Assembly (NCBI GenBank): GCA_949752745.1
Contig: OX457026.1
Location: 48,323,456-48,387,455, forward strand
DNA length: 64,000 bases
Source: Protula sp. h YS-2021
Lineage: Eukaryota; Annelida; Polychaeta; Sabellida; Serpulidae
Direction: 5' to 3'
Shown: positions 1-64,000 of the stretch, one piece after another
Numbering within the stretch: the stretch's first letter is position 1
Layout of the letters: the number at the start of each line of letters is the position of its first letter
The notes under the pieces: generated by a model
Database searches by the model: none
The model's input: the letters and a program-made list of their open reading frames with translations, nothing else
Told to the model about the DNA's origin: nothing
Program-made: the position numbers and the translations under genes

Positions 1-1284
1 CTGAAGTGGCAGAAATATTCTGAAGTGGCTGAACTGGATCACCCTATAAGGAAAATAAATGGGCATCCTTATCATGAAATATTTGAAAAGGCACGAAAAG
101 CAACCTTTATTTACTACACAATCATTTATAGGCCCAGACAATGTTCATTACTGAGCTGTCTTTTCTTTCTGTGCTATCTTCATCAACCTTTCATGACAAA
201 AAATTATGATTTACCTCTGTAACTGACTTATTTTCGGTGCTGCTGGCTGAGATCGCCGTAGCAACAGGCCTCCTTTACGCTCCACGTTGACATTGGGACA
301 AAATGCCGCGCCTCCATGTACACCCTGACCTTCCTGGAGAGGAAATGAGAACATAGGCATTGGAGATCCAAGTCCTCAGCCAAATAGCAGTTACATTACT
401 GTTGGCGAGTTTCTCTTTTGAGATATCGCCTGGACAAAAATTGTTTACAGATAAACGGACTGACAAAGAGATAGAAATAATCTTCAACCAATGTTGTTGT
501 AGCATACAAAAACTTTAAATACGTTGATAAAAATGTTTCATTATAATACATGTTTAAATAACTCCTTTTGAATTAAAAGTATTCAGCATTTAGTTTTGCC
601 CTCATTTATTTTTTACTTACGTATTATAATCCATTCATCTAAGCAATTTCAAATAAACCCTGTTTGCGCCGGCCGCCGATTTTCTGCAAAATATCATTCC
701 TATGACATGCATTTCTATTTATTAAAACAAGTATTTTCAAGCAAAACGCCCTTTTCCGAAGATAACATTTTCAACATACTTAAATATTTTTGAAAATAAA
801 CTCACTTAATGTCACAGACGCGAACTGTTCACCGTTATTCAAGAAAGGAAGTTGCAGGTAAAATGTAGCACCAACACAAACATGTTCTTTTAGGATAGAT
901 ATTACAAGTCAACATTTACTTAATTGCTCTATTAAAATTCATTTCACGTCTATGGCACACTCGTGAGATAATTCTACCATGCTTAAAATATCTTGAATTA
1001 TGTAAAATTACCGAAGGGGTCAGTTCATTTCTTAAATATAGGGTAAAGGGAAGCTAAGCTGAAACATATCTAGTTTGGAAATAATTTTTTTAATTCTTTT
1101 CACTAAAAATATTTTTAAGCGGGGGAGAGACATGCGAGGAATCTTACACTACAACATACTACATATTTTCGGATCTGTAGTAGGTCCGTTGGCTGAATAG
1201 GAAGCGGCGGTGAACCTGTCGACAGGGATGGGAGGCGAGGTAGTTTCTTCGGTGTCTCCTTAACAGCTGCCTATAATAAGAGCT

Positions 1285-1344
<60 letters not shown>

Positions 1345-2226
1345 TGTTTAAAAAGAAATTGAAATCAGTGGAACGGTGCCGGATATATGTTGAGTACAAA
1401 CTCATCATAATTAAGTCAGTTGCAAAAAAAGTTCCTCAAAAATGGCAATTTTTGATAGGTCGCCATTTTAACAATTTTTTGCTGATTTTAAAAATAAGAC
1501 AATGTTGCACAACTTGAATGTATATATTTTCAGTGTACAGGGTTGCATACGCACAGGTTAAATAGTTTTGGAAAAATCGCGCTATAACAAAACAGCAACT
1601 AAAGTGTTTCACTGACAGACGGACGGACAGGGGGCAATCCTATAGACCCCCTGGACTCGGCCGTTTGGGTCTGATATTGTCAGTTGGGACGAGCAACCCC
1701 AACATACAAACCATCCTGTAGGATTTTCTAAACATGCAGGACAAAAAATATTTTAGTTTCACTGATGTAGTTTTAAGGGACTTCACAGAGAGTTTGATTC
1801 AGAGAGTTTTTGTTTTAATGTTTGTTGAAAAAAAATAATCATTACTCACGTCCGCACTTTCTGTGATGTCTTGTTCTTTATGGTTCCACCATAACCCATA
1901 GCTTTTTGCACGAATCACCACAGGGGCAGGTGTTATGGTGCGCACAGTCTAAAAAATAAGTTCAATACATTTTTACTAGTTTTGTGTGGAAATACTATGT
2001 GGATTTCTAGGAAATAAATGGGAAAAATGGTATAAATGATCTTTTTGTTGAAATTTGCCTTAAAAGGAAAATAGTTATTTTATTATTATATTTAAGATTT
2101 ATTCTTTTACATTTTCAAAGGAAACGACAATGGAAAAAACTTACATGATAGCTACAAATACATTTTCTAGGTTCATCCAAAAGAACATTTTGTCCAGCGG
2201 CCTTCTTTGTATCCGGACACTTTTCA
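1..2226. repeat. Left arm of a giant inverted repeat
   Basis: This sequence recurs in reverse complement at about 2627-4867. Position 1 pairs with about 4867 and position 222 with 4646. Matching runs through a (TAA)n tract and through a TGTCCGTCC-rich dispersed repeat. The first ~43 bases are the reverse complement of an exon of the downstream gene (4825-4867), so the arm probably continues left of the window. No intact gene is seen here; the short open frames are mirrored in the other arm and look fortuitous. Confidence 0.93.
1288..1343. repeat. (TAA)n microsatellite, left arm
   Basis: An uninterrupted AAT/TAA run inside the left arm. It mirrors the longer ATT run at 3504-3606 in the right arm, and the two copies differ in length, as expected from slippage after duplication. 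Confidence 0.95.
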
Positions 2227-2626
2227 ACCTAGAGAAAAAAGCGCCTTAATAGACTATGGATAAATGTGTCCATGAGAATTACGTATGACGAGGTATGGTG
2301 GATATCCGCCAAGGCAAATTGGATATAATTTTCACCCCTATAAACAAGTGGGAAATGTAAATTTTAAATTTAAAAGACAAGCCATAATCTTAACCGCGAT
2401 CTGTTTCATACAAGATAACAAATCGTTTGCTTACCAATTCATAAGCTGCATGCCATTTTTTCTGTCGTGGTGCCGGCCGGTTTCCCATACCCTTCGTCTA
2501 GTTTCCAGTCAGAGCAAAATTACGAAGACGCCTATGCCACTCGCTGTCAGACATGGCCTTATGCGTCTTTTTTGATTTCTCTCGAAATTCCATCTATAAG
2601 CGATATTATAGGATTATAGGATTTGT
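2227..2626. other. Spacer at the centre of the inverted repeat
   Basis: About 400 bases between the two arms with no mirrored partner. No gene, promoter or RNA is recognised. A spacer this short makes the whole structure a near-palindrome of about 4.87 kb. Confidence 0.75.
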
Positions 2627-3501
2627 GAAGTGTCCGGAAACAAAGAAGGCCGCTGGACAAAATGTTCTTTTGGGTGAACCTAGAAAATGTATTTGTAGCT
2701 ATCATGTAAGTTTTTTCCATTGTCGTTTCCTTTGAAAATGTAAAAGAATAAATCTTAAATATAATAATAAAATAACTATTTTCCTTTTAAGGCAAATTTC
2801 AACAAAAAGATCATTTGTACCATTTTTCCCATTTATTTCCTAGAAATCCACATAGTATTTCCACACAAAACTAGTAAAAATGTATTGAACTTAATTTGAG
2901 ACTATGCGCACCATAACACCTGCCCCTATGGTGATTCGTGCAAAAAACTGGGTTATGGTGGAACCACAAAGAACACGACATCACAGAAAGTGCGGACGTG
3001 AGTAATGATTATTTTTTTTCAACAAACAGGAAAACAAAAACTCTCTGAATCAAACTCTCTTTGAAGTCCCTTAAAACTACATCAGTGAAACTAAAATATT
3101 TTTTGTCCTGCATGTTTAGATAATCCCACTGGATGGTTTGTATGTTGGGGTTGCTCGTCCCAACTGACATTATCAGACCCCAACGGCCGAGTCCAGGGGG
3201 GTCTATAGGATTGCCCCCTGTCCGTCCGTCTGTCAGTGACACACCTTAGATGCTGTTTTGTTTCAGCGCGATTTTTCCAAAACTATTTAACCTGGGCATA
3301 TGCAACCCTGTACACTGAAAATATATACATTCAAGTTGTGCAACATTGTCTTATTTTTAAAATCAGCAAAAAATTGTTAAAATGGCGACCTATCACAAAT
3401 TGCCATTTTGAGGAACTTTTTTGCAACTGACTTAATTATAATGAGTTTGTACTCAACATATATCCGGCACCGTTCCACTGATTTCAGTTTCTTTTTAAAT
3501 A

Positions 3502-3594
<93 letters not shown>

Positions 3595-4867
3595 TATTAT
3601 TATTATAGGCAGCTGTTAAGAAGACACCGAAGAAACTACCTCGCCTCCCATCCCTGTTGACAGTTTCACCGCCGCCTCGTATTCAGCCAACGGACCTACT
3701 ACAGATCCGAAAAGATTCCTCGCATGTCTCTCCCCCCTTAAAATATTTTTAGTGAAAAGAATTTAAAAAAAATTATTTCCAAAGTTAGTACAACTACATA
3801 TGTTTCAGCTTAGCTTCCCTTTACCCTATATTTAAGAAATTAACTGACCCCTTCGGTAATTTTACATAATTCAAGATATTTTAAGCATGGTAGAATTATC
3901 TCACGAGTGTGCCATAGACGTGAAATGAATTTTAATAGAGCAATTAAGTAAATGTTGACTTGTAATATCTATCCTAAAAGAACATGTTTGTGTTGGTGCT
4001 ACATTTTACCTGCAACTTCCTTTCTTGAATAACGGTGAACGGTTCGCGTCTGTGACATTAAGTGAGATTATTTTCAAAAATATTTAAGTATGTTGAAAAT
4101 GTTATCTTCGGAAAAGGGCGTTTTGCTTGAAAATACTTGTTTTCATAAATAGAAATGCATGTCATAGGAATGATATTTTGCAGAAAATCGCCGGCCGGCC
4201 CAAACAGGATTTATTTGAAATTGCTTAGATGAATGGATTATAATACGTAAGTAAAAAATAAATGAGGGCAAAACTAAATGCTGAATACTTTTAATTCAAA
4301 AGGAGTTATTTAAACATGTATTATAATGAAACATTTTTATCAACGTATTTAAAGTTTTTGTATGCTACAACAACATTGGTTGAAGATTATTTCTATCTCT
4401 TTGTCAGTCCGTTTATCTGTAAACAATTTTTGTCCAGGCGATATCTCACAAGAGAAACTCGCCAACAGTAATGTAACTGCTATTTGGCTGAGGACTTGGA
4501 CCTCCAATGCCTATGTTCTCATTTCCTCTCTAGGAAGGTCAGGGTGTACATGGAGGCGCGGCATTTTGTCCCAATGTCAACGTGGAGCGTAAAAGGAGGC
4601 CTGTTGCTACGGCGATCTCAGCCAGCAGCACCGAAAATAAGTCAGTTACAGAGGTAAATCATAATTTTTTGTCATGAAAGGTTGATGAAGATAGCACAGA
4701 AAGAAAAGACAGCTCAGTAATGAACATTGTCTGGGCCTATAAATGATTGTGTAGTAAATAAAGGTTGCTTTTCGTGCCTTTTCAAATATTTCATGATAAG
4801 GATGCCCATTTATTTTCCTTATAGGGTGATCCAGTTCAGCCACTTCAGAATATTTCTGCCACTTCAG
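2627..4867. repeat. Right arm of the giant inverted repeat
   Basis: Reverse-complement partner of 1-2226, with scattered substitutions and small indels. It ends inside, or at least overlaps, the exon that starts at 4825, so the duplicated segment includes an intron of the downstream gene plus the start of one exon. It also holds the (ATT)n run at 3504-3606. Confidence 0.93.
3504..3606. repeat. (ATT)n microsatellite, right arm
   Basis: A trinucleotide run with a few interruptions. It creates a spurious poly-leucine open frame that should not be called a gene. Confidence 0.95.
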
Positions 4868-4953
4868 TGAAGAGAAAGTTACTTCTGGGCGAGGAGACCC
4901 TTGTTCCACCGGAACACAGACGTCTACCAGTTTTTGATGAGCAGTACGAAGAC
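4825..4953 (+). CDS. Exon: N-proximal segment of the DUF6729-like gene
   Basis: The acceptor is TTTTCCTTATAG at 4813-4824 and the donor is GTAAGT at 4954. The 43 codons are open and end with a Pro/Arg-rich stretch then FDEQYED. The first 43 bases lie in the large inverted repeat, so the same exon start is present in reverse orientation at the left edge of the window. Confidence 0.55.
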
Positions 4954-5085
4954 GTAAGTAACTAAAATTGAACATACTAATTACGTATCAAAACCTTCGT
5001 TCTTGTTATTACAGGTTTGCTATAAGTTTGATTTCAAACAAAATAACAGAAGAAATTAAGTGACGTTTTTATATAAAATCTGCAG

Positions 5086-5537
5086 GTGGAGCTGCTTGGT
5101 TTATTGGCGCAAACTATCCCCAAGTGCGATCACCGGTGGATATCGCGAAGTGTGCTGCATTTTAATGAGAAAGGACGTCAAGAATTGGCAACACCTTTGA
5201 AAATGTGGTTTGAGCCACCTCCGGCGCCTTTTATTTGCAATCAGCCACCCACACCGGCCTCTTACTTTGGTTCTCGCCTTTTTGTTTGGATGCCTTATCG
5301 AATGTGGCGCGTGATCTTGAAATGTACACAACCAGCGTGTCACGGCAAGCGGCTTACAGGTGCGGGGATGCATAAAAGAGCTCGCCGGGTGCTTGACCTC
5401 GATGGCTACTACAGCATGGTCACCGAGACGCTAACTTGCACTTCGTGTGGTAGGCGGTACCTGTCTTGGGGTCTTCCAATACTAGAACAGTTAGACATCG
5501 GTCACCGAGAGGTTTTCCCGGCCATTCTGACTCAAAA
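5086..5537 (+). CDS. Exon: Cys-pair domain of the DUF6729-like gene
   Basis: The acceptor is AATCTGCAG just before 5086 and the donor is GTAAGA at 5538. The reading frame is open for 150 codons and the last codon is split with the next exon. It carries a FEPPPAPF stretch, a SRLFVWMP segment, a C..PxC pair (KCTQPAC) and a second CTSCG pair, arranged like a zinc-binding module. Low intron-like AT content and precise splice borders support a real or recently real exon. Confidence 0.65.
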
Positions 5538-5787
5538 GTAAGATTTTTGCATTTTTACTTTTACCACTTTATGAAATATAGTGTAACATAAACAAGCAGT
5601 GTGTAATGTTTTACATATTTATATAATGTTTGTATCATTTTTCGTTGTACGTGAGACGATAATATGATTTTTTAAAATGATATGCAAGTCCTTCTCAGGT
5701 CTGACTTTGCATGATTAGAATATCATGTGGTTAATTATGTATAAAATTAATTATGTATAAATATAATTATGCATCATTGTGTTGTAG

Positions 5788-6114
5788 ATATGCTTGCGAC
5801 GTAAGAGTTATTCGCTTGCTGCGGGAGAGAACACTTGGGAATAGTGCAAGTCAAATAGTGAGGCAGCTCCAGGAACAACACAGTGAGGCATGGTTGAGAA
5901 GCAATGTCAGATATCTGACAGAACTTGATCGCTTTGTTGGGAAACCAGGTACCGCACAAGTCCGCTTTCAGAAACCACCACCTTGACACGCATACCAACG
6001 TACAAGTGGGTTCTTGCAGTTTACAGCCAGGACATTTTGCAGCGGATTGACGAAGTTAAGGCGTCCATAACATCTGTGTATGGCAGAATTTTGAAAATGG
6101 ACTCGACTAAGAAG
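5788..6114 (+). CDS. Exon with frameshift, DUF6729-like gene
   Basis: The acceptor is TTGTAG at 5782-5787. The phase matches the previous exon and gives KYACDVRVIRLLRERTLGNS. The open frame ends at a TGA near 5985, but another frame immediately continues with coherent coding (YKWVLAVYSQDI, ILKMDSTKK) to about 6114. A one-base indel near 5980 is the simplest reading. Confidence 0.55.
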
Positions 6115-6354
6115 GTGAAAATAATGAGATGAAATACAACGAATGACATTAAATGACATTATGGCCTAAAAAATGCCATTGAAAATGTTCATCTTGTCAA
6201 ACTTGTGAAATAAATGATAGATATTAAAGTAAATTCTTTCTTAAAGAAATTCTACACTAAGGGAATGAAGAGAGATAATTTTTGCTTGTAAGTTTCCTTT
6301 TTCTTTTCTTAGATATTTATTTAACATGCCTTTTATTTTCATTTATTTACAAAG

Positions 6355-7153
6355 GTTACGAAAAAGTTAGGAGGTGCAGGAGCCGGGACAGCTTTGTGGG
6401 CCACATCGGTTGGTAACGAAGTTTGCCAAGTCTTAAACACGGTGCTCACAGCAAGCGAAGGAAAAGGCTTGGACCTTATGGCAAGCGGACTAATACAACG
6501 GTATGCGAATGCAAGGGTTGAGCCCCCAGTCCTCCTTTACGTCGACAGGGACTGTTGCGCCACATCAGGAGTTGGACGAGCAAAGGCATCTTTTTCTGCG
6601 TGGCGGGATTTACTTGTGAAGCTGGATATTTGGCATTTTGTCAGGCGCATATCCTCTGTTTGTACAACCGATGCTCACCCATTACACCGCATATTCATGC
6701 AGCGCATTTCGGCATGTATATTTGCCTGGGATAGTCAGGACGTGGCCTTACTAACTCGGGCCAAAACCTTTGCACTTAAAGAAGACGGCCTGCAGTTGAC
6801 AGAAAAGCAGGTTGTACGACGCATCGCACCCCAAGAGTCCGCTCGTCACTGCCGCCGAACAACTAGAGGAGGTAAGGAAACCAGGCACCTTTTACACCAG
6901 TTGCTCACAGAATTCAGCGGTCCAGGTGGTCGAGATTCATTAGGCGTCCCCCTGCTCGACTACGAGCGCACCTGGGAGATGTGGGAGCAGCAGGAGCGTC
7001 ACATTCAGTGCATTCAAGATCCAACCGGTGTTCAACTGTACCTGCAGACTGGAACAGTGACAAAGGGCGGCATAGAGCTTCCGGTTTACAGATGTGCTAG
7101 AGGATCCACCTCTTTGGAGTCGTTCCATCTCCACCTCAATAACTTTGTGCCAT
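6355..7153 (+). CDS. Largest exon: YVDRDCC core of the DUF6729-like gene
   Basis: The acceptor is TTTACAAAG before 6355 and the donor is GTGAGT at 7154. It gives 266 open codons. Landmarks are WATSVGNE, LLYVDRDCC, LDIWHFVRR, HPLHRIFMQ and RGSTSLESFHLHLN. The paired acidic motifs (YVDRD, LDIWH) could be part of an RNase H-like DDE fold, which is an inference. This is the best-preserved piece of the gene. Confidence 0.7.
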
Positions 7154-7618
7154 GTGAGTCTTCGCTTAATTTCTTAATGTTGTTTTGTCGGTATTGTGTA
7201 TATAGTGTCGCTGAGCATTCAAAAAATGATGTGTGCAATAACACAGACAAAACGAAAATATAGTGTTTTTTACATAAAAACATACATATAAATTTTAGCA
7301 ATTTAAATATAAGAAATACTAATAAAAACCGAAAAAACGGTTTTTCAAAGTCGAACGGGTATACCGAACCAAAAAATAAAAAAGTCGGTAAAACCGTTGA
7401 ATCGGTAAAACCGGACAATCCTAATAAGAAGAAAGAAATATTCATATTTTCTTTTTCGCTCAACATTTAGAAGTAACGGTCACTGCTCAAATTCTGAAAT
7501 TATTGGGACCAGTAAAAAGAGTTAATAAAAATCTTTCTTTTTTCCTCATTTACGTTATACAAGATATAAATTGTGAAATAAAGCTGTTGCGTATTTTAAC
7601 GCTTGATTTCTCATGCAG

Positions 7619-7828
7619 GTAACCAGGCCAAGCCAGAGACCTACCAGACATTTTTGTTGGAAGGGCTAAGGAGGTGGAACGAGGACAGAGCAAGAGAGGC
7701 CGTTGCTGGTAGACAGTCATCCGTGCGTTGTTTCAAGGGAAGTCTTATCAGTGCGGTGAACAATCTTAGTGTTCGCGTCTTGGCTGTAAAGCAGGTTGAA
7801 GACTTCCAGCCCCCAGGAAAATATACAG
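7619..7828 (+). CDS. Exon of the DUF6729-like gene
   Basis: The acceptor is TCATGCAG at 7611-7618. The split codon joins the preceding exon in phase. It reads NQAKPETYQTFLLEGLRRWNEDRA and onward, ending at KYTG before a GT at 7829. The downstream acidic continuation (7960-8204) has no clean acceptor in phase, so this junction may be damaged. Confidence 0.55.
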
Positions 7829-7959
7829 GTTTTATTTCATTCTCTGTTTTTGTTAATACTGTTAATACTGTGTCTGTAATGTTGTTAATTTATATTAATT
7901 CAAGTGTCAACATTAATAAAGGGTAGACTCTAAGAATGCTTAGCTCTTTTGTTGATAAA

Positions 7960-8204
7960 ATGACAAGCGAGGCTATTGGCGTTGAGTATCTATTCCGCCA
8001 AACTGGAATGCCTCTAGACGAGATGCAGGCTGACAAATGTGACTCCGACCGGGAAGAAGAGGAAGAGGAGGAGGAAGAGGGGGAGGCTAATGTGGCTGAT
8101 GAAGGATTTAAAGAAGACGAAGCAGAAACAGAGGAGATCAGATTTTTGCCTCCGCCCCATCAGCAGCTTCATGAAGTGACCGCTGCTGAAGTCGCAGTGC
8201 CATA
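7960..8204 (+). CDS. Acidic exon-like block, DUF6729-like gene
   Basis: An open frame beginning EAIGVEYLFRQTG, followed by a Glu-rich run of about nine residues and an acidic tail, ending in TAG at 8202-8204. Content fits the family but the upstream splice phase does not match. The end could be a premature stop. Confidence 0.4.
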
Positions 8205-8249
8205 GCTTCAGAATAAGACTCCTCGTGCAGAAGAGGTAAAAAAATAATA

Positions 8250-8765
8250 TATTTAAAACTTGACAAGCCTTTCGCTTGAAAGGAGTTTTTGAATTTGTGC
8301 GAGCAGCCGTTGGTATCTTTTTTCTTGACAGTGATAGGAATTCTTGTGTCATGTCTTACTCTGGCACTACGGGCTATAGGACCACGAAACTTGGGACTTT
8401 GGTAGAACTTGATATGAACGTTTGCATGATACTTTTTATTTTCGCCTTCGATTTCGTTTTTTTGTTTAAAAAGCCGTGTGAAAAGAGTATATTTTTTGCA
8501 AGTAAATGCGGAGAATTCAACGCACAGCACAGAACACACATTTTCTCAGCTCTCACTGCGTAAATAGATAACACTGCGTATGCCTGATCAGTCAATAAAA
8601 CCTTAAGTCAACAAAAACCAAACATTACTCGGCATTTAAGACGTATTCAAGCTGTGTTGTTTGCGATATATCATTCAAGAAATAACCAATTGAAAGAAGT
8701 ATTTTTGCGTTTTAATTTTTGTCAGGTGTTTAACATACCGCTGGCGAAATGAGGTTCTAGTTATT
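8250..8765. mobile_element. MITE-like element, copy 1
   Basis: About 510 bases that recur in reverse orientation at 18650-19150. The ends carry AACTTGACAAGCC and GTCAGGTGTTTAACAT, degenerate inverted repeats of CACTTGACAA. The better-preserved copy shows TTAA next to both ends. No transposase is encoded; the short ORF on it is mirrored in the other copy. It lies in an intron of the DUF6729-like gene. Confidence 0.7.
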
Positions 8766-8861
8766 CAATTCGACAATCTAAATTATAAAAGTAGAAGTAA
8801 TTTGCATGTTCGTACATTAGCACTTTAGTTTTCTCATGTTTACAAAAAATTATGTGTTTAG

Positions 8862-9083
8862 ATGGCTCCAGCATTGAAAGGAGAGAGTAGCGAGAGCATT
8901 GCTGATGTAATTACAGATGCCCTTAGCGATGCAGGAGTACAGCTGGACACCGTTTTAGCGGCAGATGTTGTTGGCGGCGAGTTCGTGGTGCAAGTTTCGG
9001 GCGAAGTGAACCCTTCATGTTGTCGTATAGAGATACCTGGCGATAGCAGTAGAAATGACAAGCCCACAGGCATGGCGAAAGAG
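8862..9083 (+). CDS. Exon of the DUF6729-like gene
   Basis: The acceptor is TTATGTGTTTAG before 8862 and the donor is GTAAGA at 9084. It opens with an ATG at 8862 and encodes 74 acidic, Ser-rich residues ending GMAKE. It could instead be the first exon of a separate transcript, because of the ATG and the MITE just upstream. Confidence 0.45.
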
Positions 9084-9369
9084 GTAAGAAATTCTATTCT
9101 CTGAGTGTTTTTACAAGTTGTAAATTAAAAATATCGATAATTGACTATGAGTTGATGCAGCTTGCCCGCCCTCGGGTTGTAAAGCCAGTGTAAATATAGG
9201 ACGGAGGGGGGCGGGGGGCGGGCTTACTCATGCGGGGCCTTTGGTCCGGAAGTTTTGACGGCATGAAGGGTTAGGCTTGTTACCGGCCAATTCGCTAGTA
9301 GGTTTCAATAATGTAGTTAAATCTAGCACTGATAAATTTTACGAAAATGTTTTTCTGTTTTTTTTTCAG

Positions 9370-9626
9370 ATTTCTGTTGACTCAGAAAATGTAGCTGGAT
9401 GGGGAAGAGTGATGCACTTGGCAGCAACGCTCTGCACTCTAAGAGACGAAGAGGTGGTTGCAATAAGTGATGACTTGGTTGCAACAATAATCGATCTCTG
9501 GCGACTGTTGGACAAGCGGGACAAAGAAAAGATCGTGTATGCGAGACAATTTCAAGACCGGCTAATAAAAGGACGTTTCAAGGTGTCCAAGTCAAATGTT
9601 GCACCTGGTGTTGACAGTTTAAGAAG
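9370..9626 (+). CDS. Exon of the DUF6729-like gene
   Basis: The acceptor is a T-rich tract plus CAG at 9367-9369 and the donor is GTGAAT at 9627. It encodes a helical stretch with NVAGWGRVMHL, a Leu-rich segment and a basic KGRFKVSKSN end, finishing PGVDSLR. The split codon joins the next exon in phase. Confidence 0.55.
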
Positions 9627-9834
9627 GTGAATACAAAATTTTTAAAGGGGAATAAAAACATGTGCATAAAATTATGATACTTGTAATAAAAATGTTACAG
9701 TAATAAACGAGAATAATAATAAAAAAGGAATAAAATACAATAATAATGGTTATTGTAAATAGTTGATAGTAATTTTATGCAGAAAAATTCTAAGACGTTT
9801 ATGCTTCATGTAACGCCTATTTGTTATTTTTCAG

Positions 9835-10091
9835 AAGCGTTCTAGGGGAAGGAGAAACTCCAGCGCAGAAACCAAATGTATCTCGTTTGGTTGAAGCTAT
9901 TTGCATCCAACTGTGCACTGCAAACCCCTCGCCATAAAAAAGGATGCCAAATTGAAGAAAACCACAATGAGATGGGACTTGGTAATGCGCGATTACCGCA
10001 AGATCCGGCGGCTTATATTAGACAACGGAGCCCTAATGGAAGCCACAACTCTACAGTTACTGGAACTTAATGCAACTACGCTTACGCAGTG
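9835..10091 (+). CDS. Exon with frameshift, DUF6729-like gene
   Basis: The acceptor is TTATTTTTCAG before 9835. The first frame (SVLGEGETPAQKPNVSRLVEAIC) stops near 9940. The second frame takes over at about 9905 and encodes a Lys/Arg-rich segment with DYRKIRRL and ELNATTLTQW. The last codon is split with the exon at 10240. One indel near 9905 explains the switch. Confidence 0.5.
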
Positions 10092-10239
10092 GTCAGACAA
10101 ATATTCTATAGAAATTATTATTGAAAAGTTTATACTAAGTCATTTTATAGAAAGTAGCAGGAAGCGCATATTTTAATAAGAAAGATGCTTTTCTATATAA
10201 CAAAAGAACTTTAGCACGTTTTTTTTCATTTTTTCACAG

Positions 10240-10366
10240 GTATAACAAGCGTATCAGGGGTCAAGAGGAGAAGATTTTGAACCAGGGACTTAATCTCCCG
10301 GAAGCCTACTCTACGGCAAAAGAACCACTGCCAAAGCCAAAGTGCTTACCTGACGCGCGACATGTC
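10240..10366 (+). CDS. Exon of the DUF6729-like gene
   Basis: The acceptor is TTTTCACAG before 10240 and the donor is GTAAGC at 10367. It completes the split Trp codon and reads YNKRIRGQEEKILNQGLNLP and a Pro/Lys-rich end. Two short further blocks (10590-~10730 and 10993-11091) follow with GT-AG borders. Confidence 0.5.
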
Positions 10367-11299
10367 GTAAGCGTTTTTTTATATTACGCTGATAAATAAA
10401 GATTACGAGAAATTACAAGAAAAATTATTATTCTAGTATTTGACAGGCCCAGTGTACGTAATTGGTGGTGGTTGGCAATATTAGTAAATAATAAACATAT
10501 AATATGTTAAAAAAGAGAGCGAGAATAAGTATACATTTTTCAGTTAATATTAAGATAAAATGGTTTTAATGGCGAATTTTCATTAACAGTACATGCACCA
10601 GCAGCATGAATTCAAGTCCCCGCAGTATACGGCCCGTCTTGCTAGGCTAAAAAGGAGACGTCCCACCAGCACGATTAGCCAGGCGCGCGGTGAAGATGTG
10701 CTGCCGTGTCAGCCTAGAGCAAAGATCACGGGTGACACATCAGTGGTTTGTGCAAGTTTACATATGTGCATGATGCAGATTATGTTTTTAATTACGTGTA
10801 ATTAGGTTTAATTTTTTTTTCAAAAATGTATATTTTACAACTAACTTCATTCTGTTTCAAATAATTTGCAATTGTTTTTACTCTAATGATAAGGTCTGTG
10901 TTAACTTGACATTGCCTGCAAAATTTGAAAACAAACAAATTAATTTGTTCTTAAATTACTTTTTAATAATACACAAGTGTTTTTTGCCATAGGAAATGCA
11001 CGATGTCTCAGAACCAGTGGTCACTTCCAGCAAGCCTGCTCAAGTCCAGCTGGTGCCTATACAGGCGGGTAAAGATGGCGTGCAAATATTTGTAAGTTGA
11101 ATAAATAAATTTTCGTTTTTGTTTTCTTTTTTGCTAACTGCAGTGTTTCATTTTTATTACAAGTGATAAATGTTGATGCATTTATAATTGCCAATGTATG
11201 ACTCATTGTCAGAATTTTTGCTTGAAAATATTCAAATTATGTGCGTTGAAATATAAAAAAATGTGTACATTTCTACTATTAAGGTGTAAGTGAAAAATG

Positions 11300-11629
11300 C
11301 GTTAGTGGGGCACCACAAGTAGTTTCACATAAAAGGAAGGCCCATGAAGTTCCTATACTCCCGAAACCATCAGCGCAGCCCCCAGTAACGTTGCCTGAAA
11401 GTCCGTTAGCTTCCCCGCACTACTGCGTGGCGTAAAAGAAAGGCAGAAGTAAAGGGGCTTGTTTTGCGATATTGCCAGAAAAAAAGCAAGGATTCGATGT
11501 GGCAGGTGTGGGGAGCCACGAAATTCTGCGACTGGCCATAGCCAACATAAAGGCCATGTGTTTTGCCCAAACAAAGAGATAAAAACAAAAGCAGAATGGG
11601 CTATGGGTATAGAAGAAGCAAAAAAGTAA
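11300..11629 (+). pseudogene. Terminal exon with zinc knuckle, two frameshifts
   Basis: Three frames hand over within this block: a Pro-rich piece (EVPILPKPSAQPP) ending near 11433, a basic piece (TTAWRKRKAEVKG), then IRCGRCGEP...TGHSQHKGH..CP ending in TAA at 11627-11629. The knuckle spacing C-x2-C-x12-H-x4-H-x2-C is the recognisable C-terminal mark of the family. The second shift falls in a run of seven A near 11470, so a sequencing indel is possible. Confidence 0.5.
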
Positions 11630-12199
11630 TTATTCTGCGTTAAACGAAGGGATATAGTTTTCCAGAACTTTTGTGTTTGCATGAGTCATAAATGTCATTT
11701 TTGTGTAATGTTAACCTTTTTTTAAAAAAAATGTTTAAAATAAATTGAAATATGGTTCGCATGGTATTTGTGCAGTTTTTGCAATGGTTTGAGGGAAGGA
11801 GAGGGTATTAAAAGTGGTGTTTCGTAGAAAAGTGTATTTTTGTAATAAGCGGTTTCTTCAATTCTAGACAAAAAATTTATTCATGAATTAGAAGCTGTTT
11901 AAGTTAAAAATGAATTGATCAAAATGAAAATAATGGTGCATCGATTGGTTTTGGTGGGGAGGGATGTGTGGACGCGGTGATTAGAATGAGGGAAGGGTGA
12001 CAGTGCAGGGTATTTCAGGAGCATTAATGAATTCATTGATGAAGCAAAAGATTTAATAAAAGAACGAAGAAAAATTGTTATTTTCATTCCTTCTCTTTTT
12101 CAAAGATAACAAAGTACAAATAGCTCGCAAATAAAAAAATGCAAAAAAAAATATATGACATTTTCATAAAGTTTAAAGAAAAATAATATAATTTTTTGA
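11630..12199. other. AT-rich stretch, nothing recognised
   Basis: Follows the terminal exon. AATAAATTG-type sequence near 11740 could serve as its polyadenylation signal. No gene, RNA or repeat border is seen. Confidence 0.5.
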
Positions 12200-12660
12200 C
12201 GTTCAGGGTGAATTATTTGGGTGCGTTATTGCAATATACAGGTTGGGGAAAGTCTGGGGAAGAAATTCCCGTTCTCCCCCAATCTTCCCCCCACCGACCA
12301 CGCCGAATGTTCCCCAGCCTTTGGATGATTGCTTAAATTGGTAGGTAGAATGGTGGGCAAAGGCACTTGACCTAATTAGGTTTTGGTGACCTTGGGTCAA
12401 AAGGTAACTTTTTCAAGGTCACTGAAACTTTAAAATTTTTCTCTTGGGGACACAATATCTCAGGTTGTACGTCATGTGCACGCTGTTGTGGACATGATAT
12501 GTCAAGTTCGGCTGGACGGATTACAACTGAAATGGGCAGCTGGGTTGGGAAGCTAAGGATCTTGACCTGATTAGGTTCTGGTGACCTTGGGTCAAAGGTC
12601 AAGGTCACTCGAACTGTTTTATTTCCAAAAGGGAGGTGCGGCGGGGGACTTAACCAGTAT
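12200..12660. repeat. Dispersed repeat with GACCTTGGGTCAAAGG core
   Basis: Two near copies of a GGTGACCTTGGGTCAAA segment lie about 200 bases apart (12383 and 12578), and both are followed by AAGGTCAC. This type of sequence is very common in bivalve genomes as far as is recalled. No coding content is seen. Confidence 0.55.
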
Positions 12661-12904
12661 ACTTGTTCCTGAATCAAGCGCGTAACGTTACGCGTTTTCG
12701 ACATTTTCCAAATTACTCATAAAGTTCGTGGGACAGAAGGGGAAAACAGGCCTTCAGCGGTGATATTTTTTTGTCAACGCCAGTTTGCTTCAGCACTTTT
12801 TCCGCAGCATAGAATTTTATTATTTAATTCTGTGAAATTATAAATTAAACATCTGGGAGCGGACTCCATCCTGTGGGAAATTTAAAAAAATGAGGTAAAG
12901 TTGA

Positions 12905-13255
12905 AATGCAGAGATGTCAAGCAGGACAAGCAGGAGACAAGCCGTGAGGACCAAGTGGAGGCAGGAGGATCAGCAGACAAACTGTGAGGTGCGTCCGGGT
13001 ATCTCTACAGACAGGACGTGCAACAGACAAACCGCGAGGTGGAGGAGGCGGGACGAGCAGCAGACCAGCCATATGTCAAGACAGAATGAGCAGAAGACAA
13101 GCCGTCCATCCCAAGCGGAGATGGGACAAGACAACAAACAAGCTGCCCGACCCATGGTGGCGTGCAGCGTATGTGAAGGCAGGGCGAAGAACAGACCGGA
13201 TGTCCAGTGCATGTGGGAGACAGGACGAAAGGCAGAAGCTCTCGGGTGCATTTAA
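12905..13255. repeat. Degenerate purine-rich short repeats
   Basis: Recurrent GACAAGC / CAGACAAACCG / GAGGTGG words at irregular 30-60 bp spacing. Frames on both strands stay open because of the composition. No domain is seen. Confidence 0.5.
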
Positions 13256-13346
13256 CGAGCACTTGTTGATTACTAGCGTATTCCCTGCATTAAGTTATTC
13301 TCGCATCTTTTGCATCTCCTGTCATTTTGATTGCATGTAATAGCGA

Positions 13347-13836
13347 ATCCCTGTCATCTGTCCCCCGGTCAACTGCCCCCCCCCCCTATCATCTGCCCCC
13401 ACTTTGAAGGGGAATTCACCAATAGGTGGTCGCTTGCCCCCTCCATATACTATTTTTTCTTGGGTTCTTGGCTTACAAAGACATAATAAATAAATTTATA
13501 TTCATTTTATTGAATGTATTGCACCTCGGTAAATTGCAATTCACCAATAGAAAACTAATTGCAATTAGAATTACAATTAGAATTGCAGTTAGTTTAAGGA
13601 TCAGTCTCTCCTAAGATCAATATTGGTGAATAGATCAATGAAGATAATTGTTTCAGAGACGAAGTAGACGAGGACATCACAATTGCCTAATTTTTTTTCA
13701 CTAAAAAAGGAGTAGGGCAGATGAAGACCCCGTCAAATTGCATGGGGGGAGTCGACCGGGTTGCAAGAAGGGGGGGGGGGGGGGGGGCAGTTGACTGGGG
13801 GCGCAGTTGACCGGGGGCAGATGACAGTTTACCTGT
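13347..13836. mobile_element. MITE-like element with CATCTGCCCCC ends, copy 1
   Basis: The left end reads CATCTGTCCCCCGGTCAACTGC and the right end is its inverted counterpart (GCAGTTGACCGGGGGCAGATGAC). The interior recurs inverted at 16873-17362. Long C and G runs are part of the ends. No ORF of interest. Confidence 0.75.
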
Positions 13837-14124
13837 AATAGCACATATCTTGGATGACGATTGTGCAGTGATAGGAAGTAGATAATTCAGACCCTGCGTA
13901 AACACGTGCACATGAGGCTAGTGTAGATGACACACCTTGTGCCATGCACGTCTTCAAAATGGTATACAAATGCCATGTAATGGACAAATGAGGCGATAAA
14001 GGTGGCGATAAGGTTTAACTTACAGCTAATTACCACATTCTGCGTGGCGACATCAGAGGCCATTTGTGGTCAAATGTTCAGTTTGTGATGTAAGCCTGTG
14101 CGTGTGCATCTTATGTTTTGTGTG
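13837..14124. other. No feature recognised
   Basis: Single-copy looking sequence between two MITE-like elements. No splice-bounded exon or RNA is seen. Confidence 0.4.
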
Positions 14125-14855
14125 AATCCACATCCGTCGACGTTTCATCCAACATTTCATTCGACGACATTTCATCCGAAAATAAGTGACAAAGTACGGC
14201 ATTCCATCCGAATTTTTTACAGATAAATTTTAACGCAAACTGCAAAGCAACATTGCTTCGAAGTAAAAGCACATCTAACCACCACAAAGTAGAATCAAAG
14301 CCGTATTCGTTTAATGCCAATCACTGTCTAATCTGTCACTCTGATTTCTTAATCCTGATGAAGTCGTGTGCACTTTAATCCCTAAGTTGGGGGCTGCTTC
14401 AACACAGAACAAAGAGGAGCAGTATGGAAAGCGACCATCTGTCTGCAAAGAGATAAATTTCTATGTAATCTCATGATGCTCCGATGTCACAGAATTTGTA
14501 CTCTGATTAGTTGCAGAACGTTTCAACATTTTGGACTGGACGCAAGTAATTGTCCACTTGTGTGCTTTTATTGTTTGATCTGGACACCAGTTATAACGTC
14601 TAGTTTGTATATCTATATTTGTTATGAGATATGAAGTAAATGACCAGTTTAATACGTTAAATTGATAAACTAAGAGGTGGTGTTTATTTTCAAGATATTA
14701 CTAAAACGTCGGTAAAATCACAAACAACAAATAAATGAAGCAATCTCACAGTCAAGTTGCAAATCTATCCTGAATACATAGGATGAAATGTCGATATCTT
14801 TTGTTGATTCTCGGATGACATGTCGTCGGATGAAATGTCGGGTTCCCGTTTTGTG
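14125..14855. mobile_element. Element with motif-array inverted ends (CGACATTTCATCC family)
   Basis: The left end is an array of CGTTTCATCC, ACATTTCATTCGACGACA and CATTTCATCCGA motifs. The right end carries the inverted forms (GGATGAAATGTCG, GGATGACATGTCGTC, GGATGAAATGTCGGG). The interior is unique in the window. Architecture is shared with other elements at 17438, 19674 and 20795. Confidence 0.6.
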
Positions 14856-15339
14856 TGCACTTATCGCTTGAGGTGCTTTTTTGCGCACCTCTAAAAATGT
14901 TCCTCATGCGGCTGTTAAGAGTGTTTTGGAGATCATGTTTTTCAAAATACGTCTTAGGCTAGTAATTTCAGTCAGATTGCTTTAATGTTTAGGCGTAGTC
15001 CAGTGTCAAGGCTCTGTGAAATTTTCTTTTCTGAGATCCGCGAAAGATTAGGGAAATGCCGACGGTTGCAAAATGTTCAGTAACCGGTTTTTAAAAAATC
15101 ACTACCACTTTTTGGCGACCATACAAACCTATTGATATGGATTCACTAGATCTTGGCTGGTCACAATGTCCCAGGACATTCTTGTTTTTGCCTTTTGTGA
15201 TTGTCAAGAAGTCCCAATAATGTGCGCTGAGGTTACCCACAGAGCCATTTAAATTGACCGGCATGCTCAAAATGACATTGCTGTGGTGGTGGAGATTTCA
15301 CCGCTTTTAATAATAAAAACATTCGCAATGGTCTGAAAT
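14856..15339. repeat. Fragment of hairpin-ended repeat (3' terminus)
   Basis: Contains CACTAGATCTTGGCTGGTC then a CAATGTCCCAGGACATTCTTGTTT end at 15145-15190. This is the conserved terminus seen in many other places in the window (24670, 26290, 58318 and others). No gene is seen. Confidence 0.6.
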
Positions 15340-15850
15340 TCGAACTGCTCAACAACGCAAGTTGAATAAACATGCGCACTGGTTCGAAATGCAAACCGCG
15401 CATCAACGCAAGTTAAATAAACATGCAAACTGGTCCGAAATGCGAACTGCGCACCAACGCAACCTAAGGAAACTTGTGCAGTTGTCCGAAATGCGAACCG
15501 CGCATCAACGCAACTTAAGAAAACTTGTGCACTTGTCCAAAATATGGACCGCTATCAACGCAAGTTAAATAAACATGCGCATTGATGTGAAATAGGAACC
15601 GCGCATCGACGCAAGTTAAATAAACATGCGCATTGGTCCGAAATAATAACCGCACATCAACACAAGGTAAATAAACATGCGCACTGATCCGAAATAAGAA
15701 CCGCACATCAACTCAAGGTAAATAAACATGCGCACTGATCCGAAATGCGAACCGCACATCAACGCAAGTTAAATAAACATGTGCACTGTTCCAAAATGAG
15801 AGCCGCGCATAAACGCTAATTAAATAAACATGTGCACTTGCAGTTGCTTG
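15340..15850. repeat. 51-bp satellite array, locus 1
   Basis: About ten copies of a monomer built on CAAGTTAAATAAACATGCGC ... GGTCCGAAATGCGAACCGCGCATCAACG. GTTGAATAAACATG at 15361 and GTTAAATAAACATG at 15412 give a period of 51. The same family occurs at 25150-25980 and 57180-57880. Confidence 0.9.
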
Positions 15851-15974
15851 TGAAGATGTGATCTGGCTAATACTTGTTAGAAAATCAAAAGTGTTTGATT
15901 ACCATAGTTTTAAGAAAGATGCAAGAACATCAAAAGTGCTTTTAAGTTCCCTTTTAATATAAAGAACAGTAAAA

Positions 15975-16078
15975 CACACACATACACACATTAACACACA
16001 CACACACACACACCTACACACATATAAATATATATAATATATATATATAATATATATATAATAATATATATATAATAT
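15975..16078. repeat. (CA)n and (TA)n microsatellites
   Basis: Adjoining ACACAC and TATATA runs. They give rise to spurious Tyr/Ile/Cys-rich frames. Confidence 0.9.
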
Positions 16079-16872
16079 GAGGAGGGAGCAGATACCTAGT
16101 ATGGAAAATCTGAGGGGGGGCAGATTATTGGAGGGCAGATCACCGGGGGGGGGGGGGTAGATTACCTGCATTCGGAAAACACACCACCTGGCGCTGAACC
16201 ACTAGTTGATTATTTCTCTTCAACGTAAGTGACCGGTACCTTAAGAAGGGCACAAGCTGCCCCTGAACGTAATGGTGAATCCCTCGTTCGAATGGGCCGA
16301 GTACCTCTTAGATACCACCCGACATGATGGAGCGTCCATGAGCCAACGCTGAGTGACGAGCCCCGCACGAATAACCAGTGTAAGGGGTTCAGCAACCGTT
16401 TTATCTTGTTGGACATTTAATTATCGTCATTAAGCGCGAGGATAGTGCAGTGCATACACTTATTATGCAGGATGGTCGTGGAGACCCTCGCAGAAAGACA
16501 ATCAGAAAGGAATATACTGCCCTTCAACAGCGCCTGAAGAACCTCTGTCAACAGCGCGTGAAGAATCTCCCTTGATCGTGCTTCCGGCAGAAAAAGCGTG
16601 GAGGAGTTCCTTAAGGGCATTGGGCCCAACATTCGTTGACGTTGTGTAAACCGCGAGCATCAGGAAGGCGATGAATCATAAGCCAGTACTTTTTGAATGA
16701 CTTTAAAAAGGTCAAGCAGTTGAAATCAAAGTAGCAAGAGGCTGATGTGATTTTTTTGCAATTAGTTTGTAGCATCCGTTGCATTAAATGAAATCAATGA
16801 AGCAAAAGACTGATCTGATTTCATTGCAATTAGGCTGCATGTAGTTCTTTTGTAGGTTGTAGCATGTGTATT
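16079..16872. other. No gene; partial CAGATTACC/CAGATCACC element end
   Basis: 16100-16170 has GGGGGGCAGATTATTGG and GGCAGATCACCGGGGG, related to the ends of the 13347 element. The rest shows no recognisable feature. Confidence 0.4.
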
Positions 16873-17362
16873 ACGGTGAACGGTCATCTGCCCCCCGGTC
16901 AACTGCTCCCCTCAGTCAACTGCCCCCCTTTTTTGCAACCCGGTCGGCTGCCCCCCTTGCAATTTGAGGGGGTCGTCATCTGCCGCCCCCTTTTTTTAGT
17001 GGAAAAAAATTCTTTAAAAATTAGGCAATTGTGATGTCCCCGTCTACTTCGTCTCTGAAACAATTGATCTTCATTGATCTATTCACCAATATTGATCTTA
17101 GGAGAGACTGATCCGTAAACTAATTGCAATTCTAATTCCTATTGGTGAATTGCATTTTACCGAGGTGCAATACATTCAATAAAATGAATATAAATTTATT
17201 TATTGTGTCTTTGTAAGCCAAGAACCCAAGAAAAAATAGTAAATGGAGGGGGCAAGAGACCACCCTTCCACTTTGAGGGAGGGGGGCAGTCGACCGGGTT
17301 GCAAAAAGGGGGGGGGGGTGACAGGGGGCAGTTGACCGGGGGGGCAGATGGGTGGTCATCTA
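16873..17362. mobile_element. MITE-like element with CATCTGCCCCC ends, copy 2
   Basis: Inverted copy of 13347-13836, including the internal AATTGCAATT, CACCAATATTGATC and TTTATTTATTGTGTC segments. The ends again are G/C-homopolymer-rich inverted repeats. Two copies in opposite orientation 3 kb apart can pair. Confidence 0.75.
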
Positions 17363-17437
17363 GATTAAATGAAAGCAAAGCCCTATTCAGAGAAGTTGAA
17401 GGCGATCGATTTATAAATACAAGTTTCAAATTCGAAT

Positions 17438-18616
17438 CCCGGACAAAACGGCGACGGCCAAAACGGCGACGGTTATAACGGAGAAGACCAAAACGGCGAC
17501 GACCAAAACGACGAAGGCCAAAACGGCGACAAGTGCAACTGAGGACAAAGCGGCGACGAAGATAAATAATTTAATGTTGAAAATCAAAATACAAAGAAAA
17601 GTGTTGCCAGATAAATCAGTTCATTCCTACTTGAAGATGAGTATAATTTGAACCAATATTTAAATTTTAAGGGCAAAATGAAATGGATAATTTGCCACCG
17701 GTCACTTTGCCACCGACCACTTTGCCACCAACCATTTTGCCACCGACCACTTTGCCACCACACCTCTACCATTTTGCCACCAAAGAGATATCTTGGAACA
17801 AAAGAATTAATTTAATTATTTATTTTCAGGATAATAAAAGACAAGAAAACAATGAAATAGCAATACTCCACAAGGGCACTTCGTACTTAATCCCCCGATA
17901 CCTCGCTAGTCTACTGACAAGGTCTACTCCGGATTGCTTTATTGGAGACAAACAGACTCAACAACGGCGCCTCCTACTTAATCCCCAAATACCCCCCTAA
18001 TCTACTGACAATTTCTACGCCGGACCTGCTCAGTCTGCTGCGCATCGAGTACGATGTTCAGCCTGCCCTCACTAATCATAATCCCAACTCTCACGCAGTC
18101 TTAATCCCCTTATCCCAAAAGTAATTGACAATTGCGAGATAAAACATAAACATCAATATCAAGACATAAACAAATGAAAAAAGTATTCGAAAAGAGCTAA
18201 ACAATCGAATAACTTATGAAATATTAGACCTTAAAAAAATCGGTGGTAAAATGGTAGGGGGGTGGTGGCAAAGTGATCAGTGGTAAAATGGTATGGACAC
18301 GGGACGGAGAGGGTGGATGGAGGGAGGCTGCGAAGACGGGAGGGATTGTTAGGGGAGGGGATGGGAGGAGGGAAGATTACTGAGACAGTGACTGGTGATA
18401 GAAAGCAGGTGGTTAGGGAGGGCCGGAAGGGCACGTGGGGGGCACCGTGTTTAAATTTATTTATCACTGATAGTTAAATGAACTGTGTTGGCAACGTTGT
18501 TACTTTCTGTTTCTTTTTAATAAGCGTTTTAAAGCATGAACTTAAGAAATATCCGTCGCCGTTTTGTCCGGGGTTGCACTTGTCGCCGTTTTAGCCGTCG
18601 CCGTTATGTCCGGATA
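17438..18616. mobile_element. Element with AAAACGGCGACGGCC array ends, copy 1
   Basis: The left end is an array of AAAACGGCGACGGCC-type units (17446-17545). The right end carries the inverted array (GTCGCCGTTTTGTCCGG, 18556-18615). A second element is nested inside, with TTTGCCACCGACCAC units at 17690-17785 and the inverse GTGGTAAAATGG at 18240-18295. No transposase is found. Confidence 0.65.
17690..18300. mobile_element. Nested element with TTTGCCACCGACCAC array ends
   Basis: The left end has five TTTGCCACC(G/A)(A/G)CCA units and the right end has inverted GGTGGTAAAATGG / GGTGGCAAAGTG units. It sits inside the element at 17438-18616. Confidence 0.55.
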
Positions 18617-18649
18617 CCTTCAAATTCAACTAGAACCTCACTTCGCTAG

Positions 18650-19150
18650 CGAAATGTTAAACACTTGACAAAAATTAAAACGCAAAAATACTTCCTTCAA
18701 TGGGTTATTTCTTGAATAATATATTGCAAACAACACAGCTTGAATACGTCTTATAAGCCGAGTAGTGTTTGGTTTCAGTTGACTTAAGGTTTTATTGACT
18801 GATCTAGCATACGTTATCTATTTACGCATTGAGAGCTCGCACAAAGCTCACTGTGCAACTGTGTGTGATGTGCGTTAAATGCTACGCATTTACTTGCAAA
18901 AAATACACTCTTTTCACATGGCGTTTTAACAAAGAAAACGAAATCAAAGACGAAAATGAAAAGTGACATGCACATGTTCAGATCAAGCTCTTCATAATTC
19001 CCAAGTTTCATGGTCGTAGGACCCATAGTGTCAGAGAAGAAGACACAAAAAATCGGAAAAAGTGTCAAGAAGAAAAAAAACGGACGAATTTTGCTCGCAC
19101 AATACATATAACCCTTGCAAGCCAAAGGCTTGTCAAGTGTTAAATATGTT
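18650..19150. mobile_element. MITE-like element, copy 2
   Basis: Reverse-orientation copy of 8250-8765. The ends are TTAAACACTTGACAA at 18656 and TTGTCAAGTGTTAA near 19128-19143, that is, CACTTGACAA inverted repeats bordered by TTAA on both sides. This is reminiscent of piggyBac-type TTAA targets. Non-coding. Confidence 0.7.
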
Positions 19151-19673
19151 TTTTTTTAACTTTTGTTATGAGGTTTCATAATTTCTACAAAGTGGACGTT
19201 TTGTCCCAGTATACACGTGTGAACGTTCTGTCCGTGGACGTTCTGCCTGTGGACGTTGTTTGTGGCCGTTCTGTCCCGGATTCATATTTGCTCCCTCTTT
19301 GTCAGTAGTGGAGAGATCAATAACTTGCCTGTGCTGTTAGCTCTGTGGCTTGCGTGCGCCTGCCTTATAATGGGCTTCATTGGTAAAATTTCAATGTCCA
19401 TTTTTGCATGTAAAATGTTAATATTTTTTTCTAATTGACATGTGCCAGCTGGACATGCTACATATTTCTCGTCCTAACCTTAGCCGTCTCAGACTAGTTC
19501 ACGTGACGAGGTTATGGTGAATAAAAGAAATCATACGGAAACACTTCACCGAATCGCAGGAACTCAGTCAACTGTGAGGATTTTAATCGCCAAGTGTAGT
19601 CAATTCAATTGTGGAAGGTAAACGTCACCGCAGAAAAATTAACAAGCTATATCACGCACGACGCTCGCGGGGT
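19151..19673. other. Partial motif-array end; otherwise nothing recognised
   Basis: 19195-19280 repeats GTGGACGTTCTGTCC-like units, resembling one end of a further motif-array element. No gene is seen in the rest. Confidence 0.4.
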
Positions 19674-20527
19674 ATCCGGACATAACGGCGACGGCCAAAA
19701 CGGCGACGGCAATAACGGAAAAGGCCAAAACGGCAAGAGGTGCAAACCCGTACAAAACGGCGACGGAGTTTTTTTAAGTTTATGCTTTAAAACGCTTATT
19801 TAAAAAAACCAAAAAGTGACAACGTTGCTAACACACTTTATTTAACCATCAGAGATAAATAAATTTGAACACAGTGCAGTATTTCTCCCAACGCGTCATT
19901 CATGCCCTCCCTAACCACCTCCTTCCTGTCACCAGTCACTGTCTCAATAATCTGCTCAAGGAATGATTTACTCACTTACCTTTTCTCAGGTAAAACTGAA
20001 GATTATTTTCTCAGGTAAAATAAAATTTAATCTTCTCTTTCATTTGTGTGGATTCATATATAATAACAGCATTTCACATAACCAATACAGATAAGGATTA
20101 GTTCATTGAGGCGATAAAATTTCATCAGTCTTTCATTGCTGATAATCCGAAGTCCTTTTTTATTTTGCCTTTTATTGGTGTGGATTCACGTACAATAACG
20201 GGTTAGTGGGAACAGTCGCTAAATACAATTGTCTTTCAAAATCTACTTATTTACCCCCCCCCCCCCCACACACACACACACGATGGATTATCGTTAGGAA
20301 TATATGGGAAAATAAGTGTACCCATTTTATTTTGCCCTTAAAATTTAAATATTTGTTCAAATTATGCTTCTCTTCAAGTAGAAATGAACTGATTTATCTG
20401 GCAACACTATTCTTTGTATTTTGAGTTTCAACATTAAATTATTAATCTTCGTCGCCTCTTTGTCAAGGGTTGCACTTGTTGCCGTTTTGTCTATCGCCGT
20501 TTTGGCCGTCGCCGTTTTGTGTTCGGG
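19674..20527. mobile_element. Element with AAAACGGCGACGGCC array ends, copy 2
   Basis: The left array (ATAACGGCGACGGCCAAAAC and on, 19680-19770) and the inverted right array (GCCGTTTTGGCCGTCGCCG, 20470-20525) match the 17438 family. The interior shares a TTTTATTTTGCCCTTAAAATTT segment with it. A C-run and (CA)n lie at 20253-20280. Confidence 0.65.
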
Positions 20528-20794
20528 ATTCCGCTCGCGGTATTGGCTCACTCATTGTCTACAGTGAATCAATTAACAGGCTGAGGCTGTAGATACTATG
20601 AGCTATCAGAGCCTGTGTATTCATGGGCTTCAATGGCAAAATTTCTGTGTCTGTTTTCGCACATAAAATGCAAATAAATTTACAAAAAAAAATTATGGGT
20701 GGGCAAACTAGACATGCTCCCATTTGTCTCATTATTTGGCTGGACCAGCTCATTGCACAAAAAGGAAACGTACGAATGCAATAAACCAGGGGGT

Positions 20795-21486
20795 ATCCGC
20801 CCCAAATGGCTCCGGCCAAAATGTCTCCGACCATAATGTCCCCAGAGAGTAAGAGGGGTCAGAATGTTTCCGTTCAAAATGTCTCCATGTGTAAGGGGGT
20901 CAAAATGTCTCCGCCCAGAATTTATTCCCCGGTAATAGTGGCCACCATATGCTTTGTGTACACAAACCCGTCAACCGCAATTTTACGACCCCCTTATTGT
21001 TTCCAAATATCTCTATATCCATATGATAGTGTGTTTCAGATTTGAATGATTGGCATAAAATTTTCCCTACATTTATACAAAACGGGATTTACTGGAGGAT
21101 TAATACAATAATAGATTGAAGATGTGGTTTCACGATTTTCTGCACGTTTTCGAATTTACTCGATTGCCATGGAACAAAGTGCAGTAAAAGGATTCATATA
21201 ATTCGCTGCTGTTTGGGTTAATTTTGATTACCGGAGAATAGATTGCGATCTGAAAATAGATTGGGATAAAGGAATAACAGATTTTAATCAAAAGCCATTT
21301 TATTTACCATTGCTTGGTGTGCTATAGTTTACAATCAGTTGCAATATTTTGCAATTTTTGGAAACATTCTGGGCGAGACATTTTGCCCACCTTACACAGA
21401 GGTTTTTGACTTGGACATTCTGACCCCTCTGACCTTCTTTGGGGACATGGAAAGTTTAGGCGGAGGCATTCTTACCCGGATTCAAC
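20795..21486. mobile_element. Element with CAAAATGTCTCCG array ends
   Basis: The left end has AAATGGCTCCGGCC, AAAATGTCTCCGACC, ATAATGTCCCCAG and CAAAATGTCTCCG units. The right end has their inverse (GACATTTTGCCC, TTGGACATTCTGACCCC, GGAGGCATTCTTACCCGG). Length is about 690 bases. No ORF. Confidence 0.6.
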
Positions 21487-21693
21487 CAGGGGATTTAAAA
21501 TCCCCAAGTGTAATCATCAGAATGCAGCCTTGTCACTCGGCATTATAAAAGGGGAGAGGGAAGAAAAAAACTGTTGTTTGCATGTCGCAATTATTTTGTA
21601 CCTTTCTCGGATGTGTTCGTTTTCCCAAGTTTTCTGAAGAAAAATATAAGTTTATTTGTATATTCACAATGCAAATATCATATTTTCTTTCAG

Positions 21694-21810
21694 AGACCAG
21701 TGTTGGCCTTTGGGAGAACATGCAGCACCAGACTCAAGGCCCGGTGGATGTGTACAGCGCGTATTCCCCGCACACCAAGCACCAAGCCTTCCCGCTCAAG
21801 GCCTGGCCCA
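21694..21810 (+). CDS. Possible isolated host exon
   Basis: A GC-richer 117-base block bounded by TATTTTCTTTCAG and GTGAGT. One frame reads ETSVGLWENMQHQTQGPVDV and continues open through KHQAFPLKAWP. The family is not recognised. It is supported only by the splice borders and by base composition unlike the AT-rich surroundings. No partner exon is found nearby. Confidence 0.35.
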
Positions 21811-22281
21811 GTGAGTCGTGTGCTGACAGAGGATGAACGAGATCGGGGAGTGGGGGAGGGGGCGCAGGCTAACCATTAGAACAGCCTTCGACCTACATTC
21901 TTGTGGAAATCCGTAGTATTGCTCGCTTCTGTGGAGGAGTTGTGTAGAATCATATAAATAGCCAAAGGGATGCAGGTGCAGGGGAAGAACAATGTGTAGT
22001 TTCTCAGCAATTATGCATTTCCAAATAATTTCACACAATGTTTGATTTTTCTGGTTGACTCTTTCATGAGAATGTTGCAGATGTTTTATTTACGGCTCAT
22101 TTATCTCAGACAGTATCTAAATACCCCCTAATACTGGGCCTTTTCTCATCAAGAATTTGTAAAAATGTAATTGTAGCGTAGCATCGAAATTATATGCCTA
22201 GGGGTGCCTGGTGAAAAGACCCCGGTTATAAGCCGCCACACCCATCATTTTGCATACCCAGTAAAAAGCCCCGCCCCCCCT
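21811..22281. other. No feature recognised
   Basis: AT-rich sequence with no coherent frame, repeat border or RNA. If 21694-21810 is an exon, this is intronic. Confidence 0.4.
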
Positions 22282-24713
22282 TTTTTAGACCGGCCGATTA
22301 TGTCGGGCTAGTCTTATCCCATCAATAGAGGGGTATCCGTCGTCTGTATGTAGTTATGTGTGTAAACTTTGACTTAAAATGCTTCTTCTCTTTCAGTTTT
22401 GATCGGATTCCTTTCAAAATTTACACGAATGTTCTCTAGGTAGGCCTCTCTTTAAAATTTTTTTTTTTGGCCGTGCGCCAAAAATTGGGTAAATGGAGGG
22501 CATTTGAAATTTTTCGGTTGCAAATTTTCAAAACGATTCTTCTCCAACAATGTTGATCAGACTTTCTTTAAATTCTGCACGAATATTCCCTATGTCGGCC
22601 TCTTTTGAAAAATTATTCATTTTGGCGATCTGCCAAAAATTGGCCAAATGGGGGACAGTTTTTAATTTTTTGGTATCTAATTTTCAAATTGCTCCTTCTC
22701 CCACAATTTTGATCAGATTCCTTTCCAATTTTGGATAGTTGTTCTCTAAGTAGACCTCTCTTGAAAAATTACTCTTGTTGGCGATCCGCCAAAAATTCGG
22801 TACATTTGTAATTTCGTGGTTGCCAATTTTCAAAATGTTTCTTCTCTCACAATTTTGATCAAATTTTTTTCACATTTTGCATAAATATTCCCTAGGTAGG
22901 CTCTTTTGAAAAATTACTCATTTTGGCGATCCGCCAACAATTGGACAGATGAGGGACATTTTTAGACCAGCCGACTATGTCGGGCTGGTCTTATCCTATC
23001 AATGGAGGGGTATCCGTCGTCTGTATGTACGTATGTACGTGTGTAAACTTTTACTTAAAATGCTTCTTCTCCTTCAGTTTTGATCGGATTCCTCTCAAAT
23101 TTTACACGAATGGTCTCTAGGTATACCTTCTTTAAATTTTTTTGGCGATCCGCCAAAAATTGGCCAAATGGGGGACATTCGAAATTTTTCGGTTGCCAGT
23201 TTTCAAAATGCTTCTTCTCCCACAATTTTTATCAGATTTCCTTAATATTGTGCACAAATATTTCCTAGAAAGGCTTCTTTTCGAAACTTACTCATTTTGG
23301 CGATCTGCCAAAAATTGGCTAAATGGGGGACATTTTTTAATTTTATGGTATCTAATTTTCAAATTGCTTCTTCTCCCACAATTTTGATCGGATTCCTTTC
23401 CCATTTTAAACAGTTGTTCTCTAGGTAAACTTGTCTTGAAAACTTACTCTTTTTGGCGATCCGCCAAAAATTGGCTAAATGGGGGACATTTGAAATTTTC
23501 TGTTGCCAATTTTCAAAATGCTTCTTCTCCAATAATTTTGATCAGATTTTCTTTATATTTTGCACGAATATTTCCTAGGTAAGTTTCTTTTAAAATTTTA
23601 TCATTTTGACGATCCGCTAAAAATTGACTAAATGGGGGACATTTTTTAATTTTTTGGTATCTAATTTTCAAATTGCTTCTTCTCCAATAATTCTGATCGG
23701 ATTCCTTTTCAGTTTTGAAAAATTGTTCTCTAGACACACTTGTCTTGAGAAACTACTTGTTTTGGCGATCCGCCAAAAATTGGCCAGATTGGATACATTT
23801 GTAATTTCATGGTTGCCAATTTTCAAAATGCTTCTTCTCCGACAATTTGATCAGATTGTCTTCATATTTTGCACAAATATTCCCTACGTAGGCCTCTTTT
23901 TAAACATTACTCATTTTAGGGGATCTGCCGAAAATTGGTTAAATGGGGGACTTTTTTAATTTTTTTTTTGGTATCTAATTTTCAAATTGCTTCTTCGCCT
24001 ACAATTTTGATCAGATTTTCTTCATGTTTTGCACAAATATTCCCTAGGTAGGCCTCTTTTCAAAAATTCCTCATTTTGTCGATTCGCCAAAAATTGGCTA
24101 AATGGGGGACATTTTTTAATTTTTTGGCATTTAATTTTCAAATTGCTTCTCCTCCCACAATTTTGATTGGATTCTTTTGCAATTTTGGAAAGTTGTTCTG
24201 TGGGTACACTTCTCTTGAAAAATTACTCTTTTTGGTGTTTAGCCAAAAATTGGCTAAATGGTTGACATTTGAAATTTTTTGTTGCCAATTTTCAAAATGT
24301 TTCCTCTCCCACAATTTTGATTAGATTTTCTTCAAATTTTGCACGAATATTCCCTAGATAGGCCTCTTTTCGTAAAGTTATTGATTTTGACGATTCGCCA
24401 GAAATTGGCCAAATACATTGTTCGAAGTTATTTTTCTGGGAAAAAAATCTTTGTATGTATTTATCGGTCTATGTTCGGGTCCGTTGCTAAATTAATTATT
24501 TAACTAGCTCATTGTCATCTCGTCCTTTGAAGCCCAATTTTTCAGGGAAATTCTCTTGTTCAAGCACGCCGGAATTGGTTTTATCGCTTTTCGTTAGCTG
24601 GGCCTTTGTTCTTGGACAAGTTTGTACAATGTGACTACCACGATCGGCAACCAGACAAGCTTATTCATAGATTCACTAGATCTCGGCTGGTTACAATGTC
24701 CCTGGACATTCTT
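22282..24713. mobile_element. Hairpin-ended element with ~155-bp tandem monomers (HINE/Pearl-like)
   Basis: It starts with a hairpin (GACCGGCCGATTATGTCGGGCTAGTC, repeated in better form near 22965: GACCAGCC...GGCTGGTC), then GGGGTATCCGTCGTCTGTATG. The centre is a tandem array whose monomers contain GGCGATCCGCCAAAAATTGG, ACATTTGTAATTT and CTTCTTCTCCCACAATTTTG. It ends at CTCGGCTGGTTACAATG then a GTCC...GGAC hairpin and CTTGTTT (24680-24713). The ends contain mutually inverted GACCAGCCGA / TCGGCTGGTC. The structure resembles non-autonomous Helentron-type elements of oysters. Confidence 0.65.
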
Positions 24714-25145
24714 GTTTAATTTTTGGTGTCTAATTTTCAAATTGCTTGTTCTCCTACAATTTTGATCGGATTCCTTTCCAATTTTGGATAGTTGTTCTCT
24801 ACTTAGACCTCTTTTGAAAAATTACTTTTTTTGGCGATCCGCCAAAAATTGGCCAAATTGGTCACATTTGTGATTTTATGGTTGCCAATTTTTAAAATGC
24901 TTTTTTCACACAATTTTGATCCGATTTTCTTCAAATTTTGTACGATTATTTTCCATGTAGTCTTCTTTTAAAAGTTAACTCATTTTGGCGATCAGCCAAA
25001 AATGGCTATATGAGGGGTATTTTTTATTTATTGGCGTTTAATTTAGAAAATGCTTCTTCTCCCACAATGTTTATTGAATTCCTTTCGAATTTTGTACGAT
25101 TCTTCTCCAGTTAGGCCCCTCTTGAAAAAATATTTTTTGGGCGAT
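24714..25145. repeat. ~155-bp monomer array fragment
   Basis: Monomers with TTGGCGATCCGCCAAAAATTGG and ATTTTGATC, continuing into the 51-bp satellite via a GGGCGATCCACCAAAACTTGC junction. Confidence 0.8.
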
Positions 25146-25149
25146 CCAC

Positions 25150-25985
25150 CAAAACTTGCAAGTTGAATAAACATTGTTCCGAAATACGGACCGCGCATCG
25201 ACGCAAGTTTGGTAAACGTGCGCACTGGTTCGAAATCGAACCGCGCATCGACGCAAGTTAAATAAGTGTGCGCACTGGTCACAAATGCAAACCGCGCGTC
25301 AATGCAAGTTAAATAAACATGAGTAGTGGTCCGAAATAATATCCGCGCATCAATGCAAATTAAATAAACATGCGCACTGGTCCGAAATGCGAATTGCTTA
25401 TTAACGCAAGTTAAATAAACATGCGTAGTGGTCCGACATGTGAACAACGCAACAACGCAAGCGAAATAAATATGCACACTTGTGTGAATTGCGAACCACT
25501 CATCAACGGAAGTTGAATATACATGTGTATTGGTCCGAAATGCGAACTGCGCAAGTTTAATAGACATGCGCACTGGTCTAAAATAAGAATCGTGCATCAA
25601 TGCAAATTAAATAAACATGCGCACTGATCCGAAAAGTCAAACGCGCATCAACACAAGCTAAACAAACATGCGCAGTGGTCTGAAATGCGAACGGCTTATC
25701 AACGTAAGTTGAATAAACATGCTCACTGTTCTGAAATGCGAGCCGCGCGTCAATGCAAGTTAAGTAAACATGCGCAGCAAGGCATATTAAATAAACATGC
25801 GCACTGGTTTGCTTTGCGAACCGCACATCAACGCAAGCTAAATAAACAAACGCACTGGTCCGAAATTCGAACAAAGCATAAGGTGAAGCTAAATAAGCAT
25901 GCGTATTTTTGCGAAATGCGAACCCCACATTAACGCAAATTAAACAAGCATGCGCACTGGTCGGAAATGCAAACCTCGCAAAATA
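25150..25985. repeat. 51-bp satellite array, locus 2
   Basis: About sixteen monomers with TTAAATAAACATGCGCACTGG and CGAAATGCGAACCGC. Because 51 is 17 codons, long frames stay open on both strands (for example 25043-25600 on the minus strand), with a repeating THVYLTCVDARFAF-like peptide. These are satellite artefacts unless transcripts show otherwise. Confidence 0.9.
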
Positions 25986-26034
25986 ATAAATACCAAAACA
26001 TTAAAACTTAATTAATGATGTTTTAGACGCGGCG

Positions 26035-26335
26035 TTTTCTTTTTTTCTGGGAAAAAATCTTTGTATGTATTTATCGGTCTATGTTCGGGTCTGTTGCTAA
26101 ATTAATTTTTTAGCTATCTCATTGCCATCTCGTCTTTTGAAGCCCAATATTCAGGGAAATTCCCTTGTTCATGCACGCTGGATTTGGTCATCGCTTTTCG
26201 TTAGCTGGGGCTTTGTCCTTGGACAAACTTGTACAATGTGACTTAGTCAGACTACCACTTTTGGCAACCAGACAAGCTTATTCTTAGATACACTAGATCT
26301 CGGCTGGTCACAATGTCCGTGGACATTCTTGTATT
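26035..26335. repeat. 3' module of hairpin-ended element
   Basis: Near-identical to 24430-24713 and 58065-58362 (TTTGTATGTATTTATCGGTC, TTCGTTAGCTGGG, then CTCGGCTGGTCACAATG and the terminal hairpin). Together with the 51-bp array this is one composite repeat present at least three times. Confidence 0.8.
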
Positions 26336-26439
26336 ATGAGCAGAGTGACTTGTGGGTGATTGAAAATCTGGGGTCTGGCGACTTCTACGATAAATCTTTT
26401 TTTTTGTGTCGAAATAATTTGACTATTATCATATTGTCC

Positions 26440-27163
26440 TTCGTTAGGCTGGTCTTACCACATTAGTAGGGGCATCAGTCGTTTGTAACATCGTACTTCA
26501 AATCCACGAACAATAAAAAAAATTTTATTGCCAATTTTCAAAAGGCTTCACAATCTTGATCACATTTAGCACAAATGTTCAGCAGCCAGTCGTCTCTGAA
26601 AATATTAACGTTTTTGGTGATAATGGGCATTTGTAAATTTTTTCATAGCAAAATTAAAAAAAATGCTTTTCCCACAATTTGGATTGGATTCCTTTCAAAT
26701 TTTATACGAACGTTTACTAGGTAGGTCTCTCCTTAAATTTTTTGGCGATCCACCAGAAATTCGTCAAAGGGGTTCAGTTTTAATCCTTCAGCAACCAGTT
26801 TTCGAAATGCTTCTTCTCCCACAATTTGGATCGCAGTCCTTTATAACCCAGCTGACTTTGTCCAACTGGTTTAGTCCTATCACTACAGGGGCTTGAATGT
26901 ATATGCGTATGTGCATAACTTTTTCTTTAAAATGCTACTCCTACAGTTTTGCTCCAGTGGTTTTGATATTACGCAGGAATGTTCTCTGGGTGGTCTTCCA
27001 CCTGGCTATTACGTTTTTTTTTCGACGATTGACGAAAAACTGACAAAATGTCGGCACTTTTTGTGCCGTTTTGACCCATTTTTAAAATGCTACTCCTCCT
27101 GCAGTTTCACTCCAATCGTTTAGATTTACGCAGGGATGTTCCCCAGGAGTTCGCCTTCCAGGC

Positions 27164-27261
<98 letters not shown>

Positions 27262-27695
27262 GTGTTTCGCCAAAAACTGCCGAAATGGCGGAACTTTGAA
27301 GTTTGGCAAAAACTGGAATAAATGGTAGTAAATAACTGAATTGTCAAACCATTCATTTCTCTCAGTCTTTTTCAAATAGTTATAAAATTTTAATCGAAAG
27401 TTTCTTGGGTGCTTCTCCACCTGGACTTTGCTTTTTTCGCAAATGACAAAAAATTCCGAAATGGTGGAGTTTTAAAAAAATTTTTTATAAAATTGTGTAA
27501 ATATCGGTAAATCTCTGAATCGTCATAACCCAACCTCTCCAACATCCCTTTCTGGTTAGCTTCCATGAATTATGAAAAAGTTACATTCAGAAAGAAAGTT
27601 CTTCATTTTTTGGCCTAACAGTATTCGTTTCAGAGTTTTCTCTCTTTCCTTGTTTGGTAACACGGCTGGGTCATGTCCTTGGACATGCTTGTCAA
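26440..27695. repeat. Degenerate hairpin-ended element copy
   Basis: It starts near GGCTGGTCTTACCACATTAG and has diverged monomers (CTTCTTCTCCCACAATTTGG, GCTACTCCTCCTGCAG). It includes an (ATT)n tract and ends at CACGGCTGGGTCATGTCC TTGGACATGCTTG near 27660-27693. Confidence 0.55.
27164..27260. repeat. (ATT)n microsatellite
   Basis: About 97 bases of uninterrupted ATT repeats. It yields spurious poly-Ile, poly-Leu and poly-Asn frames. Confidence 0.97.
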
Positions 27696-27841
27696 CTGTG
27701 TAAGATTTTCAAATTGCTTCTCGACAATTTTGATCGGATTGCCTTCCTATTTTGAACAACAAATCGACAGGCTTTCTTGTCATTTCTTGAAACTTCTTTT
27801 TGGTGATGCAGAAGAAAATTAAGAAAATGGGAAGCATTTTT

Positions 27842-30745
27842 TAGACCAGCCGACTATGTCGGACTAGTCTTATCTTATCAATAGAGGGGTATCCGTCGTC
27901 TGTATGTACATATGTACGTATGTACGTATGCATGTACGTGTGTAAACTTTTACTTAAAGTGCTTCTTCTCCTTCAGTATTGATCGGATTCCTCTAAAATT
28001 ATACACGAATGTTCTCAAGGTAGGCCTCTCTTTAAAAATTATTTGGCTAAATAGGGGACATTTGAAATTTTTCGGTTGCCAATACTCAAAATGCTTCTTC
28101 TCCCACAATTTTGATCACATTTTCGTCAAATTTTGCACGAATATTTCCTAGATAGGCCTCTTTTGAATAGTTACTTATTTTGGCGATCCGCCAAAAATTG
28201 GTTAAATGGGGGGCATTTTTTAATTTTTGGTGTCAAATTTTCAAATTGCTTCTTCTCCCACAATTTGGATCCGATTCCTTGCCAATTTTCGATAGCTGTT
28301 TTCTAGGTAGATCTCTCTTGAGAAATTACTCTTTTTGGTGATCCACCAAAAATTGGCCAAATGGGGGACATTTGTAATTTTGTGGTTGCCAATTTTCAAA
28401 GTACTTCTTCTCCCACAATTTTGAACAGATTTTCTTCAAATTTTGCACGAATATTTCCTAGATAAGTCTCTTGTGAAAAATTACTCATTTTGGCGATCCG
28501 GCGAAAATTGGCTAAATGGGGGATATTTTTTAATTTTTTGGTGTCAAATTTTCAAATTGCTTCTTCTCCCACAATTTTAATCAGATTCCTTTCCAATTTT
28601 GGATAGTTGTTCTCTAGATAGACCTCTCTTGAAAAATTACTCTTTTTGGCGATCCACAAAAATTGGCCAAATGGGGGACATTTGTAATTTTGGGGTTGCT
28701 AATTTTCAAAATGCTTCTCATACCACAATTTTGATCAGATTTTCTTCAAATTTTGCACGAATATTCTCTAGGAAGGCCTCTTTTCAGAAAGTACTCACTT
28801 TGGCAATCCGGCAAAAATTGGCCAAATGGGGGACATTTTTTAATTTTTTGGTGTCAAATTTTCAAATTGCTTCTTCTCTTACAATTTGATCGGATTCCTT
28901 TCCAATTTTAGACAATTTTTCTCTGGGTAGTCCTCTCTTGAAAAATTACTCTTTTTGGCGATCCGCCAAAAATTGGCCAAATGGGGGACATTTTTAAATT
29001 TTTTTATTTACAATTTTCAAATTGCTTCTTCTCCCACAATTTTGATCGGATTCCTTTTCAATTTTTGATAGTTCTTCTCAAGGTACATCTCTCTTGAAAA
29101 CTTACCTTTTTTGGCGATCCGCTAAAAATTGGCTAAATGGGGGACATTTTTAATTTTGTGGTTGCCAATTTTCAAAATGCTTCTTCTGACAAAATTTGGA
29201 TCACATTATCTTGAAATTTTGCACGAATATTCCCTAGATTAACCTCTTTCGAAAATTAACTCATTTTGGCGATATGCCAAAATTGGCAAAATGGGGGACA
29301 TTTTTTATTCTTTTGTGTCAAATTTTCAAATTGAGTCTTCTCCCACAATTTTGATTGGATTCTTTTCCAATATAGGATACTTGTTCTCTAGATAGACCTC
29401 TCTTGAAAAAGTACTCTTTTGGCGATCCGCCAAAAATTGGCCAAATGGAGGACATTTGTAATTTTGTGGTTGCCAATTTTCAAAATGCTTCTTCTCCCAC
29501 AATTTTGATCACATTTTCTTCAAATTTTGCACCAATATTCCCTAGTTTGATCTGTTTTGAAAAATAACTCGTTCTGGCGATCCGCAAAAAAGTGGCTAAA
29601 TGGGGGACATTTTTTAATTTTTTGGTGTCAAATTTTCAAATTGCTTCTTCTCTCGCAATTTTGATCCAATTTTTTTCCGATTTTGGATACTTTTTTGCTA
29701 GATAGAATTCTCTTGGAAAATTGCTCTTTTTGGTGATCGGCCCAAAATTGGCCAAATGAGTGACATTTGTAATTTTGTGGTTGCCAATTTTCAAAATGAT
29801 TCTTCTCCCACAATTTTGATCATATTTTCTTTAAATTTTGCACCAATATTCCCTAGTTTGACCTGTTTTGAAAAATTACTTGTTTTGGCGATCCGCCAAA
29901 AATTGGCCAAATGGGGGATATTTTTTAATTTTTTGGTGTCAAATTTTCAAATTGCTTCTTCTCCCACAATTTTGATCGGATTCTTTTCCAATTTTGGATA
30001 CTTGTTCTCTGGTAGACCTCTCTTGAAAAATAACTCTTTTTGGCGATCCGCCAAAAATTGGCCAAATGGGAGACATTTGTAATTTTGTGGTTGCCAATTT
30101 TCAAAATGCTTCTTCTCCCACAATTTCGATCACATTTTCTTCAAATTTTGGTCCAATATTCCCTAGATTGATCTCTTTTGAAAAATTATTCGTTTTGGCG
30201 ATTCGCCAAAAATTGGCTAAATGGTGAACATTTTTTAATTTTTTGGTGTAAAATTTTCAAATTGCTTTCCCTCCCACAATTTTGATCGGATGCTTTTCCG
30301 ATTTTGGATACTTGTTCTCTGGGTAGACGTCTCTTGAAAAGTTGGTCTTTTTGGTGATCAGCCCAAAATTGGCCAAATGGGGGACATTTGTAATTTTGTG
30401 GTTGCAAATTTTCAAAATGCTTTTCATCCCACAATTTTGATCAGATTTTCTTCAAATTTTGCACGAATACTCCCTAGGTAGGCCTCTTTGAAAAATTCCT
30501 CATTTTGGCGATCCGCCAAAAATTGGCCAAATGAGGGATATTTTTTACTTTTTTCCCCTTGTGAAAGAATTGAAAGAATGACTCCTCATCAACCACAACT
30601 ACACCGATCAAGTGAGCGAATATTTTCTCCATTCAGTTACGGCTTTTTTCGTAACCGCTGTCTGCGAATTTGATCATGATTTTGTCTGTAATTCCTGGAT
30701 ATATATTCTGTAGGTCACGGCTGGTCACCATGTCCCTGGAAATGC
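27842..30745. mobile_element. Hairpin-ended element with A/B alternating ~155-bp monomers
   Basis: The start hairpin is GACCAGCCGACTATGTCGGAC at 27843. About sixteen monomers follow in which two types alternate. One has ACATTTTTTAATTTTTTGG and CAAATTGCTTCTTCTCCC, the other has ACATTTGTAATTTTGTGG and CAAAATGCTTCTTC. Like landmarks recur every ~310 bases (28211, 28521, 28828; 28363, 28673), so the unit is a dimer. It ends near 30745 with CACGGCTGGTCACCATGTCC. No gene is carried. Confidence 0.75.
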
Positions 30746-31630
30746 ATTATATTTTTTGTAGCCAAGTCATAAAATGCTTATATTCCACTATTAGGATCGG
30801 ATTGGATTCAAATTTTATAAGACCGTTACTAGTTAAGTCTGTCTTGAAATTCTTTGTTGGGCGATCTGCCTAATATAGGCCAAGTGGCTCGCATTGTGTA
30901 ATTTTTGGTAGCCAGTTTACCAATGGCCTTTTCTTCCACAATTTTGATCGGATTGCCTTCAAATTTTGCACAACGTTCATTAGGCTGTCCTTTCTTGGAA
31001 AGGTATATTTTTGGCGATCCGCCAAAAATTGGCTTAATGGCCGGGGGGGGGGGGGGGCATTTGACAAAAAAAATAGTAGCCAATTTTTAAAATGCTTCTT
31101 CTCTCACAATATTGATAGGATTCCTTTCCAGTTTTGTGTGAATGTCTGCTATGTGATTCTCTTGAAAAATTATTTTTTTGTCAGTCCGTCAAAAGTTGAC
31201 CAAGTCGCGATTCTCCAAAACTTCGCCAGTTTGCGGCATTTAAAATCTTTTTGTGTTCTAAAATGTGCTGCCTGCTTCGGTTTGATTGAATTTACTCGAA
31301 ATTTTAGAATGTTACTGCTCTTGTAATGTTTTCTTTAAAAAAATACTCTTTTGGATTACCTGCAACATTTAGCCTCATGCCGCCGTTTGAAAGTTTTAGG
31401 GATCAAACTAGTTCGTGTGCAAGTAATTTTAGTCAGATTACTTTCGTTTTTAGGTGTAGTCCAACGTTAGAACTTCTTTGAAATTTACTGAGAGCCGCCA
31501 GGGATTAAGCAAGAGCCGGCCGTAAAAAATCAGTAACTAGTTTTTTCATGTGACACTTAGACAATGCAAGCCTATTGATACTGAATTCACTACATCTCGG
31601 CTGATCAGAGTGTCCCTGGGCGTTCCGTTA
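30746..31630. repeat. Diverged monomers and another 3' terminus
   Basis: Further ~155-bp-like monomers (GGATTGCCTTCAAATTTTGC, TTGGCGATCCGCCAAAAATT) and a terminus CATCTCGGCTGATCAGAGTGTCC at about 31590-31625. A G-run lies at 31044-31058. Confidence 0.6.
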
Positions 31631-32007
31631 AACTTTTCGCAAGAAATATATATTGCAGATGTGGAACATTGTAGTATAAACGAAGCAGGCGAAATATGGC
31701 GCAGTGGCACTTTGTGAACAATTGATAAAAAATTACATACTTTGCATAGATACAGATTTGAGGTGGGGTGGGGGCACTTCTCGAGACAAATTCTCAGTAC
31801 CTATAAAGCCAAGCTCGTTGAAACACTACACAGTGAAAAAATATATGTAGTGCAGGTGTACACCGTTGAAATATTTTGAAATCGGCTTAAGGCTGAAATG
31901 TCGGCGCGTTGTAAAAAGAAAATATAAATAATTATACATTTTGCATCGAGATTTGAGTTTTGTCCAGACGAGGTCACAGAAACTGTAAGACTATAATATA
32001 TTTATGT

Positions 32008-33362
32008 TACAGGCAAAATGTCAAATCAGGCATATTATAATCTGCCTGAAAATTTCAGGCGGATTGTGAAATTCCTGCTTCGACCAGGCACATTGTAATC
32101 TGCCTAATATTGTTAGGCAGATTGTAATCTGCATGATTTTGGAGCCTGAAAATTTGACAATTTGCCTGAAATGAAAGGAACGTTTGTAATCATGATCCAC
32201 CCCATTCATAACCGGCTGTTTCATGCGATTTGGTTGTTACCTATTCAAATATGTGATCGTAAGAATAAATGGTGATTGATGTGCGATTGATGTGATCAAT
32301 TGTAATTAAATAGAGGAAAATATTTGGTTATGATCATGCATAGCACTAGTTTTTTAGTATCTGCTCACGCGTTTTATGGGATTTGGTTCTCACTTATTCT
32401 AATATGTGACCGTAGGGATAAAAAGCGATTGATGTATATAATTGCAATTGAATACATGTGCGTGGTTGGTTTTGTTCGTTCGTTTAATGTGATTTGTTTA
32501 CCACTTGCTTCCTTTTCTGCCTAGAGTTATTACACCTGCATAATGCTATTGATATGTTTAAATGCAATTTCTAATTGCAATTTCTTGGTTAAGTAAATGC
32601 GCGACTTTATTGCTGATTGCTTTGTTTTATGTCTTGATTGATCACACTTTTACAGTAGTGTGATTGAATGCAATTGGAAATTGCCATTTCTTGATAAATA
32701 AATACAATGATAAAAATCTCAATCCAGCCCCCCCCCCCTCACACACCTCTATGATGTATTATATTTTGAGATCAACATGCCGATGTAGCTTCCTAATTCT
32801 TACTCCTCCGGTGTTTTTGCGGGATATTTTGTGCACAGTATAAATAGGGGCGTGAAAAATTGACACCTCATAAATACATTTACAGTGTTACATATATATA
32901 TATATATTTTAGTTAGTACAATAAATAGAAAAAATATTTGCGTTTAATTGCATGCACTCTCAAAAACCCCATAGATCGATACAATTGCATTTAAATACAT
33001 TGCTGCAGTTGCGATAAGTAACAATAGAAAATACACGACAATCAAATCGCATGAAAAGCGCAAGCGGAGCCATTGTTCACTCCCATTTAATTGCAATTGA
33101 CCACATCAATCACCTTCCATTCCTACGATCACATATTTGAATAGACAACAACAAATCGCATGGGGGGGTTATGATTACAAACGTTCCTTTCATTTCAGGC
33201 AAATTGTGGAATTTTTCAGGCTTCAAAATCAGGCAGATTACAATCTGCCTAATAGTTTTAGGCAGGTTACAATGTGCCTGGTCCAAGCAGGAATTTAACA
33301 ATCTGCCTGAAATTTTCAGGCAGATTATAATCTGCCTGATTTGACAGTTTGCCTGTAACATA
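32008..33362. mobile_element. Non-autonomous TIR element rich in AGGCAGATTGTAATCTGCCT palindromes
   Basis: The left ~220 bases (32010-32225) match the inverse of 33160-33360. The ends are TTACAGGCAAAATGTCAAATC and GATTTGACAGTTTGCCTGTAA. Each TIR holds the self-complementary AGGCAGATTGTAATCTGCCT-type motif several times, so each end can fold on its own. Weaker inverted similarity continues inward (GATTGATGTGATCAATTGTAATT and its inverse). No transposase is seen. Confidence 0.75.
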
Positions 33363-34902
33363 TATATGCTGCGGATATGCAACGCTGTTTTATTTCTTAT
33401 TTTTTAAATCGCCCGAAAATTGACAGAGCGACACTTTGTGAAATATTGATAAAAATCCACACATTTTGCATCAAGGCTTGGTATTTTTGTCCACAGAAAA
33501 TCTAGGAATCTATAAGGCCAGCTTGAAAGTTTGAAAACGTATCAGTACCACGTTAAAGCCATAATAAACACCAAATAAAATGGCATCTTCTGCCACAGTT
33601 TTGATTGGATACCTTTCAAATTCTGTATGAATGTTTTCTAGGAGATTGTCTCGGCAAAGTACCTGTTTTGGTGATTCGCAAAAAATGGGCAAATGCTGCC
33701 ATTTTGACAGTTTTGTCAGCCAGTTTCAAAATGCTTTTTCTCCTACAATTTTAACCTAATTCCTTTCAAATTTTCTACGACTGTTTCTTAGATGGCCTTC
33801 TCTAGAAGAATTATTATATGTCTCCCCATAAGGGAGACATATATAGCAGTTGTATGTGTCCGCCCGTCTGTCCGTCTTGCCATCCGTCTGTCCGCAGTGA
33901 GTTCTTATGAAATTAAGAGTCGATTTTTCTCAAAACATACATACATATTGGGGTACATGTGTTTTAAAGCCCGTTCAACCTTTTTCTCTAACGGAACTTT
34001 AAGTATTATAATTGGGTGGTTTTTACTTAGCTGAAGTGTAGAGCGGTACCGGAATAACAAGTTCTATCCTGATGATTTGAAATTAAGCTTTATTAATGCA
34101 ACTTTTAAACCCAACTTTAATTCACAAAGACCAAGCGCACACACCCCCTGCGCTGTGGTCAAAACCATCTCTTATATATCTTCTACCCAGACAGTAGACT
34201 AGTTACAAAGATTGACTGATTGGACGAATGTAAATTACATACATTTTACTTCCAATGAAAACTTAACAGACATCACGATTCGAAGGGATGACTCCAACAT
34301 AATTTAGTCTGACTTCGATTTTCGCTTCGATTTTATATATTTTTATCTAACAACAACTCACATGACGAACATGATTTATTAATTCATTTTTCCCTTAAGA
34401 CCCGTGAGTCACTCTTCTAAAGGAAACATTATAAAACCATCAAAGCGTCTGGAAACGATTTACTTCTTTTGACTATTGAATTTTAATGCAATATAAGAAC
34501 AAGAGAAGAAAACCAGTAAGCCATACAATCTAAAATCCCAACGATTAAGTAGACACATAATCCTATTTACAAGAACAAAGAAGGACCAACCTGTTACATC
34601 ACGCCATTTCCAATCGGTAAATAAAGTTTCCTTTCAGCCGTCAATTCGACTCAGCCAATAATATCCTGACCGCTAAATAATTATTTTTCAATATTATTAA
34701 CAAATCACCATTTCATCCACTGAACACATGTCTAGATGATGCCTGTGTTATTTTTTTTGTTCCTCCAAAAATTCAATTCTATTTTTGGCAAATTGTTGAA
34801 CATTGTTGCATTTGTTTTACTTTGGCAGACTAGATTTTCAAAACTGTTCGTTGGATAAGGCTCAGACGTCGCAAGAAGATCACACATATAGCGCAAATGT
34901 AT
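33363..34902. other. Repeat fragments, no gene
   Basis: 33580-33780 has diverged ~155-bp monomers. 33818-33850 is a start hairpin (ATGTCTCCCC...GGGAGACATA) followed by CCGCCCGTCTGTCCGTC, the 5' end of another repeat family. 34030-34850 has nothing recognised. 34850-34902 is a unit also present right of the Polinton (55090-55170). Confidence 0.5.
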
Positions 34903-34908
34903 ACTGCA
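34903..34908. other. Target-site duplication, left (ACTGCA)
   Basis: ACTGCA directly precedes the first base of the Polinton and is repeated exactly at 54992-54997. Six-base duplications are the hallmark of Polinton/Maverick integration. Confidence 0.95.
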
Positions 34909-34967
34909 AGTAGGGGAGAAGTGGGGTTCCGAAAACAGGAAGTGACGTTATAATGACGTCAGGAGGT

Positions 34968-34997
34968 GTTTTCGGAGCCCCATGGGGTTCCGAAAAC
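34968..34997. promoter_or_regulatory. 30-bp near-palindrome in TIR, copy 1
   Basis: GTTTTCGGAGCCCC then ATGGGGTTCCGAAAAC, a palindrome with a single mismatched pair. Copies: 34968-34997, 35113-35142, 54758-54787 and 54903-54932. The extreme terminus carries a half-site (GGGGTTCCGAAAACA). A binding site for the integrase or terminal protein, or a hairpin used at ends, is plausible; this is inference. Confidence 0.7.
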
Positions 34998-35112
34998 AGT
35001 GACGTCATATTGACGTCATATTGACGTCATATGGTTGACATATGGTTGTCATATGGTTGTCATATGGTTATCATATGGTTGCCATATGAACGTCATAATG
35101 GCGTCATGAGGT

Positions 35113-35142
35113 GTTTTCGGAGCCCCATGGGGTTCCGAAAAC
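35113..35142. promoter_or_regulatory. 30-bp near-palindrome in TIR, copy 2
   Basis: Identical to the copy 145 bases outward and followed by the same GTGACGTCATATT. Confidence 0.7.
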
Positions 35143-35604
35143 AGTGACGTCATATTAACGTCATATGGACGTCATATGGACGTGTTATTGGCGTGATATG
35201 GAGATCATATGGAGATCATATGGAGATCATATGGAGGTCATATGGAGGTCATATGAACGTCATATGAACGTCATAATGACGTAATATGGAGAGTGGGCGG
35301 CCATTCAAACGGGCGGCCATTCAAACAGTATTCAAACGGGCGGCCATTCCAACGACCATTCAAACAACTATCCAACGGCAGACCGACAGATGAGACACCT
35401 CCCCAAACGTACAAGTTCTCCATTTTATAAATAGAGAACTCATAGCTACATGGTTAGAGCTCACCTATAAAGCCCCCTTAAAGTCAAAAAGGGGGTATAA
35501 AAAAGGGGTAAAAAAAATCACCTTTTTTTTTTTTTTTTTTTTTTTAAGCATTTCCCACACTCTCATGCATACACATACATACTTACACCATGACACGATT
35601 AGCG

Positions 35605-35640
35605 CTTATTTCGTATTAGTGGATGGCCCTTAGAAGGGCC
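35605..35640 (-). terminator. Histone-type stem-loop and downstream element of the RING gene
   Basis: On the minus strand, 21 bases after the RING gene stop: GGCCCT-TCTA-AGGGCC (6-bp stem, 4-nt loop, 35625-35640). Next come 12 bases beginning ATCC, then GAAATAAGCGC. This matches the layout of metazoan replication-dependent histone mRNA 3' ends (stem-loop for SLBP, purine-rich element for U7). No AATAAA is used. The arrangement recurs at two other genes. Confidence 0.7.
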
Positions 35641-35661
35641 GGAAGGTTTTTGCTGTCAGAC

Positions 35662-36216
35662 TTAGAAGAATTCGACAATGTCTTGGATTGGCCTTGCGCA
35701 GTGTGTTAATTGCTGGCTGTTGAAAACGTAATGATCCGTTTTCAGTCCGCAGGTGAAGCATGCAGTCGTGTATTCATCAGCAAGCGCCGTCATGTGAGTC
35801 CAAATTGCAGCGCAGTAAATACATGATTGATGGCCGCAATCCACAGCAATAACGCGATCAGGACTGAGCATGCAGCCGCATGAGATACATATGTCGAGGT
35901 CTTGCTGGAGGAAGAATCTTCCCCATGCTGGATACTCTTCCTCCTCAAGTCTTGATGGCACCAATTCCCCCAGCATGGTGCATCGGAAGTAAGCCTCGAC
36001 GTAATGTCCCTGCTCAATATTTTCCAACCGCTTTCCCAACGTCACCCTCCGGTTAAAAAAGACCGGAACACAGAGGACCTTGGCGTTGGCAGGGTTCGGC
36101 AGCATCTGGTAGAAAAAAAATCTCTCAGGCTGGAACGCTGGCGGCACCACCGGCACTTGCACCTCCCTGACTTCCCTCACCGTGAGAACATCGTTTAACG
36201 CATAGAAGAGCTCCAT
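35662..36216 (-). CDS. RING-finger protein of the left terminal module
   Basis: Encodes 184 residues; start chosen at the ATG at 36214-36216, about 52 bases below a TATA box. Residues 110-156 form a C3HC4 RING pattern: C110, C113, C127, H129, C132, C135, C153, C156 (CISCGC, CGHQSC, CFTCG). RING domains usually recruit E2 enzymes for ubiquitin transfer, so an E3 ligase acting on a host target is the expected role. The N-terminal 100 residues are Pro/Val-rich and unrecognised. It points toward the left TIR and ends in a histone-type stem-loop. It shares a divergent promoter island with the Cys-rich gene at 36585. Substrate unknown. Confidence 0.75.
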   Translation of the reverse strand: MELFYALNDVLTVREVREVQVPVVPPAFQPERFFFYQMLPNPANAKVLCVPVFFNRRVTLGKRLENIEQGHYVEAYFRCTMLGELVPSRLEEEEYPAWGRFFLQQDLDICISCGCMLSPDRVIAVDCGHQSCIYCAAIWTHMTALADEYTTACFTCGLKTDHYVFNSQQLTHCARPIQDIVEFF

Positions 36217-36264
36217 AGCCGTGAGTGATGAAAGCGGTTGTGAGCATGAACTGAAATGGCTACC

Positions 36265-36276
36265 ACTTATATACCA
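36265..36276 (-). promoter_or_regulatory. TATA box of the RING gene
   Basis: GTGGTATATAAGTGG on the minus strand, TATATA at 36268-36273, about 52 bases before the ATG. Confidence 0.55.
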
Positions 36277-36277
36277 C

Positions 36278-36506
36278 TTGAAGTAAGGACCCCCCCCCTG
36301 GCAGCAGATATGAAGCAAGGAAACCCACCCCCCTGGCAGCAGATATGAAGCAAGGACCCCCCCCTAGGCAGCGGATATGAAGCAAGGACCCCCCCCCCCT
36401 GGGCAGCGAATACGAAGCAAGGACCCCCCCCCCCCGGGCAGCGAATACGAAGCAAGGACCCCCCCCCCCTGGGCAGCGGATATGAAGCAAGGACCCCCCC
36501 CCCCAT
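36278..36506. promoter_or_regulatory. Left regulatory array of GAAGCAAGGACCCCC units
   Basis: About seven units of GAAGCAAGGA followed by 7-12 C and then a GGCAGCGGATAT-like linker, with a period near 36-46 bases. It lies between divergent TATA boxes. The same core occurs in reverse orientation in the array at 50829-50970 at the other end of the element. The long G-rich minus strand could also form quadruplexes. The long Gly-rich frames across it are artefacts. Confidence 0.7.
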
Positions 36507-36536
36507 TCAGCATATAATGCGAGGATGGTTGCTAGT

Positions 36537-36548
36537 AGTATATAAAGG
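36537..36548 (+). promoter_or_regulatory. TATA box of the Cys-rich gene
   Basis: TATATAAAGG at 36539-36548, 46 bases before the ATG at 36585. Confidence 0.6.
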
Positions 36549-36584
36549 TGGGTTACAGCTACATTATCCAACACAGGCAGCAAG

Positions 36585-36938
36585 ATGTCGACAAGTCGTA
36601 AAATCACAGTGATGCGAAACGGCAAGGCAGTGACGCTAACGACTGAGTGTTATAAGTGTTGGGTATGGTTGGAGTACCCAGGTCAACCACACAACTGCCC
36701 GGTGCACCACAATGCACCACGACATTACTGCTGCAAAACTTGTGGTGGACTGCTCTGGTACAAGTTTACTGCGAGATTGCCAGGACCGCAGCCATGCACG
36801 GACTGCTGGTGGTGCGGTGCGACGCTGAAAAACTTTGGCTACTATAACTTCCATCCGTTCAAGTGTGCACGAAGACCGTTCTCCATGGAACAATTTTACA
36901 GATATCAGTGTGATTGTGGAAATCCGACTTGTTGGTGA
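36585..36938 (+). CDS. Small Cys-rich, zinc-binding-like protein
   Basis: 117 residues with about fourteen cysteines in CxxC pairs: CYKC, CPVHH, CCKTCGG, CTDCWWCG, CDCGNPTC. There are also several His and Trp residues. This suggests three or four zinc-ribbon-like knuckles. It is basic at the N-terminus (RKITVMRNGK). No named family is recognised; similar small Cys-rich proteins at Polinton and adenovirus ends act as early regulators, which is only an analogy. It has its own TATA box, sits in the left terminal module opposite the RING gene, and ends with a histone-type stem-loop 24 bases past its stop. Confidence 0.7.
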   Translation: MSTSRKITVMRNGKAVTLTTECYKCWVWLEYPGQPHNCPVHHNAPRHYCCKTCGGLLWYKFTARLPGPQPCTDCWWCGATLKNFGYYNFHPFKCARRPFSMEQFYRYQCDCGNPTCW

Positions 36939-36962
36939 AGAGCCAACTCACTAACATCTTTC

Positions 36963-37001
36963 GGCCCTTCTAAGGGCCATCCTCTGCTATGAAATGAAAA
37001 C
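36963..37001 (+). terminator. Histone-type stem-loop and downstream element of the Cys-rich gene
   Basis: GGCCCT-TCTA-AGGGCC at 36963-36978, then exactly 12 bases (ATCC...), then GAAATGAAAACGC. Stem and loop are identical to those behind the RING gene, although this gene is outside the TIR. No AATAAA lies between the stop and the next promoter. Confidence 0.72.
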
Positions 37002-37025
37002 GCAAATTCTGTCTATGTATGAGTG

Positions 37026-37036
37026 TGTATAAAAGG
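37026..37036 (+). promoter_or_regulatory. TATA box of the polymerase gene
   Basis: GTATAAAAGGGG, TATAAAAG at 37028-37035, about 64 bases before the first in-frame ATG (37099). Confidence 0.6.
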
Positions 37037-37098
37037 GGTATGTCTGAGATTACATTTCAGCATTTTAGTTTCAGCAGTTGACGGAACAACAACCAGCT

Positions 37099-40000
37099 AT
37101 GATGAAAAGTAAAGAGCATGGGAAAGGAGTAAAGAGACAAAGGATGGAAGAAGATGACATTTGGCCATACGGTCAAGTTCAGTGTATGGAAAGCAATGTG
37201 AAATTTCCATCTATGGATACTTATGAGACACATACATGCAGTAAAGCTGAGATGAAAGCAGCAAAGAGACAAAAGATGGAAGAAGATGACATTTGGCCAT
37301 ACGGTCAAGTTCAGTGTATGGAATGCAATGTAAAATTTCCATCTATGGATACTTATGAGTCACATGCATGCATACCAGCTGAGATGGACAATGTACCTCA
37401 TGAAGAACATGTTTCAAAGAAACAAAAGACAGGACAAGTAGGGAGAGGTAGAATGCTTAGTCTTGGTGAAAACGCGCAGGAAAAACGGTTTGAATCTGAG
37501 GATGGATCAGATTTACTGCTTGAAATGCGACAGCAAGAGAACCGTATCAAGACACATTTGTTGGAGACCTTAAACCATGGAATGAAATGGTACATTGTCG
37601 TACATGCACGTTTCAAGAAACTGACAGCAAATGATGAAGGTGTTATGGTATAACAAGTGGATAATGCATTTATCAGCAGTCCAACATATGCGGCATACAA
37701 ACCAGCAGATATTGAGCAGGACCTGCCAGATGCCTATAAAGGATTATTTACCAAGTTTGACGAACATGAGCGACAAGGCTCTGGCTGGGTATTGGATAAC
37801 ATACTGTACATTGAAGTACATACAGCTACGTTGGTTCCTCTAGAAGCGAGTAGTTATGTTCCACTACCGAAGAAAGTGAAGAAAACAGAAGGTGTGATAA
37901 ACATTAAGAATGATGATAACAAGTGTTTCTTATGGTCAGTATTGGCTTACCTTCACCCTCATGACAACAACCCGAATCGTGTGAATCATTACAAGCCATT
38001 TGAGAAGGAATTAAAGGTAGAGGGTATGACATTTCCGACACCAATTACTGACATTTCAAAGTTTGAAAAGGAGAACGATGTAGCCATCAACGTGTTTGGA
38101 TATGAACAAGATGTAGTTGTTCCAATACAACTTAGTCGAAACGTCAGTGTGAGAGAAATCAACTTACTTCTGATTAGCAATGACAAGACGAGGCATTACT
38201 GCCTCATCAAGAATTTTAGCAGACTTATGTCTTATCGATCAAAGCATAAGGCTGCATATTTTTATTGTTTCAACTGTTTTCACGGGTTTGTACGACAAGA
38301 TCTTTTAGATAAACATCGTGAAGTGTGTGACAAGAATGGAGCACAACGTTTATCATTTCCCAAGGAACCCTTCATCAAGTTCAAGAATGTGGCTAAACAA
38401 CAGCGAGCACCTTTTGTGATTTATGCCGACTTTGAATGTTTCACGCAAAAGCATGAAGAAGGGGACAAGTATCAACATCATCGTCCAAACAGCTTTGCCT
38501 ATGTGGTTGTAAGCCAGTACGACACACGTGCACCAGTTGTGTATCGAGGAGACAATGCTGTGAAAGTCTTTTTAGACCATATGGTGAATGAACGTGATCG
38601 TATTGTACGTGGTTTAGAGCGGCCAAAGGAAATGGTGATGACTCGTGAAGACAAAAGGAATTTCAAGAACGCTGTTGATTGCTACATTTGTCATGAACCT
38701 CTAGGAGCAGATCGTGTGAGATATCATGACCATATCAATGGCAAATATCGTGGAGCAGCGCACAATGAATGCAACTTACAATTCCGACTTAGAAAGGATC
38801 AGCAAGGGGATAAAGATTCTTTTATCATTCCCGTGTTTTTCCACAATTTGCGAGGCTATGACAGTCACCTGATCATGGAGGAAATTGGGAAATTCAAAGG
38901 TGAAACGATTACAGTCATTCCCAGCACCATTGAAAAATATATTGCATTCACCATGGGCAATCTGAAATTTACAGACAGCTTTCAGTTCATGAGTACCTCT
39001 CTACAGAAGTTGGTATCCAACCTTGCAGCAGAAGGGAAAGATAACTTCTACAACATGACCTCTCACATTCACGATAGTGACCAACAAGATTTGTTGTTGA
39101 GAAAGGGAGTGTACCCCTATGATTATGTGGACGAACCATCCAAGTTTGCTGAAACAAAGCTGCCATCAAAGGACAAGTTTTATAGTCAGCTTAGCGAAGA
39201 GGACATTAGCGACGAGGATTATGCGCATGCACAGAAGGTGTGGGATACATTCAACTGTACCACATTTGGTGAATACCACGACCTGTACCTGAAATCAGAT
39301 GTGTTATTACTAGCTGACGTGTTTGAAAATTTTCGTCAAGTATGCCTCAACACGTATGAATTGGATCCTGCTCACTACTATACAGCACCAGGACTGTCGT
39401 GGGATGCAATGTTGAAAGCGACAAAGGTGAAGTTGGAATTGATCAATGACATTGACATGTATCAAATGGTTGAGCAAGGCATACGCGGAGGAATATCTGT
39501 GATCACACACAAGTATGCGAAAGCGAATAATCCCTACGTAGCAGATTACAATTCTGAGATACCAAGCAACTATCTGATGTACCTCGACGCAAACAACTTG
39601 TATGGCTGGGCCATGTCACAAAGCATGCCGCAAAGAGGATTTATGTGGGTGAGCGAGCCAGAATCCCTCGATTTCATGGATGTAGCTGAAGATGATGACA
39701 TTGGATTCATTTTGGAAGTGGATTTAGAATATCCAAATTCAATCCATGATCGTCATAATCACTACCCACTGGCTCCAGAACGGAAATGTGTCAAAGTTGG
39801 AGAATTGTCAGAGTACAGTCAGAAGCTGCGGGAAGATCTAAACATGAAAGAGAAACCCAGTGAAAAGCTCATTCCTAACTTGTCTGACAAGAAGAAATAT
39901 GTACTTCATTACAGGAATTTACAACAGTACGTCTCACTGGGGTTGAAAGTCACTAAAGTTCATCGCGCCATCATGTTTGAACAGAGCAAATAGTTGGCGA

Positions 40001-40833
40001 AATACATTACCTTGAACACGGAAAAGAGAAAATTGGCCAAGAACCCATTTGAGAAAGACTTCTTCAAACTGATGAACAACTCGGTGTTTGGCAAAACCAT
40101 GGAAAATGTGAGAAAGCGAATCAATGTTGAACTTGTTCACAAGGAAAAGCGGTTCAAGAAACTTGTAGCCAAACCTTCTTTCCACAAATTCAAAATTTTC
40201 AACGAAGATTTGACCGCGGTACATTTACGCAAAGTGGACTTGCTTCTGGATAAACCCATTCAAGTTGGCTTCGCCATTCTCGACCTCAGCAAAGTGCTCA
40301 TGTTCAACTTTCATTACAACTACATCATGGTCAAGTATCCCAATGCCAAGTTGTTGTTCAGCGACACCGACAGTCTATGTTACGACATAGAAACGGAAGA
40401 TATCTACAAGGATATGCAGCAAGATGCTGACCTGTTCGACACAAGTGACTATCCGCCAGATCACTTCCTACATTCCAACGTGAACAAAAAAGTGCTTGGG
40501 AAAATGAAGGATGAGACGGCAGGCATCCCCATTGAAGAGTTTGTTGGACTCAGACCGAAAATGTACAGTTTATTGTGCGGTGGGAAAGAAAAACATACAG
40601 CTAAAGGCATCACTCAAGCTTGTCAAAGACGCATTAAACATGCGCAGTATAGAGACAGTTTGTTCAAGAAAACTCAAACGATGGCTACAGAACACATTAT
40701 TCGAAGTCATAGTCATCAGCTTTTCTCGGGGAAGTTGAGGAAAATAGCCCTCTCCCCATTTGACGACAAGCGATATGTATTGGATGATGGCTATTCCACT
40801 TTAGCGCATGGACATTACAAAGCAATAGCATAA
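37099..40833 (+). pseudogene. POLB: Protein-primed type B DNA polymerase, interrupted by two in-frame stops
   Basis: One frame of 1,245 codons encodes the whole polymerase but has TAA at 37651-37653 and TAG at 39991-39993, with no frameshift. In order: a duplicated zinc-finger-like N-terminus, exonuclease motifs (DFECF near 38430; HNLRGYDSHL near 38850; YLKSDVLLLADVFENF near 39290), a Cys/His endonuclease-VII-like insert (38680-38775), motif A (DANNLYGW, 39585), motif B (LMNNSVFGKTMEN, 40070) and motif C (SDTDSL, 40360). This polymerase would copy the element from a terminal protein primer. All catalytic motifs look intact on both sides of the stops, so this is either very recent inactivation or stop-codon readthrough. 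The broken gene is described only as it stands. Confidence 0.9.
37131..37394 (+). repeat. 132-bp in-frame tandem duplication in the polymerase N-terminus
   Basis: Starts at 37131 and 37263, giving two 44-residue units (EEDDIWPYGQVQCM..NVKFPSMDTY). Unit 2 keeps C-x2-C and H-x2-C spacing typical of a small zinc finger. Unit 1 has Ser in place of the second Cys, so only one finger may bind metal. Confidence 0.85.
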
Positions 40834-40890
40834 AAGAGGGAGGTTCTCCAACGGAAGAGTTATTTGAGGTGTAAACATTGAAGCGTCAAC

Positions 40891-41247
40891 ATGGAACGTG
40901 AAAGTCGTAAGAGATCTACAATTGATATGGATACTCTTGCAGATACAGTTAAAGACTTAAAAGTGAAAAATCCTACCACTACCATCAAGAAATTGAAAGT
41001 GGAGACGGTGCCAACACCACAGTCGTGGGATGGAATGCTTTCTCTAGGAAATGGAAAGTATATCAAGATTATGAAACAAAGCAATGAAGGAGTGGTAAAC
41101 ATTCGCAAGTACCTGAGAGATGAGGGGACTGGAAAAAACCGTCCAACGAAAAAGGGAATTTTGCTGACAATACCTGAATGGAAAATGCTGAAGAAGCAAG
41201 TGAAAGAAGTGGATAAAAGGCTTCGTAGACAAGAAGGTGGCTCATAA
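40891..41247 (+). CDS. PC4-like single-stranded-DNA-binding protein
   Basis: 118 residues. The C-terminal half (about 46-110) follows the PC4/Sub1 pattern: LGNGKYIKIM..., VVNIRKYLRDEGTGKNRPTK, KGILLTIPEWKMLKKQV. PC4-type domains bind single-stranded DNA and melted promoters. In a protein-primed replicon such a protein could coat displaced strands or activate transcription; this is inference. The N-terminus is basic. It lies 57 bases after the polymerase frame and is followed at short spacing by three ORFs ending in similar EW..L segments. Confidence 0.7.
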   Translation: MERESRKRSTIDMDTLADTVKDLKVKNPTTTIKKLKVETVPTPQSWDGMLSLGNGKYIKIMKQSNEGVVNIRKYLRDEGTGKNRPTKKGILLTIPEWKMLKKQVKEVDKRLRRQEGGS

Positions 41248-41259
41248 CAAGGTAAAAAC

Positions 41260-41631
41260 ATGAATGCACTCATGCTGAACGGTGGTGTTTACCTTACTGT
41301 AAATGAGAGGAATGAAGTGATACTAGATTCTAAGACAAGTTATCATCGGTTTAAACCTGAAGTGTGGAAAGACTTTAAAAACATACCACTTGAACCTGGG
41401 CTTAAACGTAGACTTGAAAATAAAGTGGAAGTGACGGTAGCTGAATATGATTCTAACATACGTGTAGAAATCTGTAGAAATCTTTTACAGGATTATCCAA
41501 AGGATTATAAGGGAGTTGTGCCAGATACACCATATACAGATTTGATCCTCTTTGATATCAAGAACTGGCGCGCAGTCTTACGATTCCTAGAAGCTATACA
41601 ACATCCACTCTTCACCATCTTGCGAGCATAA
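41260..41631 (+). CDS. Possible diverged PC4-like protein 2
   Basis: 123 residues, ATG at 41260, 12 bases after the preceding stop. The end reads LILFDIKNWRAVLRFLEAI, which aligns by eye with the LLTIPEWKMLKKQVKEV end of the PC4-like neighbour. Upstream strands alternate charged and hydrophobic residues (VEVTVAEYDSNIRVEI). No metal site or membrane segment. The function is unknown; relation to PC4 is inferred from pattern and position. Confidence 0.5.
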   Translation: MNALMLNGGVYLTVNERNEVILDSKTSYHRFKPEVWKDFKNIPLEPGLKRRLENKVEVTVAEYDSNIRVEICRNLLQDYPKDYKGVVPDTPYTDLILFDIKNWRAVLRFLEAIQHPLFTILRA

Positions 41632-41685
41632 AAACGTCTTTGCAGACAAGGAGACAGCTCATAGTTCATCTGACTTTTGAACGAG

Positions 41686-42027
41686 ATGGAAGACTTTTTA
41701 TCGGAATATAAACCAATTACGCATGGATTCTCATATCTGAGAAACGAATATGATGACATTGTGCTAAGACATTTTGGAAAGTATATCATTCTATCAACTG
41801 ACGAACAATCTGTGTTGAAAGACCATCTAGAGAAGTTCAGGATACCTGGCTTTCTCCTGACAGTCTCAAATGAATTAGAAGTGCGTGTGACTGAGAACTG
41901 CTTAGACGTGTTTGTACAATTTCGTCAATATGACGAGCTTACAGAATGCTACGACTACATCACCCTCAACACAGTGGAATGGTACGCTCTGTTACAAGCA
42001 TTGGATTGGAAAGAACCTAACGCTTGA
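41686..42027 (+). CDS. Possible diverged PC4-like protein 3
   Basis: 113 residues from the ATG at 41686. It shows two strand-then-W/L helix patterns: HFGKYIILSTDEQSVLKDHL, then DYITLNTVEWYALLQALDW at the C-terminus. The latter resembles the PC4 helix start of the first gene. Unrecognised otherwise. It overlaps the frame of the next ORF only outside that gene's likely start. Confidence 0.5.
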   Translation: MEDFLSEYKPITHGFSYLRNEYDDIVLRHFGKYIILSTDEQSVLKDHLEKFRIPGFLLTVSNELEVRVTENCLDVFVQFRQYDELTECYDYITLNTVEWYALLQALDWKEPNA

Positions 42028-42052
42028 ATTCAAAGAGGAAGGAGTGCAACTC

Positions 42053-42310
42053 ATGCGAGGCACCAAGTCCATTGAACTGACGCATTCCATGTGTGTTATG
42101 GTGATGAACATTGATATGAATGATCATGGATATGAACTGAAACTGTCTGAACATGAAGATGTTAAAATAATAAATTTTGCTAGTGGACAGTGTTATGCTA
42201 GTTTTCATAGCATTTACAAACGTGGATGTAATGTCTATGATACATATATTAATTTAGATTGGTATGAATGGCATGTGTTTATTGATGTATTGAATGCATT
42301 TGTAAAATAA
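42053..42310 (+). CDS. Possible diverged PC4-like protein 4
   Basis: 85 residues from the ATG at 42053, 25 bases after the previous stop. The frame is open upstream to 41912, but that region overlaps the previous gene. It ends TYINLDWYEWHVFIDVLNAF, again the (I/L)xLxxxEWxxL pattern. It is the last gene of the rightward block and is followed by AATAAA at 42356. Confidence 0.45.
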   Translation: MRGTKSIELTHSMCVMVMNIDMNDHGYELKLSEHEDVKIINFASGQCYASFHSIYKRGCNVYDTYINLDWYEWHVFIDVLNAFVK

Positions 42311-42355
42311 AAATTCAATGTGAAATAATTGTGAAATGTAAATAATGTATAACAC

Positions 42356-42393
42356 AATAAAAAAGAATGTTGTATAAAACTGTCTTGTTTATT
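42356..42393. terminator. Facing polyadenylation signals between convergent blocks
   Basis: AATAAA on the plus strand at 42356-42361 and AATAAA on the minus strand (TTTATT at 42388-42393), 26 bases apart. The rightward block ends at 42310 and the leftward block at 42460, so each signal sits just past its own block and the transcripts likely overlap at their 3' ends. Confidence 0.65.
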
Positions 42394-42459
42394 TACAATA
42401 TTCATAATACAATTCACAATTACCAACAACTTAACTAATGCAACTTAACTAATACAACA

Positions 42460-42897
42460 TCAATAAAATAATGGTTTATAATGTCTATATACAAAATCCT
42501 TTACAACAAAATCACCATCACTTCTTCTTAATACATCAATGATTTCAAAAGGACTATGTCCTCGAGCTCTTTGAATTATATAATACACACAATAAAATCC
42601 ACATGTAGAGGATATCGGTGTTTGTAATGGAACTGAATTATAAATGAAATTAAACTTTAAAAACTTGTTCAAACGACTGTCTATAGGTAAAAGTCCATAA
42701 GAGTCAAAATATTCTGCAGGGTCTTCATCATAATATACTGCCACCCAATGCTCTCCTGGCTCATCATGATCGTCTGTGTTGATGACATAGGCACCACGTT
42801 GTAAAGATGGTAACTGGTCCATGGCAAACACACCTTGAAACAAGTCTTTTGTCGTGGAATCATGGGATAGGATGGCTTCTATCTGCTTCGTGTTCAT
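42460..42897 (-). CDS. PRO: Adenain-like cysteine protease
   Basis: 145 residues of the C5/Ulp1-like fold. H50 (GEHW), D65 (FDSYG), Q92 and C99 (SSTCGFYC) form the expected catalytic set. Q and C are seven residues apart, as in adenovirus protease. It would mature capsid proteins during virion assembly. The ATG overlaps the TGA of the major capsid gene (ATGA), so it is probably translated from the same late message. It is the last gene of the leftward block. Confidence 0.9.
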   Translation of the reverse strand: MNTKQIEAILSHDSTTKDLFQGVFAMDQLPSLQRGAYVINTDDHDEPGEHWVAVYYDEDPAEYFDSYGLLPIDSRLNKFLKFNFIYNSVPLQTPISSTCGFYCVYYIIQRARGHSPFEIIDVLRRSDGDFVVKDFVYRHYKPLFY

Positions 42898-44267
42898 GAC
42901 TGGTAGTCGAATTGAATGCTACGATTTGCACTTATTTCAACAATGTTATCAAATTCAGCATACACTATAACATTAACTGTATTTTGCAAGGCACCAGCAA
43001 AATTCATTTCTAGTCTCAAATTTCCATGTTTGATAAGGGCATAATGATCAGCACCATCATAATCAGGTGTTAAGTCGAAAGAAAACAAAGAATAACCTCT
43101 AGGCCAATCTTCCCGTTTTATAATGGAACTTTTCTCACCATCCAATCTATCAAAAGATTTGTAAAGAGTTTCAAAAGCATCAAGATATTTGCCTTGATTT
43201 ATATCAAGCTTGAGAGGTTTGGATAGGACTGGTTCACCATCAGAGTAAAGCTGCATAAAGTTAAGATTAAAATGTTCAAAATTGTATGGATTTCTCAATA
43301 CTGTTCCAGCAAAGGATTCATTATGGACCATTCCAATGACAATACGCTTTGGTAATTGGCCTAAAAAGATGCTATCTTTCACAAAAGATTGAAATCCAGT
43401 TGGAATAGCTAAAACTTTACATTCTTTTCTATTAACAATAAACTTAGCAGGACTTTTCATCAATGCATCTGCATGTCCCATCTGAATACCTGGACTAACC
43501 CTCACTTTGCGAATGGTTAAAAACGCTTCTCTCACTTCTACTTTAAAACCATTATTTGCAGCCATTAATACATATCCATCTTTTTGTCTATGTAAACGTA
43601 ATTTCATACTAACACCATTGGGAAGATAACGATCCTGCTCAAACAAATCTACCCTTAAACCGCCTGTAAGCATAAACTCACGGCTTAGACGTGTATACAA
43701 ATAGCGATTATGTAAACCATTATTTCCTGTTTCAGCTATATCACCACCTTCAATATTTACATGAAAACCTGATACATATCTTTCATGATTAGGTCTTTTC
43801 ACCTCATGAGTATTCATTGACCCGGCAGTATCTTTATAGATGAGACGCATAGAGCGCTCAGAATTGAGACTTTCTTCCGAGTCATGAATGAGATGAGATA
43901 TGATGCTGGTATAACCATGGGTATTGTTACTATGTGATATCAAACGATCATTTAGAAATAATTCAATATTGGACCATAACCCATTAAACAAATCATTGAT
44001 ACATGACACGTTATCATCTACACCACACAGTGTTCCATCAGCCTTGACAATGCGACATACAATATGGAGTTTACTGTTCTTTAAATCTAGATATTCTTCT
44101 GTACTCGCAGGAATGTAGAATTCTATTGGAGCACCCTCTCTAATGGTAGTCATTGGTTGATAGTCTACATTATAACTTTTTTCTACAGCAGTTTGCGTTG
44201 GTGGTATGTGAAACCATTCTAATGGAGAAAGGCTACATTCACAAGAATGATTATGAATTAAAGACAT
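42894..44267 (-). CDS. MCP: Major capsid protein, double jelly-roll (hexon-like)
   Basis: 457 residues, in range for Polinton major capsid proteins. The N-terminus has the family layout: an FHIPPTQTAVEKSYN start, a TTIREGAPIEFYIP segment, an EYLDLKNSKLHIVCRI strand, then LFNGLWSNIELFLNDRLISH. Two jelly-roll barrels per subunit would form pseudo-hexameric capsomers. Neighbours are the protease (4-base overlap downstream) and the pVI/pX-like protein (3-base gap upstream). No break is seen. Confidence 0.88.
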   Translation of the reverse strand: MSLIHNHSCECSLSPLEWFHIPPTQTAVEKSYNVDYQPMTTIREGAPIEFYIPASTEEYLDLKNSKLHIVCRIVKADGTLCGVDDNVSCINDLFNGLWSNIELFLNDRLISHSNNTHGYTSIISHLIHDSEESLNSERSMRLIYKDTAGSMNTHEVKRPNHERYVSGFHVNIEGGDIAETGNNGLHNRYLYTRLSREFMLTGGLRVDLFEQDRYLPNGVSMKLRLHRQKDGYVLMAANNGFKVEVREAFLTIRKVRVSPGIQMGHADALMKSPAKFIVNRKECKVLAIPTGFQSFVKDSIFLGQLPKRIVIGMVHNESFAGTVLRNPYNFEHFNLNFMQLYSDGEPVLSKPLKLDINQGKYLDAFETLYKSFDRLDGEKSSIIKREDWPRGYSLFSFDLTPDYDGADHYALIKHGNLRLEMNFAGALQNTVNVIVYAEFDNIVEISANRSIQFDYQS

Positions 44268-44269
44268 GA

Positions 44270-44626
44270 TTAAAAAATATCTTTCTTATGTTTTTTTGAT
44301 GTTATCCGTTTAGCTGCCTTTCGCCTTCTGACACCTTTTGCTCGTTTCGGTCTCTTTTGTCCTCGTAACCCACCACCAAACATACGTTGTGCTACTCGAC
44401 CTGTAACATCTTTCGCAATATCTTTTGCAGCCCTTTTAAGATGTGGTGCAACGATTTTAGCCTCTGTCTTAAGCAGTGGAATAGCTTTTCGAGCCAATGA
44501 TCCCAGTATTGAACCAATACCATCTCCATATTGTATTCGCGCTCCTTTAAATCCTGGTAATTCTCCACCCACTTGGCGAAGAAAATGGTCGCGATATATA
44601 GATGGATTGTGTGTGTATGCTTTCAT
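44270..44626 (-). CDS. Adenovirus pVI/pX-like minor virion protein
   Basis: 118 residues. A Gly-rich amphipathic stretch (YGDGIGSILGSLARKAIPLL, residues about 33-52) is followed by a very basic C-terminus with RPKRAKGVRRRKAAKR. This layout recalls adenovirus VI/X core or membrane-lytic proteins that protease cleaves after Gly motifs. Its place between the two capsid genes fits a virion component. Its start codon overlaps the minor capsid stop (ATGA). Confidence 0.65.
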   Translation of the reverse strand: MKAYTHNPSIYRDHFLRQVGGELPGFKGARIQYGDGIGSILGSLARKAIPLLKTEAKIVAPHLKRAAKDIAKDVTGRVAQRMFGGGLRGQKRPKRAKGVRRRKAAKRITSKKHKKDIF

Positions 44627-45387
44627 AATGCTTTTGGTCGAAAATGAAGTTTACAGATCACCTTTCCAGTTTGAAATGGAACATTATAGCCTGTATCGTC
44701 CTTAATATTCATTTCTATCACGTCAAATTTGGATGTGTTTACAGGAACATAATGAGGTTCTCCATAAGTTTTCATGATAATGTCTCCATCATGTCCTTGT
44801 ATTCCAACAGAACGTAGCAAAGGGACATAATAATCACCAACAACTTGTGGCTCACAAATACTACAGTATACATAAAGTGTATAAAATCCCTGTTTCACAT
44901 CAGCTTTATGTTCAGCTGTGCACGTTTCAGTATACCATTGATCTGGAATAAATCCTAAAATCTCAGCTAATCCAGTGGAGAATAACACTTCAAAGCCGTA
45001 TTTTAGAAATAGAAAAACACGTCGTCTAATTTTATCATACTTTATCTGAATAGCTTCCTTAAGGTCATCTTTCATAGAATTAGTTGCTTCTTTATTGACT
45101 GCCTGACATATCTCTTGTATGGATCTGTAGTAACCATAAGGAATATTGATTGTGTCAAGAACAACATTATTCAGTGGTTGTTGTCGATACTGAATAGAAT
45201 AGTCCATTCCATGTCTCATGGTTGTCCATGTATGTGGATATTGAATTTCAGCTAAAGCCACTTCATATTTTCCGTTCAGATAGATGGTTCGAGGCATACG
45301 AATTTGATAATTCGAAGTCTTGTTGTTGGGATAATAGTTCATACTAGCATTGCTGGGTAAAGTAATGTAAAAACTTGTTGACTCCAT
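44623..45387 (-). CDS. Minor capsid protein, single jelly-roll (penton-like)
   Basis: 254 residues. The start (SFYITLPSNASMNYYPNNKTSNYQIRMP) and the LNGKYEVALAEIQYPHTW segment are typical of Polinton penton-like minor capsid proteins, and so is a central LAEILGF element. It would sit at capsid vertices. ATG at 45385-45387. It lies in the packed leftward block between the small acylated protein and the pVI/pX-like gene. Confidence 0.82.
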   Translation of the reverse strand: MESTSFYITLPSNASMNYYPNNKTSNYQIRMPRTIYLNGKYEVALAEIQYPHTWTTMRHGMDYSIQYRQQPLNNVVLDTINIPYGYYRSIQEICQAVNKEATNSMKDDLKEAIQIKYDKIRRRVFLFLKYGFEVLFSTGLAEILGFIPDQWYTETCTAEHKADVKQGFYTLYVYCSICEPQVVGDYYVPLLRSVGIQGHDGDIIMKTYGEPHYVPVNTSKFDVIEMNIKDDTGYNVPFQTGKVICKLHFRPKAL

Positions 45388-45437
45388 GGCAGCTAAATCG
45401 TTTATGTGATGTAGACTAGATGTGTATATACATTACT

Positions 45438-45638
45438 TCATGTTTGACACTCTTCATCTACATTGCTGTCTACATTATTGTCTAAATTGCTATCTACATG
45501 ATCTAAATTGGTATCTTCTACTTCTCCCTGACAACAAGCACTAACACACCTAATTTTTACAGGAATAGTATTTTTATTTCCATTTTCTTTACAACAACAA
45601 CACCATAGCTCTTTAATCCATGTTAAAAAGTTTCCCAT
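45438..45638 (-). CDS. Putative myristoylated/palmitoylated small protein
   Basis: 66 residues beginning MGNFLTW, with Gly at position 2 as required for N-myristoylation. It is followed by a four-cysteine cluster (C13-C16) suited to palmitoylation, another Cys pair, and an acidic tail of repeated DSNLD/DSNVD units. This is the design of a peripheral membrane anchor. A role in envelopment, egress or entry membranes is possible but unproven. It overlaps the upstream gene by 16 bases in another frame. Confidence 0.6.
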   Translation of the reverse strand: MGNFLTWIKELWCCCCKENGNKNTIPVKIRCVSACCQGEVEDTNLDHVDSNLDNNVDSNVDEECQT

Positions 45639-46213
45639 CCTTCTGGAAACAATCTTTGTTGACGCTGTTGTTGCTCTTTTGTAATATCTTCACGAGTTGT
45701 CTTTTTGCCAAAAACAATTTTTGGAATATTAGCGTCTACAATTTCCTCAATAAACTGCTTCCAACCACGCGGTGGTTCTCGTCGTTCTTTTCTTTTTGTA
45801 GCAACCAATGCTTCTTTCAACAAATCAATAATGTTAGAATTTGTAATGACAGTACCTGTTTTTAAAACAAGTTCATTTTTATCTGTCCATCTCGTACCAT
45901 ATTTCTTAAGTTCTGCCAGAAGTTGTGTTAGTTTTACATGATAAATAGGTTGAAAATGGTTTAGAAACTGTTGGAACTTTTCTGATTTTTCTGCATTAGA
46001 TGCTGCAACAGACTTTTGTCGTTGTTGTTGTGATTGAATTGTTCGTAAATGACGTCCAAGCACTTGAGACATTTCTATTGCTTTTTCACGATTTCGTTTC
46101 CCACGTAAAAGTTTATTCACTTTCGTTTTGATTTCAACATCTTTTCCCTTCTTTTCTAACAACATTTTATATTCATATTCAGGAATGAGAACCATTTTCA
46201 AAGTATGTTTCAT
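45623..46213 (-). CDS. Basic coiled-coil protein of the late block
   Basis: 196 residues, rich in Lys, Arg and Gln, with heptad-like helices (residues about 10-110), a KYGTRWT motif and a Gln-rich end (KEQQQRQQRLFP). Position between ATPase and penton genes suggests a virion or assembly protein, perhaps the protein called PW in Polinton descriptions; this assignment is uncertain. Confidence 0.6.
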   Translation of the reverse strand: MKHTLKMVLIPEYEYKMLLEKKGKDVEIKTKVNKLLRGKRNREKAIEMSQVLGRHLRTIQSQQQRQKSVAASNAEKSEKFQQFLNHFQPIYHVKLTQLLAELKKYGTRWTDKNELVLKTGTVITNSNIIDLLKEALVATKRKERREPPRGWKQFIEEIVDANIPKIVFGKKTTREDITKEQQQRQQRLFPEGWETF

Positions 46214-46229
46214 TTTAACAGCAACTGAG

Positions 46230-46523
46230 CTAACAAGGGTAATGCAAATTTAGCAATAGCTCCAATAAATCCTCCTTTCTGATTAACCAACTTCTTTTTT
46301 CTTCGAAGTGATATCTTCTTATTAGCCAGTGACGTTCACGCTTGAATAACTTATACCTTTTTGAGCTTAAGGGTAAATGTCCCCGCAATATATTCAAACA
46401 AATTTCAAACAAGCTAGTTAATTCCTCCTTAGTAGCTTGTTGTAGTAAGGATTTACGTCGTTTAGGCCCGCTGCGTGCGAGCAAGTGAAGGAAAGGTTGA
46501 TTCGCTTGAATACGTTTAGACAT
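46230..46523 (-). CDS. Small basic conserved Polinton protein
   Basis: 97 residues: FLHLLARSGPKRRKSLLQQA, then EICLNILRGHLPLSSKRYKLFKRERHWL and an LLELLLNL end. The pattern (helix, PKRR, NIL.G.LPLS, basic Leu-rich end) recurs, from memory, as a small ORF in many Polintons and adinto-like viruses. Function unknown; a nucleic-acid-binding core protein is plausible. The start overlaps the ATPase stop by 8 bases. Confidence 0.6.
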   Translation of the reverse strand: MSKRIQANQPFLHLLARSGPKRRKSLLQQATKEELTSLFEICLNILRGHLPLSSKRYKLFKRERHWLIRRYHFEEKRSWLIRKEDLLELLLNLHYPC

Positions 46524-47175
46524 CTTGACTGCGAATGGTTAAATGACTTGGTTCTTGTTCATACGCCACCTTATCAACATATACATAATGTGTATCTTTT
46601 GGTAAAATGCCTGTACGAATACGTAGTTGATCATTTGTCTTTGGCTTCAAATCAATGAATAAATAGCCGTGAGGTTTGCTGGTAGCATCTTGATAGGCTT
46701 CTATGAGAAATTGAGATTTTCCAGGATACATTTGTCGCGCTAATGTACTTATTTGTTGACTGTCTCTAGGATTTTTTAACAGAATGATGTAATGTGTATT
46801 CAAACTAATATTACGCATTTCTCTACCATGATGAAACAAATTATGCACAATAAAAAAAATGCTTAGATTTTGATGACTGCTGCCAACACTAAAGAGACGT
46901 GTCATGCGCTCATCACTATGACATTTAGTCATTAAGTCATCAATGATGAGTAAGTTTGGTTTTTTCGGGTTAAAACGCTCTTCAATGTTATCTGGAATGC
47001 CTTGGTAAAATTCCACACCTTTCATTCCCTTATACAAAGGCTGATCTGCTGCATAGAGCCATAAAATGGTTTTTGGAGAGGGTTTAATTAACTTTTGTTC
47101 TAGAATTTCTCTAACTAGAGAAGTTTTACCACTGCCTGTAGGTCCAGAGACCAAACACGTGAATGGATGCTTCAT
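46516..47175 (-). CDS. ATP: FtsK/HerA-type genome-packaging ATPase
   Basis: 219 residues from the ATG at 47173-47175, which overlaps the integrase stop (ATGA). Walker A is GPTGSGKT (residues 11-18), Walker B is LLIIDDL (75-81), and an FFIVHNL segment follows at the place of the A32-type third motif. It would drive DNA into preformed capsids. A longer start upstream lies inside the integrase frame and lacks an ATG. Confidence 0.9.
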   Translation of the reverse strand: MKHPFTCLVSGPTGSGKTSLVREILEQKLIKPSPKTILWLYAADQPLYKGMKGVEFYQGIPDNIEERFNPKKPNLLIIDDLMTKCHSDERMTRLFSVGSSHQNLSIFFIVHNLFHHGREMRNISLNTHYIILLKNPRDSQQISTLARQMYPGKSQFLIEAYQDATSKPHGYLFIDLKPKTNDQLRIRTGILPKDTHYVYVDKVAYEQEPSHLTIRSQDV

Positions 47176-48272
47176 TTTCGAATATCTGTTTCTTTCACCC
47201 AACTGTTAAACTTCTTTGGCCAACCTAACCACTTCACAAATAATTCTTTAACACCTCGTCTTTTTCGTGTTTTCAAGACCTTTTCAATGCTATAGACTGA
47301 TTCAATATCTTTTGTCACTTTCTGCAGTTCTTCTTCATAAAAATGACCGTCAATATCTTCATCCAAAAAGTCTTTCACACGATACAAGTGTATTTCTTGC
47401 TTCTTACAACGATGTGTGATAATGAACACTTCTTGCGTCCACTTTATATGATAATCCCGTTGAAATACATATTTCATGTGAGAAATGCGAACCTGATCAC
47501 CAGTTTTAAATTTGTAGGGTTTTTTCTTCTTTGGTTTTAATTTCAATTTGTCTACATACATATACTTCCACACTTTCGATTCTATGTCTTTACGAATATC
47601 TGCAGGAGCATACTTATTAGGGAGGGAGCCATGAGGTCTATGGTTATAATTATACACTAAGTCTGGAAGGATGTCCATATATCGATACGTTTGATTATGA
47701 AGGAAATATCGATACATCATTCCCTTTAGAGTACGAATGACTCTCTCAGCAAAGTTGGCTTTGGTTTCATTCTTTGTCGTATAGGCATGTATTCCCTCCT
47801 TCTTCAAAAATGCTTTTACCCATCTGTTTTTAAATTCAGTTCCTTTATCTGACCTTAGAGTTCGTGGTCTTCGTTGTGTTTCTTGAAAAATCTTTTGAAA
47901 GGCTTCTATGACGCTGGAATGTGATTTATTAGGCATTGGCTGCACCCATAAATATTTGGAAAACACATCAATGACAACCAATAAAAAGTGGGTATCATCA
48001 TTATAGGAAGCTATGTTTCCCATGTCAGCTAAATCAATATCCCACATGTCATCAATTCCACGTGTAATGACACGTTGCCTTTTAAACCTATATTTTACAG
48101 GTTGTAGTAAACTGAAGGCATCTTGATCCTGTAACCATTTCTTCACTTGTGAATGAGTGACTGGCTGATCATGTTTTTTTAATATGTGATAAAGTTTGTA
48201 AGGACCAGCAAATGTCCCGGGTTGACCAGGTTTAAAGTAAATATTGGTTAAGTAGTCTTTCCACGTCGACAT
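47172..48272 (-). CDS. INT: Retroviral-type DDE integrase with C-terminal chromodomain
   Basis: 366 residues. The catalytic triad is D80 (WDIDLADM), D142 (SDKGTEF) and E176 (FAERVIRTLK), with 33 residues between the second Asp and Glu. Residues from about 328 to the end match a chromodomain (SIEKVLKTRKRRG, LFVKWLGWPKKFNSWV). A chromodomain would tether integration to modified histone tails. It cuts 6-bp staggered sites, consistent with the ACTGCA duplication. It heads the late leftward block, below an array of TTTATCAACA repeats. Confidence 0.92.
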   Translation of the reverse strand: MSTWKDYLTNIYFKPGQPGTFAGPYKLYHILKKHDQPVTHSQVKKWLQDQDAFSLLQPVKYRFKRQRVITRGIDDMWDIDLADMGNIASYNDDTHFLLVVIDVFSKYLWVQPMPNKSHSSVIEAFQKIFQETQRRPRTLRSDKGTEFKNRWVKAFLKKEGIHAYTTKNETKANFAERVIRTLKGMMYRYFLHNQTYRYMDILPDLVYNYNHRPHGSLPNKYAPADIRKDIESKVWKYMYVDKLKLKPKKKKPYKFKTGDQVRISHMKYVFQRDYHIKWTQEVFIITHRCKKQEIHLYRVKDFLDEDIDGHFYEEELQKVTKDIESVYSIEKVLKTRKRRGVKELFVKWLGWPKKFNSWVKETDIRK

Positions 48273-48282
48273 GTTAACACTA

Positions 48283-48412
48283 AATGATCAACACTTGTTA
48301 ACATATCTTGCATTTTATTTTATCAACGCATCTAACATTTTATCAACATATCATGCATTTTATCAACACATCTTAAATTTTATTTTTATCAACATGTCTT
48401 ACAAATCGAGTA
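48283..48412 (-). promoter_or_regulatory. TTTATCAACA repeat array upstream of the integrase operon
   Basis: Five to six copies of (T)TTTATCAACAYATC / GATCAACACTTG spaced 19-27 bases in the only non-coding gap before the integrase-to-protease gene series. On the minus strand the unit is GATRTGTTGATAAAA. A regulator-binding cluster or late promoter is likely. Confidence 0.55.
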
Positions 48413-48740
48413 TTGATACAATGGTGTGAATAATTGAAGTCCATTGATCTTCAATGTATATTAACCAGCTACTTAATTCATCAAATGTGATAGCATCTAC
48501 GCCATATTTTTCACAACGTTGATTTGCATTATCTAGCACTTTATCTAAATGAATGTAATATTTAGCTTCATTCCAATATGTATAGACACATGTAGAATGA
48601 CACATATGTTCTGAACACTCTTCATTTTGACAAGCAGGACATACTAAACATGCAAACTTTTTTACAGCTAATAACATTTCTTCACAATAATGTTTTGCAC
48701 AATATATTGTCTCAATGTAATGTCCACCATTATACTGCAA
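48399..48740 (-). CDS. Cys-rich small protein
   Basis: Up to 113 residues but without an ATG at its head; the first in-frame ATG is codon 22. Cys pairs (CLVCPACQNEEC, HMCHSTC) suggest a zinc-binding knuckle, then a helical end (ITFDELSSWLIYIEDQW). The frame upstream is closed only by the TGA at 48759-48761, and the ORF beyond that TGA is in the same frame (48759-48926). This raises a broken or readthrough gene. No family is recognised. Confidence 0.45.
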   Translation of the reverse strand: MQYNGGHYIETIYCAKHYCEEMLLAVKKFACLVCPACQNEECSEHMCHSTCVYTYWNEAKYYIHLDKVLDNANQRCEKYGVDAITFDELSSWLIYIEDQWTSIIHTIVSILDL

Positions 48741-48758
48741 TGTAGATTGACCACTCTC

Positions 48759-48926
48759 TCACTTCATCAAACAGTCCTCGCGTAAGTTTGGTACGTTCAA
48801 CGTGGAATGAGCAAGTTCCCAATAAATGTCAAAGTGCTGCAGTTGTTGTTGAATAGATCCAAAACGTGCCAGTTCACTTATCATGTAGTCCACATACTTG
48901 TCCTTAAAACACGTTTCTACATCCAT
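48759..48926 (-). CDS. Short ORF, possibly the 5' part of a frameshifted gene
   Basis: 55 codons from an ATG at 48924-48926 to a TGA at 48759-48761. Toward its end another frame becomes the better coding candidate (FHVERTKL, GLFDEVREWSIYIAV, stop at about 48731). That second segment shows the same hydrophobic/EW pattern as the PC4-like relatives. A one-base indel near 48800-48815 would join the first half to it. Unproven; too short for firm homology. Confidence 0.35.
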   Translation of the reverse strand: MDVETCFKDKYVDYMISELARFGSIQQQLQHFDIYWELAHSTLNVPNLREDCLMK

Positions 48927-48990
48927 CTTTCACATGTCCATATAACACGTCTGCACACTGTGGCGGCTGGTAAGCAAATGACTCTCAGTC

Positions 48991-49611
48991 TTACTCCACA
49001 GAAACAGTTAGTAAGCCGCACTTGTTGCAGAAGTTGTCTGGTTCACACAACTTGCAATTGTACTTGTGGCAGTGACAATCATAATCCTCAGCATATCCGT
49101 AAGCACCGCAATATTCACAGGTAAGTCCAAGTTGATTTTGCACATCCATATTCTCCAATTGAACTTCAGCCAGTCTTTTCTTAGATAACTTTGACACTTT
49201 CATCCGATTGTCCTTTTGCAGCTTGATAGGAGTTTTCTTGCCATGACATTCCGTACATGGCAATAAGGTTGAGGTAATGCTATCCATCTCCTGAAGCAAT
49301 GTCTCCCATTCACCATCATTCATTTTGATGTAATACTTGTATTCTTTCCCTTCAAACAGTGATGCTTGCACAAAACTCACATAGCGCATATCCAAGTATG
49401 AAATGACTTCAAGCCACTTCGTTTGCGTTAAGTATAGTTTGAAGCCAATGTCGCGTAATCTTGCTAAGTTCAGACACACAATCTTCCACAAGGATGGTGA
49501 TAAAGCAAGCCATCTCTCTCCACGTTTGATTCGAATAAATAATCCAAATTGTCCATGCTCCACAGTAATGGTTAAGTTTGCACTAATTTTAAAGCTTCTT
49601 GTCTTCTCCAT
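48991..49611 (-). CDS. PC4-like/zinc-ribbon protein
   Basis: 206 residues from the ATG at 49609-49611, about 40 bases below a TATA box. The N-terminal half has three strand-helix units (RWLALSPSLWKIVCLNL, FKLYLTQTKWLEVISYL, YKYYIKMNDGEWETLLQEM) that resemble the PC4-like pattern. The C-terminal half is Cys-rich: CTECHG, CEYCGAYGY, CHCHKYNCKLC and CNKCG, so two to three zinc knuckles. It probably binds nucleic acid; the specific role is unknown. Confidence 0.6.
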   Translation of the reverse strand: MEKTRSFKISANLTITVEHGQFGLFIRIKRGERWLALSPSLWKIVCLNLARLRDIGFKLYLTQTKWLEVISYLDMRYVSFVQASLFEGKEYKYYIKMNDGEWETLLQEMDSITSTLLPCTECHGKKTPIKLQKDNRMKVSKLSKKRLAEVQLENMDVQNQLGLTCEYCGAYGYAEDYDCHCHKYNCKLCEPDNFCNKCGLLTVSVE

Positions 49612-49648
49612 GGCTGCGCGTTGAATGATGACTGCACTTGACACCTCA

Positions 49649-49664
49649 CTCCTTTTATATGGAC
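49649..49664 (-). promoter_or_regulatory. TATA box of the PC4-like/zinc-ribbon gene
   Basis: CCATATAAAAGGAG on the minus strand, placed 40 bases before the ATG and within bases of the upstream gene's stop. Confidence 0.6.
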
Positions 49665-49665
49665 A

Positions 49666-50742
49666 TTACATGTATGTTTTCATTAGATGCTTGCAAAATC
49701 GAGGAGTAATCTCGTTGAAACCATCCAGAAAGGCTGTTGGCAAACCGTCTGTCAAAGATTGTCTCATAACAATCACTAAAAAGTCTCCTCGTTTGCGACT
49801 TCCAATTATCCATTGAAAGAGCATTGGCATGGTGAAATGTCCTTTTTCATAGAGGTAAGCCATCATATCATACACCTTAATATATTCTTCAAGGTATTTG
49901 AAGCCATGTAGCATGACCTTTGCACATTTGGAATCGCGATCCTCATCAACACACTTTGGCGTCGGTAGAGATAAAGTCTTAAAAAGTTCCTCATGAAGAC
50001 TTCGAATAAGTTGAACGAAACGTCGGATCATGGCTTCGGAGAACTGCGGCTCTGACTCGGGAACATGCTCAATGTTTCCTTCTAGCATGTAGATAAGCTG
50101 AATGACAGTGTTCACTTCTTCCGTTAGGTATATGTATGTGTGCTGATCGAAAAAGCCTTCTTCACATAAACACCATAAAATGTTGCAATCAATCAGAGGA
50201 ATCACTGCTTGAAAGTTTCGTTTCAACAGCGTGACGTCTTCCTCAGTAACAGGAATAGTTTTGCTCAATTCGAATTTAGATTTGAGCTGCTTGTCATCGT
50301 CGTCGCTGTCGTCATCGTCGTTGTCGTCATTGTCGTCATCGTCGTTGTCGTCATTGTCGTCGTCACCGTCGTCATCGCTTGACATAACCACTTCTTCCTC
50401 CTCAAGATGCTCTAGATGAGCCTGTAACTTTGTACTAAGTGGCTTGGCGCTACCAATTACAAGCGCATTGGCAACCCAGAACGGATAGTCAGATCTCTCG
50501 GGATCGGGCATTGCTTGCTGTACTGGCTGTACTTCTTCAGGCCTAGTTTGCTGTACTGTAGACACGTCTGACGGAGCCTCTAATGCTTCCTCCAAGGCTT
50601 TTTCAGCTTCTGCTAGTGTACTTAGGAAGACAGCAGTCTCCTCTGCAGTTAAAACTGCATCTGTAAAAGCCATTGTTTCATTGCTGAACAGGCTATCAAT
50701 TTCCATGTTGCTAGCCGTTGCTGCTTTTCGAGACGTCTCCAT
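49666..50742 (-). CDS. Acidic protein with two death-fold (CARD-like) domains
   Basis: 358 residues from the ATG at 50740-50742. Residues about 121-150 are an Asp-rich tract. Two helical domains follow: about 168-226 (AVIPLIDCNILWCLCEEGFF, then IQLIYML) and about 286-345 (YDMMAYLYEKGHFTMPML, then SRKRGDFLVIVMRQSLTDG and FLDGF). The second follows the CARD rhythm of a helix ending LxxxGxFT, a (K/R)RGDFL helix and a final AFxxGF/L helix. CARD proteins of viruses act in cell-death or innate signalling, so a host-modulating role is inferred. Only about 20% of the fold is conserved in such families; a structure-based search is decisive. Confidence 0.55.
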   Translation of the reverse strand: METSRKAATASNMEIDSLFSNETMAFTDAVLTAEETAVFLSTLAEAEKALEEALEAPSDVSTVQQTRPEEVQPVQQAMPDPERSDYPFWVANALVIGSAKPLSTKLQAHLEHLEEEEVVMSSDDDGDDDNDDNDDDDNDDNDDDDSDDDDKQLKSKFELSKTIPVTEEDVTLLKRNFQAVIPLIDCNILWCLCEEGFFDQHTYIYLTEEVNTVIQLIYMLEGNIEHVPESEPQFSEAMIRRFVQLIRSLHEELFKTLSLPTPKCVDEDRDSKCAKVMLHGFKYLEEYIKVYDMMAYLYEKGHFTMPMLFQWIIGSRKRGDFLVIVMRQSLTDGLPTAFLDGFNEITPRFCKHLMKTYM

Positions 50743-50783
50743 GATGGTTTGGCAATGCAATGGCTATAGTGGTGTCGACCCGA

Positions 50784-50795
50784 CGTTTTTATACT
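50784..50795 (-). promoter_or_regulatory. TATA box of the CARD-like gene
   Basis: TATAAAAACG on the minus strand (50786-50793), about 45 bases before the ATG. Confidence 0.6.
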
Positions 50796-50828
50796 ACTGA
50801 GCCGTGAGCCCAGCGGCTAAATAGTTGG

Positions 50829-50970
50829 TGAGCCAGGGGGGGGTCCTTGCTTCAGGTCGACTGACCAGGTCGACTAGGGGGGGGGTCCTTGCTTCAGGTC
50901 GACTGACCAGGTCGACTAGGGGGGGGGGGGGGTCCTTGCTTCAGGTTGACTGACCAGGGGGGAGGTCCTA
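50829..50970. promoter_or_regulatory. Right regulatory array of GGGGGTCCTTGCTTC units
   Basis: Three to four units of a G-run plus GGTCCTTGCTTCAGGTCGACTGACCAG(GTCGACTA). The core is the exact inverse of GAAGCAAGGACC in the left array (36278-36506). It lies between divergent TATA boxes of the CARD-like and zinc-finger genes, mirroring the left module. Confidence 0.7.
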
Positions 50971-50978
50971 TATAATAG
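50967..50978 (+). promoter_or_regulatory. TATA box of the right-end gene
   Basis: CCTATATAATAGC, TATATAATA at 50969-50977, about 60 bases before the ATG at 51038. Confidence 0.6.
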
Positions 50979-51037
50979 CAGCCTCGCACTGTATGCAGTC
51001 AGTCTGCCTTTGATCATTGAAGGAGCAACAGCTAAAA

Positions 51038-51691
51038 ATGCAACACAAAGATGAATTTTTCTCGCCAGAGCTTAGGGCTCGCTACTTCTTGTCGCAGAAG
51101 GATGTAGATCTCTGGGAAGATATCTATGTAGAATATCAAACATTTCTATTTCGACAGTGGAGGAATTTTCTCAGGAACAGACCTGAAGAAGAGTTCAACC
51201 GGTTTGGCAGGGCGGCAGAGGAACGATACAAGCGTCGGAGGGAGAGCTTGCTCGACAGGAGCCAGGACCCACCGCCCTGCCAGGAAGAAAGGCTAGCCAG
51301 GACCACAGCAGCGACAACCACGACGACGGCAACCCCTGCCAAGGCGACTCCTGCTGCAGCCACGACGTCAACACTGACGACTCCGCCGATAGCGATTCCA
51401 ACGGCAGCTGATGTCACTGTCTTGAAGGTTCCGGCGGAAGAAGTTGTAGTCAAACGGCGAAATCTTCCTAGCGCCACAGTTACCAAGCCGGAGACAGTGA
51501 CACCAGCTCCTGAGGAAGAGCTAGCAACCGCTGTCGCCAGTATAACGGACCTCACGCAGGTGGACTTCAGCCTCATGCAGTCGCCCTCCGACAATGACTG
51601 CACCGTGGAACTGGTTGACGTGAAACAGGAGGATGGCTCTTCCAAAAAGTCAACCCTCCAGGATATCGTAGTTTTTGGATACGGCGGATAA
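51038..51691 (+). CDS. Thr/Ala-rich right-end protein, unrecognised
   Basis: 217 residues from the ATG at 51038. The N-terminal 80 are charged and helical (FFSPELRARYFLSQKDVDLW, FRQWRNFLRNRPEEEFNRF). The middle is a low-complexity Thr/Ala/Pro linker. The end is acidic (DFSLMQSPSDNDC...), like a transactivator tail. It terminates at 51691, but an overlapping frame (51675-51926) continues with zinc fingers, so the original product may have been longer. It has a TATA box and regulatory array upstream and a histone-type stem-loop downstream. Confidence 0.6.
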   Translation: MQHKDEFFSPELRARYFLSQKDVDLWEDIYVEYQTFLFRQWRNFLRNRPEEEFNRFGRAAEERYKRRRESLLDRSQDPPPCQEERLARTTAATTTTTATPAKATPAAATTSTLTTPPIAIPTAADVTVLKVPAEEVVVKRRNLPSATVTKPETVTPAPEEELATAVASITDLTQVDFSLMQSPSDNDCTVELVDVKQEDGSSKKSTLQDIVVFGYGG

Positions 51692-51926
51692 TGTGCAGTT
51701 TTGCAGCTTCTGCCATTTTGGATTACCGGCAGGAAGCTCTCTACGAGTCCACGAACAGACATGCCCAGATGCGTTAAAGCCGGAGTACCATTATTGTAAC
51801 GTTCTGGGTAGAGGTTTCAGGACACACAGGGCCGCGGTAGCAGCGCATAGGAGGAGAGCTGGCTGTAGGGAGGATGACGGCAGCGGCAGAGGCGGAGACG
51901 GCGACGACGCCAAGGCGAAATGGTAG
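51675..51926 (+). CDS. Zinc-finger continuation in the overlapping frame
   Basis: An open frame with no ATG at its head, preceded by a TAG. It encodes a C-x2-C...H-x3-C finger (FCSFCHFGLPAGSSLRVHEQTC, split here by spacing), a second degenerate finger (YHYCNVLGRGF...AAHRRRAGC) and an acidic/Gly-rich tail. It most likely belongs to the preceding gene through a frameshift, programmed or mutational, in the 17-base overlap, or through a small unspliced intron. Confidence 0.5.
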   Translation: MDTADNVQFCSFCHFGLPAGSSLRVHEQTCPDALKPEYHYCNVLGRGFRTHRAAVAAHRRRAGCREDDGSGRGGDGDDAKAKW

Positions 51927-51990
51927 GGGAAGCGGCGGCAGGGGAAGCGACAGGAAGTGGACCGGCGGAGAAAGCAGAAAATACCTCCAC

Positions 51991-52032
51991 GGCCGCTTTT
52001 TAGCGGCCACCCATTATTACGAAATGAGCGCG
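51991..52032 (+). terminator. Histone-type stem-loop and downstream element of the right-end gene
   Basis: GGCCGCT-TTTT-AGCGGCC at 51991-52008 (7-bp stem, 4-nt loop), then 12 bases starting ACCCA, then GAAATGAGCGCG. The stem sequence differs from the two left stem-loops but pairing, loop size and the 12-base spacing are kept. ACCCA is the usual base string after histone stem-loops. Confidence 0.72.
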
Positions 52033-52095
52033 AATCGTGTCATGTTGTTAGTATGTATGTGTATGCATGAGAGTGTGGGAAATGCTAAAAAAAAA
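52021..52095. repeat. Inner piece of the right TIR, separated from the outer part
   Basis: Matches the inverse of 35546-35612 (GAAATGAGCGCGAATCGTGT, TATGTATGTGTATGCATGAG, GAGTGTGGGAAATGCT, then an A run). In the left TIR this segment adjoins the outer TIR directly. On the right 2.26 kb of repeats lie between. Confidence 0.8.
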
Positions 52096-53275
52096 GGGGG
52101 GTCTATAAATCATTGATTTATACCCCCATCTGTCCGTCTGACCGTCTGAAAAAGCTAAACAAATTGCTGCCTAGGTTAAAAATACCCTGGCATGAGAAAT
52201 GAAACGCTAAATCTGTCCGTCTGCCCGTCTGAAATAGCAAAACAAATTGCTGTCTGGGTTAAAAATACTCAGGCTTGAGAAATGAAACGCTAAATCTGTC
52301 CGTCTGACCGTCTGATGTGTTATGTGTGTGTGGAGAGAGAGATTAAAAAAATAAAAAAGATTGCCTGTCTGACCGTCTGAAAAAGCTAAACAAATTGCTG
52401 CCTGGGTTAAAAATACACAGGCTTGAGAAATAAACGCTAAATCTGTCCGTCTGACCGTCTGATGTGTTATGTGTGTGTGGAGAGAGAGATTAAAAAAATA
52501 AAAAAAAAAGATTGCCTGTCTGACCGTCTGAAAAAGCTAAACAAATTGCTGCCTGGGTTAAAAATACACAGGCTTGAGAAATAAACGCTAAATCTGTCCG
52601 TCTGACCGTCTGATGTGTTATGTGTGTGTGGAGAGAGAGATTAAAAAAAATAAAAAAAGATTGCCTGTCTGACCGTCTGAAAAAGCTAAACAAATTGCTG
52701 CCTGGGTTAAAAATACACAGGCTTGAGAAATAAACGCTAAATCTGTCCGTCTGACCGTCTGATGTGTTATGTGTGTGTGGAGAGAGAGATTAAAAAAATA
52801 AAAAAAAAAGATTGCCTGTCTGACCGTCTGAAAAAGCTAAACAAATTGCTGCCTGGGTTAAAAATACACAGGCTTGAGAAATAAACGCTAAATCTGTCCG
52901 TCTGACCGTCTGATGTGTTATGTGTGTGTGGAGAGAGAGAGATTAAAAAAAATAAAAAAAAGATTGCCTGTCTGACCGTCTGAAAAAGCTAAACAAATTG
53001 CTGCCTGGGTTAAAAATACACAGGCTTGAGAAATAAACGCTAAATCTGTCCGTCTGACCGTCTGATATGTTATGTGTGTGAGAAGAGTGAGATTAAAAAA
53101 AAAAAAAAAAAATGATTGCCTGTCTGACCGTCTGAAAAAGCTAAACAAATTGCTGCCTGGGTTAAAAATACACAGGCATGAGAAATAAACGCTAAATCTG
53201 TCCGTCTGACCGTCTGATGTGGTGCTATGTGTGTTTGGAGAGAGAGAGATACAAAAATTTTAAAAAAAGACCGTC
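52096..53275. repeat. ~150-bp satellite inside the right TIR
   Basis: About seven units with CTGTCCGTCTGACCGTCTGA, TGTGTGTGGAGAGAGAGATT, an A-run, GATTGCCTGTCTGACCGTC and GCTAAACAAATTGCTGCC. GATTGCCTG recurs at about 52359, 52510, 52659, 52810, 52962 and 53114. Copies are nearly identical, so the expansion is recent. Confidence 0.93.
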
Positions 53276-54355
53276 CTTTTATCCGGATGTCCTTTTATCC
53301 GGGTGCCCTTTTATCCGGATGCCCTTTTATCCGGTTGCCGTAGGTGTTAGAAGAGTGAGAAAGCTTTAAAGAAAGGATTGTTGCTTGTATATGGCCACAA
53401 TGCATGGAGACCTCTCTGTGGTTAAAACACAACATCCCTTAAGGAAAAGAGTGTTCTTTTTTTTAATTGCTGCTGCAATGGCTTGGTTAGAGAGTGAGAA
53501 AGCCAGAAAAAGACTGTTTGTTTGCCCCCCCCCCCCCAAGCTACCGTGTGGAGAGAGAGGTAAAAAAACCAAAAAAAAGACTGTCCGAGAGAGCTCTGGG
53601 TTAAAAATGATGTCTCTTTAGCGTGAGAAAGCCAGAAAAAGACTTTGTTTGAAGCGTGGGAAAGCCGAAAAAAAGAGTTGCTGTTGCCTATATATGCGTG
53701 GGAGAGAGAGAGAGAGTTCTCACGGTTGAAAATAGGGTCTCTTATTTAGGTCACTTCTAATTGCTGCTACGGCAATCGATTAGTGAAGGTGTGGAGTGAG
53801 AAAGCCGAAAAAAAAGACTGTTTCTTTGCCCCTCAGACGCCGTGGTGTGATAGAGAGAGAGAGACAAAAATTAAAAAAAAAATACTGTCTGGGTGTCCGT
53901 GTGTCTGGGTGTCCGTGTCTGGGTGTCCTTGTGTCTGGGTGTCCGTTTGTTCGGTTGCCGTAGGTGTTAGAAGAGTGAGAAAGCTTTAAAGAAAGGATTG
54001 TTGCTTGTATATGGCCACAATGCATGGAGACCTCTCTGTGGTTAAAACACAGCATCCCTTAAGGAAAAGAGTGCTCATTTCTTTTAATTGCTGCTGCAAT
54101 GGCTTGGTTAGAGAGTGAGAAAGCCAGAAAGCTTGGTTAGAGAGTGAGAAAGCCAGAAAGCCAGAAAGCCTCGAGTGCTCGGGTGCTCGAGTGCTTGAGT
54201 GCTTGGGTGCCATTTTGTTCGGGCGCCATTTTGTTCGGGCGCCAAAAAAAAAAAGGGGGTAATTTTTTTTACCCCTTTTTATACCCCCTTTTTTTACTTT
54301 AAGCGGGCTTTATAGGTGAGCCATTTTGTTCGGGCGCCATTTTGTTCGAGCGTCC
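53276..54355. repeat. Mixed short repeats inside the right TIR
   Basis: Contains four CCTTTTATCCGG(A/G)TG units (53276-53340), a GTGTCTGGGTGTCCGT array (53886-53950) and a ~120-bp segment present twice (53334-53455 and 53955-54075, from GTTGCCGTAGGTGTTAG). It also contains GAGAGTGAGAAAGCCAGAAA units, GCCATTTTGTTCGGGC units, and a partial duplicate of the TIR inner edge at 54244-54320. No gene is seen. Confidence 0.8.
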
Positions 54356-54991
54356 AAAAAAAAAAAAAAAAAAAGGGGTGATTTTTTTTTACCCCTTTTT
54401 TATACCCCCTTTTTTACTTTAAGGGGGCTTTATAGGTGAGCTCTAACCATGTAGCTATGAGTTCTCTATTTATAAAATGGAGAACTTGTACGTTTGGGGA
54501 GGTGTCTCATCTGTCCGTCTGCCGTTGGATAGTTGTTTGAATGGTCGTTGGAATGGCCGCCCGTTTGAATGCCGTTTGAATGGCCGCCCGTTTGAATGGC
54601 CGCCCACTCTCGATATTACGTCATTATGACGTTCATATGACGTTCATATGACCTCCATATGACCTCCATATGATCTCCATATGATCTCCATATGATCTCC
54701 ATATCACGTCAATAACACGTCCATATGACGTCCATATGACGTTAATATGACGTTACTGTTTTCGGAACCCCATGGGGCTCCGAAAACACCTCATGACGTC
54801 ATTATGACGTTCATATGGCAACCATATGATAACCATATGACAACCATATGACAACCATATGTCAACCATATGACGTCAATATGACGTCAATATGACGTCA
54901 CTGTTTTCGGAACCCCATGGGGCTCCGAAAACACCTCCTGACGTCATTATAACGTCACTTCCTGTTTTCGGAACCCCACTTCTCCCCTACT
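54356..54991. repeat. Polinton right TIR (outer part)
   Basis: Inverse of 34909-35545 with very few differences. It includes both 30-bp near-palindromes (54758-54787, 54903-54932) and the TGACGTCA and CATATG series. It ends at CTCCCCTACT, followed by the ACTGCA duplication. Confidence 0.93.
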
Positions 54992-54997
54992 ACTGCA
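54992..54997. other. Target-site duplication, right (ACTGCA)
   Basis: Exact copy of 34903-34908 on the other side of the Polinton. Confidence 0.95.
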
Positions 54998-55740
54998 AAG
55001 TTTTTCTTCATCTCCATTGAAAATGTATTTTGGCGATTTTTTACATTTCTGATTTTTAAGTTTTTTGGCCATATTTTTGGCGATATCTCCGAAACAATTT
55101 GTTGGATTAGGCTCAAACGTGGCAAGAAGAACCCATGTATAGTGAAATTTTAACGCTTTAAAGTTTTTCTTCATTTTCTGTAAAAATATATTTTTGGCGA
55201 TTTTTTTTAAATTTTTTGGCTCGCGGATTTTGTACTTTTAAGCAAGGATTTTTTCCACGTGACTGATTGGGGGGAGGGGGGCGGGGGAGACATCCGTTTT
55301 TGTTTTAGCAAAAACACTGGCCAGTCTAGTTTCTCGGTTGGATTCCTTTCAAATTTTTTATTAATATTCTCTAGTTGATTGTTTCTTAAATGATTTTTTG
55401 GCAATTCACCAAAAAAATTGACCAGTTGGCTGCATTTTAAATTGCTTTGTTTTTCCAGTGCGTTGCCTGCTGCATGTTCGTTGGATACATTAAAAATATT
55501 AGAATAATGCTCTTTATGTGATCTTTTCTTTAAAAATCGCTTTTTTGTCACACCTGCAAACATTGACCTGATGCAGCCGTTTAAGAGTTTTAGGGATGAA
55601 ATTATTAAAAATTGTTCTTTTTCGGCAAGTAATTTTAGTCAGATTGCTTTCAAGTCTAGTCCAAGCTTAGGGCGTCCTTGAAATTTACTTTTTTGGGATC
55701 CGCCAGAGATTTGACAAATGCCGGCGTGTTAAAAATTTCA
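54998..55740. repeat. Host tandem repeat that received the Polinton, plus monomer fragments
   Basis: AAAGTTTTTCTTCATCTCC at 54999 recurs as AAAGTTTTTCTTCATTTTC near 55159. The TTGGATTAGGCTCAAACGTGG segment (55100) matches 34854-34880 left of the element. So the insertion split one unit of a short tandem array. 55250-55740 holds diverged monomers; no gene. Confidence 0.65.
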
Positions 55741-55754
55741 GTCACCAGTCCTTT

Positions 55755-58525
55755 CAATAGAGGGGTATCCGTCGTCTGTATGTATGTATGTACGCGTGTG
55801 AACTTTTACTTAAAGTGCTTCTTCTCCTTCAGTTTTCATCGGATTCCTCTCAAATTTTACACGAATGTTCTCTAGGCAGGCCTCTCTTTAAAATTTTTTT
55901 TTTTGGCGATCCGCCAAAATTTGGACAAATGGGGGAAATTTTAAATTTTTCGGTTGCCAAAATGCTTCTCCCACAATTTTGATAAGATTTTCTTCATATT
56001 TTGCACAAATATTCCCTAGGTAGGCCTCTTTTAAAAAATTACTCATTTTGGCGATCCGCCCAAAATTGTCTAAATGGGGGGGAAATTTTTTGGTATCTAA
56101 TTTTGAAATTGCTTCTTCTTCCACAATTTTGATCCGATTCCTTTCCAGTATTGGATATTTGTTAATTTTGATCCGATTCCTTTCCTATTTTGGATAGTTG
56201 TAATCTATGCAGACCTCTCTTGAAAACTTGGTGTTTTTGGCGATCTGCCAAAAAATTGGCCAAATTGGGGGCATTTGTAATTTCGTGGTTTGCCAATTTT
56301 CAAAATGCTTCTTCTCCCACAATTTTGATCAGATTTTCTTCATATTTTGTACGAATATTTCTTAGGTAGGCCTCTTTTGAAAAATTACTCATTTTAGCGA
56401 TCCGCTAAAAATTGGCCAAATGGGAGACATTTTTTAATTTTTTGGTATCTAATTTTGAAATTGCTTCTTCTCCCACAAATTTGATCCGATTCCTTTCCAA
56501 TATTGGATATTTGTTCTCTAGGTAGACCTCTCTTGAAAAATTACTGTTTTCGGCGATCTGCTACAAATTGGTCAAATGGGGGACATTTGTAATTTCGTGG
56601 TTGCCAATTTTCAAAATGCTTCTTCTCCTACAATTTTGATCAGATTTTCTTCAAATTTTGTACGAATGTTCTTAACATAGTGCTCCTTTGAAAATTTACT
56701 TTTTTTGGCGACCCCCCTAAAATTTGGCAAATGGGGGGCATTTTTAATTTTTTGTTGCCTAATGTTTCAAAGTGCTTCTTCTCCCACAATTCCTTTCCAA
56801 TTTTGTACGATTGTTCTCTAGTTAGACCTGTCGTGAAAATTTACTCTTTTTGGCGATCTGCAAAAAAAAAAGCCAAATAGGGGACATTTGTGATTTTATG
56901 GTCACTAATTTTTAAAATGCTTTTTTTCACACAATTCTGATCAGATTTTCTTCAAATTTTGTACGATTATTCTCTAAGTAGTCCTCTTTTGAAAAATTCC
57001 TCATTTTGGCGATCCGCCAAAAATTGGCGATATGAGGGGTATTTTTTAATTCATTTGCGTTTAATTTGGAAAATGCTTCTTGTCCCACAATTTTTATTGA
57101 ATTTCTTTCCAATTTTGTACGATTCTTCTTCAGTTAGGCCCCTCTTGAAAAATTAATTTTTTAGGCGAGCCACCAAAACTTGTAAGTTGAATAAACATGC
57201 GCATTGGTCCGAAATACGGACCTCGCATCGACGCAAGTTTGGTAAACATGCGCACTGGTTCGAAATCGAACCGAGCATCGAGTTAAATAAATGCGCGCGT
57301 CAATGCAAGTTAAATAAACATGCGTAGTGGTCCGAAATAATAACCGCACATCAATGCAAGTTAAATAAACTTGCGCAAAGATCCGAAATGCGAACCGCTT
57401 ATCAACGCAAGTTAAATAAACTTGCGCAGTGGTCCGAAATGCGAACCGCTTATCAACGCAAGTTAAATAAACATTCGCACTGGTCTAAAATAAGAAACGC
57501 TGATCAACTCTAGCTAAATAAACATGCGCAGTGGTCCGAAATGTAAAGAGTGCATCAACGCAAGCTAAATAAATATGCGCACTTGTCCGAATTGCGAACC
57601 ACTCATCAACGGAAGTTGAATATACATGCGCATTGGTCTGAAATGCGAACTGCGCATCGACGCAAGTTAAATAAAAATGCGCACCCATCTAAAATAAGAA
57701 CCGCTCATCAATGCAAATTGACTAAACATGCGCACTGGTCCAAAAAATTAAACGCGCATCAACACAAGCTAAGCAAACATAACGGCAAGGTAAATAAACA
57801 TGCGCATTTTTTCCGAAATGCAAACCGCACATCAACGCAAGTTAAATAAACATGCGCACTGGTCGGAAATGCAAACCCCGCAAAATAATGCATACCAAAA
57901 CATTAAACTTAAGTAATGATGTTTTAGACGCGCCGTTTTCTTCTTTTCAAAAGGCACATGAGTTTGGTCGTTTCTGATCGTTTCTGCGGCTTGAACTAAT
58001 TGTGTATGTCTGACAGTACATGTCAACAGTACACATGTGTGGATACAATTTCGATACGTTGTTCGAAGTTATTTTTCTGGGAAAAAAAATCTTTGAATGT
58101 ATTTATCGGTCTATGTTCGGGTCCGTTGCTAAATTAATTATTTAGCTAGCTCATTGCCATCTCGTCCTGTCCTTTGAAGCCCAGTTTTTCAGGGAAATTC
58201 CCTTGTTCAAGCACGCCGGATTTGGTTTTATCGCTTTTCGTTAGCTGGGGCTTTGTTCTTGGACAAGCTTGTACAATGTGACTACCACTTTCGGCAACCA
58301 GACAAGCTTACTCATAGATTCACTAGATCTCGGCTGGTCACAATGTCCCTGGACAGTCTTGTTTTAATATGCTACTTCTACTTTTTGGCGATACTTGATT
58401 CACTAGATCTCGGCTGGTCCCAATGTCCCTGTACATTCTTGTTTTAATATGCTACTTCTATTTTTTGGCGATGCTTGATTCACTGGATTTCGGCTGGTCA
58501 CAATGTCCCTGGACATTCTTGTTTT
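55755..58525. mobile_element. Hairpin-ended element, third composite copy with three termini
   Basis: Starts (truncated) at CAATAGAGGGGTATCCGTCGTC, with ~155-bp monomers to 57170, the 51-bp satellite to 57885 and the conserved 3' module from 58065. The terminal CTCGGCTGGTC...GTCC(C)TGGAC...CTTGTTT occurs three times, at about 58330-58365, 58405-58445 and 58490-58525. Confidence 0.65.
57180..57885. repeat. 51-bp satellite array, locus 3
   Basis: About thirteen AAGTTAAATAAACATGCGCA ... CGAAATGCGAACCGC monomers, joined at 57175 to the ~155-bp array by the same GGCGAGCCACCAAAACTTG junction as at 25140. Confidence 0.9.
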
Positions 58526-59129
58526 TTTTTAATTCAAAAACATTTCATTAGTGTAAAAGACAGGTTTTCTTATAAATACGAGATAAGTTTACCAGTAATC
58601 TTTGACGTCAATTTGTTCTGCAAACTCAAGATACCAGATGCCGTGGCAAAACAAATTGGTACCAGTTGTCTGTGTTTCTTCAAGGATTCCGCATATACCT
58701 TTATCGACAGAAATGAGTCACTGAGTAGTTATTGCTTTGTTATCTCTTTATGGTGCGACCCAGAAAACGAACCCTCCGCACTGACTGTCAGGCAGAGGCT
58801 CCACTAGAGAAGTGCCAGTAATAGGGAAGGTATTCTGGCAAGTGTCAAATTGTTAACACGTGCAGTAACATTACACCTATACACTGTATATAAAACTCAG
58901 TGCTGCTAGAGTATACTTTTTTAAAAGTATTATACGTTTTTTTATTTGAGATTTCGCCAAAAACATACTTTTTTAATACTTTTTCTACTTTTTTTTCGTC
59001 CCCCATACTTGTTTTTTTTTGCTCGATGTCATAAATGTTATTTTAATTTTTTTGTGAGCTTCAAAAAAGTGTTTTAGTCCCCCGCCGGGCTACTATGGTT
59101 TTCGGGTTTGTCTGTCCGTCTGTCCGTCT
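58526..59129. other. Unrecognised ORF fragment and repeat start
   Basis: A plus-strand frame (about 58550-58807) reads DRFSYKYEISLPVIFDVNLF and further protein-like sequence ending in TAG, without splice borders; possibly a relic exon. 59078-59135 has CCCCCGCCGGG and TGTCTGTCCGTCTGTCCGTC, a truncated start of a hairpin-ended repeat. Confidence 0.3.
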
Positions 59130-59883
59130 GTCGACACTTTCTTTGTTAACACACTCAAGCCTACATTTTTTAACCGATTGTTAAGATATTGTATATATGG
59201 GTAGTACTGGAACGAACAAGGATCGGTATTGTAAATGAGCTATGTCGGCCCAAGGACATTGGCCCAGCTGAACTTAACAAATTTTCCCAATCCTTACTCA
59301 GTCGAATGAGTTTGTTAACACACTCAAGCCTACATTTCTGGTTCGATTGTTGAAATCGTTTAGAGATAGGAAGTATTTTAACCAACAAAGGTTGCTATTG
59401 TAAATGAGCCCTGTCGGCTCAAGGACATTGGCCCAGCTGAACTTCAGAAATTTTCACAACTCTTACATACTGGAATGAGTTTGTTAACACACTCAAGCCT
59501 ACATTTCTGCATCGATTGACAAGATATCTTAACTATGAGTATTATTGGAACCAACAAGGTTTGGTGTTGTAAATGAGCCATGTCAGCCCAAGGACATTGA
59601 CCCAGCTGAACTTTACAAATATTCCCAATCTTTACTCAGTTGAATGAGTTTGTTAACACACTCAAGCCTACATTTCTGGATCGATTGTTGAAATCTTTTA
59701 GAATAGGAAGTATTGCAACCAAAAAAGGTTGGTATTATAAATGAGCCCTGTCGGCCCAAGGACATTGGCCCAGCTGAACTTCAGAAAATTTCACAACCCT
59801 TACATACTGGAATGAGTTTGTTAACACACTCAAGCCTACATTTCTTCATCGATTGACAAGATATCTTAACTATGAGTAGTATT
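59130..59883. repeat. ~170-bp tandem array, left part
   Basis: GTTTGTTAACACACTCAAGC recurs at about 59142, 59308, 59478, 59648 and 59818. Each unit also has ATGAGCC(A/C)TGTCGGCCCAAGG and CCCAGCTGAACTT. The array is interrupted at 59883 and resumes at 62071. Confidence 0.92.
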
Positions 59884-62070
59884 GCACACATAATTTTGCC
59901 TCGTCACACTTTGTCAGTAGTTTGTCAAGAACTTGTCAGTTGATTGTCAGTTTTACAAGTTTGGCCTCGTCAGGGTCTTGACGAGTTTCTGACCAATGCT
60001 TCGTCACACATTGACAAACACTTGTCACTATCTTGTCAGAAACTTGTCACAAATTTGTCAAGTACTGCATCACCATGACGTCACGTCCTTTGCAAAACAA
60101 GTGAAAACACGCGGACATCCTTTTTGAGATTTCTTGGGTTTTAATGAATATTACTAAAAGTTTCAAATTATCACGTCTTAAAAACGTTTATTGGATAAAC
60201 CATGATGTAAGTGCACACAGCATATTCTCTGCATGTTTTGAAATAAGTTGTGATGTTTGTAAAATTCTTGTGAAATTTGTGAAAATTGTATTATCGCCCA
60301 ATGTTGCAATGAATAATGTATATTGTGTACTTACTGGCACGTAATTAAACAGGGTGAACGGATTCGATTATTTTAGTGTTTAATATAACCAAACCTGATG
60401 GTATAACTATCAAAGTAACAACTGATGGTATAAATATCAAAATCTGCAGCTTATGCCTTCGCAAGTAAACCGCCATGTGCAATATATTATATATTACAAT
60501 AGTGCAAAACTTGTCAACGACTTGTCATAAAATTGTCGAAACTTGTCACAAGTTCGTCAACCTGACCAGTTTGATGTGAAAGGACTGACCTGGGAATTTC
60601 ATGCCTTACGATGCTTCCGCATCTAAAACTTAATCTTTCAGAAAGAAACCCAATTCAGTCATCATTTCAGAAATCAGTAAATAAATAACATCAGTTAATA
60701 AATAGAAAATATAAGATTTTTTTCGATATAATATTACATCTAAATCAGCTATCGAAAGAAAAAAATTCTCTTTCTCACAATATCATTATGTTATTCGTGA
60801 CTTCATCAAAATTATCAAATGGCACATTCAAATTTATTGGAGTTAATTTTCAAAACACTTCTATTATTTTCTTCGGACTGCTTTCAATTTATCATGAATG
60901 TTACCAAGGTAGTCCTCTCTTGAAAATATGCCTTTTGTTTTTTTTTTCAATTTTTTTCGAGTTATTTTCAAAATGTTCCTCCCATAATTTTGTTTTGGCT
61001 TCCATTTTAGTCCGAATGGTTCTCAGGTGAATCTTTGTTTAAAGAAATACTTGTTGAGTACTTGGATAATTGTCGCAAAAAGTTGGCTCAATGGATCCTC
61101 AGTAAGAAGGATGCCTTTCTGTGCCTTTTCTGCTGATGTAAGTACACTTTGGGTATGGCCCCATACAGTGAAAGCGGTAAGGGGGTTAGTGTTTAGATGC
61201 GTGCCGACATATGATGGAAGTGGGGGGGGGCGGTTATCAAAAACAATGAAATAGGGAATTGGCAATGTGGCGACCACCTTTCAGACAACCTTCAAGATCC
61301 GGATAAAAAGACAGCCAAAAGGATGGCAGGGGAGGAGAGCGGGGATGGGCTAACATTTGTTTTTGTTGACAAAAACAAAAAACAATGATCGTCCACTGCC
61401 TAATAAAAGAGTTTGACATGTTCGGGTATTCTGATGTTGGTGTGCACTGGCCGCTCTAGTATAATTAGATATTAATGTTTGGGGCTGGTAACAATGTCCC
61501 TAAGCATTCTTATTTTACTTGATTAACTTGAACTTGGCTGGCCACAATGTCCTTAGACAATGGTGTTAATTTAAACTTTTTCAAATCGTGATTATTTTGT
61601 CTAATATTCTTTATTCGGGTAGTTCGTCAATCACTTGTCACAGATATCGTGATGAATTTCTGACAAGATATTGACAAACTACAAATTAGGATTTGACAAA
61701 TACATGACAAGAAAATGACAAGCCAGTGACAAAGACAAATTTTTGACAAATTTACATTGTTGAGTTAGGCATCGTCAGGTTGACGAGTTTAGGGTCGTCA
61801 ATCAATTTGACAAAGTTTTGACAAATTTCTGACAAATTGACAAGTTTGAAATGACGAATTTCTGACGAGTTATTGATGAATTATTAGCATGACGAATTAA
61901 TGACAAACTGTAACTGACGAATTAATGACAAATGTATGACAAAGTGTTGACAAATTTTTTATGGGAATTCGTTGAATTGGGCATTGTCAAATGGACAAGG
62001 CAAATTAGTCAGTCTGTTGTCAGTTCGACAACTTTTGGACAAATTTTTGACAAAGGCATATTGTGTGTGG
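59884..62070. mobile_element. Nested ~2.2-kb element with CACACA...TGTGTG ends and TTGTCA subterminal repeats
   Basis: It splits a unit of the ~170-bp array (GTAGTATTG | GAATCAACAAGG). The ends are CACACATAATTTTGCCTCGTC and the inverse of ...TTGACAAAGGCATATTGTG. Subterminal zones carry dozens of TTGTCA (left) and TGACAA (right) words. This resembles CACTA/EnSpm-like organisation. No transposase frame; the interior has older repeat fragments (60800-61560). Confidence 0.65.
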
Positions 62071-62330
62071 AATCAACAAGGTTTGGTATTGTAAATGAGC
62101 CATGTCGGCCCAAGGACATTGATCCAGCTGAACTTCACAAATTTTCCCAATCCTTATTCATTTGAATGAGTTTGTTAACACACTCAAGCCTACATTTTTT
62201 AAACAATTGACAAAATGTTGTACACATAGGTAGTATGGGTGGTAACAAGAATTCGTATTGTAAATGAGCCATGTTGGCCCAAGGACATTGGCCCAGCTGG
62301 AATTTTAAAATCCACGAATATGATACGAAG
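62071..62330. repeat. ~170-bp tandem array, right part
   Basis: Resumes in the same unit phase (GGTTTGGTATTGTAAATGAGCC) and carries one further TTTGTTAACACACTCAAGC at about 62168. Confidence 0.85.
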
Positions 62331-62954
62331 GGTTGTAGTCCAACCTAACAAAATCAGATACTGGGATTGTATGCCGGCGGGGTACATAGTCAGTTTCACT
62401 GACCCACTTGTTATTTTAGTTTTTTCTATTGATAACTTTTCTTTTGATATTTTTCCTTCAATTCTGTTTTTTTTTCTTAAATTTTGAGCTCTCATACAAT
62501 ACTGGCAGAAGGCTATTGCTATTGTTCTGTACGTCCGCCCGTCGAACCGTCGGTATACAATTATTTTGTCGGTGCGAAATCTTAAAAAAAGAAGCCTCAC
62601 CAAATCTTACAGGAAGAAAGTTCATGTCCAGGTGTGCATTTCGAGTTCAGTTTCTTACTTGTGAGTCCGTTTGTCTGTCTGTCGGACTTGAAACTTTTTT
62701 GTCAGGGTGATATCTCAGAATCTTTCATCTGAGTATTACTATTAATCTGTCGCAATGCTCTAGAATATACTTTTTAAAAGGATTATACATCTATTTGAGC
62801 CCAGCTTACGTTAAACGTAAGCTGGTGTTTCCCTATCGTTTTGCAGACGGCGTCCGTTAGTTAGTTAGTTGGTTAGTTCGTTAGGTAGTTGTTTATTTAG
62901 TAAACCTTTGTTCAAAATGTATCTCCTCCTACAGTTCTTATCCGATGTCATTTA
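62331..62954. other. Repeat fragments with a perfect hairpin, no gene
   Basis: CCAGCTTACG TTAAA CGTAAGCTGG at 62802-62826 is a 10-bp stem with a 5-base loop and starts another hairpin-headed repeat family. 62640-62720 has GTCTGTCTGTC and GTGATATCTCAGAATC, as in related repeats. No coding content. Confidence 0.5.
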
Positions 62955-63555
62955 TTATCCCCCGCCGTCCTGACGGAGGCGGGGGATATAGAAACGCACT
63001 CTGTCCGTCTGTCTGTCCGTCCGTCCGTCCGTCAGTCGCCAGTTTTGTTTCCAGACGATATCTCCGAAACTAGTGGGTGGATCTAGTTCATATTTGGTAT
63101 GCGTAACAACCAAGATATCTAGATTTGCCTTTTTGGGGGTTTTGGTCGGATCGAAGCCCATCTGGATCTGTATTTGGACTTAGAATCCCAAAATCAGGAT
63201 CTCAACGTGTACTTTGGTTTCCAGGCGATATCTCCGAAACTAGTGAGCGGATCCAGTTCATATTTGAAATACGTAACAATCAAGACATCTAGATGTGCCT
63301 TTTGGGGATTTTGATCGGAACGAAGCCCATCTGGATCTGTATTTGGACTTAGAATCCCAAAATTCGGATCTTAATGTGCACTTTGGTTTCCAGACGACAC
63401 CTCCGAAACTAGTGAACGGATCCGGTTCATATTTGATATGCATAACAACAATATAGTGTAGTTGTTTTATCTACTTAGTTTAAGTGCGACGTACAGCACC
63501 CGCCTTACTAATTACACCCACGGCGGGGGATATGGCAATCAATGATTACTCTTGT
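62955..63555. mobile_element. Hairpin-headed repeat with ~170-bp monomers
   Basis: Starts CCCCCGCCGTCC TGACGGAGGCGGGGG, then TGTCCGTCTGTCTGTCC. It has three monomers with GATATCTCCGAAACTAGTG at 63057, 63227 and (GACACC variant) 63395. It ends GGCGGGGGATATGG...TTACTCTTGTTTTTT. Same plan as the other hairpin-headed families: hairpin, CCGTC tract, tandem monomers, CTTGTTT end. Confidence 0.7.
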
Positions 63556-63559
63556 TTTT

Positions 63560-64000
63560 TATGTGAGGCATCCCTAGGAGGTCGTGCGTACGGCTTGTGC
63601 TTTTGTAGTCGATGGGATAATTTTTTTAATTTTTGGTAAATTTTTAAAGAAAAAAATTTTAAACTGTATCTTCCGCTATATTTTTGATCCGATGTCGTTC
63701 ATTTTTGCTATGAGGCACCCTAAGGGGTCCTGCATACGATTCATGCTTTCTAGTCGATCGGACAATTTTTGTATTTTTGGAGAATTTTTGAAGAAAAAAC
63801 TTTAAAATGTATTTCGCCCTACAGTTTTTATCCGATTTCATTTATTTTTCGCATGAAACATCCTAGATGAGTCATGCATATGATTTGCGCTTTTCTAGTG
63901 GATCGGACAATTTTTTGTATTTTTGGGGGAATTTTTGAAGAAAAAAACTTCAAAATGCCCTTCCTCCTGTAGTTTTTTTCGATTTCATTTATTTTTGGTG
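63560..64000. repeat. ~144-bp tandem array, runs off the window
   Basis: TTTTTGATCCGATGTCGTTC near 63684, TTTTTATCCGATTTCATTT near 63825 and TTTTTTTCGATTTCATTT near 63970, each with CTAGTCGATCGGACAATTTT-like segments. No gene. Confidence 0.8.

What the first reader, a model, noticed from the sequence alone, without database searches (positions are those of the whole stretch)
35605..52032. Three terminal-module Polinton genes end in histone-type stem-loops
Seen: behind the RING gene (35625-35640, minus strand), the Cys-rich gene (36963-36978) and the right-end zinc-finger gene (51991-52008) is a 6-7 bp GC stem with a 4-base T-rich loop (TCTA, TCTA, TTTT). In all three cases exactly 12 bases later comes GAAATRA. 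The bases after the stem are ATCC, ATCC and ACCC. Known: replication-dependent histone mRNAs end in a 6-bp GGYYCU...AGRRCC stem with a U-rich 4-nt loop, then ACCCA, then a purine-rich U7 target about 10-15 nt on. Inference: the element borrows SLBP/U7 processing, making these non-polyadenylated, S-phase-linked early transcripts in step with its own replication. I know of no description of this in Polintons.
Basis: partly seen in the sequence, partly recalled or inferred. Interest (0 to 1): 0.92.

Follow-up and report, generated by a model that had tools for sequence, protein, structure and literature searches.

The report
Virus-like transposon borrows histone mRNA endings
Several genes at the ends of Polintons, virus-like jumping elements in an animal genome, carry the same mRNA-ending signal as the host's own histone H1 genes, which suggests that these elements make tail-less messages like those of histones.

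Summary
Behind three genes stand 6-7 bp GC hairpins with a T-N-T-N loop and GAAATRA exactly 12 nt on: 3 of 3 such hairpins in the element, none with the motif in 300 shuffles. Rfam's histone 3' stem-loop model matches only these three places in 64 kb, on the gene's strand, all below its cut-off.

The host genome gave the key test. Five histone H1 genes, found with the same model, end in GGCCCTTCTMAGGGCC, 12 nt, then [GA]AAATAAGC; one has the Polinton's exact 16-nt hairpin and GAAATAAGC. Related Polintons carry the signal behind RING and Cys-rich genes. A second Polinton family has four different such hairpins behind four successive genes, in 17-20 of 20 copies read.

Most likely the host SLBP/U7 machinery cuts these transcripts and they lack poly(A). 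Not shown: RNA ends, U7 pairing, S-phase timing. Against: hairpin 3 fits poorly and is missing in the one relative read there. One paper counts six histone stem-loops in a polinton-like virus/virophage collection, without comment.

The parts
34909..54991 (.). Whole Polinton, 20,083 bp, flanked by the 6-bp duplication ACTGCA (34903-34908 and 54992-54997)
   Evidence: TIRs and duplication:
34909..35544 (+). Left terminal inverted repeat, begins AGTAGGGG
   Evidence: 636 nt, 98% complementary to 54356-54991
54356..54991 (-). Right terminal inverted repeat
35662..36216 (-). RING-like gene, 184 aa (label by cysteine pattern; no Pfam match; weak PDB matches to TRIM RING chains, E 0.13-0.15)
   Evidence: relatives in the genome
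35625..35640 (-). Histone-type stem-loop 1, 21 nt after the RING stop
35606..35612 (-). Downstream element GAAATAA, 12 nt after stem 1
36585..36938 (+). Cys-rich gene, 117 aa
   Evidence: relatives in the genome
36963..36978 (+). Histone-type stem-loop 2, 24 nt after the Cys-rich stop
36991..36997 (+). Downstream element GAAATGA, 12 nt after stem 2
37028..37035 (+). TATA-like box ahead of the PolB unit, about 30 nt past the downstream element
51038..51691 (+). Right-end gene, first frame (217 aa)
51693..51926 (+). C2H2-like piece of the right-end gene in another frame
51991..52008 (+). Histone-type stem-loop 3, 7-bp stem
52021..52027 (+). Downstream element GAAATGA, 12 nt after stem 3
42356..42361 (+). 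AATAAA 46 nt after the last stop of the PolB unit (contrast: ordinary poly(A) signal)
42388..42393 (-). AATAAA 67 nt after the protease stop, end of the integrase-capsid unit
48379..48384 (-). AATAAA 15 nt after the stop of the 92-aa ORF, taken as end of the unit from 50742
40891..41247 (+). PC4/p15 coactivator homologue
   Evidence: PF02229 E 2.3e-9, above cut-off

Best explanation
The terminal genes of these Polintons end in a histone-type 3' processing signal: a stem-loop for the host's stem-loop binding protein (SLBP), an ACCC/ATCC flank, and a downstream element GAAATRA 12 nt after the stem, as in the host's own histone H1 genes. Inferred mechanism: SLBP binds the hairpin, U7 snRNP pairs with the GAAATAAGC-type element, CPSF73 cuts a few nt after the stem, and the mRNA ends in the stem-loop without poly(A). 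The RING, Cys-rich and right-end proteins would then be made chiefly when the histone machinery is active (S phase), while the polymerase unit, the integrase-capsid unit and one further unit use ordinary AATAAA sites. Shown: the two-part signal, its match to host H1 genes, its recurrence behind the same genes in related elements, paired changes in the stem, and the split into two classes of gene end in the window. Inferred: binding, cleavage, absence of poly(A), S-phase coupling.
For: Beyond chance. RF00032 matches on the sense strand at 3 of 3 places and nowhere else in 64 kb at E up to 10. Host H1: 5 of 5 genes read, all found through RF00032, have GGCCCT-TCTM-AGGGCC, ACCCAATRTTCC (12 nt) and [GA]AAATAAGC; L033 has the window's 16-nt hairpin and GAAATAAGC letter for letter. 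A stricter count (4 or more G-C among the six pairs next to the loop) finds 0 hairpins in the 43.9 kb of window outside the element, 3 in the element, 1 in each of five 9.9-kb H1 stretches, 0 in 9 kb of core genes of a second Polinton; all 3 and all 5 have AAATRA 9-15 nt on. Family 1: 10 loci chosen by RF00032; a RING relative precedes the hairpin in 9 of 10 (none found in L044), AAATRA at 12 nt in 8 of 10. Not selected on the hairpin: the Cys-rich gene was found in 6 of those 10 stretches; 4 of 6 have an intact hairpin plus GAAATGA at 12 nt, 2 of 6 have damaged stems but keep GAAATGA. Family 2, 20 copies read of 54 equal-scoring matches: four different hairpins, in 19, 20, 20 (the one selected on) and 17 of 20; AAATRA 10-12 nt on. 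Pair 4 switches between C-G and T-A, pair 1 between G-C and A-T. AATAAA 46, 67 and 15 nt after the last stops of the three other units.
Against: No RNA data. Hairpin 3 departs from the SLBP consensus (7-bp stem, 17.7 bits), and in the one relative where its place was read (L069) the stretch is absent; two further stretches (L070, L071) missed the place. The host's AAA just before the stem is replaced by other, mostly C/T letters in the Polinton copies printed. The window's three sites are copies of one module, not three origins, and its scores stay under Rfam's cut-off. Family-1 RING hairpins, one of the four family-2 hairpins and the H1 genes were all found through RF00032, and loop T-N-T-N and full pairing were search conditions. 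Host U7 was not found (control silent) and core histone genes were not read. In family 2 the core AATAAA lie 148-194 nt after the stops and two of the four hairpin genes have AATAAA or ATTAAA within 200 nt, so the split is less clean there. Two matches (L046, L048) could not be tied to a gene.
Confidence: 0.85

Rival explanations
1. The hairpin acts in DNA: it is part of the inner terminal repeat and serves replication, integration or packaging, and the likeness to histone ends is incidental.
For: Hairpins 1 and 3 lie in a 98-nt inverted repeat just inside the TIRs.
Against: Hairpin 2 is internal, behind the Cys-rich gene; family 2 has four different hairpins behind four genes in tandem, not at two mirrored ends; letter match with host H1 genes including the downstream element; T-N-T-N loop only on the sense strand.
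Confidence: 0.05
2. The module is an ordinary but weak poly(A) site: GAAATRA stands in for AATAAA and the GT-rich stretch after it is the usual downstream element; the hairpin is accessory.
For: G+T is 0.64-0.76 in 25-nt windows 32-57 nt after the stem in all three copies; TATGTATG and neighbours are conserved in all three.
Against: GAAATRA is not one of the usual poly(A) signal variants (recalled); other units of the element have plain AATAAA; the same arrangement stands behind host H1 genes, a gene class that is cut by SLBP/U7 in other animals (passages of PMC5011920, and PMC7026596).
Confidence: 0.07
3. A histone 3' end was captured once and is carried passively, without function.
For: The three window copies are homologous; damaged hairpins exist in relatives (L036, L041) and one is missing (L069).
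Against: Several different stems and loops, all within the consensus, in two families; paired changes keep the helix; motif spacing 10-12 nt kept while the spacer sequence changes.
Confidence: 0.03

Closest known systems
Replication-dependent histone 3' end (RF00032 stem-loop plus histone downstream element; SLBP and U7 snRNP)
   Same: 6-bp GGYYYU/ARRRCC stem, U-N-U-N loop, ACCC/ATCC after it, downstream element at 12 nt, short distance from the stop; near letter identity with the host's H1 genes.
   Different: Serves non-histone genes of a mobile element; no AAA before the stem in the window copies; window scores under Rfam's cut-off; one of three has a 7-bp stem.
Polinton/Maverick (adintovirus-like) elements
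   Same: 6-bp duplication, TIRs beginning AG, integrase with chromodomain, packaging ATPase, protease, MCP with many relatives.
   Different: Histone-type ends on the terminal genes; the searches listed no functional account of this.
Histone 3'UTR stem-loop matches (n = 6) in a polinton-like virus/virophage collection, PMC12220804 (one passage and section 16 read)
   Same: Same named RNA feature in related viruses.
   Different: Only counted; section 16 gives no gene context, downstream element, host comparison or mechanism, and does not list it for the cryptophyte elements. Supplementary tables not read.
Hairpin-type mRNA 3' ends of mimivirus and virophages (recalled)
   Same: Hairpin behind viral genes.
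   Different: Recalled as longer, without fixed sequence and at nearly all genes; here short, GC-rich, fixed loop pattern, only at terminal genes, with a downstream element.

Membership tests
Replication-dependent histone 3'-end signal | 6-bp stem GGYYYU/ARRRCC with loop U-N-U-N (consensus from Rfam's line and recall) | tested here: met
   Hairpins 1 and 2 fully; hairpin 3 only in part: 7-bp stem, in the six pairs next to the loop positions 2 and 4 are off
Replication-dependent histone 3'-end signal | RF00032 at or above gathering score | tested here: not met
   28.7, 24.4, 17.7 bits against 34 in the window. In the host genome 63 of 73 listed matches are over the cut-off, most of them Polinton copies
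Replication-dependent histone 3'-end signal | Downstream element at the host's spacing and sequence | tested here: met
   12 nt and [GA]AAATAAGC in 5 of 5 host H1 genes read; GAAATRA at 12 nt at 3 of 3 window sites
Replication-dependent histone 3'-end signal | A-rich flank just before the stem | tested here: not met
   Host TAAA/CAAA; window TTCC and TTTC for hairpins 1 and 2, CTCCAC before the 7-bp stem 3
Replication-dependent histone 3'-end signal | No poly(A) signal near the stop | tested here: met
   RING: no AATAAA/ATTAAA down to the element end; Cys-rich: none before the next TATA box; right-end gene: first ATTAAA at 52342 and AATAAA at 52350, over 330 nt past hairpin 3
Replication-dependent histone 3'-end signal | Host U7 snRNA 5' end complementary to the downstream element | tested here: inconclusive
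   RF00066 search found nothing, control silent; pattern search did not complete
Replication-dependent histone 3'-end signal | mRNA without poly(A), S-phase expression | not testable with these tools
   No RNA data
Polinton/Maverick | 6-bp target-site duplication and TIRs starting with AG | tested here: met
   ACTGCA; AGTAGGGG
Polinton/Maverick | RVE integrase, PolB, packaging ATPase, protease, MCP | tested here: met
   PF00665 and PF00385, ATPase by PF02456; PF00770 at 20.9 bits, cut-off 21.3; MCP relatives. PolB pieces gave no Pfam PolB match; the label rests on recall and on a long similar ORF in L013

The most novel reading that the evidence does not exclude
Polintons run a two-class 3'-end programme. 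Terminal, possibly host-manipulating genes end in histone-type stem-loops and peak with host S phase; replication and capsid units are polyadenylated. The element's own PC4 homologue, made from a polyadenylated unit, damps U7 processing, as human PC4 is reported to do, and so turns the stem-loop genes down as the cycle proceeds.
Probability: 0.2. Interest if true: 0.95.

Novelty: new variant of a known kind. Interest (0 to 1): 0.87.

Why it matters
Histone-type 3' ends are known as the mark of replication-dependent histone mRNAs. Virus-like elements that use them on their own genes would be a hijack of a cell-cycle-gated mRNA route, would predict which Polinton genes act in S phase, and would explain why such transcripts may be missing from poly(A)-selected RNA data. 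In this genome most RF00032 matches listed (up to 68 of 73, by score class and sampled reading) are not behind H1 but belong to, or may belong to, Polintons, so the signal can also mislead histone gene annotation.

Tried and rejected
Relatives outside the host: MCP, MCP alignment, integrase and a PolB piece against IMG/VR, MCP alignment against GTDB contigs and MCP against phage records gave no relative. A hairpin pattern scan of IMG/VR gave 3 contigs; L002 and L003 are near-identical stretches with long phage-like ORFs, and the L001 match (23 bits) lies inside an ORF; taken as chance.

RING and Cys-rich proteins had no match at E 1e-3 in the protein collection, although relatives exist in the host genome. 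The RING model had mean pLDDT 36 and was not used. One search was useless: my bracket string did not fit the MAFFT columns, and MAFFT staggered the loops. The model R1 was used only to ask for further copies in the window: none beyond the three (two matches at E above 5). Folding gave the expected hairpins but z-scores of only -1.1 to -2.1.

My first element bounds (35546-52089) were wrong: that pair is an inner inverted repeat. In one search the zinc-finger piece was translated one base off (2 stops); the right frame is and was not searched again. My note 2 gives 72 nt for the protease AATAAA; one search gives 67.
Full report
1. The element. The window (G000:C3:48323456-48387455, an 863-Mb genome in 218 contigs) holds a Polinton at 34909-54991: 636-nt TIRs 98% alike, starting AGTAGGGG, and the duplication ACTGCA on both sides. 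It encodes an integrase with chromodomain and a packaging-type ATPase, an adenovirus-type protease just below its Pfam cut-off, an MCP with 563 protein matches at E 1e-3, 120 of them listed, PolB pieces without a Pfam PolB match, and a PC4 homologue.

2. The signal. Hairpins at 35625-35640 (-), 36963-36978 (+) and 51991-52008 (+) have GAAATRA exactly 12 nt after the stem. By one set of conditions the element has 3 such hairpins, 3 of 3 with the motif; 300 shuffles gave 0 with the motif. RF00032 matches these three places and nowhere else in 64 kb at E up to 10, each on the strand of the gene before it, but each under the gathering score. The sites are copies of one module. Between sites 1 and 2 the 16-nt hairpin plus ATCC is identical and GAAATRA 6 of 7, while the spacer is 4 of 8 and the next 21 nt 7 of 21 ungapped. 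Between sites 1 and 3 the stem gains one base on each arm and stays paired (alignment, read by eye).

3. Two classes of gene end in the window. AATAAA lies 46, 67 and 15 nt after the last stops of the PolB unit, the integrase-capsid unit and the unit that I take to run from 50742 to 48399; for one unit, chance is about 0.055 within 75 nt. The RING gene has no AATAAA/ATTAAA down to the element's end, the Cys-rich gene none before the next TATA box, and the right-end gene's first is at 52342. TATA-like boxes stand before the RING, Cys-rich, PolB, 49666-50742 and 48991-49611 genes, in keeping with RNA polymerase II.

4. Host histones. RF00032 in the host genome listed 73 matches at E 1e-3, 63 of them over the cut-off; only the best 75 candidates of 158,589 were scored, so counts are lower bounds, and the window's own weaker sites are not in the list. 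Five of the 73, on C4 at 76.2-76.5 Mb, lie behind histone H1 ORFs: GGCCCT-TCTM-AGGGCC, ACCCAATRTTCC, [GA]AAATAAGC, spacing 12, in 5 of 5. L033 matches the window's hairpin and GAAATAAGC letter for letter. Core histones were not read. Bivalve histone genes have been described with hairpins and with purine-rich elements in some genes only (PMC6210712, one passage).

5. Relatives. Of the 73, 54 share one score, 37.4 bits. I read 23 of these 54 places: L006-L011 and L049-L068, three of them twice. One (L012 with L013) is a Polinton with MCP-, protease- and PolB-like ORFs and four hairpins on one strand behind four ORFs: Cys-rich, a short ORF, RING, and a 105-aa ORF. In 20 copies read over this stretch the four are present in 19, 20, 20 (selected on) and 17; I did not check why 1 and 3 are missing. 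For the other copies only this stretch was read, so calling them Polintons rests on that one locus. Of the remaining 14 matches, 10 are window-like: a RING relative precedes the hairpin in 9 of 10, AAATRA follows at 12 nt in 8 of 10. In these 10 stretches the Cys-rich gene was found in 6: 4 with intact hairpin and GAAATGA at 12, 2 with damaged stems; in 4 it was not found. The last 4: L017 (Cys-rich, second family), L028/L047 (Cys-rich relative with hairpin; behind its RING relative a hairpin with a mismatch-type pair and AAAAATAAGC), L016/L046 and L024/L048 (not tied to a gene).

6. Against. Hairpin 3 was absent in the one relative where I could read its place: L069 runs from the gene into the array; L070 and L071 missed the place. 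The A-rich 5' flank of the host is not kept. U7 was not found. In family 2 the split between AATAAA and hairpin genes is less clean. Selection by RF00032 affects H1, the family-1 RING hairpins and one family-2 hairpin.

7. Reading. A hairpin of histone type, the host's own spacing and the host's own downstream element, behind the same classes of terminal gene in two Polinton families, is best explained by use of the host SLBP/U7 route. That U7 snRNP cuts between hairpin and downstream element is from PMC7026596 (passages); that a cnidarian's replication-dependent histones have hairpin and downstream element and lack poly(A) signals is from PMC5011920 (passages). Processing, lack of poly(A) and timing in this element are inferred.

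8. A bold extension. Human PC4 is reported to interact with U7 snRNP and CstF64 and to lower histone pre-mRNA processing (PMC6062981, abstract). The element encodes a PC4 homologue in the polyadenylated PolB unit; three neighbouring small ORFs and 48991-49611 share an I...EW pattern with it, without statistical support. A switch from hairpin-ended to polyadenylated transcripts is possible but untested.

9. Print. Searches for Polinton/Maverick with histone stem-loop or related terms (listings only, except the papers named) showed no functional description. [quoted passage not shown] PMC5799277 came up only through its reference list. The library holds open-licence papers only.

Noticed in passing
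window 40891-41247 (+): PC4/p15 coactivator homologue (PF02229, E 2.3e-9); human PC4 is reported to bind U7 snRNP (PMC6062981 abstract).
   Followed up: partly
window 41260-42310 (+) and 48991-49611 (-): Small ORFs with a faint shared pattern with the PC4-like protein; Pfam does not support it.
   Followed up: partly
window 51038-51926: Right-end gene lies in two reading frames, the second C2H2-like; described only.
   Followed up: no
window 37099-40833: The PolB region is split over several ORFs, so this copy is probably inactive.
   Followed up: no
window 36279-36504 and 50836-50958: Short tandem repeats with C or G runs (GCAAGGACCCCCCCC; GGGGTCCTTGC on the right) between the divergent terminal gene pairs, similar motif at both ends.
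   Followed up: no
window 52128-53270: Tandem array, period 83-151, with GAAATRAA(C)GCTAAATCTGTC units that resemble the stretch after hairpin 2.
   Followed up: no
host genome, loci L006-L011 and L049-L068: Second Polinton family in dozens of dispersed, very similar copies (54 matches with one score), which suggests recent spread.
   Followed up: partly
L046 (C2:55.617 Mb) and L048 (C9:38.61 Mb): Histone-type hairpins not tied to any gene that I recognised.
   Followed up: no
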